A stretch of DNA of 38,656 bases from assembly GCA_017307915.1 (NCBI GenBank), contig JAFKGG010000385.1, positions 1 to 38,656 on the forward strand, written 5' to 3'. A program made the translations under genes and the position numbers. Origin of the DNA: Burkholderiales bacterium. GTDB lineage: Bacteria > Pseudomonadota > Gammaproteobacteria > Burkholderiales > Burkholderiaceae_E. Shown here one piece after another: positions 1 to 38,656 of the stretch. The stretch's first letter is position 1. Every line of letters starts with the position of its first letter. Under the pieces are notes generated by a model. It saw nothing but the letters and a program-made list of their open reading frames with translations. It ran no database searches and was not told the origin of the DNA.

Positions 1-19
1 CGCCGTGCCGGCCGGCCGC

Positions 20-529
20 TCAGGGCGCCGGCATCACCTCGCCACAGTTCTTGCAGGTGCGGAATTCTTCGCTGTCGAAGAACCGCTTGTAGGCCTGCGA
101 CACCGGGTCGCTCTTGTAGTCTTCGACGACGCAGCTTTCTTCGTGCAGCAAGTTGTCGCACTTCGGGCAATACCACTGGAAGCGGTCGACCTCGCCGGGG
201 CGGCGCTTGCGTTCCGCGATCAACGCAAACGCATCGGGCGGAAAACGCGGTGAATGCGGGATGCCGGCCGGCGTGTAGATGATCGAGCCTTCGGGGATCA
301 CCGCCACCTCTTCCTTGCCCTCGGGCGTGCGGTAATGCAGGTGCATCACGCCCTTGATCTGGTACATCGTCTCGTCGCTGGGATTGATGTGGAACTCGCT
401 GCGGTACTCGCGGCCGCGCGCGACGAACACCAGTGATTCGGGGTGTTGCCACAGCACGTCGACACGCCGGCCGCTGTCGGCCAGCCCGCGCGCGGTGTCG
501 AGCAGATTGACGATCGGCATCTTTTCCAT
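20..529 (-). CDS. 3-hydroxyanthranilate 3,4-dioxygenase-like cupin
   Basis: A 169-residue cupin of the bacterial 3-hydroxyanthranilate 3,4-dioxygenase family, which opens 3-hydroxyanthranilate with O2 and Fe(II) to 2-amino-3-carboxymuconate semialdehyde in the cytoplasm. The iron triad is readable as H47, E53 and H92, with substrate-binding candidates R43, R95 and E106. Two CxxC pairs (C121/C124 and C159/C162) form the rubredoxin-like second metal site of the bacterial enzymes. The second ligand His is followed by HSPR, where I recall HSPQR in the classical enzymes, so the loop is one residue shorter. The ATG at 529 has AGGA about 7 bases upstream; a longer open frame runs back into the permease gene and is not coding. 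It is the last visible gene of the ABC-transporter operon, about 50 bases after permease 1, so the substrate may be an imported amino-aromatic acid. Family call is firm; exact substrate is not. Confidence 0.85.
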   Translation of the reverse strand: MEKMPIVNLLDTARGLADSGRRVDVLWQHPESLVFVARGREYRSEFHINPSDETMYQIKGVMHLHYRTPEGKEEVAVIPEGSIIYTPAGIPHSPRFPPDAFALIAERKRRPGEVDRFQWYCPKCDNLLHEESCVVEDYKSDPVSQAYKRFFDSEEFRTCKNCGEVMPAP

Positions 530-579
530 GATGGGTTCCTTGTGGTCGATTCCGAGGAAGGGCAGCTCGGCGGCTGCGA

Positions 580-1401
580 TCAGGTCGAATCGGCGCTGTA
601 CCAGGGCAGCACGCGCCGCTCGATCGCGATGAAAATGGTGTTCAACAGATAACCGGTGACGGCGATCAGCAACACGCCGGCGTACATGTCGGCGGCGCGC
701 ATCGCGTATTGCATGCTGATCAGGTAATAGCCGATGCCGGCCGAGCCGGCGATCATCTCGGCCACGATGGTCACGATCAGCGCCAGCGCCAGACTCACGC
801 GCAGGCCGGCGAACACGTACGGCAGGCTGGCCGGCAGCACGATCTGCTGCAGCGTGCGGCGGCGCCCGACGCGAAAGGTGCGCGCCACCGCCAGCAGCGT
901 CGGATCGACGGCGCGCACGCCCTGCATCGTGTTGATCAGCACCGGAAACGCGGTGGCGAACGCGACCAGGAAGATCTTCAGCGCATCGTCGATGCCCAGG
1001 ATCAGGATCAGCGGCGGCACGATCGCCGGCGCCGGAATCGGGCGCAGCAGTTCCACCGACGGTTCCAGCGCGGCATACGCCAGCCGGCTGCGCGCCATCG
1101 CCACGCCGATCAGCACGCCGGCAATACCGCCGATCAGATAGCCGGCCAGCATGCGCCACATGCTCGATGCATAGGCCTGCGCCAGCTCGTCGGCGGCCAG
1201 CCCGCGCACCAGCGCCGACAGCACGGCCGACAGCGGCGGCCAGTTGGCGCTGCTGGTCCAGTAGCGCGCCGAGATTTCCCACAGCACCAGCAGCAACACC
1301 AGCAGCGACACGCCGCCGACGCGCTCGGCGGCCGCTCGCAGCCACCGCGCCAGGCGCGCGGCCGGCGAGGCATGGGCGTGCAATGAAGCGATGGTGTTCA
1401 T
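580..1401 (-). CDS. ABC transporter permease, NitT/TauT type (permease 1)
   Basis: An inner-membrane permease of the SsuC/TauC/NrtB-like family, 273 residues from the chosen ATG. A Leu/Val-rich first helix (VSLLVLLLVLW) is followed by several more membrane segments and the cytoplasmic loop that contacts the ATPase (ARTFRVGRRRTLQQIVLP, then GLRVSLALALIV). The ATG at 1401 is preceded by GGAAAG at good spacing. A longer form starting with TTG at 1437 would overlap the TGA of permease 2 by three bases and could be translationally coupled, so the start is uncertain by 12 codons. The gene follows a second, clearly different permease gene, suggesting a heterodimeric channel instead of the usual homodimer. 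No periplasmic NMT1/SsuA-like binding protein is visible; it may lie left of the window. Confidence 0.85.
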   Translation of the reverse strand: MNTIASLHAHASPAARLARWLRAAAERVGGVSLLVLLLVLWEISARYWTSSANWPPLSAVLSALVRGLAADELAQAYASSMWRMLAGYLIGGIAGVLIGVAMARSRLAYAALEPSVELLRPIPAPAIVPPLILILGIDDALKIFLVAFATAFPVLINTMQGVRAVDPTLLAVARTFRVGRRRTLQQIVLPASLPYVFAGLRVSLALALIVTIVAEMIAGSAGIGYYLISMQYAMRAADMYAGVLLIAVTGYLLNTIFIAIERRVLPWYSADST

Positions 1402-1433
1402 ACGGCTTTCCGGTGCCTCATGCCCTTGCCCGT

Positions 1434-2219
1434 TCAATGCGCCTCGGCCGGTGCATGCGACCAGCCGATGACGCGCCGCTCGATGGCGACGAACAGCGCA
1501 TTCAAACCATAGCCGAGCACGGCCAGGATCACCACCCAGGCGTACATGTCGCGCACGCGGAACGTGCGCTGCATGTCGATGACCAGAAAGCCCAGCCCGC
1601 CGGTGCCGGCCAGCATCTCGGCGATCACCACCACGATCAGCGCCAGCCCCAGCGCTACCCGCATGCCGGTGAGAATCAGCGGCGCGGCGGCCGGCAGCAC
1701 GATGCAGCGTATGAGCCGCCAGCCGCGATAGCCGAAGGTGCGGCCGGTATCGATCAGCACCGGGTCGACGCCGCGCACCCCTTGCACCGTGTTGATCAGC
1801 ACCGGAAAGAACGCGGCCAGCCAGACGATGACGATCTTCATCGTATCGCCGATGCCCAGGAACAGCATCAGCGGCGGCAGCAGCGCCACCTTGGGCAGCG
1901 GCCGCAGCATTTCGAGCAGCGGTTCGAGCACCTTGTACAAGAGCCGCGAACGGCCGGTCAGCACGCCGACGATCACGCCCGACAGCGATGCCAGCGCATA
2001 GGCGACGAACAGCAGATACAGCGTGGTGCCTAGCGGCGCCGCAAACTCGCCGCCGGCGATGATCGCGCCGATGCGCAAGGCCACCTGGCTCGGCGGCGGA
2101 ATCAACGCGGTATTTACCGCACCCACGACGCCGGCGATTTCCAGCACGGCCAGCGCCACGGCGATCAGCAGCACGCCGATCCAGCGGCCAGGCGGATTGA
2201 TGCGCAGGCTAATGTTCAT
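1434..2219 (-). CDS. ABC transporter permease, NitT/TauT type (permease 2)
   Basis: A 261-residue inner-membrane permease of the same SsuC/TauC-like family as its downstream neighbour. It has a hydrophobic first helix (WIGVLLIAVALAVLEIAGVV), about five further membrane segments and the conserved ATPase-contact loop (GRTFGYRGWRLIRCIVLP followed by GMRVALGLALIV). The ATG at 2219 lies inside the end of the ATPase gene (11-base overlap), and the stop at 1434 touches the possible TTG start of permease 1, so the genes are tightly coupled. Similarity to permease 1 is clear in the loop and weak elsewhere, so they are long-separated duplicates. The imported compound (sulfonate, nitrate, aromatic carboxylate or other) cannot be inferred from the permeases. 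Confidence 0.88.
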   Translation of the reverse strand: MNISLRINPPGRWIGVLLIAVALAVLEIAGVVGAVNTALIPPPSQVALRIGAIIAGGEFAAPLGTTLYLLFVAYALASLSGVIVGVLTGRSRLLYKVLEPLLEMLRPLPKVALLPPLMLFLGIGDTMKIVIVWLAAFFPVLINTVQGVRGVDPVLIDTGRTFGYRGWRLIRCIVLPAAAPLILTGMRVALGLALIVVVIAEMLAGTGGLGFLVIDMQRTFRVRDMYAWVVILAVLGYGLNALFVAIERRVIGWSHAPAEAH

Positions 2220-3033
2220 GCGCGGCCCCGCTCAGCAGCCGTTCGAGCAGATAGTGGCGCAATTCCAGAAAGCGCGGCTGCTCGGGCGTGATGATCCGGT
2301 CACGCGGCCGCGGCAGGCCGGTCTCGACCACTTCGCCGATCGTCGACGGCCGCGCGCTCAGCACGGCGATGCGATCCGACAGGAACACCGCTTCATCGAC
2401 GTCGTGCGTTACCAGCACCGCAGTGAAGCGCTGCTGTTCCCACAGCCTGAGCATCAACCGATGCAATTCCAGCCGCGTCAGCGCATCGACCGAGCTGAAC
2501 GGTTCGTCGAGCAGCAGCACGCGCGGCTGCGCGGCCAGCGCTCGCGCGATCGCCACCCGCTGCTGCATGCCGCCCGACAACTCGCGCGGAAAGCGCTGCG
2601 CTGCATCGGCCAACCCGACCAGTTCCAGATAGTGTTCGCAGTAGCGGCGCCGCTCGCGCGGCGACAGGTCGCCGCGGTGCTCGACCGCGAACGCGACGTT
2701 GTCGATGACGCGGCGCCAAGGCAGCAGCGACTTGGTGTATTGCTGGAATAGATAGACCAGGCCCTCGGGCGGGCCGTTGACTTCGCGCGTGCCAACTTCG
2801 ATGCGGCCCGAGGTGGCGGGCATCAGGCCGGCAACGATCTGCAGAAAAGTGGACTTGCCGCAGCCCGACGGACCGATCACAGTAAGGAACTCACCGGCCG
2901 CCACCGACAAGGTGATGTCCTGCAGTGCGACTACGCCACCGGCATCCGCGGCGCCGTAGGTCTTGCGGATCTGCTGCAGCCGCAACGCCTCGCCGCCCGG
3001 TACCTGTTTCGACTCGAACTGCGTGGCTGACAT
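2209..3033 (-). CDS. ABC transporter ATPase, SsuB/TauB type
   Basis: The 274-residue cytoplasmic ATPase that energises the two permeases. Walker A GPSGCGKS lies at residues 54-61, the Q-loop glutamine in YLFQQ near 97, the signature LSGGMQQR at 152-159, Walker B VLLLDEP at 172-178 and the switch histidine in VTHDVDEA at 210. All catalytic positions are intact. Length and the YLFQQYTKSLLPW stretch match the nitrate/sulfonate/taurine subfamily. It is the first gene of a leftward operon with overlapping permease genes and then the cupin dioxygenase. A candidate promoter and inverted repeat lie upstream at 3131-3169, shared with the divergent amidohydrolase gene. Confidence 0.9.
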   Translation of the reverse strand: MSATQFESKQVPGGEALRLQQIRKTYGAADAGGVVALQDITLSVAAGEFLTVIGPSGCGKSTFLQIVAGLMPATSGRIEVGTREVNGPPEGLVYLFQQYTKSLLPWRRVIDNVAFAVEHRGDLSPRERRRYCEHYLELVGLADAAQRFPRELSGGMQQRVAIARALAAQPRVLLLDEPFSSVDALTRLELHRLMLRLWEQQRFTAVLVTHDVDEAVFLSDRIAVLSARPSTIGEVVETGLPRPRDRIITPEQPRFLELRHYLLERLLSGAAHEH

Positions 3034-3130
3034 AGATCACGTCCATTGCCCCCGAGGCCGTGCGCGCCACGGGAATGGCCACAGCGGCCGGGCAAAGCGG
3101 GCACGGAAGAATGGCCGCCGCACGTAATCG

Positions 3131-3181
3131 ATTTTATCCAGCTCAACGATCAAAATGCAACTTATCGTTTATTCTATGCAA
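3131..3181. promoter_or_regulatory. Divergent promoter region with inverted and direct repeats
   Basis: This AT-rich patch separates the leftward ABC operon from the rightward amidohydrolase gene. AACGAT at 3145-3150 and ATCGTT at 3164-3169 form a perfect 6-base inverted repeat with a 13-base spacer. ATGCAA occurs at 3155-3160 and again at 3176-3181, 21 bases (two helical turns) apart. On the minus strand TAAAAT (3136-3131) makes a good -10 box with TTGCAT (3160-3155) as a weak -35 at an 18-base spacing, so the repeat overlaps the presumed polymerase site of the ABC operon. The binding protein is unknown; no regulator gene is adjacent. Confidence 0.45.
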
Positions 3182-3235
3182 GCGCCGCTTTGGTAGCTTC
3201 CTTCTTTTCGGCTTTTATCGACATTGCGATTCGCG

Positions 3236-4312
3236 ATGAGTCAATCCAAACATTCTTCCGGCCAGCACGATTCTTCGCACGCGCACGCCCATGCGCATAC
3301 GCATGCCCACGCGCACGGCGCCCCCGTCGCTCCCGTCGACGTGCACGCCCACTGGTATCCGCAGCCCTGGCTCGATCTGGTCGCGCAGCACGGTGCCGAG
3401 CACGGCGTCGAGTGGCGCGAGCTGCCGGGCCAGGGGCCGCAGTTTCGCGTCGGCCACGTCGTCACCGGCCCGACCGGGCCGCGCTACGTCGATCTAGACA
3501 CGCGCTTGCAGGCGATGGACCAGCAAGGCGTGGCCGTGCATGCGCTGTCGCTGTCGCAGCCGATGCTGTACTGGGCCGGCCGCGAACTGGGACTGCGGCT
3601 GGCCTGCGTATTCAACGACCAGCTCGCCGCCGCGCACGAAGCGCATCCGCAACGGCTGATCGGGTTGGCCACGCTACCGATGCAGGCGCCCGATCTGGCG
3701 CTGCGCGAAGTGGAACGCGCCGCGCGCCTGCCCGGCGTGCGCGGCTTTTACATGGCTACGCGCGTGCTCGATCGCGAGCTGTCGGATCCGGCGTTCTTTC
3801 CGGTCTACGAGGCAATCGAAGCGCTGCGACTGCCGATCTTCCTGCACCCGGTGTTCGTCATCGATCACCATCGCTTGAGCGCGCACTATCTGACCAACCT
3901 GCTGGGCAATCCGTTCGAAAGCGCGATCGCGGCCGCGCACCTGATCTTCGGTGGCGTGCTCGACCGCTTCCCCAAGCTCGACATCGTGCTGCCGCACGCC
4001 GGCGGCGCGTTTCCGTGGCTGGCCGGGCGCTTGCATCGCGGCTGGGAAAAGCGCGGCGACCTGCAGCACATCGAGCGCGGGCCGCTCGAATACCTGCGCC
4101 GCTTCCATTACGACACGATCGGCTACTCCGACGCGGTGGTCGATCACCTGGTGCGCCACATCGGCGCCGACCGCGTGCTGATGGGCAGCGACTATTGCTT
4201 CCCGATCGCCTGCGAACAACCGGTCAACGACGTGCTGGCCAACCCGTTTCTGTCCGACGGCGACCGTCAATCGATCATCGAAAACAACGCGCGACTGCTG
4301 CTGCGCCTGTAG
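3236..4312 (+). CDS. Amidohydrolase-2 family protein, ACMSD-like
   Basis: A 358-residue TIM-barrel metallohydrolase or decarboxylase of the Amidohydrolase_2 family, which includes ACMSD, the enzyme acting directly after 3-hydroxyanthranilate dioxygenase. Metal-site residues are VDVHAH (H37, H39), H204 in IFLHP, H254 in VLPHAGG and D319 in MGSDYCFP, matching the HxH...H...H...D pattern of ACMSD. Residues 15-27 alternate His with Ala or Thr, an unusual histidine-rich leader just before the first metal motif that might bind or buffer zinc. ATG at 3236 is preferred over an in-frame TTG at 3224, although no strong ribosome site is visible. It is divergent from the operon with the 3-hydroxyanthranilate dioxygenase-like gene, which supports but does not prove an ACMSD-type role; gamma-resorcylate-type decarboxylases are an alternative. 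Confidence 0.8.
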   Translation: MSQSKHSSGQHDSSHAHAHAHTHAHAHGAPVAPVDVHAHWYPQPWLDLVAQHGAEHGVEWRELPGQGPQFRVGHVVTGPTGPRYVDLDTRLQAMDQQGVAVHALSLSQPMLYWAGRELGLRLACVFNDQLAAAHEAHPQRLIGLATLPMQAPDLALREVERAARLPGVRGFYMATRVLDRELSDPAFFPVYEAIEALRLPIFLHPVFVIDHHRLSAHYLTNLLGNPFESAIAAAHLIFGGVLDRFPKLDIVLPHAGGAFPWLAGRLHRGWEKRGDLQHIERGPLEYLRRFHYDTIGYSDAVVDHLVRHIGADRVLMGSDYCFPIACEQPVNDVLANPFLSDGDRQSIIENNARLLLRL

Positions 4313-4327
4313 ACGCGGCGCGCGGCT

Positions 4328-4960
4328 TCAGCGCATGTCAGCCGCTCTGCGCAAGCGATCCAGCGTCCAGCCGCGGCCCAGCAGCAATCTGCGCGTCTGC
4401 AACTCACCCAGCACCTCGGAGCTCACTTCCTGCCCGAGGTAGTGCAGCGTCTTCTCTTGCAGCCGCAGATAGCCGTGCTCATAACGCCGCGCCAGCGACT
4501 GCCATAGCGCGTCCGCCCCCGGCGATTGCCGCGCCCCGCTCAGCAGGCAGATGCCGGCCTCCAGCCCCCAGTCATAGATCGTCGAGGCCAGCCCGCGCCG
4601 CTGATACGGTTCGTCGTATTTCGAATGCGGCGAGCGCAGGCAGCGATCGGCGCGGCGGCCGACTTCGATCAGGCGGTTGAACACCGTATAGCCGGCCAGC
4701 CGCTGCTGCGCCAGATCTTCGACGTAGAAGTAGAACTCGCCGTCGGCCTGGCGGTAGTGCACCAGAAACGGCGACGCGTCGATGCGGCGGCCGGCCAGCC
4801 CGTGCAGGCGATCGCCGGGCGTATACAGACGCTGGTGCATCGCGTCGAGCTCGTCGCGCAGCCGCTCAGAGGCCGGCTCGCCGACGTCGATTCGCAATTC
4901 GATGGGCCGGGTGAGCCGGCCCGCGGCAAGCCAATGCCCGCCGTGGATCGCTGCATGCAT
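4328..4960 (-). CDS. GNAT-like acyltransferase family protein
   Basis: A 210-residue protein with one convincing GNAT signature, YQRRGLASTIYDWGLEAG near residues 122-139, resembling the R/Q-x-x-G-x-A acyl-CoA-binding motif A. The remainder (an N-terminal beta-rich half with HYRQADGEFYFYVEDL, a C-terminal charged helix) has no motif I recognise. ATG at 4960 is chosen because GGAG lies six bases upstream; a GTG at 5005 would give a longer, less supported form. The gene lies on the same strand as the carotenoid-oxygenase operon but 313 bases beyond it, past two strong stem-loops, so it is probably transcribed separately. Its 3' end faces the end of the amidohydrolase gene 15 bases away. Acyl acceptor unknown. 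Confidence 0.6.
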   Translation of the reverse strand: MHAAIHGGHWLAAGRLTRPIELRIDVGEPASERLRDELDAMHQRLYTPGDRLHGLAGRRIDASPFLVHYRQADGEFYFYVEDLAQQRLAGYTVFNRLIEVGRRADRCLRSPHSKYDEPYQRRGLASTIYDWGLEAGICLLSGARQSPGADALWQSLARRYEHGYLRLQEKTLHYLGQEVSSEVLGELQTRRLLLGRGWTLDRLRRAADMR

Positions 4961-5101
4961 GACGCACTCCAGTCGATGCGCGGCCGCCGCTGTGCGAACG
5001 GCCACTACTGCGCGGGGCGGGTGCCCGGCGATCGATGGTTTGCGCTGAAACTAGGAAGGTGGGGGATCGCCGGGCTTAGGAATCTGCGGCCGGCTGGCGC
5101 G

Positions 5102-5120
5102 GCGCCGGCAAGGCCGGCGC
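5102..5120. other. GC-rich stem-loop in the 4961-5273 intergenic gap
   Basis: GCGCCGGC (5102-5109) and GCCGGCGC (5113-5120) form a perfect 8-base stem with a 3-base loop. No T-run follows on either strand, so it is not a canonical terminator. The 313-base gap from 4961 to 5273 contains this hairpin and the stronger one at 5221-5241; I see no convincing gene in it. Confidence 0.4.
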
Positions 5121-5220
5121 AATACCGATGAGCGCAACGCGGCCTGCACCGGCCCGGCGGGCGGCGCATGAAACGCGAAGGCTGCGCGAATGAATCGATA
5201 TCGGCATGGCGCAAGTATAC

Positions 5221-5241
5221 GACGCTGGCGCCGCCAGCGTC
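5221..5241 (-). terminator. Strong stem-loop after the carotenoid oxygenase 1 operon
   Basis: GACGCTGGC (5221-5229) pairs perfectly with GCCAGCGTC (5233-5241), a 9-base stem and 3-base loop, 32 bases beyond the stop codon of the carotenoid oxygenase gene on the minus strand. No U-tract follows, so it may be a rho-assisted terminator or a 3'-end stabilising hairpin. Its position at the end of a five-gene operon supports a transcript-end role. Confidence 0.5.
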
Positions 5242-5273
5242 GGCATCGCCACCGCTACGTGTGGGCGAACGCT

Positions 5274-6821
5274 CTACATCCGGGCCAGTTGCGCCTCATC
5301 CAGCCAACAGGCGTGCACGCCGAACGGCACGCGCGCCGGCAGCTTCAGCCGCGCCAGCTCGGTCATCGAGGTCGCGTCGAGCACCAATAGTTCGGCACGA
5401 TCATCGGCCATCAGCAGATCGAGCAGATAACCATCGTCTTCGCGCACGGCCCCGGCACGAGGCACGAACAGCGCTTCGCCGCCGTGGAATTCGCCGTAGC
5501 TGAAATAGGCCAACTCCCGCTCGTCGATCAGGTCGTACTTGAGCACGCCACGGCCCATGTAGCCATCGGCCTGCTCATCGATCAGCCAGCCGTAGCGGCT
5601 GCGCCGGCCGACATGGCGCAGATTCAGACTGGGCCGCTCGTAGCCGTGCTCCAGCAAGCGCTTGTACTGTACCTCGCCGCTGCCCAGGTCGATCACCCAC
5701 TTGCCCAGCTTGGCCGGCGGTTCCTCGGGCGTATGAATCGGCACATTGGCCGGATACTCGTCGAACGCAGGCGCGTACAGCACGATGCGCTCGCGGCCGT
5801 GCTCGTCGGTTTCTTCCCAGGCATTGATCACGTGCCAGATCATGCCCGGCTGCGCCGTTTCGAACCAACGAATGCGCTCGCCGAGTTTGGCATCGCGCGG
5901 CACGATGCCCCAGCGCAGCTTGTAGGAAGGATCGAAGCGCCAGAAGCTCTGTCCGGTGTCGTGCAGATTCTGCTCCGAGAAACGTAGCGACACATCGGGA
6001 ATCACCAGATATCGCTCGGTGAGGAAATAATCATGAATGGTGCCCGGCAGGCTCTGGCCGGAGCCGATCTCGTCGATCTTCAGGCAGTTGACGAGCCGCC
6101 CTTCGTGCACGTGCGCCATCCAGATCGCGCGCCCGCGGTTGTCGATCGCCACGTTGTAGAAATCGCCGTTTTCCGGATCGATGCGCGGATGCGCCGAGAA
6201 CGGCACGCGCAGCGCGCCGCCCCAGTCTTCGAGCCGGCCGCCGCCGTCGAGCACCAGCCGGCCGTCTTCGCGGCGTGCATCGAGCACGAACGGCAACCCA
6301 CTGCCTTGCAGGCAATACAGCTTGCCATGGTGATACTGCACGCTGGTCGACGCCGGGTTGGCTTCCAGCGCCGACCAGTTCGGAATCAGCCCGGCGGCCT
6401 GCTTGCGCGCGACGAGCTTGATTCGCTCCAGCCCCATCGGGCCGCTGGCGCACATGTCGCCATAGCTGGGAAACACCTCGCGGCCGGCGCTCTGCTCGAA
6501 CTCGAAACGCGGCGTGCGAATGTACGTGTTCGAATAGGTAGCGCTACCCTCGCCGATCTGCACCTGGTGCAGCATGCCGGCGCCGTTGAAACAGTGCGCG
6601 CGCGTCGTGACGCGGTCGAACTGCACGTTGGTGCCGTTGCGCAGATAGACGCCACGCAGGTCGGCAGGCAGCCGGCCGACCACCTGCACCGGCACATGCT
6701 GGTGCTCGGTGCGCACCGGCTGAAAGCCCGGATGGTTATAGACGCTGGCCCGGTTGTAACGCTCGGCGTCGATCGCCCGGTCGATGCGCTCGTCTTCAGC
6801 CCCGAAGATCGTATCTTGCAT
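5274..6821 (-). CDS. Carotenoid/stilbene cleavage oxygenase family protein 1
   Basis: A 515-residue non-haem Fe(II) oxygenase of the carotenoid oxygenase (RPE65/lignostilbene/isoeugenol) superfamily. Such enzymes split a conjugated C=C bond with O2 into two carbonyl products using a seven-bladed propeller and four histidines. The ligands read as H211 (FSAHPRID), H263 (GTIHDYF), H330 (MIWHVINAWEE) and H503 (PFGVHACW), with the acidic EDDGYL segment near 461. No signal peptide is present, so it is cytoplasmic. It is the last gene of a leftward operon, 12 bases after a Bug receptor gene, with a Rieske oxygenase and an aldolase upstream. Its inter-ligand spacing (52, 67, 173) differs from that of the two other family members in the window (48, 64, 187), so it is the divergent member. 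Substrate unknown; lignin-derived stilbenes, phenylpropenes and apocarotenoids are possible. Confidence 0.88.
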   Translation of the reverse strand: MQDTIFGAEDERIDRAIDAERYNRASVYNHPGFQPVRTEHQHVPVQVVGRLPADLRGVYLRNGTNVQFDRVTTRAHCFNGAGMLHQVQIGEGSATYSNTYIRTPRFEFEQSAGREVFPSYGDMCASGPMGLERIKLVARKQAAGLIPNWSALEANPASTSVQYHHGKLYCLQGSGLPFVLDARREDGRLVLDGGGRLEDWGGALRVPFSAHPRIDPENGDFYNVAIDNRGRAIWMAHVHEGRLVNCLKIDEIGSGQSLPGTIHDYFLTERYLVIPDVSLRFSEQNLHDTGQSFWRFDPSYKLRWGIVPRDAKLGERIRWFETAQPGMIWHVINAWEETDEHGRERIVLYAPAFDEYPANVPIHTPEEPPAKLGKWVIDLGSGEVQYKRLLEHGYERPSLNLRHVGRRSRYGWLIDEQADGYMGRGVLKYDLIDERELAYFSYGEFHGGEALFVPRAGAVREDDGYLLDLLMADDRAELLVLDATSMTELARLKLPARVPFGVHACWLDEAQLARM

Positions 6822-6833
6822 GGCGCCCCCGGC

Positions 6834-7838
6834 TCACTGCCGCTTCAATCCCAGCGTCTGGATCACCTGTCCCCAGCGCCGCCGCTCGCTTTCCACGAAG
6901 GCGGCAGACTCGGTCGGCGTCGTGGCGCCGTAGTCGATCGCCAGCTTCAGCCCTTGCTCAGCCAGGCTGGGATCGGCCACGATCTGCTTGACTGCGGCGG
7001 CGATCTGCTCGGCCACTGCCGGCGGCGTTCCTTCCGGCGCCGCCAGCGCCCACCAGGAATGCACGTCATAGCCGGGCAGGCCGGCCTCGATGACGGTGGG
7101 CACGTTCGGCAGCGAACGCGAACGCTGCAAGCCGCTGACCGCGATCGCCTTCAGGCGGCCATCCCTGACCAGCGCCAGCGTGCCGGCACCGGGGTCGAAG
7201 TGCAGCTGGATCTGCCCGTTCATCAGGTCGACATTGGCGTCGGCACTGCCCTTGTACGGCACGTGCTTCATCTGCACGCCAGCCATCTGCGCGAACAGCG
7301 CGCTGGCCAGGTGGGTAGCCGAGCCTTCGCCGGTCGATGCATAGTGAACCGCTTCCGGATTGGCCTTGGCGTACGCGACCAGCTCACTGATCGTGTTGGC
7401 CTGCAGCTTGTTGCTGGCGATGACGAACAATGGCGAGTTGAACAGCTTCGAGATCACGGTGAGCTTTTCCGGCGCATACGGCAGCGAAACGCGCAGCGCC
7501 GGATTCAGCACCAGACTGGTCGGACTGGCCAGGATCAAGGTATGCCCGTCGGGCGGCGCCTTGATCAGCGCCTGCATGCCGATGATCTGCGTGCCGCCCG
7601 GCATGTTCTCCACCATCACCGGCTGACCGATGCGCGCCGACAGCCGCGTGGCGAAAGCACGCGTGCCGAGGTCGCCGACGCCGCCCGCCGGATACGGCAC
7701 GATGATGCGCACCGGCTTGCTCGGCCAGCTTGGCTGCTGCGCATTGGCTTGCCCCGACAACACACCCGCGGTCAATACTGCAGCACCGGCCAGCAGCATG
7801 CGGCGGCTCAAGAACAGATTCATCGATGCGCGTTTCAT
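6834..7838 (-). CDS. Bug/TctC family periplasmic solute receptor 1
   Basis: A 334-residue extracytoplasmic receptor of the Bug family. It carries a cleavable N-terminal signal (RRMLLAGAAVLTAGVLSGQ, likely cleavage after QANA) and the hallmark opening WPSKPVRIIVPYPAGGVGD that lines the ligand pocket. Later family hallmarks are MVENMPGG, HVPYKGS and LPNVPTVIEAG. Bug proteins usually bind small carboxylates, including aromatic acids, and either feed TctAB permeases or signal; no TctA or TctB gene is in the window. ATG at 7838 is taken as the start; a much longer open frame extends into the Rieske gene and is spurious. It lies between the Rieske oxygenase gene (31 bases upstream) and carotenoid oxygenase 1 (12 bases downstream). 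Confidence 0.88.
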   Translation of the reverse strand: MKRASMNLFLSRRMLLAGAAVLTAGVLSGQANAQQPSWPSKPVRIIVPYPAGGVGDLGTRAFATRLSARIGQPVMVENMPGGTQIIGMQALIKAPPDGHTLILASPTSLVLNPALRVSLPYAPEKLTVISKLFNSPLFVIASNKLQANTISELVAYAKANPEAVHYASTGEGSATHLASALFAQMAGVQMKHVPYKGSADANVDLMNGQIQLHFDPGAGTLALVRDGRLKAIAVSGLQRSRSLPNVPTVIEAGLPGYDVHSWWALAAPEGTPPAVAEQIAAAVKQIVADPSLAEQGLKLAIDYGATTPTESAAFVESERRRWGQVIQTLGLKRQ

Positions 7839-7869
7839 CTTGGGTCTCTTCGTTCTCGTTTGAGGTTTT

Positions 7870-9201
7870 TCAGCGATCGAGCACGCGCCCGATCGGATCG
7901 CCGAAGCGCAGACGCATCGCCTCGTCGATGTTGGTCGGGTCCGGCACCACCACGCCGCCGGCACGCACCCGATAGTCACCGGGGCTGTCGACGCCCAATG
8001 GCACGACGCCCTGCGCCAATCCCCTGGCAGACTCCAGCATCAGCTTGCGGAACTGCATCACGCCGATGTCGGTCGGGCCGAGTAGCTCGCGCGTACGGTC
8101 GGCGATGCGACCCTGGCTGTCCTGGATCGCCGCGTCCTGTTCCGACACGCCGACGATGCCGGTGTAGTTCTCGCTTTTCTGCACCTCGCGATCGATCAGA
8201 TAGTCGTTCGATCGATTGCGCAGCGGCATCCAGTTTTCGCCCATCTCCGGATAGACCGCGCCGCCGCTGCGATAGCCCTTGCGTTCTTCTTCGGTCAGCG
8301 GTCGCTGCGGGTTCCACGAATAGATGTAGATCCAGCAGGATTCGTCGTCGATCGGCACCCAGGTCTGGCCGTGATAAGTCTGGCCGTCGGTGGCGCTCGG
8401 CGTGTAGCCGTGACAGGGCATCAGGTACTGCGCGATGCGCCAATACAACTGCCCCGGTTCGGCCTGGCGCGATGCGCCCAGCACCAGCCCGGCGCCGTGC
8501 TTGCGCACCTCGTAGCGCGGCCGCGCATCGTCGCGCATCCAGCGTACGTGGTTCTGATTCATCGTCTGCTGCGAATAACCGCGCGTGGCACGCGCGGCCT
8601 TCTCGGCAAGCTGCCCTTCCGAAGACACCACCGGCTGATGCAGGAACGAGAAGTGCGCCGTATCGACGCCGCCTTCGGCCGCCTGCGCCCAATTGCACTC
8701 CTGGTATTTCTTCGAGACGTGCCGGTGCGACGGCGGCACGAGCGCGAATTCCATCTGCGGCAGCTCGGGCAGCGGCCGCTGCGGCCCCAGGTAGGCCCAC
8801 ACGTAGTCGCCCCATTCGCGCGTCGGATACGCCTTGATCTGCGCCTTGTCGCTGACCTTGGACACCAGCTCGGGCGGCATCGTCGGCATGTCGACACAGC
8901 GGCCTTGCGCGTCGAACTTCCAGCCGTGATAGGCGCAGCGAATGCCGCCTTCTTCATTGCGGCCGAAAAACAGATGCGCGCCGCGATGCGAACAGCGCGG
9001 ATCGATCAATCCCACCGCGCCCGTGCTGTCGCGAAACGCGAGCAGCTCTTCGCCGAGCAGCTTCAGGCGCACCGGCGCGCCGTCGCGCTGCACCTGTTCC
9101 GACAGCAGCACCGGCAGCCAGTAGCTGCGAAACAGATCGCCCATCGGCGTGCCGGGGCCGGTACGGGTCAACATGCGGTTGTCTTCGTCACTGAGCATCA
9201 T
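7870..9201 (-). CDS. Rieske aromatic ring-hydroxylating oxygenase, phthalate 4,5-dioxygenase-like
   Basis: A 443-residue terminal oxygenase of the phthalate dioxygenase/vanillate demethylase class. The Rieske [2Fe-2S] ligands are C70-x-H72 (DPRCSHRG) and C89-x2-H92 (RCAYHGW). The mononuclear iron site contains D180, H183 and H188 in EGGVDTAHFSFLH. Family members use electrons from a separate flavin/ferredoxin reductase to hydroxylate, dihydroxylate or demethylate aromatic acids. No such reductase gene is in the window. It starts 8 bases after the aldolase gene; GAGGAAG lies directly before two adjacent ATGs (9201 and 9198), and the second has the better spacing. Carotenoid oxygenase 1 lies downstream in the operon, so both probably act on one substrate or its fragments. 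The specific substrate is unknown. Confidence 0.87.
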   Translation of the reverse strand: MMLSDEDNRMLTRTGPGTPMGDLFRSYWLPVLLSEQVQRDGAPVRLKLLGEELLAFRDSTGAVGLIDPRCSHRGAHLFFGRNEEGGIRCAYHGWKFDAQGRCVDMPTMPPELVSKVSDKAQIKAYPTREWGDYVWAYLGPQRPLPELPQMEFALVPPSHRHVSKKYQECNWAQAAEGGVDTAHFSFLHQPVVSSEGQLAEKAARATRGYSQQTMNQNHVRWMRDDARPRYEVRKHGAGLVLGASRQAEPGQLYWRIAQYLMPCHGYTPSATDGQTYHGQTWVPIDDESCWIYIYSWNPQRPLTEEERKGYRSGGAVYPEMGENWMPLRNRSNDYLIDREVQKSENYTGIVGVSEQDAAIQDSQGRIADRTRELLGPTDIGVMQFRKLMLESARGLAQGVVPLGVDSPGDYRVRAGGVVVPDPTNIDEAMRLRFGDPIGRVLDR

Positions 9202-9209
9202 CTTCCTCG

Positions 9210-9986
9210 CTATTGCACCGGCGGTCGCACCCAGCGCGCCGCCAGGGCATCGGCGGTTTTCACCAGCAGGCCCAGATCCGAGCCCAGGCAGACCATCGTC
9301 GCGCCGGCATCGAGATAGCTTTGCGCCTGCGCCTCGCCGGCCAGGATGCCGGCGGCACGGCCGGCGGCGCGGATGCGGCGCACGCCGTCGAGCGCCGCCT
9401 GTTCCACTTCGGGATGCAGCGGCTGCGCCAGGTGCCCCATATCGGTGGCCAGATCGACCGGGCCGATGAACAAGCCGTCGACGCCGTCGACGGCGCAGAT
9501 CGATTCCAGGTTCGCCAGCCCGGCCGCGCTTTCGATCTGCAGCAGCAGGCAGATGCGCTGCGCCGCCGCCTCGTAATAGCCGGCATAGCGGCCGAAGCCA
9601 GTGGCGCGCACGCTGCCGCCCACGCCGCGCATGCCCAGCGGCGGATAACGCACCGCGCGCACCACGGCCGCCGCTTCGTCGGCGTCACGGATGTTCGGCA
9701 CCATCACCGTGTCGATGCCCATGTCGAGCACCGGCTTGAACAGCACCGGATCGGCCGATGGCATGCGCACCAGGCATTGCGTCTCAGTACCGGCCAGCGC
9801 CAGCACCTGCGAATACAGCGTCGGCAGACTGGTCGGCGTGTGCTCGGCGTCGAACATCAGGAAGTCGAAGCCGGCGGGCACCAGCGCATCGGCCGTCTGC
9901 GCGGTCAGCGACATGCTGAACAGGCCGAATTGCGGATGCCCACGCAGCAGCTTTTGCTTGAACGGATTGATCGTTTGCAGGCTCAT
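9210..9986 (-). CDS. HpcH/HpaI family class II aldolase
   Basis: A 258-residue metal-dependent aldolase of the HpcH/HpaI family, which cleaves 4-hydroxy-2-oxoacids to pyruvate and an aldehyde, typically at the end of a meta-cleavage pathway. Visible active-site residues are H49 (FDAEH), R74 (LVRMP), E152 (LLQIES) and D178 (FIGPVDLA), corresponding to base, pyruvate anchor and the two metal ligands of HpaI. ATG at 9986 is preceded by AGGTGAG at a 7-base spacing; a GTG at 9998 is possible but less likely. The preceding Bug gene stops 13 bases upstream. It could serve its own operon with the Rieske enzyme, or supply the aldolase step missing from the extradiol operon at 22470-27588; the second idea is inference. 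Confidence 0.87.
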   Translation of the reverse strand: MSLQTINPFKQKLLRGHPQFGLFSMSLTAQTADALVPAGFDFLMFDAEHTPTSLPTLYSQVLALAGTETQCLVRMPSADPVLFKPVLDMGIDTVMVPNIRDADEAAAVVRAVRYPPLGMRGVGGSVRATGFGRYAGYYEAAAQRICLLLQIESAAGLANLESICAVDGVDGLFIGPVDLATDMGHLAQPLHPEVEQAALDGVRRIRAAGRAAGILAGEAQAQSYLDAGATMVCLGSDLGLLVKTADALAARWVRPPVQ

Positions 9987-9999
9987 GGCCGCACTCACC

Positions 10000-11010
10000 T
10001 CATTCCGGCTTCAGGCCCGCGTCGGCGGTCAAGCGCTTCCACAGCGCGATCTGCGACTTCACGTAATCCTCCAGCTCCTGCGGCGAGCTGCCGAAGATGT
10101 CGATGCCGAGTTCGGCGCCGCGCTCGCGCAGGTCGGGGCGATTGAGCACCGCCACCAGCTCGCGATTGATGCGCGCCACCACCGGCGCCGGCGTGCCGGC
10201 CGGCGCGAACATGCCGAACCAGGCGACCACGTCGAAATCGGGAAAGCCCGCCTCGCGCATCGTCGGCACGTTCGGCAGCGACGGAAAACGCTTGTCGGCC
10301 AGCACCGCCAGCGCGCGCATGCTGCCCGCCTTGACCAGCGGCGCCGACGAGGCCAGGTCGATGAAGCCGAACTGGATCTGCCCACCGATCAGATCGCTGA
10401 TGATCTGCGGCGAACTCTTGTAGTAAACGCGCACGAATTCGGTCGATGCGGCCTTGCCGAGCTTGCTACCGGAAACGATCGCGAAGCTGTTGGCCGCGCC
10501 GTAGCTGATCGTCTTGGGCGCCTTGCGCGCGGCTGCTGTCAGCTCTTCCAGGCTGTGATAGGGGCTGCTCGACGGCACCAGCACGAAGAAGGTCAGGTTG
10601 CCCATCTTGCTGATCGGGGCGAAATCGCGCACCGGGTCGTAGCGCAGCTCCTTGATCAGATGCGGATTGGCCGCGTGCGTGGTGTTGGTCGTAAACAGCA
10701 GCGTGTTGCCGTCAGGCTTGGCGCGCGCCACCATTTCGGCGGCCAGCACGCCATTGGCGCCGGGCCGGTTCTCGATCAACGCGGTCACGCCCAATGCGGT
10801 GCCCAGGTGCTGGGCCACCATCCGCGCATAGACGTCGGTACCGCTGCCGGGGCCGAACGGCAGCACGATTTTCAATGGGCCCTCGATGCGCGCATCGGCG
10901 GCGGCCGGGCGCGGTTGCGCGAACGCGCGACAGGTGGTCAGGCCAAGCGCCGCGGTCAGCAGCCGGCGACGTGAGGCAGCACCTGTACTGGTGTGATTTT
11001 TTCTGCGCAT
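10000..11010 (-). CDS. Bug/TctC family periplasmic solute receptor 2
   Basis: A 336-residue Bug-type receptor and the first gene of the operon running to carotenoid oxygenase 1. The leader contains SRRRLLTAALGL, compatible with a Tat or Sec signal with cleavage near AFA. The ligand-pocket opening reads LKIVLPFGPGSGTD, a variant of the usual VPxxPGGxxD, followed by LIENRPGANG and LPNVPTMREAGFPD. ATG at 11010 has GAGGAG six bases upstream, a very good ribosome site, so an upstream in-frame start is rejected. A candidate -10 (TATAAG, 11059-11054 on the minus strand) and a LysR-type palindrome lie upstream. Position first in the operon next to its regulator suggests inducible uptake or sensing of the operon's substrate. 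No membrane partner is nearby. Confidence 0.88.
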   Translation of the reverse strand: MRRKNHTSTGAASRRRLLTAALGLTTCRAFAQPRPAAADARIEGPLKIVLPFGPGSGTDVYARMVAQHLGTALGVTALIENRPGANGVLAAEMVARAKPDGNTLLFTTNTTHAANPHLIKELRYDPVRDFAPISKMGNLTFFVLVPSSSPYHSLEELTAAARKAPKTISYGAANSFAIVSGSKLGKAASTEFVRVYYKSSPQIISDLIGGQIQFGFIDLASSAPLVKAGSMRALAVLADKRFPSLPNVPTMREAGFPDFDVVAWFGMFAPAGTPAPVVARINRELVAVLNRPDLRERGAELGIDIFGSSPQELEDYVKSQIALWKRLTADAGLKPE

Positions 11011-11082
11011 GAATGTCTCCTCAGGGAAGCGTGATGGTGAATACGCCAAACGACTTATACAATCGATTTTTCAGTTCATAAC

Positions 11083-11097
11083 GTGAGATAAACTCAC
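11083..11097. promoter_or_regulatory. LysR-type operator between receptor 2 and its divergent regulator
   Basis: GTGAG-ATAAA-CTCAC is a perfect 15-base interrupted palindrome containing the T-N11-A core of LysR-family sites. It lies just upstream of a candidate minus-strand -35/-10 pair (TATAAG at 11059-11054), its centre about 43 bases before the presumed start, and 48 bases before the divergent LysR gene. The likely binder is the regulator at 11145-12017. Confidence 0.65.
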
Positions 11098-11144
11098 ATC
11101 ACGCACTCCATCGGCCGCATCCACCGGCATTCCGCCTGCACGCC

Positions 11145-12017
11145 ATGACCCGCCTGCCCCCGCTGAACGCGCTGCGCGTCTTCGAGGTCGCCGCCCGCCA
11201 CCTGAGCTTCACCCGCGCTGCCGCCGAGCTGCACGTCACGCACGGCGCCGTCAGCCGGCAGATCACTGCGCTCGAAGAGCATCTGCAGGCGCCGCTGTTC
11301 AAGCGCGGCTCGCGCAGCCTGCAGCTCACCACCGATGGGCGCCGCCTGGAGCGCGCCGTCAGCGCCGCCTTCGACACGCTGCGCACGGCCGCCGCGCAGA
11401 TCACGCCGCAGCCCGACTCGGTGCTGCGCGTCAGCGCACCGCCCACCTTGTCGATGTGGTGGCTGATCCCGCGCATGATTGCCCTGCATCACGCGCACCC
11501 GCAGTTGCGCATCGAGCTGTCGACTGGCACAGCGCCGGCCGACTTCGAGGGCGACCCATACGATGCGGCCATCCGCCGCATCGCCGGCGTGCCCAAGGGC
11601 CTGGTGGCCGAGCGATTTCTCGACGGCCGCTCGATTCCGGTCTGCAGTCCGGCCTATCGGCGCGAGCAGCGGCTGCGCTCGGTGAGCGACCTGGCACGCG
11701 CCACGCTGGTCATGACGCGTTCCGAGCCGCTGGCCTGGGATGACTGGCTAAGGCTGCACCACGTCAGGCGCGAGCCGCTGGCCACGGTGCTCGAATTCGA
11801 GCAGTTGTATTTCGCCGTGCAGGCTGCGCTGGATTCGCTCGGCGTGGCGCTGGTGCCGGCTGCGCTGGTCGCCGCCGAGGTCAGCCGCGGCCGGCTGCAT
11901 GCGCTGTCCCAGCCCGAAGGCCGCATGCTGCCGACCTACGCCCTTCTATCGCCGCGCGTGTCGGCCAAGCGCGAGGCAATTCACACGCTGGGCGAGTGGC
12001 TGAAAAGCGCGGCTTGA
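11145..12017 (+). CDS. LysR-family regulator, GcvA-like
   Basis: A 290-residue LysR-type transcription factor. The N-terminal winged helix reads LPPLNALRVFEVAARHLSFTRAA near 4-26 and continues through HGAVSRQITALEEHLQAPLF, typical of the GcvA/AmpR subgroup. A periplasmic-binding-like effector domain follows (VLRVSAPPTLSMWWLIPRM near 91-110). It is divergent from the five-gene operon at 11010-5274, with a palindromic T-N11-A site between them, the standard arrangement for a substrate-responsive activator. No strong ribosome site precedes the ATG at 11145. The co-inducer is probably the operon's aromatic substrate or an intermediate, which is inference. Confidence 0.9.
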   Translation: MTRLPPLNALRVFEVAARHLSFTRAAAELHVTHGAVSRQITALEEHLQAPLFKRGSRSLQLTTDGRRLERAVSAAFDTLRTAAAQITPQPDSVLRVSAPPTLSMWWLIPRMIALHHAHPQLRIELSTGTAPADFEGDPYDAAIRRIAGVPKGLVAERFLDGRSIPVCSPAYRREQRLRSVSDLARATLVMTRSEPLAWDDWLRLHHVRREPLATVLEFEQLYFAVQAALDSLGVALVPAALVAAEVSRGRLHALSQPEGRMLPTYALLSPRVSAKREAIHTLGEWLKSAA

Positions 12018-12026
12018 GCCGCGGCG

Positions 12027-12367
12027 TCAGCATATAGGGGGCGAGGCATCGCGATTCTCGAAGGCTGACTGAACGGCCTGCACGACGCGTTGCGCGATGC
12101 CCCGAAAGTTCGCCCGAGCTCGGCCAGGGCGGCCGCCGGGTCGAAGCGCAAACGCTCTTGGACGCGCGCCGTGCGGCGAATCAATGGGCAGTAGGCAGCG
12201 GACCCCGGCAGATTGTCGTTGACCCGCCACCGCCGCTCGCGCAGCGCTTGGACCCTGACGAGGTAGTCCTCGCCGGAGATGGCATCGACGTAACGCCCGT
12301 TGTCGATATCGGGTACATCCAGGCGCTGACCCGTCAACCATTCATACAGGAAACCCGCACGACTCCT
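12027..12367 (-). pseudogene. Decayed gene fragment, possibly Fic-family N-terminal region
   Basis: From 12367 the minus strand encodes about 85-90 coherent residues, starting after a stop codon and with no ATG or GTG: AGFLYEWLTGQRLDVPD, then YVDAISGEDYL, RRWRVNDNLPGSAAYCPLIRRT and FDPAAALAELG. I associate this pattern from memory with the N-terminal half of some COG3177 Fic proteins; that assignment is tentative. After about 12100 this frame becomes low quality, while the neighbouring frame continues plausibly (RGIAQRVVQAVQSAFENRD) to a stop at 12027, suggesting a frameshift. The fragment has lost its 5' end and any catalytic domain. The 12018-12540 gap holds only this remnant and the repeats at 12377-12458. 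Confidence 0.45.
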
Positions 12368-12376
12368 TTACTCGAC

Positions 12377-12458
12377 TCGAAAATTCGATACTGATTTTCG
12401 ATTTTCTCCCGAAAACGATACCACAGCACTTTCAAACGGTAACGAAATATCGATTTCG
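12377..12458. repeat. AT-rich patch with inverted repeats
   Basis: TCGAAAAT (12377-12384) and ATTTTCGA (12394-12401) form a perfect 8-base inverted repeat around 9 bases. TTTTC (12402-12406) and GAAAA (12411-12415) form a second. CGAAAT-ATCG-ATTTCG at 12443-12458 forms a third, with 6-base arms. All lie immediately upstream (minus strand) of the decayed fragment and downstream of the TRIC gene, in DNA far richer in A+T than its surroundings. Operator-like sites for a lost regulator or leftover regulatory DNA are both possible. Confidence 0.5.
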
Positions 12459-12540
12459 CTGCCCAGGCTGCACGCTGGTCGGTGCCCGGCCCTGAAGCTC
12501 GCGCCCGGCAGCCCCTGAGGTCGGGAGGAAACGATCACCC

Positions 12541-13188
12541 TCAGTCGCTGCCGCGATCGCCGCCGACCCCGGCGCGACGGTCGAATCTCGGCAGATGCCA
12601 GTGATATCGCAGCGACAGATGGCGCAGCGCGAAGCACGCCAGCACGGCGCCCCAGCTGCGCCAGCCATCGCCCCATTGCAGCCATTCGCCAAGCACTTCG
12701 ATGCCGGCCGCCAGCAAGGCCGCCGACGCATAGATTTCGCGCCGCAGGATCACCGGCACGCGGTTGAGCAGCACGTCGCGCAGCACGCCGCCGCCCACGC
12801 CGGTAAGCGTGCCCACCAGCACCGCCACTTCGGCGTTGTGGCCGAAGGCCAGCGCCTTCTGCGCGCCGGCCACCGCGAACAGACCCAGACCGATCGAGTC
12901 GAACAGCAGCACCGGCTGCGCCATGCGTTCGACCAGCGAATGCGCGCCGACCACGATCAGCGTGGCCACCATCGACACGGCCAGATAGCGCCAGTCCGAC
13001 AATCCCACCGGCGGCACCGCGCCGATGCACAGGTCGCGCATCACCCCGCCGCCGCAGGCTACCGTGAAGGCCAGCGCGGCAATGCCGAAGCCGTCCAATC
13101 CGCGATTGCGGGCCGCCACGGCGCCGCTGACGGCGAACGCGAATACACCGGCCAGGTCGAGTAGCGTGAAAAGGGCGGGCATGGGCAT
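12541..13188 (-). CDS. TRIC/UPF0126 family membrane protein (YicG/YadS-like)
   Basis: A 215-residue polytopic membrane protein of the UPF0126/TRIC family, with about seven hydrophobic segments. It shows the internal duplication typical of the family: ACGGGVMRDL in the first half and GVGGGVLRDVLLNRVPVIL in the second. Prokaryotic TRIC proteins form trimeric monovalent-cation channels, and related members have been linked to glycine uptake, so transport of a small ion or molecule across the inner membrane is likely. ATG at 13188 or 13182 could be used; a TTG at 13206 is also in frame. It appears to be a single housekeeping-type gene inserted between catabolic modules. The 140 bases between it and the upstream Bug gene contain nothing I recognise. 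Confidence 0.85.
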   Translation of the reverse strand: MPMPALFTLLDLAGVFAFAVSGAVAARNRGLDGFGIAALAFTVACGGGVMRDLCIGAVPPVGLSDWRYLAVSMVATLIVVGAHSLVERMAQPVLLFDSIGLGLFAVAGAQKALAFGHNAEVAVLVGTLTGVGGGVLRDVLLNRVPVILRREIYASAALLAAGIEVLGEWLQWGDGWRSWGAVLACFALRHLSLRYHWHLPRFDRRAGVGGDRGSD

Positions 13189-13347
13189 AGGGGGCGCGGC
13201 GCTCAAATGGAGGGCATTATGCGGCCCGCGCTGCGGGTTCGCGCCGCACCCCGCCGCCTTGCCCTCCCGCCCTGGCCTGCCGTGCTCCGCACGCGGCCAT
13301 GCTCACACTGCCGCCTCAGCCGAAGCGCAGGCCGTGCCGCAGCCGAC

Positions 13348-14412
13348 TCAGTTGATCGTGATGCCCTTGCGCCGGATGATCTCGCCGGCCGCCGCGGCCT
13401 GTTTGGTCACGTAGGCCTTGAACTCTTCCGGGCTCTTCAGCACCGGATACATGCCCAGCGTTTCCAGCTTGTCGCGCACCTCGGGCAAGTTCAGGATCAA
13501 GGCCACTTCACGGTTGACGCGCCGCACGATCTCGGCCGGCGTGCCGGCCGGCATCAGAATGCCCTGCTCGGCGGCCACCTCGAAATCCTTGATGCCGACT
13601 TCGCCGAAAGTCGGCACTTCGGGCATGCTCGATAGCCGCGACGGCCAGGTCACGGCTAGGAAGCGCAGTCGGTCATCCTTCATGTACTGGCGCGCGGTGG
13701 CCACGCCCATCAACATCGTCTGCACCTGGCCGCTGGCCAGATCGACGACCGCCGCCGAATCGCCTTTGTACGGAATGTGCTGCATCTGCAGGCCGAGCAT
13801 GTCGTCGAGCGTGGCCATCGCGATGTGATGCGGCGAGCCGACGCCGGGCGTGGCGAAGCTGATGCGGCTGCCGTTCTGCTTGGCCCACTGCTGCCATTGC
13901 GCGAAATTGCGCACCGGCACCGACTGGTGCACGGCCAGCACGAGCGGAAAGCGCCCCATCATCGCCACGTACTCGAAACTGCTCGGCTGATAGGGCAGCT
14001 TGTCGAACAAGTGCCAGTTGTTGAACAGCGTTCCGTTGTCGGCAGTGGCCAGCGTATAGCCGTCAGCCGGCGCCGAGGCCAGCGCCTGCGCGGCCACCGT
14101 GCCGCCGCCGCCCGGACGGTTGTCCACCAGCACCCGCTGGCCCAGCGCCTTGGCCAGCCCATCGCCGATCAGCCGCGCGACGATGTCGCCGGCACCCCCC
14201 GGGTTGTAGGGCACCAGCCAGCGGATCGGCTTGCTCGGATATGGCGGCGACTGGGCCCATGCCGGCAGCGCCGCGCCGCCGGCGAGGCTGCCGGCCAGAC
14301 CGGCGGCCCCGGCCAGCCAGCGTCGGCGGCCGGCGGCAAATCCATCGGCAGGCGCAGCCCCGGGCCCGTCTGTGCGGTCGACGACGGGCGTATGAATCGA
14401 ACGGATCATCAT
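13348..14412 (-). CDS. Bug/TctC family periplasmic solute receptor 3
   Basis: A 354-residue Bug receptor with a long leader: a polar stretch of about 30 residues, then RRRWLAGAAGLAGSLAGGAA and a likely cleavage after AWA, a twin-arginine-like arrangement. The mature protein opens with YPSKPIRWLVPYNPGGAGD, followed by LVDNRPGGGGT, HIPYKGDSA and MPEVPTFGEVG, all family hallmarks. ATG at 14412 is adjacent to a second ATG at 14409. It is the last gene of the operon FAD hydroxylase, DUF2783, alpha/beta hydrolase, receptor, about 65 bases after the hydrolase, and probably captures that pathway's substrate. No TctAB genes are nearby. Confidence 0.87.
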   Translation of the reverse strand: MMIRSIHTPVVDRTDGPGAAPADGFAAGRRRWLAGAAGLAGSLAGGAALPAWAQSPPYPSKPIRWLVPYNPGGAGDIVARLIGDGLAKALGQRVLVDNRPGGGGTVAAQALASAPADGYTLATADNGTLFNNWHLFDKLPYQPSSFEYVAMMGRFPLVLAVHQSVPVRNFAQWQQWAKQNGSRISFATPGVGSPHHIAMATLDDMLGLQMQHIPYKGDSAAVVDLASGQVQTMLMGVATARQYMKDDRLRFLAVTWPSRLSSMPEVPTFGEVGIKDFEVAAEQGILMPAGTPAEIVRRVNREVALILNLPEVRDKLETLGMYPVLKSPEEFKAYVTKQAAAAGEIIRRKGITIN

Positions 14413-14477
14413 GCTGTCTTCTGAATCCTCATCGATGAATGAGTGCGTACCGCTGCGAATCGGCCGCCGGCAATCGC

Positions 14478-15641
14478 TTACCAGCCGTGACGCTCGATCC
14501 ACCCGGCGATCAGCCGCACCGATTGCGCGAGCTGCTCGGGCTGTCCCTTGAAATAGTGCGAGGCGCCGGCGATGCAGTGCATTTCCTTGTCGGCGCTGCC
14601 GCAGGCGCGATACATCAACCCGATGTCGGGCTGCGGCACCGCGTCGTCGGCGCCGTGCTCGATCGCCAGCAGCGGCACCGTGATCGCACGTGCGCAGGTT
14701 TCGCCGTCGGCGCGCGAATGGTCGAGCGACCATTGCGACAGCCACGAACGCAGCATCGAGAAACGCGCCAGGCCCACCGGGCCGGTGTTCACCGTTTCGG
14801 GCACTCCCAGGTAGCACTGGCCGATCGTGCGCTCGTTCGGATCGATGCTGGCATCGAGAAAGCGCGGTTCGGCCATCGTGCGATGCGTGAGCAGGCCGCG
14901 CTCGACCTCGGCGCCGCCGCGACGCTTGAGCTTGTCAAGCGTTTCCAGCACGCCGGCCGTGATGCGGCGCATGCGCGCAAGCTGGGCAGCTCGATAGGCG
15001 GCCAGCCAGTCTTTCGGGTAAGGCGGGCGCACCGGCAGTTGCGGCGAATACAGATCGAACTGCGGATCGCGATCGTCGGGGTCGTGTTCGTTGCGCACCG
15101 ACGGATCGATCCAATCGGTCAGGCAGCGAGCGCGCGATCGATGTGCGGCTTCCAGCACCACGCCGTCGGCCGGCCAAAGCTGCGCCGCCTTCAAGTCGAT
15201 CGCGTCGCCCGCCGGCGTGGCAGCGATCGTCGGCTGCTGCGCCTGCGACTGATAGAACAGCGACAACGAGCCGCCGCCCGACCAGCCGAGCAGCACCACG
15301 CGCTCGAAGCCGAGTCGTTCTTTCGCATGCCGCACGCAGGCGTTCAGATCGAGCGCCACTTTCTCGTAGATCAACGCCGTATCGTTCTTCGCATAGCGGC
15401 TGCCCATGCACAGCACCGCATGGCCGGCCTGCGCCAGCGCCGTCGGCAGCGGCAGCAGTTGCAGCGTCGAAGCCGGATGCATCATCAGGAACACGGTGCG
15501 CGACACCGGCTGCCTGGGCTGGATCAGCAGCCCTTCGAGATTGACCGTGCCCTGGCTGCCGACGAAGCCATAGGTTTCAGTCATCTGGCTGGTTTCCAGA
15601 TAGCTGACGTGCACCCACTGGTGCTGCAATTCCTGCGTCAT
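14478..15641 (-). CDS. Alpha/beta hydrolase family protein
   Basis: A 387-residue serine hydrolase. The nucleophile elbow is GWSGGG with S121; the likely acid is in IEHGADDAVPQ and the catalytic histidine in GASHYF near the C-terminus. A large insert between the nucleophile and the acid (about residues 130-310) forms a cap, making it longer than simple lipases of about 300 residues. ATG at 15641 follows AAGAGGAGACATCTCG, an excellent ribosome site; the longer open frame upstream is rejected. It lies 29 bases after the DUF2783 gene, downstream of the FAD-dependent hydroxylase. An ester, lactone or thioester hydrolase acting after hydroxylation is plausible; a C-C hydrolase is less likely because the sequence lacks the usual MhpC/BphD features. 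Confidence 0.8.
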   Translation of the reverse strand: MTQELQHQWVHVSYLETSQMTETYGFVGSQGTVNLEGLLIQPRQPVSRTVFLMMHPASTLQLLPLPTALAQAGHAVLCMGSRYAKNDTALIYEKVALDLNACVRHAKERLGFERVVLLGWSGGGSLSLFYQSQAQQPTIAATPAGDAIDLKAAQLWPADGVVLEAAHRSRARCLTDWIDPSVRNEHDPDDRDPQFDLYSPQLPVRPPYPKDWLAAYRAAQLARMRRITAGVLETLDKLKRRGGAEVERGLLTHRTMAEPRFLDASIDPNERTIGQCYLGVPETVNTGPVGLARFSMLRSWLSQWSLDHSRADGETCARAITVPLLAIEHGADDAVPQPDIGLMYRACGSADKEMHCIAGASHYFKGQPEQLAQSVRLIAGWIERHGW

Positions 15642-15670
15642 CGAGATGTCTCCTCTTGTGCGCTTGACGC

Positions 15671-15883
15671 TCAGACCAGGCGCTGGCCGGCTGGCAACTG
15701 ATCGGCCGGCTCGTTCAGGCAATCGCGGATCAATGCCGATACGCGCGCCGCATCGCCCAGCTCCTGCGCCAGGCTCAATGCAAGCTTGGCCAGGAACACG
15801 CTTTCGCGTTGCGGACCGGCCTCGTCGATGGCCACGGCCAACTCGTCGTAGACGATTTCCAGTTCGTTGAAGCTCAAAGGCAT
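15671..15883 (-). CDS. DUF2783 family small protein
   Basis: A 70-residue protein, MPLSFNELEIVYDELAVAID at its start, that fits the DUF2783 family: small, mostly helical, acidic N-terminal half, no cysteine. The function of the family is not known to me, but members typically sit beside MhpA-type FAD monooxygenase genes, as here: it starts 15 bases after the hydroxylase stop and is followed 29 bases later by the hydrolase gene. That linkage suggests an accessory or chaperone role for the hydroxylase (inference). The ATG at 15883 has only a weak GGAAA upstream. Confidence 0.7.
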   Translation of the reverse strand: MPLSFNELEIVYDELAVAIDEAGPQRESVFLAKLALSLAQELGDAARVSALIRDCLNEPADQLPAGQRLV

Positions 15884-15898
15884 GGCTGGGGTTTCCGA

Positions 15899-17617
15899 TT
15901 ACGCTTGGGAAGGCGCTGCGGCAAGCAGCCGTTCGATCACGGCGGCCACGCGCGAGGCGCTGCCGGCCTGCCAGCGCGTGCAGACGTGCTGATCGGGCCG
16001 CACGACGTAAACCGCGCCGTCGCGCGCGCCCCACAAGGCCTGCACGTGGGCCTGTGGATCGTGCAGCACGAGATCAGCGCCGGCCGGCTGCGCGGCATCG
16101 CTGCGCACCGCCACCAGCTTCAGCCGCAACCCGCGCCGACGCAGCGCCAGCACGTCTTCGTGCGCTGCGCGCCACAGCGCCTCGTCGTGGCCGAACACGA
16201 ACACCTGGAACATCGGCTCGAACGCATCGAGCAGCCAGCCCTTGCCGGCATCGGCCGGATCGAGCCGCGCGTTGCGCGCCGGCGCGCCGGGGCGCGGCCC
16301 GCGCTCGAAGTTCGCCTCGGTGGCATCGACGAAGCTCAGCGGGCTATCGGCATAGTCGATCGGATGCGAAGTGCGCCAGTGCAGCAGGCCTCGCGGAAAC
16401 TCGTGATCCAGCGACAGCGACAGCACCGCCTGCTGCATGATGCGAAAGCCGCGCGTGGGCGGCGCCATCATCCGCGTGCTGCGGCCGGCATCGACGCAGA
16501 TGTGGCGCGCATCGGCAACGCGTTCGTCGCTATAGGAATCGAGCAGCGACTGCGCACCCCGGCCCTGCGCCACCGCAGTCAGCTTCCAGGCCAGATTGAT
16601 CGAATCCTGCACGCCCGTGTTCATGCCGCGCACGCCGAACACCGGCAGCAGGTGCGCCGCATCGCCGCAATACAGCACGCGGCCGTGACGGTAGCGCGCC
16701 AGCGTCAGCGCGTTGGGCTTGTACAGCGTCGTCCATTCGACCTGCCAAGGCTGCTGCACGCCGATGTAGTCGAGATGCGCCTGGATGTTGTCGTGAATGC
16801 GCTGCGGGTCGAGCGCCTGTTCATCGCTCATGCCCTCGGGCACCTGATAGTCGAGCCGCCACACGCCGGCGGGCGCCTTGTGCATCAGCACGCTCTGCCC
16901 GGGCAACCACGGCGGCTCGAAATAGCAGCGCCGGCCCGGCGGTTCGTCCAGGTCGATGTTGAAATCCGAAATCACGAAGCGCGTTTCATACGAACGCCCT
17001 TCGAAGCGCAGGTTCTGCAGGCGCCGCACCGTCGAGCGGGCGCCGTCGCAGGCCACCAGCCAATCAGCCTGCAATCGGTATTCGCCTTGCGGCGTGTCGA
17101 GCGTCAGCGTCACGCCATCATCGCCCACCGACATGTCCTGCAAGCGCGTCTGGAAGCGCAGATCGACGCCGACCTGGCGCGCCCGATCGACCAGCACCTT
17201 CTCCATCACGCACTGGCCCAGGTTGGTCATCGGCGCAAACTTGTCGTCTTCCGAAAACGGGATGTCCAGCTCGTGCACGACCCGGTTGCGATAGAAGCTG
17301 TGTCCCTTGTTCCAGACGATCGCCTGTTCGAGAAACTGCGGCGCCACGCCGCACTGCTCGACGATTTCCATCGAACGCCGCGTCAGCGCCAGCGCGCGGC
17401 TGCCGCCGCTGACCTGAGCCTCGGATTCGATCAGCACCGGCTTGACGCCGTGCGCCGCCAACTGGATCGCCAGCACCATACCGATCGGCCCAGCGCCGAT
17501 GATCACGACCGGATGGCGGCGCGGCGGTGCGGCATCCATGTCGGCCGGCCGTTCGAACGGATAGATCTCGTAACGGAAGTAGCTCGACGATTGCGGCTGC
17601 AGCTTCGGTTGATGCAT
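15899..17617 (-). CDS. FAD-dependent aromatic hydroxylase, MhpA/PHBH type
   Basis: A 572-residue single-component flavoprotein monooxygenase of the p-hydroxybenzoate hydroxylase superfamily, nearest in layout to 3-(3-hydroxyphenyl)propionate hydroxylase. The FAD-binding GxGxxG motif is GAGPIG at 41-46, the DG motif is VACDGARSTVR near 188-198 and the GD motif is YCGDAAHLLPVFGVRGMN near 316-333. The last 170 residues form a thioredoxin-like C-terminal domain as in MhpA and phenol hydroxylases. Such enzymes use NAD(P)H and O2 to put an ortho hydroxyl on a phenol. The start may be 26 codons later at MDAAPPRRHPVVII, closer to the usual family N-terminus. It heads an operon with DUF2783, a hydrolase and a Bug receptor. 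Substrate unassigned. Confidence 0.87.
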   Translation of the reverse strand: MHQPKLQPQSSSYFRYEIYPFERPADMDAAPPRRHPVVIIGAGPIGMVLAIQLAAHGVKPVLIESEAQVSGGSRALALTRRSMEIVEQCGVAPQFLEQAIVWNKGHSFYRNRVVHELDIPFSEDDKFAPMTNLGQCVMEKVLVDRARQVGVDLRFQTRLQDMSVGDDGVTLTLDTPQGEYRLQADWLVACDGARSTVRRLQNLRFEGRSYETRFVISDFNIDLDEPPGRRCYFEPPWLPGQSVLMHKAPAGVWRLDYQVPEGMSDEQALDPQRIHDNIQAHLDYIGVQQPWQVEWTTLYKPNALTLARYRHGRVLYCGDAAHLLPVFGVRGMNTGVQDSINLAWKLTAVAQGRGAQSLLDSYSDERVADARHICVDAGRSTRMMAPPTRGFRIMQQAVLSLSLDHEFPRGLLHWRTSHPIDYADSPLSFVDATEANFERGPRPGAPARNARLDPADAGKGWLLDAFEPMFQVFVFGHDEALWRAAHEDVLALRRRGLRLKLVAVRSDAAQPAGADLVLHDPQAHVQALWGARDGAVYVVRPDQHVCTRWQAGSASRVAAVIERLLAAAPSQA

Positions 17618-17664
17618 GGCGATTATCTGGCGGTGGGTAGGTCGCTGATACGTCCGGCATTCGG

Positions 17665-17682
17665 GGGCGCCATCCGGCGCCC
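17665..17682. other. Stem-loop upstream of the FAD hydroxylase gene
   Basis: GGGCGCC (17665-17671) and GGCGCCC (17676-17682) form a perfect 7-base stem with a 4-base loop, about 48 bases before the hydroxylase start on the minus strand and after the VOC gene. No U-tract follows. It could be a weak terminator between the two genes or a 5'-UTR structure; the 17618-17793 gap also repeats TCAGGCCGGC twice. Confidence 0.4.
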
Positions 17683-17793
17683 TGCCGCGCGGCGGGCCGG
17701 CACATCAGGCCGGCGCTTCAGGCCGGCTGTTGCATCGACCAACCGGCGGCCGAGCCCGCGGCCGCACTAGCCGGACGGCCTAGGCTCGGCGGA

Positions 17794-18306
17794 TCAGGCT
17801 GCCGCCTTCTCCTTGGTCCAGGCGTCGAGCTGGACACGCGCACGCTTCATATCAGATTCAGATACTTTTCCGTCAGTCATATCGACGGTCAGTTCCAGGC
17901 GCAGGCCGTTCGGGTCGAAGAAATAGATCGAACGCAGGAAGCCGTGGTCGGTGACGCCGATCACGTCGATACCGGCGGCTTCGAGCCGCGCCTTGGCGCT
18001 ATCGAGCTTTTCCAGCGAACCGACCTTCAGCGCCAGATGGTTGACCCAGGCCGGCGTATTCGGCGACGGCAGTGCCGCCTGATCATCGCCCAGGTCGAAG
18101 AACGCGATCGACGAGCCGTCTTCCAGTGCAAAGAACAGATGCACGTAGGGACAGTATTCGCCGGTGCTGGGCACGTTGTCGGCGCGAATGATGTGGACCA
18201 GCGGCAGCCCCAGCAGGTCTTCGTAGAAGGCACGCGTCTGCTCGGCGTCTTTGCAGCGCCAGGCGAAATGGTGCAAGCGCAGGACGGGTTCGAAACGACT
18301 CGACAT
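17794..18306 (-). CDS. VOC-superfamily (glyoxalase/dioxygenase) protein
   Basis: A 170-residue single-chain protein with two beta-alpha-beta-beta-beta modules of the vicinal-oxygen-chelate fold. Likely metal ligands are H12 or H13 (LRLHHFAWR), H90 (WVNHLALKV) and E138 (NGLRLELTV), spaced as in small extradiol-like and glyoxalase-like members. FDPNGLRLEL is the family's closing motif. ATG at 18306 follows GGAGGAGCGC with good spacing. It lies between the FAD hydroxylase operon and a divergent IclR regulator, so it may be a ring-cleavage or isomerase step for the hydroxylated product. The reaction cannot be fixed from sequence; VOC proteins also include epimerases and resistance proteins. Confidence 0.8.
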   Translation of the reverse strand: MSSRFEPVLRLHHFAWRCKDAEQTRAFYEDLLGLPLVHIIRADNVPSTGEYCPYVHLFFALEDGSSIAFFDLGDDQAALPSPNTPAWVNHLALKVGSLEKLDSAKARLEAAGIDVIGVTDHGFLRSIYFFDPNGLRLELTVDMTDGKVSESDMKRARVQLDAWTKEKAAA

Positions 18307-18365
18307 GAACAGCGCTCCTCCATGAAATTGCGCGCATTCTGGCCCATCGATTCAATAGTGTCAAT

Positions 18366-18382
18366 ATTAGATACTTTCTAAT
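18366..18382. promoter_or_regulatory. Inverted repeat between the VOC gene and divergent IclR regulator
   Basis: ATTAGA-TACTT-TCTAAT is a perfect interrupted palindrome with 6-base arms in an AT-rich stretch, 26 bases before the IclR gene start and 59 bases before the divergent VOC gene. IclR proteins bind short palindromes in such positions, so autoregulation and control of the VOC/hydroxylase operon are likely. Confidence 0.55.
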
Positions 18383-18408
18383 GCTGCCAGCCTGCTATAA
18401 ATCGCCCC

Positions 18409-19191
18409 ATGAACAAGTTCGCGCGCATGATCGACGTGCTCGATCTCTTCTCGGAAAGCGATACCTTGCTGAGCGCCGAAGAGATCGCCGCCCGTTTGCA
18501 GATATCCAGGCCGACCGCATTTCGCTACGTGCGCGAGCTGTGCCGCGTCGGTTTCCTGGCCAATTACTCGGGCCACTATTCGCTGGGCGCGCGCATCATC
18601 ACGCTCGATTACCGCATCCGCGAATCCGATCCCTTATTGAAGGCATCGACGGAGGTGATGCGCCGGCTGGCCGCCGAAACGGCGTGCAGCGCGATCCTGT
18701 GCCGCATCTACAACGACGAAGTCATCAACATGCACCACGAAGCCGGCGGCTATGCCCTCTCCGGCGTCGGCTTCGGGCGCGGCCGGCCTATGCCCTTGTT
18801 CAGGGGCTCGGTGTCGAAGGTGATGCTGGCCTTCATGCCGGCGGCGCGGCTACGCAAGGTCTATGAGCGGCATCGCGACAATCCCGACCTGCTGGCGATC
18901 GCGGCCGACTGGCCGAGCTTCAAGGCCTATTTCTCACGGATCAGGCAAGTGGGTCATTACCTGTCGTGCGAAGAGCTGGACGCCGGCACCTGCGGTCTGG
19001 CGGCGCCGATCGACGTGCCGGGCGTGGGCACGATCGCGGCGATCTCGCTGGTGTTCTCGGCCCAGCGGCAAGCGCTGATCAACATCGACGGGCTGGCGGC
19101 GCTGCTCAAGCCGCGCACCGTCGAGATCGCCAACCGGCTCGCCGAGCTGACCGGGGCGGCGCCGGCGGACGAAACGCCGGATCGCCAATAG
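18409..19191 (+). CDS. IclR-family transcriptional regulator 1
   Basis: A 260-residue IclR-type regulator. The N-terminal winged helix-turn-helix includes LLSAEEIAARLQISRPTAFRYVREL near 20-44, and the C-terminal GAF-like effector domain includes GFGRGRPMPLFRGSVSKVMLAF and LAAPIDVPG. Family members bind small aromatic or carboxylic effectors and regulate adjacent catabolic genes. It is divergent from the VOC/FAD-hydroxylase operon with a palindrome between them. Its 3' end faces the acyl-CoA dehydrogenase operon, 48 bases away, with a small inverted repeat (AGTGC-GGC-GCACT at 19190-19202) over its stop codon. Confidence 0.9.
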   Translation: MNKFARMIDVLDLFSESDTLLSAEEIAARLQISRPTAFRYVRELCRVGFLANYSGHYSLGARIITLDYRIRESDPLLKASTEVMRRLAAETACSAILCRIYNDEVINMHHEAGGYALSGVGFGRGRPMPLFRGSVSKVMLAFMPAARLRKVYERHRDNPDLLAIAADWPSFKAYFSRIRQVGHYLSCEELDAGTCGLAAPIDVPGVGTIAAISLVFSAQRQALINIDGLAALLKPRTVEIANRLAELTGAAPADETPDRQ

Positions 19192-19239
19192 TGCGGCGCA
19201 CTTCCCCAGTACGCCGCCCAGCAAGTACGCCGCTGCGCT

Positions 19240-20226
19240 TCAACCCAGTCGCACAAACTCCGCCAACGAGCCATTCTGCGCGAAGAACGCATCGCCCACG
19301 ATGCGCTGCCAGTACAGCTCCGAGCCGTGCGCGATGCGCCACTCGTGCAGCCGCCGCGTGAAGAGCTGCAAGTCGTATTCGTCGGTGATGCCGATCGCCC
19401 CGTGCACCGCATGCGCGCTCGCCGCCACCTGCGTCGCGGCCTCGCTGGTGCGCGCCTTGGCGATGGCGGCAGTCAGCAGCGTTGGCGCATGTGCAATGTC
19501 GCCTCGCTCACCGTCACCGGCAAACGCCACTTCAGCCGCCACGCTGGCCGCCACCACCTGTTCGGCCATCACGGCAAGCTGATGCTGCACGGCCTGGAAC
19601 TTGCCGATCGGCCGGCCGAACTGCTCGCGATCATTGCAATAGGTCAACGACATCTGCAGCACGCGCGACATCGCGCCGGCAAGCAAAGCTGCGTGCACGG
19701 CTGCCCCATAGGCCTGCAGCACCGAGCCATCGCCCGGCACCTCGACGGCAGCGCCGGCATCGGACCAATCCAGACTTGCCGTCAGCGAGCCATGCACGCC
19801 GGTCGGCCGGCGCTGCGCCCGCTCGGCCGGCAGCAGCCAGAGCCGCCGGCCCTCGGCAGCCAGCACGCGATCGGCCACCAGGCCCATCGGCACCAGCGGG
19901 CATTGCAGCGCACCGCCGGCGCCGCGCAACAGCGCCGGCGCGATCGTTACCCGGCCCTGCGCGGCCGGGCCGATCAGCGCACGTGCGACGATGGTCTGCG
20001 CCATCGGCAGCGGCACGGCATGCGCGCCGAACGCGCAGAGGATGGGAAACAGTTCCGCCAGCGGCAGACCGGCGCCGCCCGCCTCCTCGCTCACCAGCAG
20101 GTCGAGAAAGCCTGACGCCTCGATCTCGGCCCACAAGGGCGCCGCATCGCCGCCCTGCTCGATGGCGCGCACCACGGCCGGTGTGCACCGTTCCTGCAAC
20201 AACTTCTGGATTGCCTGCTCGATCAT
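19240..20226 (-). CDS. Acyl-CoA dehydrogenase family protein, short subunit
   Basis: A 328-residue acyl-CoA dehydrogenase-fold protein, shorter than the usual 380-400. The C-terminal FAD-binding segment is intact (REQFGRPIGKFQAVQHQLA near 202-220, with the FAD-contacting Arg and Gln), and HAVHGAIGITDEYDLQL matches the family's late FAD/CoA motif. The N-terminal half is compressed and lacks the xSEPxAGSD flavin loop present in its neighbour. It begins 11 bases after the longer acyl-CoA dehydrogenase gene. Tandem long and short genes of this type often make heteromeric enzymes, as described for actinobacterial FadE pairs acting on short side chains of polycyclic substrates. A heteromer that dehydrogenates a short or aromatic acyl-CoA is the preferred inference. 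Confidence 0.85.
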   Translation of the reverse strand: MIEQAIQKLLQERCTPAVVRAIEQGGDAAPLWAEIEASGFLDLLVSEEAGGAGLPLAELFPILCAFGAHAVPLPMAQTIVARALIGPAAQGRVTIAPALLRGAGGALQCPLVPMGLVADRVLAAEGRRLWLLPAERAQRRPTGVHGSLTASLDWSDAGAAVEVPGDGSVLQAYGAAVHAALLAGAMSRVLQMSLTYCNDREQFGRPIGKFQAVQHQLAVMAEQVVAASVAAEVAFAGDGERGDIAHAPTLLTAAIAKARTSEAATQVAASAHAVHGAIGITDEYDLQLFTRRLHEWRIAHGSELYWQRIVGDAFFAQNGSLAEFVRLG

Positions 20227-20237
20227 GGTGGTCGTCC

Positions 20238-21401
20238 TCAGCGCAAGCCCAGGCCGCGCGCGATCATGCCGCGCAGAATCTCGCGCGTGCCGCCGCGCAG
20301 CGAGAACGCCGGCGCGACGTGCGCCACGTAGCTGGCCGTGCGCAGCAGTGTTTCGTCGGGCAGCGCCGCCAGCGGCGCGCGGCCCAGCTCGCCTTCGATC
20401 ACGCCGGCGATTTCCTGCTCCATGCCGGTGCCCAGATCCTTGACCAGCGCAGCTTCGACCAGCGGGCTTTCGCCGTTGACCAAGCGGGCCGTCACCGCGA
20501 TCGACATGCGCCGCAAGGTGGCCAGATGCGTGGCCAGCCGGCCGATCGTCGCCACCTGATCGGCCTCGGGCCCGGCGCGCCGCAACGCATCGATCCAGTG
20601 CTCGAGCAGCACGATGCTCGAATAGATGCGCTCGGGCCCGCTGCGCTCGAAAGCCAGCTCGGCGTTGACTTGCAGCCAGCCGTCGCCCTCGTTGCCGACC
20701 AAGGTGTCGTCAGCCAGCAGCACGTCGTCGAAAGCCACTTCGTTGAAATGCGCCTCGCCGTTCAGGTCGTGGATCGGCCGCACCGTCACGCCGGGCAGCG
20801 ACAGGTCGACGATGAACTGCGACAGTCCGCGCTGCCGGTCTTCAGGGCCGCCCGAGGTGCGCACCAGCGCGATCATGTACTGGCAGTGATGCGCGTAGGT
20901 GGTCCAGATCTTGCGCCCGTTCAGGCGCCAACCGCCGTCGCAGCGCACGGCTCGCGTGCGCACGCTGGCCAGGTCGGAACCGGCATTCGGCTCGCTCATG
21001 CCGATGCAGAAGAATGCTTCGCCGGCGCAGATGCGCGGCAGATAGAACGCCCGCTGCGCCGGACTGCCGAACTTCAGGATCAGCGGTCCGCTCTGCCGGT
21101 CGGCGATCCAGTGCGCCGCCACCGGCGCGCCGCGCGTGAGCAGTTCCTCGACCAGCACGAAGCGGCAGAAGGCATCGAGCCGCGCGCCGCCATACTCGGC
21201 GGGCAGCGTGACGCCGACCCAGCCGCGCTGCGCCAGGGCGCGGCTGAACGCTGCATCGAAGCCCATCCACGAACGCGCACGCACGTGCCAGGGCGCCGGC
21301 GGCTGATGTTCGTCGAGGAAGGCGCGCACCTCGGCGCGAAAGGCCTGCGCGTGCTCGGGCAGGCGGGCTTGGCGAAAACGTGAGGCAAGGTCGCTGTTCA
21401 T
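20238..21401 (-). CDS. Acyl-CoA dehydrogenase, long subunit
   Basis: A 387-residue acyl-CoA dehydrogenase of standard length. The flavin-contact signature CIGMSEPNAGSDLASV lies near 133-148, WRLNGRKIWTTYAHHC near 158-173, and the C-terminal CoA/FAD motif is RGGTREILRGMIARGLGL. These enzymes introduce an alpha-beta double bond into acyl-CoA and pass electrons to ETF. ATG at 21401 is taken from homology; a longer open frame upstream crosses the promoter region and is rejected. It heads a two-gene operon with the short subunit and has a LysR-type box upstream. Together with the acyl-CoA synthetase and thiolase elsewhere in the window it could shorten the side chain of an aryl or terpenoid acid. 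Confidence 0.87.
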   Translation of the reverse strand: MNSDLASRFRQARLPEHAQAFRAEVRAFLDEHQPPAPWHVRARSWMGFDAAFSRALAQRGWVGVTLPAEYGGARLDAFCRFVLVEELLTRGAPVAAHWIADRQSGPLILKFGSPAQRAFYLPRICAGEAFFCIGMSEPNAGSDLASVRTRAVRCDGGWRLNGRKIWTTYAHHCQYMIALVRTSGGPEDRQRGLSQFIVDLSLPGVTVRPIHDLNGEAHFNEVAFDDVLLADDTLVGNEGDGWLQVNAELAFERSGPERIYSSIVLLEHWIDALRRAGPEADQVATIGRLATHLATLRRMSIAVTARLVNGESPLVEAALVKDLGTGMEQEIAGVIEGELGRAPLAALPDETLLRTASYVAHVAPAFSLRGGTREILRGMIARGLGLR

Positions 21402-21504
21402 CGGCCTGGATGTTGCCGGTGGCGCAAGCCGCCGGGCAGCGTTCGAAAGCCAATCAGCATACGATCGATGGCTCTTCAGGTCCAATATCGATGTCCACGC
21501 TCCC

Positions 21505-21521
21505 GATACAATGTATGTATC
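21505..21521. promoter_or_regulatory. LysR-type operator between acyl-CoA dehydrogenases and regulator
   Basis: GATACA-ATGTA-TGTATC is a perfect palindrome with 6-base arms and contains the classical LysR-family core ATAC-N7-GTAT. On the minus strand a weak promoter (TTGGAC at 21485-21480, TATGCT at 21461-21456, 18-base spacing) follows, placing the box centre near -65, the usual recognition position of these activators. Confidence 0.7.
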
Positions 21522-21576
21522 ACCGATCGGGTCGCTGCCGGCCAGCGCCGCGCCCACCCCGCCGCCCGCCATACCG

Positions 21577-22467
21577 ATGGACCTGAAACGCATTCGCCAC
21601 TTCGTCGTACTGGCCGAGACGCTGAGCTTCCGCAAAGCGGCCGAGCGGCTGCACATGACGCAGCCGCCGCTGTCGGTGTCGATCCGCAAGCTCGAAGAAG
21701 CGCTCGGCGTGCGCCTGTTCGAGCGCACGCCCACCGGCGTCTTGCTGACTCCCAGCGGCCACGCCGCTCTGGCCGAAGCCAGGCGCCTGCTGTTTCACGG
21801 TACGCAGTTCGAGACCGCTGCGCAGCGCGCCTTCGACGGCACCGGCGGCGTGCTGCGGATCGGTTTCGTCGGCTCGACCATCCACGGCCTGCTGCAGCGG
21901 CTGCTCACCCGCTACCGGGCCGAGCAGCCCGGCGTCGAGCTGGTGCTGCGCGAAGCCACTTCGACCCGCATCATCGAGCAGATCGAAAACGAAACGCTCG
22001 ACATCGGCCTGGTGCGCACGCCGCTGCTGCACGGCTCGCTGATCGAGCTATTGCCGCTGGAGACCGACCAATTCGTCGCCGCATTGCCGCTGGGCCACCG
22101 GCTGGCCAAGCGCAGGAAACTGGCGCTGGCCGATCTGGCCGACGAAGCCTTCGTCATGTATTCGCCGGCCGAGGGCGCCGGCCTGCACAGTGCGGCCATG
22201 CTCGCCTGTCAGCAGCGCGGCTTCCTGCCGCGCACCACGCAGCAGGCCGCGCAGATCCAGACCGTGCTGGCGCTGGTCGAAAGCGGGTTGGGCGTGGCGC
22301 TGGTGCCGTCGGTGATGCAGAGCTTCGTGCGCCCCGGCTTCGTCTATCGGCGCCTGACCGACATGCCGCCATCGGCCGCCATCGGCCTGGCGCTGGCTTG
22401 GCGGCCCGAGATTGAAAACGCGGCGGCCGAGCGCTTTCGGGCGATGGCGCAACGCGAGTTCGTATGA
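21577..22467 (+). CDS. LysR-family regulator, CbnR/CatR-like
   Basis: A 296-residue LysR-type regulator that opens with MDLKRIRHFVVLAETLSFRKAAERL and continues MTQPPLSVSIRKLEEALGVRLFERT, characteristic of the CatR/CbnR/BenM subgroup linked to aromatic catabolism. The effector domain begins near residue 92 (LRIGFVGSTIHGLL). The ATG at 21577 is chosen because the helix-turn-helix starts directly after it; an in-frame ATG at 21511 would overlap the operator palindrome and is rejected. It diverges from the acyl-CoA dehydrogenase pair and ends two bases from the end of the convergent hydrolase gene. Confidence 0.9.
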   Translation: MDLKRIRHFVVLAETLSFRKAAERLHMTQPPLSVSIRKLEEALGVRLFERTPTGVLLTPSGHAALAEARRLLFHGTQFETAAQRAFDGTGGVLRIGFVGSTIHGLLQRLLTRYRAEQPGVELVLREATSTRIIEQIENETLDIGLVRTPLLHGSLIELLPLETDQFVAALPLGHRLAKRRKLALADLADEAFVMYSPAEGAGLHSAAMLACQQRGFLPRTTQQAAQIQTVLALVESGLGVALVPSVMQSFVRPGFVYRRLTDMPPSAAIGLALAWRPEIENAAAERFRAMAQREFV

Positions 22468-22469
22468 GG

Positions 22470-23375
22470 TCAGCCCGCCACCGGCGCTGCCTGCGCGACC
22501 GGCAAGCCGCGCAGGAAGTTCAGGTGAATCTCATTGAACACCGGCGCATCCTCGAACTGCGGCCAATGGCCGCAGCCCTGCATCACGGTGAACAGCGCCC
22601 CCGGAATCATCGACGCGATGCGCCGGCCTTCCGAGACATCGGCGGTGGGATCGTGCGAAGTCCACAGCACCAGCGTCGGCGCCTGGATGGCGGCATAGTC
22701 GCGCGCCGTCATCAGATTGCGCTGCCGGATCTCCATGTCCTGCAGCACCATGCTGTTGGCCATCGCCTGCTGCATGCCGGGCTGGCTGTAGATGGCCTGG
22801 CGCGTGGCGATCAGGTCATCGTGCGCCTTCGACTTGTCGGCCATCAGCCACTCGACGCGCGCCTTGATGAAAGCCCACGACGGATCGGTGGCCGCCTGCA
22901 TCGACAGCGACTTGATCCGCGCCATCACCTGCGGGTCGGCCTGCGAGCCGCCCGCCGTGTTCAGCACCAGCCGGGTCACGCGCTGCGCATGATCGGCGGC
23001 CAGCCGCGATGCCACCCAGCCGCCGAGCGATTCGCCGCTGAGGCTGGCGCGTTGCATGCCGGCAGCATCCATGAAGCCGAGCAGGTGGCGCACGTAGTCG
23101 GCGATCTCCAGCGGCCGATCGGGCTTGTCGCTCCAACCATGGCCGATCATGTCGATCGACCAGGTGTCGAAGTGCTCGGCATGTGCCTTCAGGTTGCGCA
23201 CATAGGCCTCGGCGTGACCGCCTACGCCATGCAGGAAGATCAGCGGCGGCTTGCTGCCGTCGCCGGCATGCAGATAGCGCGTGCGCACGCCGCCGGCATC
23301 GAGCCAGCCTTGAGAGAACGAAGTGCCGCGTAGATCGGCCCAGATGCTTTGGTGCATGGCTGCGTGCCCGTTCAT
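22470..23375 (-). CDS. Alpha/beta hydrolase, meta-cleavage product hydrolase-like
   Basis: A 301-residue alpha/beta hydrolase resembling the MhpC/BphD/HsaD group, which splits the C-C bond of 2-hydroxy-6-oxo-dienoates formed by extradiol ring cleavage. The oxyanion segment is LIFLHGVGGHAEAY, the nucleophile elbow LSGESLGG (S116), the acid D242 in VLWTSHDPTAD, and the histidine H270 in QGCGHWPQFEDAPVFNEI, a C-terminal pattern common in this group. The ATG at 23375 overlaps the stop of the Bug gene as ATGA, so the genes are translationally coupled; an ATG six codons in is an alternative. An extradiol dioxygenase and a flavin hydroxylase are encoded upstream on the same strand, which supports a meta-pathway role. 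Confidence 0.83.
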   Translation of the reverse strand: MNGHAAMHQSIWADLRGTSFSQGWLDAGGVRTRYLHAGDGSKPPLIFLHGVGGHAEAYVRNLKAHAEHFDTWSIDMIGHGWSDKPDRPLEIADYVRHLLGFMDAAGMQRASLSGESLGGWVASRLAADHAQRVTRLVLNTAGGSQADPQVMARIKSLSMQAATDPSWAFIKARVEWLMADKSKAHDDLIATRQAIYSQPGMQQAMANSMVLQDMEIRQRNLMTARDYAAIQAPTLVLWTSHDPTADVSEGRRIASMIPGALFTVMQGCGHWPQFEDAPVFNEIHLNFLRGLPVAQAAPVAG

Positions 23376-24343
23376 TCCAGTTTCAGGTTCAGGGCTTTCA
23401 CGAAGCGCGCCCATTTGTCGTTTTCGGCGGCCACGAAAGCGGCGAATTGCTCGGGCGTGTTCAGCATCACGCCCAGGCCTTGAGATTCGAGGGTGGCCCG
23501 GTTGGCGTTGAAACCCTTGGCGCATTCGCGATAGACCGTCTGCGCGATCGACATCGGCAGCTTGGCGGGCCCGAAGATGCCCTGCCAGTTCGACATCTCG
23601 AAGCCCTTGACGGTTTCGCCGACCGTCGGCACGTCGGGCAGCACCGACGCACGCGTCGACTCGACCATGCCCAGGATGCGCAGCCGGCCGCTGCGGTGAT
23701 ACGGCAAGGCCACCGACAGCGACAGGAAGCCCACCGGGCATTGCCCGCCGACCACATCGGTCACCGCCGGCGAGGCGCCCTTGTAGGGCACGGAGATCAT
23801 GTCGATATCGGCCATCTGGCACAGCAGCGCGCCGGCCAGGTGATGCGGCGTCGCCAGGCCCGACGTCGCGTAGCCGAGCTTGCCCGGATTGCGCTTGGCA
23901 TAGGCGACGAACTCGGCCACCGTGTTGGCCGGCACCGACGGATGCACCGACAAGGTCATCAGCGGCGCCACGACCGAGCAGATCGGCGTGAAATCCTTGA
24001 TCGGATCGAACGGCACCGACTTGTACACGTGCGAGTTGATCGCGTTGATGGCGATGTTGCCCACCAGCAGCGTATAGCCATCCGGCGCCGCCTTGGCGAC
24101 GGCGTCGGCACCGATGTTGCCGCTGGCGCCGGGACGGTTTTCGATCAGCGCAGGCTGGCCCAGACCCTGCGTGATGGCCTGCCCGGCCGTGCGGCCGATC
24201 ACGTCGGCTGGCCCGCCCGGCGGAAACGGCACGACCAGGCGCACGGGTTTGTTCGGATAGTCCTGCTGCGCCCAGGCGGGCAGGCAGCCCGCGGCCAGAT
24301 TGGCGCCGATGGCGGCCAGGGCGCCGCGTCGAGTGATCGTCAT
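23372..24343 (-). CDS. Bug/TctC family periplasmic solute receptor 4
   Basis: A 323-residue Bug receptor. The leader starts MTITRRGALAAIGANLAAG with a probable cleavage after AWA. The ligand-pocket segment reads YPNKPVRLVVPFPPGGPAD, then LIENRPGASGNIGAD, SVPYKGASPA and LPDVPTVGETV. ATG at 24343 follows GGAGAGGGGAC at good spacing. It overlaps the meta-cleavage hydrolase gene by four bases, a close coupling of receptor and catabolic enzyme. A palindrome-rich AT-rich region (24375-24399) lies upstream, so receptor and hydrolase may form their own transcript, separate from the HpaB operon upstream. Confidence 0.88.
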   Translation of the reverse strand: MTITRRGALAAIGANLAAGCLPAWAQQDYPNKPVRLVVPFPPGGPADVIGRTAGQAITQGLGQPALIENRPGASGNIGADAVAKAAPDGYTLLVGNIAINAINSHVYKSVPFDPIKDFTPICSVVAPLMTLSVHPSVPANTVAEFVAYAKRNPGKLGYATSGLATPHHLAGALLCQMADIDMISVPYKGASPAVTDVVGGQCPVGFLSLSVALPYHRSGRLRILGMVESTRASVLPDVPTVGETVKGFEMSNWQGIFGPAKLPMSIAQTVYRECAKGFNANRATLESQGLGVMLNTPEQFAAFVAAENDKWARFVKALNLKLE

Positions 24344-24374
24344 CGTTGTCCCCTCTCCAAGGTTGTGCGGCGAT

Positions 24375-24399
24375 TATTCCACATAAGGGAATATATTCC
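24375..24399. promoter_or_regulatory. Overlapping palindromes upstream of receptor 4
   Basis: TATTCC (24375-24380) and GGAATA (24388-24393) form an inverted repeat around 7 bases, and GGAATATATTCC (24388-24399) is a perfect 12-base palindrome. The two share a half-site. The TTCC/GGAA arms resemble IclR-type operators (inference), and an IclR gene lies at 27744. The 24344-24459 gap otherwise holds a plain AT-rich promoter-like stretch. Confidence 0.55.
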
Positions 24400-24459
24400 T
24401 TATTATGCAATTAAAACCGCGCGCCGCGAGCTGCCGGCGCACGGTGCCGATCGCCGTCG

Positions 24460-25044
24460 CTAAGCGGCCGGCGTGGCGCTGCCTGCTGTGCCGGCGGGCT
24501 CCTGCGGCGGCGGCACGTCGTAGAAATTCAGCGTCATCGCGATCATCGAATACAGGCCGGCCAGGCCGATGATGTTCGATACGCCGGCGTGCCCGAACAC
24601 CGCCATGCAGCGCCGATACAGATCGGCATCGATGCTGCCCGCGCCATGCAGCGCCGCGGCCAGCTCCCAGGTCAGCGCTTCGGTGGGATCATCGAAGCCC
24701 GGCGCTACGCCGGCCTTGATGCGCTGAATCTGCTCGGGCGTAATGCCGGCCTTCAGCGCGTGCCGTTCATGCATGTGCCATTCGAACGCCGCCCCCCAGA
24801 AGCGCGCGCCGGCCAGCACCACGATCTCTTTCTGCCGCTTGGTGATCGGCGCCAGCTCTGACACGTAGAGCCCGAACGGCTCGACCACGTCGACGAAATC
24901 GGGGTTGTGCAGCCAGGCGCGCAGATTGATCGGCACGCGGCCGCGCGGTCCGCTGCGGATGCGATCGACGAAGGCGCGCTGACGCGCCGAGAGCTGTTCG
25001 TCGGCGAGCTCGAACGAGCGGAAACGGGTGGGATCATTCGACAT
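24460..25044 (-). CDS. Carboxymuconolactone decarboxylase family protein
   Basis: A 194-residue all-helical protein of the carboxymuconolactone decarboxylase (CMD) superfamily. The core motif EWHMHERHALKAGITPEQI near 107-125 has the family's Glu/His pattern, and LTWELAAALHGAGSID the second helix pair. There is no CxxC pair, so it is not an AhpD-type peroxidase. Related single-domain proteins occur in many aromatic and steroid pathways with unproven roles, so a decarboxylase or lactonase function is only a possibility. ATG at 25044 overlaps the end of the extradiol dioxygenase gene by 11 bases; an extended frame upstream is an artefact. It is the third gene of the HpaB-type operon. Confidence 0.82.
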   Translation of the reverse strand: MSNDPTRFRSFELADEQLSARQRAFVDRIRSGPRGRVPINLRAWLHNPDFVDVVEPFGLYVSELAPITKRQKEIVVLAGARFWGAAFEWHMHERHALKAGITPEQIQRIKAGVAPGFDDPTEALTWELAAALHGAGSIDADLYRRCMAVFGHAGVSNIIGLAGLYSMIAMTLNFYDVPPPQEPAGTAGSATPAA

Positions 25045-26086
25045 GGTCTGCCTTGGCCGCGCTGGCCGATTGGTGTTGGTCGGTGCCCTGGCTTGCGCTT
25101 CGCGGCGCGGCAGCGTATTCATCGGCCGGCGTCGCGCCGACCCACTGCAAGGGCGCGCGAATGCCTTGCTCGAGCGCGTATTCGCGCTGCTGGTCGGCCG
25201 CCGAGCGCGCTTCGGCAGCGCCGCCGATCCGATCATGCCCCCACAGGCTCGGGCCGAACAGTTCTTCGATCTGCCACGAAGCCTCATCGACGACTCGCCC
25301 GCCCCAGCCGTATTCGATCGGAAAGCCGGACGGCGTCTTCACGTAGAAGGACGTCATCAAGTCGTTCGAATGGCGGCCGAGCGTCGAGAAGATGCCGCTG
25401 GCGTATTCGGTCTGCGCCACGTCATAGGCGCGGCCCACGTCGTCAAACTCATTGACTTCCACCATCACGTGCGCGATGCCGCTGCCGGCGCGTTCGCCCA
25501 GCGCCAGTGAATGATGGCGGCCGTTGATGCGCATGAACACGCGCCGGTTCGGTTCCAGCACATAGTCGGAAACGCGAAAACCCAGCAGCTTGCAATAGAA
25601 ATCGCGCGCCCGTTCGAGCTGCGCCACGATCAGCACGATGTGCCCCATGCCGAGCTCGCCGGTGCGAAAGCCCCCCAGCGGCCGATCGGGCACGAAGGGT
25701 TCAGCGGCGTCTTCCAGGCCGTGATAGAGCTCGACGCGATTGCCGTCGGGATCACGCAACCAGATCATCTGCCGCACGCGGCGTAGTGCCAGTTCATCAC
25801 GGGTGGCCTCGGTGAACGGTACACCGGCATCGGCGAGCTGGCGACGCGCCGCCTCGAGCGCTGCGGCATCGGCCAGCTCCAGACCGAAGTAGTGCGCACC
25901 GTCGGCCTCGGCTTGCGTCAGGATGAAACGATGACACTTCTCATCCAGACGCAGCGTGACGGCCTCGCGGCCATCGGGCAGCGCAAAGCGCCGGCTCTGC
26001 GTGCCGAGCAGCCGCCGCGAAAAGCGCTGCCAGGCGGCCAGGTCGGAAACGTTCAGGCCCATATAGCCCAGGCTATGAAGCTGCAT
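25034..26086 (-). CDS. Type I extradiol (catechol meta-cleavage) dioxygenase
   Basis: A 350-residue two-domain extradiol dioxygenase of the BphC/HsaC type, which opens catechols next to the hydroxyl pair with Fe(II) and O2. The metal triad H149 (LGMGHIVL), H206 (GIAHVMVE) and E258 (FPIEYGWG) is complete. Second-sphere residues H191/H192, H239 and Y248 occupy the positions expected from BphC. The PIEYGW motif closes the core near 260. Beyond about residue 300 there is an extra Ala/Gln-rich tail of some 50 residues not seen in BphC (about 298 residues). It follows the HpaB-like gene by 8 bases with GAGGTGCGCC before the ATG and overlaps the CMD gene, so hydroxylation, ring opening and, with the MhpC-like gene, hydrolysis can be read in order. 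Confidence 0.9.
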   Translation of the reverse strand: MQLHSLGYMGLNVSDLAAWQRFSRRLLGTQSRRFALPDGREAVTLRLDEKCHRFILTQAEADGAHYFGLELADAAALEAARRQLADAGVPFTEATRDELALRRVRQMIWLRDPDGNRVELYHGLEDAAEPFVPDRPLGGFRTGELGMGHIVLIVAQLERARDFYCKLLGFRVSDYVLEPNRRVFMRINGRHHSLALGERAGSGIAHVMVEVNEFDDVGRAYDVAQTEYASGIFSTLGRHSNDLMTSFYVKTPSGFPIEYGWGGRVVDEASWQIEELFGPSLWGHDRIGGAAEARSAADQQREYALEQGIRAPLQWVGATPADEYAAAPRSASQGTDQHQSASAAKADHVE

Positions 26087-26094
26087 GGCGCACC

Positions 26095-27588
26095 TCAGGC
26101 GGACAGCGCCAGCGGGTCGGCCTGGCGTTCGAGAATGTCGTGGGCGGCGACTTCCATCGCGTGCGCGACCAGCCGCTGGCACTGCGATTTGTCGTAGTTC
26201 AGGAACAGGTTGGCAAGATTGCGCACCGGGTCGCCCAGGTGATAGCGCTCGTATTGCACCTGGCGCGAACCGAAGGCATCGCCGCAGACATCCCAGGCCA
26301 TCTTGTACAGCCCGACACGGCGCGCCGCATCGGTGCCGGCTGCGCCCTGGTAATACTTGGCGATGTCGGCGCCGATCGGACTGTCGAAATCTTCGAAGCT
26401 CGGCATCATCTGCATGCCGCCGGCGCCGACGATCTGCATGATCTCGACGATGCGCGAGTAGTAGCGCGCCGTGAGCATGCGCGCGCTGTTGACGGCCAGC
26501 ATCGACGGGCGCAGCAGCCCCTGGAAACCGACGTCGGCCTCGGCCACCGCGCGGCACAGGCAGCTCTTCATCAGCTCGATGTAGTGCAGGCATTCACCGA
26601 CCATCTGCTGCACGTGCAGGAACTTGTCGGCGCCGTTGGCCTTCACCACTTCCATCAGCAGCCCGACGACGAACTCGAGCTTCACCAGGCCGCGCACCGC
26701 CGCCTGATGGCTGGAGTGATTGCGCCCGGTATTGCCGCCGTGGAAACGGTTGATGACTTCGACGTTGTTGTAGGCGAAAACGCGCTCCCACGGCACCAGC
26801 ACGTCGTTGAAGATGATCAGCGTGTCGCTGTCCTCGAAGTTGGTGCCCAGCGGATGATTGCCCACCAGCCGGTCGCCGTCGTCATAGGGTTCGCGGCAGA
26901 TCTGCCGGATGCCCGGCGCATGGATCGGCATCGCGAAGATGAAGACGTAGTTGGCGTCTTCGGCCTTCTGGTGCGCCATGCTGTAGACCAGCACTTCGTC
27001 GACGATAGGCCCCATGGTGGCCAGCATGCGGGCACCGCGCACGATCAGTCCGTCGGCGGTTTCGCGCACCACGCCCAGATGCAGGAACTCATCGGCCTGC
27101 TGGCCCGACAGCTTGGAGCGGTCGATCTGCGGCGTGATCAGCGCATGCGTGAGGAACAGGTCTTCGTCACGCACCTTCTTCGCATAGGCGCGCAGATTGG
27201 CCGCGAAGCGATCGCCGAGCGGCTGCAGCAGCTCAGCCGATTCGGCGAAACCGTGGATGACGCTGCCCAGGAAATCAGGCGAGCGCCCCATCATGCCCAG
27301 CGTCTGTTCGGCGGTCAGCCGGTAGGCGGCGGCACGCTTGAGCAGATCTTCGCGCGTGCGGCACGGCAGATACGAGGTGGAGACGCGCTGCCCGTTCTCG
27401 GCGGTGAACGTGAGCACGTCGGCGTAGCGCGGGTCGTGCTGCAAATCGAACAGCGCGGCGGTATGGGCCAGCGGCCGGGCGAACGCCGGATGCGTCGTTA
27501 CGTCGTCGATGCGCTTGCCGCGCAGCCAGACGTCGCGCGGGTGCTTGCGCAAGCCCGCCAGGTACTCGCTGCCGGTTCGGATTCCCAT
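26095..27588 (-). CDS. HpaB-like two-component flavin monooxygenase, oxygenase subunit
   Basis: A 497-residue protein of the 4-hydroxyphenylacetate 3-monooxygenase (HpaB/PvcC) family, an acyl-CoA-dehydrogenase-fold enzyme that uses FADH2 from a separate reductase to hydroxylate phenols ortho to the existing hydroxyl. Family landmarks include RTGSEYLAGL at the start, YLPCRTREDLLKRAAAYR, NPLGTNFEDSDT-like segment HPLGTNFEDSDTLIIFNDVLVPWERVF, and FHGGNTGRNHSSHQA. Length is normal. AGGAG precedes the ATG at 27588. It is the first gene of the operon with the extradiol dioxygenase. No HpaC-type flavin reductase is in the window, so FADH2 must come from elsewhere. The phenolic substrate is unknown; acting on a phenol to give a catechol for the next enzyme is the natural reading. 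Confidence 0.88.
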   Translation of the reverse strand: MGIRTGSEYLAGLRKHPRDVWLRGKRIDDVTTHPAFARPLAHTAALFDLQHDPRYADVLTFTAENGQRVSTSYLPCRTREDLLKRAAAYRLTAEQTLGMMGRSPDFLGSVIHGFAESAELLQPLGDRFAANLRAYAKKVRDEDLFLTHALITPQIDRSKLSGQQADEFLHLGVVRETADGLIVRGARMLATMGPIVDEVLVYSMAHQKAEDANYVFIFAMPIHAPGIRQICREPYDDGDRLVGNHPLGTNFEDSDTLIIFNDVLVPWERVFAYNNVEVINRFHGGNTGRNHSSHQAAVRGLVKLEFVVGLLMEVVKANGADKFLHVQQMVGECLHYIELMKSCLCRAVAEADVGFQGLLRPSMLAVNSARMLTARYYSRIVEIMQIVGAGGMQMMPSFEDFDSPIGADIAKYYQGAAGTDAARRVGLYKMAWDVCGDAFGSRQVQYERYHLGDPVRNLANLFLNYDKSQCQRLVAHAMEVAAHDILERQADPLALSA

Positions 27589-27644
27589 CCTCTCGCTCCT
27601 TCGGTTTTGTCGGCGCCGCGGTGGCGGCGCTCATCGAATCGTTT

Positions 27645-27682
27645 GATTGCATTGTACGGTATCAATTTACTTATATGCAATC
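27645..27682. promoter_or_regulatory. Inverted repeat between HpaB-like and IclR genes
   Basis: GATTGCA (27645-27651) and TGCAATC (27676-27682) are perfect 7-base inverted arms 24 bases apart; a second, nested pair TTGAT (27643-27647) and ATCAA (27661-27665) overlaps them. The region is the divergent promoter of the HpaB operon and the IclR gene and is the most AT-rich part of this 155-base gap. IclR binding is the likely role. Confidence 0.5.
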
Positions 27683-27743
27683 TCCGGAAAATCCCCTCCC
27701 GTGCCCGTGGTATCGTTTTCGATCGAACGTCAGAGAGAGCCCG

Positions 27744-28583
27744 ATGGCCAAGCAGCAGGGAACCAAGCAGCAGCAGGGAATTCAATCGGTCGAGGCAAGC
27801 CTGCGCGTGCTGCGCGCGCTAACCGAAAACTCGCGTGCCATGAGCCTGAAGGAAATCGCCGCGTTCGCCGGCATGACGGCAAGCAACACGCACCGCTACC
27901 TGGTCAGCTTGACGCGCGCCGATATGGTTCGCCAGGAAAGCAGCAGCGGCCGTTACGACCTCGGCCCGTTCGCGCTGCAGCTCGGGCTGGCCGCCCTGTC
28001 GCGGGTGGAATCCCTGGAGCTTGCCGGCGAGGTGCTGGCCGAGCTGCGCACCGAGATCGACATGCCGGTGTTCCTGTCGATATGGACCCCCGAAGGGCCG
28101 ACGATGACGCGCTGGCTCGACGCCGGCCATCAGTTGCGCGTCAACACGCGGCCGGGCTCGCGCGCGCCGCTGCTGACCACGGCCAGCGGCCGCGTCTTCC
28201 TGACTTATGAAGATCCCGAGCGCGTGCGCAACGTGCTGGCCGCCGAGCTGCGCACGCGGCGCAGCCGCAAGGAAGCGCAGTTCACGACGATGGAAGAAGT
28301 CGAGGCGCTACGCGCCGAGGTGCGCCGCCACGGCCTGGGCCGCACCGTCGGCGAGCGGGTGCCCGGCATCAACGGCCTGAGCACGCCGGTGTTCGACGCG
28401 ATGGGCGCGCTCGCGCTGTCGATCACGTCGGTCGGCCTCGAATATGCGTTTCCGCCCGACTACGACAGTCCGCTTGCGCAAGCGATACGCGCGGCCGGCG
28501 CACGCGCCTCGGCGCGGCTCGGCTACCAGGGGCCGGCGGCAAATGCCAGAAACCGAGGCAGCGCAAGAATTCCGGCCGCCTAG
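27744..28583 (+). CDS. IclR-family transcriptional regulator 2
   Basis: A 279-residue IclR-type regulator. The DNA-binding domain includes SVEASLRVLRALTE and MSLKEIAAFAGMTASNTHRYL near 36-56, and the effector domain the segment PVFLSIWTPEGPTMTRW and a glycine-containing GRTVGERVPGINGLSTPVFD. ATG at 27744 follows AGAGAGAGCCCG; an earlier in-frame ATG at 27621 overlaps the promoter and lacks family similarity. It is divergent from the HpaB/extradiol operon and most likely controls it. A glutamine-rich N-terminus (KQQGTKQQQG) precedes the helix-turn-helix. It ends 39 bases from the convergent carotenoid oxygenase 2 gene. Confidence 0.9.
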   Translation: MAKQQGTKQQQGIQSVEASLRVLRALTENSRAMSLKEIAAFAGMTASNTHRYLVSLTRADMVRQESSSGRYDLGPFALQLGLAALSRVESLELAGEVLAELRTEIDMPVFLSIWTPEGPTMTRWLDAGHQLRVNTRPGSRAPLLTTASGRVFLTYEDPERVRNVLAAELRTRRSRKEAQFTTMEEVEALRAEVRRHGLGRTVGERVPGINGLSTPVFDAMGALALSITSVGLEYAFPPDYDSPLAQAIRAAGARASARLGYQGPAANARNRGSARIPAA

Positions 28584-28622
28584 AACCTGCCACCGCCTAG
28601 GGCCTGCCACCGCCCAGGCCAT

Positions 28623-30149
28623 TCACCCCTGCCCGAACGGCCTGACGTCACTGCCCGCCGCCCAGCACGAATGCGTGCCGCTGCTGATCTTGTGCGGCAG
28701 CCTGATCGTGCATACCGGCCCATCGGCCAGCCGCTTGGCGTCGATCACCACCACCTCTGAACACTGCGCCTTCTCGTCGGTGATGAACGACACCACGTAG
28801 CCGTCGTCCTCGTCGCGCGCGTTCAGCCGCGGCGCCATCGGCGACTCGCTGGCATAGCGCCGCTCGCCCAGCGTCAGCCACTGCTTGTCGCCGGTGACGT
28901 GATCGAACTTCATCAGCCCGCCGAACAGGAATGCGTCATCGACCGGCAGCGGATTGTATGAATACCGGTACGGCCGGCCCGCATGGCGGCCGTTGATCAT
29001 GCCGAACTCGCACACCGTGTCGTCGAGCGCGCGCTCGCGCACCTTGCCGGTACGCAGGTTCAGCCGCCATTCGTGTATGTGCGGACCGTAGCGCGCCGCG
29101 CCCAGCTTCCTGCCCTTGTTGTCGAAGCCCTCGCCGCGATCCTTGTTCGACGGCAGCGGCGTGGCCTGGAAATACCCGTGGCGCACGATCTCCAGTCCTT
29201 CGGGCGTTTCTTCTTCCCAGGCGTTGATCCAGTGCAGCACGTAGGTCGGCGAAGCTTCGAACCAGATGATGTCGTCGGCGCTGCCGCGGCGCGGGATCAC
29301 CGCCATGCGCGAGGCTTGCTCCCGAAAGAAGCGCACCGCATGCTTGCCCTCGCGCAGCGCCTGAGGATCCCAGTACAGCGGAAAGTCGTCGAGAATCGCG
29401 TAGTTCTCGGTGAATGACATGTCGTGCGGCAGCCGCGGCCCGGGCAGCGGAATCGGCGTGTAATGCACCAGCACGTTATTGGCGTCGACCACGCCATAGT
29501 GCATGTACGGCGCGCGCTTCGAATAGTTGAAGAACAGCAGCTCGCCGTTATGCTCATCGACCTTGCAATGCGCCGACATGCCGTGATCGAAGCGGCCGGC
29601 GCCGTCGGTCACCGGCAGGCGTCCGCCAAAGGTTTCGTGGCCCGCAGGTTCCAGCGTGAACGCGTCGAAGCGATACGGCACGCCGCACTGATAGAAGGTG
29701 GCCAGCGCCGAGCCGGCGTGCACCACCACGTCGGTCGACGCCGCATCGCGCAGCCCGCCGCGCGCACCCCAGCCGGCAAAGCGCGACACGCTGGGCGGAT
29801 CGATCAGCCCGCCGAACACCGACTGCCCCGCGGCCAGTTCCATCTCGAACGCCGTGGTGCGCAGGAAGCGATTGCGGTATTCAGCCCGGCCACGATTGAA
29901 GCGCAGCGCGTGAACCATGCCGGCACCGTCGAACACGTGATAGGTGCCCAGCGGCTTGAACAGCGGGTTCTGCGTATTGCGCAGATACACGCCATCGAGA
30001 TCGGCCGGGATCGTGCCCTGCACCTCGGCGTCGCCGTTTTCATAGAACGCGGTCAGCTCTTCATGCACCGGCGTGAAGGGCCCGCTCATGTAAGGATGAT
30101 CAGTGGCGTCTAGATTGCCCTGGAAGCGTTCGTAGGTTTCGACTTTCAT
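28623..30149 (-). CDS. Carotenoid/stilbene cleavage oxygenase family protein 2
   Basis: A 508-residue Fe(II) oxygenase of the carotenoid/lignostilbene/isoeugenol oxygenase superfamily. Ligand histidines are H194 (GMSAHCKVD), H242 (RLPHDMSF), H306 (YVLHWINAWEE) and H493 (SGTHSCW), and EDDGYVVSF carries the second-shell acidic residue. Spacing between ligands (48, 64, 187) is identical to that in carotenoid oxygenase 3 in this window, and both share PLPGPRLPHDM and GSAD-x-I-x-WFEA-x-PTY, so they are close paralogues. The ATG at 30149 is four bases after the thiolase stop, so the two genes form a coupled pair. Products would be aldehydes or ketones from C=C cleavage. Length and context favour a phenylpropanoid or stilbenoid substrate, but apocarotenoids cannot be excluded. 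Confidence 0.88.
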   Translation of the reverse strand: MKVETYERFQGNLDATDHPYMSGPFTPVHEELTAFYENGDAEVQGTIPADLDGVYLRNTQNPLFKPLGTYHVFDGAGMVHALRFNRGRAEYRNRFLRTTAFEMELAAGQSVFGGLIDPPSVSRFAGWGARGGLRDAASTDVVVHAGSALATFYQCGVPYRFDAFTLEPAGHETFGGRLPVTDGAGRFDHGMSAHCKVDEHNGELLFFNYSKRAPYMHYGVVDANNVLVHYTPIPLPGPRLPHDMSFTENYAILDDFPLYWDPQALREGKHAVRFFREQASRMAVIPRRGSADDIIWFEASPTYVLHWINAWEEETPEGLEIVRHGYFQATPLPSNKDRGEGFDNKGRKLGAARYGPHIHEWRLNLRTGKVRERALDDTVCEFGMINGRHAGRPYRYSYNPLPVDDAFLFGGLMKFDHVTGDKQWLTLGERRYASESPMAPRLNARDEDDGYVVSFITDEKAQCSEVVVIDAKRLADGPVCTIRLPHKISSGTHSCWAAGSDVRPFGQG

Positions 30150-30153
30150 GGGT

Positions 30154-31383
30154 TCAACACTCCACGACGAAACTGACCACGGTGGCGCACGACCCGCCGA
30201 TGTTCAAGGTGGCCACGCGCCGTGCGCCCGCCACCTGGTATTCACCGGCCTGGCCGCTGACCTGCCGTGCGGCATCGAGCAGCAGCCGCGTACCGGTGGC
30301 GCCGACCGGATGGCCGCAACCGATCAGCCCGCCCGACGGATTGATCGGCAGCTTGCCGCCCATCTCGATCATGCCGCTGTCCACCGCCTGCCAGCTCTGC
30401 CCCGGCGGCGTCAGGCCGAAATGGTCGATCGCCGTGTATTCGGTGGTGGTGAAGCAGTCATGCGTTTCGATGGCGTCGAGCTGCGCCGGGCCGTCGATGC
30501 CGGCGCGCCGATAGGCATCGGTGATGGCGGCGCGCAGATGCGGAAACACATACGGTTCGCCACGACTGCGTTCGAGTTTGTCGATCACGCGCAGCCCGGC
30601 ATTGCGATGCCCCCAGCCGCTGATGCGCGGCAGGCGCTCGAGCGCGCTGCCGTTGCGCCGTGCATGCTCGGCCGCATAACGCGCCGACGCCAGCAGCAAC
30701 GTGCAGGCGCCGTCGGTGATCTGACCGCAATCCTGCCGGCGCGTGCCGGGCTCGATGATCGGATTGGCTTCGTCGTCGTCGGTGAAGCTGCGTTCGTCGA
30801 ACTTCCAGTTGCGCGTCTGCGCCAGCGTGTTGCGCTTGGCGTTGCCGTAGTTGATCTCGGCGATGCGGTTCAGATAGCGGCGATCGAGCCCGTAACGGCG
30901 CTCGTATTCCTGCCCGACCAGGCCGAACGCCGCCGGCCACAGGAAGCGGCAATCGATGCCCTCGCGGCCCTGCCAGCCGGCCGCGTTCTGGTTGCTCGAC
31001 GACACGTCGCCCGGCAAATTCTTCAGCTCTTCGGCGCCCACCACCAGGATGCAGTCGTAGCGGCCGGCTTCGATCTCGGCCATCGCCGTCAGCACCGCCA
31101 ACGACGCCGACGCGCAGGCGCCCTCGTGGCGCATCGCCGGCACGCCCCACAACTCGGGTACCACCGAAGACACCATCGCGCCCAGGTGCGCCTGGCCGCG
31201 CTGCAGCTCGGCGAAAGCGTTGCCGACGTGGATCGACTGCACGTCGCCGACCGGCACGCCGCTGGCGGCCAGCGCCCCGTTGACCGACTCGCGGATCATG
31301 TCGGAAATGTCCTGCCCCTGGCGCGACCAGGCGCGCGCGAAATCCGACTGATGGCCGCCGAGGATGTAGACGGGTGAGGTCAT
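30154..31383 (-). CDS. Thiolase (SCP-x/acetyl-CoA acetyltransferase-like)
   Basis: A 409-residue thiolase-superfamily enzyme. The nucleophilic cysteine is C90 in HEGACASASLAVL, and later motifs are IETHDCFTTTEY and NPSGGLIGCGHPVGATG, which carry the second catalytic His and Cys. Absence of the NGG-type bacterial FadA motif and the presence of THDCF point to the SCP-x-like subgroup, which acts on bulky or branched acyl-CoAs in sterol, terpenoid and aromatic side-chain degradation. ATG at 31383 follows AAGGAGAGC, a very good ribosome site; a longer frame upstream is spurious. It leads a two-gene operon with carotenoid oxygenase 2 and diverges from an IclR gene. Degradative or condensing direction is not determined. 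Confidence 0.85.
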   Translation of the reverse strand: MTSPVYILGGHQSDFARAWSRQGQDISDMIRESVNGALAASGVPVGDVQSIHVGNAFAELQRGQAHLGAMVSSVVPELWGVPAMRHEGACASASLAVLTAMAEIEAGRYDCILVVGAEELKNLPGDVSSSNQNAAGWQGREGIDCRFLWPAAFGLVGQEYERRYGLDRRYLNRIAEINYGNAKRNTLAQTRNWKFDERSFTDDDEANPIIEPGTRRQDCGQITDGACTLLLASARYAAEHARRNGSALERLPRISGWGHRNAGLRVIDKLERSRGEPYVFPHLRAAITDAYRRAGIDGPAQLDAIETHDCFTTTEYTAIDHFGLTPPGQSWQAVDSGMIEMGGKLPINPSGGLIGCGHPVGATGTRLLLDAARQVSGQAGEYQVAGARRVATLNIGGSCATVVSFVVEC

Positions 31384-31475
31384 GCAAGCTCTCCTTGAGT
31401 TTCTGATATGCTGAATTTCATTCGGTGTACGCGGGGCGCCCGCGCCTGCCGAGACACAAGACGAACGGAGACACC

Positions 31476-32324
31476 ATGCTGGCCCCGAAATCGCCGCAGG
31501 CCGATGCGGCACCCGGCGCGGCGACCCAGCCCGACGGCCGGCCGCCGTCGCGCGTGCTGCCGGTGCACAGCGAGCATCTCGACGATCGCCAGTTCGCCAC
31601 CACGCTGGCACGCGGCCTGGAGCTGCTGCGCTGCTTCACGCATCAAAAGCCGGTGCTCGGCAACAAAGACCTGGCCGAACGCTGCGGGCTGCCGCCTTCC
31701 ACCGTCACACGCCTGGCCTACACGCTGGTCAGCCTGGGCTACCTGGCCGAGGCCGAGTCCTACGGCAAATACCGGCTTGGCCCGGCGGTGCTGTCGCTGG
31801 GCTATCCGCTGCTGGCCAGCTTCGGCGTGCGGCGCATCGCCAAGCCGTTGATGATCGAGCTGGCCGCCGAGATCGGCGGCGCCGTGTCGCTGGGCATCCG
31901 CGATCGGCTCGACATCGTCTACATCGAGGTGGCGCGCGCCGACAACCGCTCGGTGCATACCGTCGACACCGGCACCGTGCACACGATCGCCGGCACCGCG
32001 ATCGGCCGCGCGTACCTGGCCGCCTGCGACACGCAGACGCAGCAAAGCATCATCAACCAGATTCGCGTCAAGGCGCCCGACCAGTGGCAACGCTGGGGCA
32101 AGGCGGTGCAGCGCAACCTGAAGAATTATCCGCAGCACGGCGTGTGCACCTCGCTTGGCGAGGTTTATCCCGACGTGCAGGCGGTGGCCACGCCGCTGGG
32201 CCGCCTGCGCGAAGGGCAGTTGGCGGCGATCAACTGCGCGTTCGTCGGCATCCCGATCGACGAGCAGTGGCTGATCAAGTCGGTGGCGCCCAAGCTGCTG
32301 GCGCTGGCGCGCCGGCTGGCCTAG
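31476..32324 (+). CDS. IclR-family transcriptional regulator 3
   Basis: A 282-residue IclR-type regulator with a long polar N-terminus, a winged helix (TTLARGLELLRCFTHQKPVL, then GLPPSTVTRLAYTLVSLGYL near 78-97) and an effector domain (GGAVSLGIRDRLDIVYIEVA and GTAIGRAYLAA). GGAGACACC precedes the ATG at 31476; an in-frame ATG at 31425 is less supported. It diverges from the thiolase/carotenoid oxygenase 2 operon across 92 bases that hold a TGAATTTCA palindrome at 31412-31420. It resembles PcaR/PobR-type aromatic regulators in general layout. The 150-base convergent gap after it has no recognisable gene. Confidence 0.89.
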   Translation: MLAPKSPQADAAPGAATQPDGRPPSRVLPVHSEHLDDRQFATTLARGLELLRCFTHQKPVLGNKDLAERCGLPPSTVTRLAYTLVSLGYLAEAESYGKYRLGPAVLSLGYPLLASFGVRRIAKPLMIELAAEIGGAVSLGIRDRLDIVYIEVARADNRSVHTVDTGTVHTIAGTAIGRAYLAACDTQTQQSIINQIRVKAPDQWQRWGKAVQRNLKNYPQHGVCTSLGEVYPDVQAVATPLGRLREGQLAAINCAFVGIPIDEQWLIKSVAPKLLALARRLA

Positions 32325-32475
32325 GCGAACGAAGGCTCGGGCAACGCCGCCGGCTGCCGCTGCCGCTGCCCCAGCGCGCGCGGCCGCCGCAGCGGACGCA
32401 GCGGCCGAATGCCGCTTTCGGCCATCCGCTTTGCCGGCACCGCGCCGCTGATCCATCGCCCCCACCCGACTGCGC

Positions 32476-33477
32476 TCAGTTCGTCTGCGGTTTCAAGTCG
32501 GTCAGCATCAGCTTGGCCCACTTGCCCCACACCCTCGATTCGTCGGCGATGTACTTGGCCGTTTCGCCGGGCGTCGACGGCATGGCGACGAAATCCCATT
32601 CGGCGAACTTCTCGGTCACCGACTTGCTGCGCAGCGCCTTCACCATCAGCTCGTGCAGGCGATTGACGATCGCATCGGGCGTGCCGGCCGGCACCATCAG
32701 CGTCGACCAGATGTAGATCTCCAGATCGGGATAGCCCAGCTCCTTGAAGGTCGGCACGTCGGGCATCTGCGCCGAGCGCTCGGCGCCGGTGTTGGCCAGC
32801 ACGTGCACCTTGCCGGTGGCCACCTGCGGCTTCACCGCCAACAGCGGCAGGAATGCGGCCTGCACATGGCCGCCGAGCAGGTTCTGCACGGCCGGCGGCG
32901 TGCCATTGTGCGGCACGTGCGTCATGTCGATGCCGGCGCGTTCATTGAGCAGCAAGCCCGACAGGTGCGAACTGTTGCCCGCGGTGAACGAGGCAAAGCT
33001 GACCTTGCCCGGGTTGGCTTTCACCCACGATACGAACTCGGGCAGCGTCTTGGCCTTCACCGCCGACGTGTTCACGGCCAGCACCAGCCGCGCACCAAGG
33101 AAGTTGCTGACCGGCCGGAAATCGACGAGCGGCTTGTAGGGCAGGTTCGGATACAGGTGCGGATTGGCCGCCATCATGCTGACCGAACCGAGCAGCACCG
33201 TGTAACCGTCGGGCTTGGCGGTCTGCACCGTCTGGGCCGCGACGATGCCGCCGCCACCCGGCTTGGCTTCGATGATCAGGTTCTGCCCGCTTTCCTTGCG
33301 AAACTCTTCGCCCACCAGCCGCAGCGCCTGGTCGAGCGTATTGCCGGCGGCAAACGGCACGACCACGCGCACCGGCCGCGAAGGATAGTCATCGGCCAGC
33401 GCGGGGGCGGCCAGCGTACCGTACGCAGCGGCGGCCACGGCGCCCAGCAGCGTGCGCCGCAAGATCGAAATGTCCAT
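32476..33477 (-). CDS. Bug/TctC family periplasmic solute receptor 5
   Basis: A 333-residue Bug receptor with a signal MDISILRRTLLGAVAAAAYG and likely cleavage after ALA. The opening YPSRPVRVVVPFAAGNTLD departs from the usual PGGxxD by having AAGNTLD, so the ligand-pocket loop is atypical. Later motifs are IIEAKPGGGGIVAAQ, HVPHNGTPPA (usually PYKG) and MPDVPTFKELGYPD. These two substitutions fall in the parts of the fold that contact ligand, suggesting an unusual ligand. AAGGAGGGAC lies before the ATG at 33477. It is the last gene of the operon carotenoid oxygenase 3, acyl-CoA synthetase, receptor, 37 bases after the synthetase. Confidence 0.87.
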   Translation of the reverse strand: MDISILRRTLLGAVAAAAYGTLAAPALADDYPSRPVRVVVPFAAGNTLDQALRLVGEEFRKESGQNLIIEAKPGGGGIVAAQTVQTAKPDGYTVLLGSVSMMAANPHLYPNLPYKPLVDFRPVSNFLGARLVLAVNTSAVKAKTLPEFVSWVKANPGKVSFASFTAGNSSHLSGLLLNERAGIDMTHVPHNGTPPAVQNLLGGHVQAAFLPLLAVKPQVATGKVHVLANTGAERSAQMPDVPTFKELGYPDLEIYIWSTLMVPAGTPDAIVNRLHELMVKALRSKSVTEKFAEWDFVAMPSTPGETAKYIADESRVWGKWAKLMLTDLKPQTN

Positions 33478-33514
33478 CGTAGTCCCTCCTTTGGGTTCAG
33501 TCATTGCCAGTGAG

Positions 33515-35224
33515 TCAGGCCGCCTGGGCACGCCTGGCGGCTTCTTCGCGCAGTTCGCGCTTGAGTACCTTGCCGACCGGATTGCGCGGCAGCGCATCGA
33601 TCTGGATCAGGTGTTCGGGCAGCTTGAACGCCGCGACGCGGCATTGCTCGCGCAGATACGCAACCAGTTCGGCCAGCGTCAAGGCATGGCCTGCTCGCAG
33701 CACGGCGAACACGCAGACGCGTTCGCCCATCGTCTCATCGGGCCAGCCGACCATCGCGGCCTCGGCCACCGCCGGATGGCCGATGACGAGGTTCTCGATC
33801 TCTTCGGACGAGATGTTCATGCCGCCGCGGATCACCAGGTCTTTCGAGCGGCCGACGAAGCGATAGAACTGATTGCGATCGCCGGCGATCTCGAACAGGT
33901 CGCCGGTGCGGTAGTAGCCCTGGTCGTCGAACGCGCGCGCTGTCAACTCCGGTGCACGGTAGTAGCCGCTGAAGATGGTGGCGCCGGCAAAGCGCAGCTC
34001 GCCGGGCCGACCGGATTCGCTGATTTCTTCGCCGGTGTCGGGATCGACCAGCCGCGTGCGCACCTTGCCGGCGTTCACCGCCGACCAGTTGAAACCGTCG
34101 ACACCGATGCGCGGAAAGAACGCCGCGCGCTGCGCCGGGTCGGGCAGCTCGCCGGGCGTGCTCGACAGCGCCGCGCCTTCATTGGAGCCGAAATAATTGA
34201 TGATCTGCACGCCATGGCGCTCGGCGAAACCACGCACCAGCCATTCCGACAAGGGCGCCGAACCCGAGCCGATGCGCGACAGCCGCTTGAAGTCGATGCC
34301 GGCCAGCTTATCCGGTTGCTGCAGCAATTGATTGAGCAGCGCCGGCGCGGCGATCGTGTAGTGGACCGCCTCGTCGCGCAGCTGGCCCAGGAACACGTCG
34401 AGATCGAACGGATGGTGCTGCACCACCGTGCCGCGCAGCATCAACCAGCTTGCCAGGCCGGTCGAGATACCGGCCATGTTGACGAACGGAAACGGATTGA
34501 GCACGCGTGCGCCTTCGCTCAGCTCAGCGGCATCCTTCACCGACAGGCCGACGATCAGCCATTCGTTGTGGCTGCGCGGCACGCCCTTGGGATTGGCCTC
34601 GGTGCCCGAAGTCCAGCAGATCGAGAATACGTCGTCGGCACTCACGCCCGCATCGAGCATGGCGTCGGCCGGCACCGGCTCGGCCTGCGCCAGCAGCGCA
34701 GACAGCGGCAGCACGCCGGCGGGCAGCTCATCGCCATAGGCCCATACGGCGCGCAGCGATGCGTGCTGCGCCGCCAGGGCCGCCCACATCGCCGCATGCG
34801 CGCTGCGCCCGATGCGCTGCTGCGTGATCGCCAGCACCGCTTCGGTCTTGTCGATGACGTAGTCGAGCTCATGCTCGCGATACTGCACCGGCACCGGGCA
34901 CACGATGATGCCCAGGCAGGCGCAAGCCAGGTACACCTGATACTGCTCGATGCCATTGGCCATCTGCACGACTACCACGTCGTCCTTGCGCAGCCCCTGC
35001 GCGCGCAGCACCGCCACCATGCGGCCGACTTCGGCGACCAGCTCGGCATAGGTCAGTCGCCGCGGCGCGACGCCGACCAGCGCCTGCTTGTTCGGCGGAT
35101 CGACCACCGCTTCGCGCTGCGGCGCGCGCGCGGCATTCTCCAGAAACAGCTCGCCCATCGTGCGGCTGCCCCACCAGCCTTTGGCGCGGAACTCCTCGAT
35201 ACGCTCGCGCGGCACCAGGATCAC
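33515..35224 (-). CDS. AMP-dependent acyl/aryl-CoA synthetase
   Basis: A 569-residue adenylating enzyme of the ANL superfamily that activates a carboxylate with ATP and CoA. The AMP-binding core FSICWTSGTEANPKGVPRSH lies near 200-219, the YFGSNEGA motif near 353, YRTGDLFEI near 440, and the catalytic lysine in NPVGKVLKREL near the C-terminus (NPVGKV replacing the usual TxxGK). It starts with GTG at 35224, overlapping the stop of the upstream carotenoid oxygenase gene as GTGA, with GGAGGTGA five bases before the start, so it is translationally coupled. It could convert the acid derived from an aldehyde product of the oxygenase into a CoA ester, or activate the imported acid; neither is proven. 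Feruloyl-, benzoyl- and medium-chain ligases share this architecture. Confidence 0.88.
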   Translation of the reverse strand: MILVPRERIEEFRAKGWWGSRTMGELFLENAARAPQREAVVDPPNKQALVGVAPRRLTYAELVAEVGRMVAVLRAQGLRKDDVVVVQMANGIEQYQVYLACACLGIIVCPVPVQYREHELDYVIDKTEAVLAITQQRIGRSAHAAMWAALAAQHASLRAVWAYGDELPAGVLPLSALLAQAEPVPADAMLDAGVSADDVFSICWTSGTEANPKGVPRSHNEWLIVGLSVKDAAELSEGARVLNPFPFVNMAGISTGLASWLMLRGTVVQHHPFDLDVFLGQLRDEAVHYTIAAPALLNQLLQQPDKLAGIDFKRLSRIGSGSAPLSEWLVRGFAERHGVQIINYFGSNEGAALSSTPGELPDPAQRAAFFPRIGVDGFNWSAVNAGKVRTRLVDPDTGEEISESGRPGELRFAGATIFSGYYRAPELTARAFDDQGYYRTGDLFEIAGDRNQFYRFVGRSKDLVIRGGMNISSEEIENLVIGHPAVAEAAMVGWPDETMGERVCVFAVLRAGHALTLAELVAYLREQCRVAAFKLPEHLIQIDALPRNPVGKVLKRELREEAARRAQAA

Positions 35225-36675
35225 CGCTCACCTCCGCCCCAGCGCGCCATCGTGGCAGCGCTGACGTAGGTCGCATGAAAACCATTGGGCACGCGCCTCG
35301 GCATGATGATGCGCGCCACCGGCCCTTCGGCCAAGCGGGCCCCCTTGCAATCGAAGATCTGGATTTCACTGCGCGCATCGACCGGATTCCAGACGAAGCC
35401 GACCAGGTAGCCATCGTCTTCGGCCGTCGAATGATCGCGCGGCGCAAAGCCAGGCTCGTTGTAGAAGTAGCGCGGCCCGGCGCTGTAGGCCACGTAGCCG
35501 CCGGTCTCCAGGTCGTACTTGACCAGCCCGGGAAAGCGCGGCTCTTCCTTGCCGCCCTGCGGAAACAGCACGTTGTACGTGAAGCGGTTGCGCCGTCCCT
35601 GGTAGGCGCTGTTGATCACCGGAAACTCGGTGTTCAGCACGTCATCGATCGGGCCTTCGGTGGTCTGGCCGGTCTTCAGGTTGAAGCGCCAGCGATACAG
35701 CAGGAAGTCGCGCTGCCGGTTGTGGATCGTTCTTTCCAGCCGCTTCGCGTCGATCGAGCCGTCTTCCTTCTCGTACACGCGATAGGGCGTGCCGACCATC
35801 ACGATCTCGTCACCCTCTTCCCAGGCGTTGACCACGTGCAGCATGTAGGTCGGCCTGGCCTCGAACCAGCGGATCTGATCGGCGCTACCGTAGCGCGGCA
35901 CGATGCCGAAACGTGTGGGCAGCTCGGGGTTGAAGCGCACCTTGTAGCGGCCCAGTTTGAACGCTTCCTCATCGAGCAGCAGCGGGAAGTCGTGCAGGAT
36001 CGAATAGTGCTCGGTGATCGCCATGTCGTGCGGCAGGCGCGGCCCCGGCAGCGGCACGTCGATCTGATGGCGCACGCGGCGGTCGGGGCCGACCACGCCA
36101 TAGCGCATGTAGGGCGGCTTGGTGTCGTAGTCGAAATAGATCAGCTCGCCGGTATGCTCGTCAGGCCGCGAGTGTGCCGACACCCGGTCGATCGCGCCGC
36201 CGAAGTCGGCCGGACCGAGGGTGTCCAGCGTGTCGGGGTCCAGCGCATACGGCATGCCCGAGCGATACCACATCGCGATGAGGCGCCCGGCGTGGTATTT
36301 GACGTCGGTATTGGCCGTGTTCTTCAAGGGCTCGTCAGGACGGTCGCGGCGCGGCGGCTCCTTCAGGCCCTGCCACAGCGAATGCCCGGCGGCCATCTCT
36401 TCGTTGAATGCGCGCGTGCGCACCCAGCGATTGCGATAGCTGACCTTGCCGTGGTCGAAGCGCACCGCGTGCAACATGCCGTCGCCGTCATAGACGTGAT
36501 AGCGCCAGCTCGGTTCGAAGTAGGCGTTCGGACCGTTGCGCACGTACAGGCCGTTCAGATCGGTGGGCACTTCGCCGATCACCTGCAGCTCGTCGAAACA
36601 GCTTTCGTCGGTCACCGGACCATTGTTGCCGTCCAGGGCCGGAATGTCATGAACCGGGAGTTCGTCGCGTCGCAT
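35221..36675 (-). CDS. Carotenoid/stilbene cleavage oxygenase family protein 3
   Basis: A 484-residue Fe(II) oxygenase of the carotenoid/lignostilbene/isoeugenol superfamily. The length is close to that of bacterial lignostilbene and isoeugenol oxygenases (about 480). Ligands are H168 (RVSAHSRPDEHTGE), H216 (RLPHDMAITEH), H280 (YMLHVVNAWEEGDE) and H467 (PNGFHATY), with the AEDDG segment near 418-422. Compared with paralogue 2 it has the same inter-ligand spacing and shared PLPGPRLPHDM and RYGSAD-type blocks; its N-terminus is shorter. ATG at 36675 follows AAGGAGACC; a longer frame to 36747 is not used. It is the first gene of the operon with the acyl-CoA synthetase and Bug receptor. Its preferred alkene substrate is unknown. 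Confidence 0.88.
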   Translation of the reverse strand: MRRDELPVHDIPALDGNNGPVTDESCFDELQVIGEVPTDLNGLYVRNGPNAYFEPSWRYHVYDGDGMLHAVRFDHGKVSYRNRWVRTRAFNEEMAAGHSLWQGLKEPPRRDRPDEPLKNTANTDVKYHAGRLIAMWYRSGMPYALDPDTLDTLGPADFGGAIDRVSAHSRPDEHTGELIYFDYDTKPPYMRYGVVGPDRRVRHQIDVPLPGPRLPHDMAITEHYSILHDFPLLLDEEAFKLGRYKVRFNPELPTRFGIVPRYGSADQIRWFEARPTYMLHVVNAWEEGDEIVMVGTPYRVYEKEDGSIDAKRLERTIHNRQRDFLLYRWRFNLKTGQTTEGPIDDVLNTEFPVINSAYQGRRNRFTYNVLFPQGGKEEPRFPGLVKYDLETGGYVAYSAGPRYFYNEPGFAPRDHSTAEDDGYLVGFVWNPVDARSEIQIFDCKGARLAEGPVARIIMPRRVPNGFHATYVSAATMARWGGGER

Positions 36676-36819
36676 CGAGAGGTCTCCTTCGCTGAATGTC
36701 GTCATCAACCCGCCGCGCAGGCCGGCTGCGCAAGCCATCGGCCGCACAGATCATGCGCTGTACGGCCCAGCCGCTGCGCGCCGGCAGCGCAACGGCTGCA
36801 CACTTGCCGCGCAGCCGCT

Positions 36820-37791
36820 CTATCGGCGCGGCGCCGCGTCGGCCTGCGCCGCGAAACGGCGAGCCGCCGCCAGATATTCATCTTCCAGCCGGGCCACCAC
36901 GGCCTGCACCGGCTCGACCGCCGAGATCAGGCCCACGCCCTGCCCGGCCGCCCACAGATCCTTCCAGCGCCTCGATTCTTCGATCGAGCGGTTGCTGTTG
37001 TAGTTGCGCTCGACCTTCTCGGGCAGCGCGTTCAGGTCGATGCCCGCGGCACGCAGCGACGGCACCAGCCAGCTCGCCGGCGTGCCGGTGATGCGGTCGC
37101 TGATCACCACGTCTTCGGTGCCGGCATCGACCAGCATCTGCTTGTAGGCAGGCGGCGCCATGCTCTCGGCAGTGGCGATGAAGCGCGTGCCCATGTAGAC
37201 CAGGTCGGCGCCGCAGGCGATCGCGCCGGCCACGCCGGCGCCGTCGGCGATACCGCCGCCGATGATCACCAGTCCGTCGAAGAACTGGCGCACGGCGCTG
37301 ACGAAAGCGAACGGCGACAAGTGCCCGGTGTGCCCGCCCGCGCCGGCGCTGACGCAAGCCAGACCGTCGGCGCCGGCGGCCACCGCCTTGCGGGCCAGCG
37401 TCAGGTTGACGACGTCGGCGATGACGCGGCCGCCGTAGCCGTGCACCACGTCGATCGCCGGCTTGGGGCTGCCCAGCGCGGTGATGACCAGCGGCGGCTG
37501 GTAGCGTGCGATCAACTCCAGATCCTGCGGCAGCCGCTGATTCGACGAATGCGTGACCAGGTTGGCCGCCCACGGGCCCAGCCTGACGCCGGGCTCGTCG
37601 CGGCGGATCGCCGCCAGCCCTTCGGTGATCTGCCGCATCCACTGCTCGAGCACGTCGATCGGCCGCGCGTTCGGCGTCGGGAACGCGCCGCCGATGCCGG
37701 CCCGGCAAGCGGCCAGCACCAGTTCCGGGCCGGAAACGAGAAACATCGGCGCGGCAATCACCGGTAGCCGCATATCGAAAGGAACAGGCAT
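36820..37791 (-). CDS. Nitronate monooxygenase family flavoprotein
   Basis: A 323-residue FMN-dependent TIM-barrel protein of the nitronate monooxygenase (2-nitropropane dioxygenase) family. It opens with LPVIAAPMFLVSGPELVLAA, carries the catalytic histidine H154 in SAGAGGHTG, and has the FMN-phosphate binding loop VIIGGGIADGAGV and GADLVYMGTRFIAT. Members oxidise nitronates such as propionate-3-nitronate or act on flavin-linked enoyl substrates. ATG at 37791 is taken because the barrel begins right after it; an in-frame ATG at 37848 would add 19 residues and cannot be excluded, and neither has a clear ribosome site. It is divergent from the transglutaminase-like gene; the 144-base gap toward carotenoid oxygenase 3 holds nothing I recognise. 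Confidence 0.82.
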   Translation of the reverse strand: MPVPFDMRLPVIAAPMFLVSGPELVLAACRAGIGGAFPTPNARPIDVLEQWMRQITEGLAAIRRDEPGVRLGPWAANLVTHSSNQRLPQDLELIARYQPPLVITALGSPKPAIDVVHGYGGRVIADVVNLTLARKAVAAGADGLACVSAGAGGHTGHLSPFAFVSAVRQFFDGLVIIGGGIADGAGVAGAIACGADLVYMGTRFIATAESMAPPAYKQMLVDAGTEDVVISDRITGTPASWLVPSLRAAGIDLNALPEKVERNYNSNRSIEESRRWKDLWAAGQGVGLISAVEPVQAVVARLEDEYLAAARRFAAQADAAPRR

Positions 37792-37965
37792 GGCGGAAGC
37801 GTCGGCGCTCGTTCGTGCAAAGATGGAAAATCTTGCTTGATTGTCCATGCCAGCATGCAAGTCGCGAGCAATGTTTCCGGCATCACCAAAATGATTCCGA
37901 TATGATGAAATCCACTGCGGGCGCGCATGCCGCCGCGCCGGCCGTACCACCGCCATTCGACGCCC

Positions 37966-38656
37966 ATGAATAGCAAGCTCATTTTCACGCCCGAGGGCTT
38001 TCCCGAGCCCGGCCCCGCCTATCTGGCGCCCACCCGCTTCTTCGATTTCGATACGCCGAGCGTGCGCGCCTTCGTCGACGAGACGCTGGCCGGCGAGCGC
38101 GATGAGGTCGCCAAGGCGGTGAAGCTCTACTACGCGGTGCGCGACCGCATCCGCTATGACCCGTTCAAGGTCGAGCTGAAGCCGCAGCTCTATCAGGCCA
38201 GTTCAGTGCTGGCCGCCGGCAGCGCGTTCTGCATTCCGAAGGCATCGCTGCTGGTGGCGTGCGCGCGCGCCGCCGGCATCCCCTGCGCGATCGGCCTTTC
38301 CGACGTGCGCAACCACCTGACCACGCCCAAGCTGCAGCAACGCATGGGCGGCCGCGACCTGTTCGTGCATCACGGCTATGCGGTGATGTATCTGGATGGC
38401 CGCTGGCTGAAAGCGGCGCCCGCGTTCAACATCGAGATGTGCCGGCGCTTCGACGTGCTGCCGACCGAGTTCGACGGCCACAGCGACGCGATCTTCCAGC
38501 AGTTCGACGCGCGCTCGCGCCGCCATATGGAATACGTGCGTGACCACGGCGTCTGGTCGGATCTGCCGTACCAGCGCATCGAGATGGATTTCGCCGCCTT
38601 CTATCCCGAGATGTTCTTTCAGCCCGGAGCCGGCGAAGGCTCGCTGCATTCGCCCG
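37966..38656 (+). CDS. Transglutaminase-like protein, 3' end cut by window edge
   Basis: From ATG at 37966 to the window end an open frame encodes at least 230 residues with no stop. It reads MNSKLIFTPEGFPEPG at the start, then VKLYYAVRDRIRYDP (a helix typical of the transglutaminase fold), SAFCIPKASLLVACARAAGIP with the catalytic cysteine near residue 89, the histidine in FVHHGYAVMYLDGRW and the aspartate in YLDG. This Cys-His-Asp order is that of bacterial transglutaminase-like cysteine proteases or amidases. No signal peptide is visible, so it is probably cytoplasmic. It is divergent from the nitronate monooxygenase gene across 174 AT-richer bases. The role in this setting is unknown. Confidence 0.78.
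   Translation, partial: MNSKLIFTPEGFPEPGPAYLAPTRFFDFDTPSVRAFVDETLAGERDEVAKAVKLYYAVRDRIRYDPFKVELKPQLYQASSVLAAGSAFCIPKASLLVACARAAGIPCAIGLSDVRNHLTTPKLQQRMGGRDLFVHHGYAVMYLDGRWLKAAPAFNIEMCRRFDVLPTEFDGHSDAIFQQFDARSRRHMEYVRDHGVWSDLPYQRIEMDFAAFYPEMFFQPGAGEGSLHSP

Follow-up and report, generated by a model that had tools for sequence, protein, structure and literature searches.

The window analysed here, a stretch of 38,656 nucleotides from a Burkholderiales bacterium, carries three genes of the RPE65 family, the carotenoid cleavage oxygenases (CCOs), all on the minus strand and all where the original prediction had placed them. Each scored over the Pfam PF03055 cut-off: CCO1 at 5274–6821 (E 1.2e-99), CCO2 at 28623–30149 (E 1.8e-117) and CCO3, matched in a long form at 35221–36747 (E 2.9e-123). 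For CCO3 we prefer the originally chosen start, the ATG at 36675 (35221–36675), because a homologue of about 75% identity starts at the matching place and because residues 1–37 of the long form were of low confidence in the structure model. That model (pLDDT 82), made for CCO3 only, resembles CCO structures (TM about 0.8). Alignment with LsdA, LSD4, NOV1, CCD1 and VP14 recovered the four iron-ligand histidines in each protein, with exactly the predicted spacings of 52, 67 and 173 residues in CCO1 and 48, 64 and 187 in both CCO2 and CCO3. The latter two are also, as expected, closer to each other (40% BLAST identity) than to CCO1 (28.5–31.5%). Three full-length CCOs with all their ligands inside 31 kb is beyond chance.

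The original interpretation holds in part: these homologues of alkene-cleaving oxygenases do stand among catabolic genes, as had been claimed. Near CCO1, profile matches identified a Rieske oxygenase of the LigXa_C type (7870–9201, minus strand) and an HpcH/HpaI aldolase (9210–9998, minus). An SCP2-type, PRK06289-like thiolase (30154–31383, minus), which begins at residue 77 of its long ORF, has its stop 4 bp before CCO2, and an IclR-family, PcaR-like regulator (31425–32324, plus) is divergent from it. There follow a TctC substrate-binding protein (32476–33597, minus), an acyl-CoA ligase whose GTG start shares 4 bp with the end of CCO3 (33515–35224, minus), CCO3 itself, and an NMO/FabK-like FMN enzyme (36820–37956, minus) whose best solved relatives are FMN enoyl-ACP reductases. 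Genes for an HpaB-type hydroxylase, a BphC/HsaC-type extradiol dioxygenase and an HsaD/BphD-type hydrolase are also present (22470–27588).

The source genome has six CCOs, the three of the window and three elsewhere (CCO4 to CCO6), all with the four histidine ligands. Bin contamination was considered: the contig of CCO6 (C167) belongs to the bin, since its groEL gene, a neighbour of CCO6, shares up to 96% identity with groEL of congeners, and contig C188 itself is a putative member. Any CCO was found in 50 of the 299 genomes of a phylum sample (own included), and only one of the other 298 (G745) showed five CCOs, five of its six candidates having been scored. Genomes with several CCOs were already known, Sphingobium SYK-6 having eight homologues (PMC8191317). 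CCO2 is rare, with matches at E 1e-80 in 3 of 274 genomes of the class (own included) and CCO2-like genes at E 1e-30 in none of 17 congeners. It was thus too rare in a random sample of the class, and we assessed linkage through a phylum-wide family search.

In the tree, CCO2, CCO3 and the three CCOs from elsewhere in the genome formed one clade (45 rows, SH-aLRT 100, a duplicate L139 row left out), which kept an SH-aLRT of 99 after the trait columns were removed (43 rows, 17 near-copies left out). The traits concerned are a one-residue insertion and the loss of one of the three second-shell acids. The literature counts three such carboxylates within the conserved CCO iron site (PMC8191317, PMC12051055, PMC5133782), and, according to PMC8191317, every characterised CCD keeps them. 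At the position equivalent to Glu135 of LSD4, CCO1 to CCO6 carry Gly, Gln, Arg, Gln, Gln and Gln, so that this Glu is missing from all six and two of the three acids are retained; in CCO2 the Gln is preceded by the inserted residue. We still file these proteins in the family because the acid trio, although seen in the characterised members, does not enter into the Pfam definition. Among 69 CCOs of the phylum sample (75 non-own matches minus six, namely five fragments and G726, with the duplicate L139 row omitted), a count independent of locus choice by likeness to CCO2, 56 combined Glu with a segment length of 10 and 13 combined Gln, Arg or Asn with a length of 11, i.e. all 13 non-Glu proteins bore the insertion. 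In the 101 CCO ORFs over 400 aa (those of 400 aa or less left out) from six plasmid loci and 80 scan loci picked for their similarity to CCO2, the site held Gln in 87, Arg in ten, Leu in three, Met in one and Glu in none. The four histidines, both remaining second-shell Glu and the occluding Thr were retained in the clade members of this genome and in nearly all 101 ORFs, the exceptions being one Pro at the last histidine and one Gln at one Glu. Clade rows with the loss span Alpha-, Beta- and Gammaproteobacteria and Actinomycetes. We know of no activity for any clade member; a CCD of Sphingopyxis alaskensis, a candidate member, showed no cleavage of carotenoids (PMC5133782). This branch of the family, short of an acid that is otherwise conserved next to the iron, is widespread and apparently unstudied.

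Alkenyl aromatics had been put forward as substrates. The CCOs would then cleave stilbenes, isoeugenol or vinylphenols, and the products would enter aromatic routes encoded nearby, among them that of the HpaB–BphC–hydrolase genes, whose presence in the window favours the idea. The stilbene dioxygenase LsdA is, moreover, the top fold match of CCO3 (28–30% identity), and CCO2 and CCO3 share with LsdA, LSD4 and NOV1 the fold, the four histidines, two of the three second-shell Glu and the occluding Thr. They differ from these enzymes in lacking Glu135 and the Tyr101/Lys134 pair, in the one-residue insertion and in belonging to a separate clade. The pair binds the 4-hydroxyl of stilbenes (PMC8191317). 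At the positions of LSD4 Phe59, Tyr101 and Lys134, CCO1 has Phe, Tyr and Gln, CCO2 has Phe, Leu and Tyr, and CCO3 has Tyr, Leu and Tyr; the Phe of CCO2 and the Tyr101 (not Lys134) of CCO1 are thus kept, but CCO2 and CCO3 are without the pair, which speaks against alkenyl phenols, and none of the 101 ORFs has it. A family tree, suggested originally as a check, did unite CCO2 and CCO3 and set CCO1 apart; it placed CCO2 and CCO3 outside the stilbene cleavers, the LSD rows forming their own group (support 100). The NCBIfam stilbene equivalog NF053778 (cut-off 800 bits) gave only 154.7, 206.2 and 240.8 bits for CCO1 to CCO3. Linkage with HpaB or BphC genes was discarded, as neither was matched in any of 80 clade loci (many of which are truncated at a contig end). 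We regard cleavage of alkenyl aromatics as unlikely.

Plant CCD1 entries gave the best PDB sequence match, and in the tree CCD1/VP14 are weakly placed as sister group of the CCO2/CCO3 clade (87), although CCD1 and VP14 retain the Glu. An ordinary expansion, with plain apocarotenoid cleavers and neutral drift at the Glu site, could draw on the 8'-apo-carotenoid 13,14-cleaving dioxygenase model NF052295, to which CCO2 and CCO3 come closest in NCBIfam, even if the scores of 179.7, 233.2 and 250.9 bits for CCO1 to CCO3 lie below its cut-off of 675; Gln is, besides, still able to hydrogen-bond the histidine. This reading seems rather doubtful against a loss that runs through the examined clade rows from all these bacterial groups, and against an operon linkage far stronger than that of Glu-bearing controls (see below). 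Glu150 of ACO is presumably the equivalent of LSD4 Glu135. If so, the clade resembles the ACO Glu150Gln variant (PDB 5kjd), in which the change was engineered, whereas in the clade it is natural and coupled to the insertion.

With one second-shell Glu gone, the oxygenase activity may be changed or absent. At the extreme, the clade would have given up dioxygenation, its weakened second shell leaving the four-His iron to act as an isomerase, hydratase or lyase, perhaps with a CoA ester as substrate. RPE65 is an isomerohydrolase, so the fold is capable of other chemistry, yet RPE65 itself retains the three Glu. The Arg or Leu found at the site cannot accept the histidine hydrogen bond, and the residue gone from the examined rows is one described as present in every characterised CCD (PMC8191317); the near-universal retention of the remaining iron-site residues weighs on the other side, and we think such a switch improbable.

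The genes had been assigned to three different operons, each with partners of its own. Those partners are indeed there, Rieske enzyme and aldolase near CCO1, thiolase adjoining CCO2 and ligase overlapping CCO3, but those of CCO2 and CCO3 (thiolase; ligase, NMO and TctC) are not separate sets. In several relatives CCO2 and CCO3 share one locus with a CoA ligase, an NMO, an SCP2-type thiolase and an IclR- or HxlR-type regulator, and therefore do not represent separate routes. A locus from the same order (L153) reads IclR, then CCO3-ligase-hydrolase-TctC-NMO-CCO2-thiolase, and plasmid pBB1 of C. necator N-1 reads CCO3-ligase-CCO2-thiolase, with no NMO match in that locus. C. necator C39 and one further genome (G009) have IclR homologues beside CCO3, and TctC homologues recur in the cassettes of L153, L229, L230 and L235.

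We compared 12 clade loci with 21 control loci hand-picked, non-randomly, from 56 Glu-bearing genes (one, L203, ends at 10.4 kb). With Fisher p values uncorrected for relatedness and multiple tests, the clade loci were richer in thiolase (7 vs 0, p 1.9e-4), HxlR type (7 vs 0, p 1.9e-4), a second thiolase (6 vs 0, p 8e-4), NMO (6 vs 1, p 5e-3) and ligase (5 vs 0, p 3e-3; matches below 35% identity excluded, which removed control L208 at 30%, the unfiltered count being 5/12 vs 1/21). None of the five partners occurred in 4 of the 12 clade loci, and no ligase was seen in the cluster of Pararhodobacter L034. The 80 scan loci had thiolase in 51, HxlR type in 45, NMO type in 30 and CCO3 type in 11. 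Homologues of a gene with a limonene-epoxide-hydrolase Pfam match appeared in 10/80 scan, 2/6 plasmid and 2/12 clade loci and in 0/21 controls. Aldehyde dehydrogenase showed no clear enrichment (2/12 clade vs 2/21 control loci); PaaN alone was found in 2/12 vs 0/21, in 11/80 scan loci, and above cut-off in Comamonas L045. Unlike plant CCD1/VP14 and bacterial apocarotenoid cleavers, the clade is tied to a CoA-dependent cassette. CCO3-type genes with ligase, TctC, NMO or thiolase also stood without CCO2 in stretches from three fragmented genomes (G046, G009 and G037). This does not support an obligate pair or a pseudo-enzyme partner, and we dropped both ideas.

By its sequence CCO1 is a distant lineage, different from the CCO2/CCO3 clade. 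No other genome among 300 of the order matched it at E 1e-80, identities to plasmid records were 27–31.5% among the matches listed (25 of 98), and neither Rieske enzyme nor aldolase was matched within about 9 kb of its best relative (L174/L220, 57%). We found no sign that CCO1 joins the CCO2/CCO3 route; CCO1, the Rieske enzyme and the aldolase may serve a separate one.

What marks out CCO2 and CCO3, as judged from sequence comparisons, is their clade, the four histidines, the Glu loss with insertion, the lack of the stilbene pair, and linkage with ligase, flavoenzyme, thiolase and HxlR/IclR regulators. The best explanation, to which we give an even chance, is that these two members of one distinct clade act in one catabolic cassette (28623–37956). 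Most likely, alkene cleavage feeds a CoA-dependent pathway that degrades some small compound, perhaps one derived from isoprenoids. The CCOs would cut a conjugated C=C of such a compound (apocarotenoid or norisoprenoid), and an aldehyde dehydrogenase, of PaaN type in some relatives, would oxidise the resulting aldehyde. An ALDH-like gene lies within the CCO5 cluster (contig C515); PaaN as the local dehydrogenase was set aside, no true PaaN scoring above cut-off in the source genome bin. The ligase would then form the CoA ester, the NMO/FabK-like flavoenzyme would reduce the conjugated acyl-CoA, the thiolase would free acetyl- or propionyl-CoA, and the IclR protein may switch the cassette. There are weak hints of an isoprenoid substrate for CCO2 and CCO3, and the porins and TctC proteins fit a small aromatic acid equally well. 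Abscisic acid is not supported as substrate: passages from PMC9599779, and PMC12509608, report metabolites or a genome and no CCO gene.

Our searches of open-access literature gave no description of such a bacterial alkene-breaking route. More tentatively, the clade with its rewired second shell (Glu replaced by Gln, Arg, Leu or Asn, plus the insertion) might represent a new chemistry or substrate class for carotenoid oxygenases, within an undescribed, partly plasmid-borne, CoA-dependent isoprenoid pathway in which Gln- and Arg-type paralogues cut successive intermediates. A large natural clade without one second-shell carboxylate is a natural experiment on the role of that residue, and its tie to a defined operon on Cupriavidus plasmids would offer a direct entry to a bacterial route for breaking alkenes.

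The three carotenoid cleavage oxygenase (CCO) genes of the window, all on the minus strand (CCO1, 5274-6821; CCO2, 28623-30149; CCO3, 35221-36675), are genuine, full-length PF03055 members, and in the alignment their ligand histidines and inter-ligand spacings (52, 67 and 173 residues in CCO1; 48, 64 and 187 in CCO2 and CCO3) match those of the original prediction. The genome holds six such genes, spread over four contigs, the others being CCO4, CCO5 and CCO6 on contigs C63, C515 and C167, respectively. CCO4-6 show 57–65% pairwise identity among themselves and 42–45% to CCO2 and CCO3; CCO1 is only 28.5–31.5% identical to the remaining five.

PMC8191317 describes four histidines and three acidic second-shell residues as conserved across all characterised CCDs, and Phe59, Tyr101 and Lys134 as contacting the stilbene phenol ring. 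In our alignment the Tyr101/Lys134 pair is Leu/Tyr in both CCO2 and CCO3, the adjoining second-shell position (Glu135 of LSD4) is Gln in CCO2 and Arg in CCO3, and the Phe59 site is Phe and Tyr, respectively. Met-Ser-Gln of CCO4-6 lies opposite Leu/Met-Ser-Glu of CCD1 and VP14, so the alignment is anchored at the Glu site. In a phylum-wide sample drawn irrespective of membership in the clade described below (50 of 299 genomes CCO-positive, our own included), 56 of 69 CCOs had Glu without an insertion; the other 13 (11 Gln, one Arg, one Asn) all had one extra residue immediately before the site.

On a 112-row tree, built by a quick method with SH-aLRT as sole support and with long branches, including that of CCO1, flagged, CCO2-6 and their relatives formed a clade of 45 rows (SH-aLRT 100; 99 by the same method and measure after removal of the trait columns). 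On this tree Glu loss took two changes: the clade accounts for the first and CCO1, by itself, for the second. CCO1 has Gly at this site and its nearest relative found (57–59% identity; L174, 57%) has Glu; this is a separate single loss. The gene island had been suggested to handle alkenyl aromatics or terpenoids; placement in the tree speaks against the former for CCO2 and CCO3, whose clade falls outside the stilbene cleavers, with CCD1 and VP14 of plants as a weak sister group. A Glu150Gln variant of ACO has been engineered, by the title of its PDB entry, and we take Glu150 to be the equivalent of the Glu lost in the clade.

The minus strand of the window reads NMO (an NMO/FabK-like enzyme, 36820-37956, closest to FMN enoyl-ACP reductases), CCO3, ligase (closest to a broad range of acyl-/aryl-CoA ligases), the substrate-binding protein TctC, thiolase (closest to SCP2-type and related thiolases) and CCO2, with IclR on the plus strand between TctC and thiolase. 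There is a 4-bp overlap between CCO3 and the ligase, and 4 bp separate the thiolase stop from the CCO2 start. A second cassette echoing this scheme lies on C515 (ALDH-like gene, SDR, TctC, ligase, NMO, CCO5). CCO1 neighbours two TctC genes, a Rieske oxygenase and an HpcH/HpaI aldolase. Five TctC genes occur in 27 kb (6834-33597), with 31–38% mutual identity where BLAST aligned them. Genes at 20-4312 (a 3-hydroxyanthranilate-dioxygenase-like cupin under NCBIfam cut-offs, ABC transporter genes, an Amidohydro_2 protein) may form a further ring-cleavage operon. An aromatic meta-cleavage type set occupies 15899-27588: an FAD hydroxylase (PRK08132 family, MhpA-related), a VOC protein, two acyl-CoA dehydrogenases, an HsaD/BphD-like hydrolase, a CMD protein, a BphC/HsaC-like dioxygenase and an HpaB-type hydroxylase.

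Named genomes were scanned with an alignment of the six CCOs, and the best 80 of more than 80 loci were taken (49–58% identity to CCO2 over the best segment; Alpha-, Beta- and Gammaproteobacteria and Actinomycetes). Given contig ends, homologues of the thiolase were present in at least 51 of these, the HxlR-type regulator in at least 45, NMO types in at least 30, ligases (some below 30% identity) in at least 22 and CCO3 types in at least 11; HpaB and BphC had no match there. Ten loci carried two or three CCO genes of more than 400 aa. A Pararhodobacter locus reads CCO2, CCO3, a PaaN-like dehydrogenase (under its cut-off), NMO, thiolase, second thiolase and HxlR type, with no ligase match in the cluster; a Comamonas locus contains PaaN (above cut-off), CCO3, ligase, hydrolase, NMO, thiolase, HxlR type and CCO2. 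One 14 kb Comamonadaceae locus unites CCO2, CCO3 and CCO6 types.

These partners were commoner at clade loci than at Glu-bearing control loci. At E 1e-30, all 12 clade loci of the phylum-wide sample (13 genes) were compared with 21 Glu-bearing loci hand-picked from 56 genes: thiolase 7/12 vs 0/21, HxlR type 7/12 vs 0/21, second thiolase 6/12 vs 0/21, NMO 6/12 vs 1/21 and ligase 5/12 vs 0/21 (1/21 without identity filter), with Fisher p from 1.9e-4 to 5e-3, without correction for multiple testing or relatedness. In four of these clade loci none of the five was seen at this threshold, and aldehyde dehydrogenase was found in 2/12 vs 2/21.

The arrangement CCO3-ligase-CCO2-thiolase is found on plasmids of two C. 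necator strains, N-1 (a plasmid typed as conjugative) and C39; CCO3 there shows about 75% identity, and no NMO match lies alongside. Related versions occur on plasmids of C. basilensis, C. necator NH9, Sphingopyxis granuli RW412 and Polaromonas P1-6, those of NH9 and P1-6 close to integrases or insertion sequences. Several tyrosine recombinases and transposases near the cassette of NH9 pENH92 suggest that it is mobile. Loci L115 (13521-13931), L116 and L063 have a gene matching the limonene-1,2-epoxide hydrolase Pfam family; it lies near the cassette in Cupriavidus plasmids and has relatives in Phenylobacterium loci.

None of 17 congeners had a CCO2-like gene (E 1e-30), and the bin measures 6.1 Mb vs 2.6–4.7 Mb in its kin. 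A lineage-specific gain is plausible, since the groEL of C167, the contig with CCO6, matches those of congeners at up to 96% identity, a tie that covers C167 and not the window contig. Among the matches listed in searches of an open-access library, we found no description of the cassette operon or the Glu-less clade.

As some CCO3-type genes in family members have no accompanying CCO2, the Arg- and Gln-type enzymes may act at separate steps. As for substrate, relatives of the epoxide-hydrolase-like gene were found in 10 of the best 80 loci, 2/6 plasmid loci and 2/12 clade loci vs 0/21 controls, and TonB receptors in 23/80, 1/6 and 5/12 vs 1/21. Together with the weak CCD1/VP14 sisterhood, these tilt the reading towards isoprenoid or other hydrophobic compounds as possible substrates of the clade.
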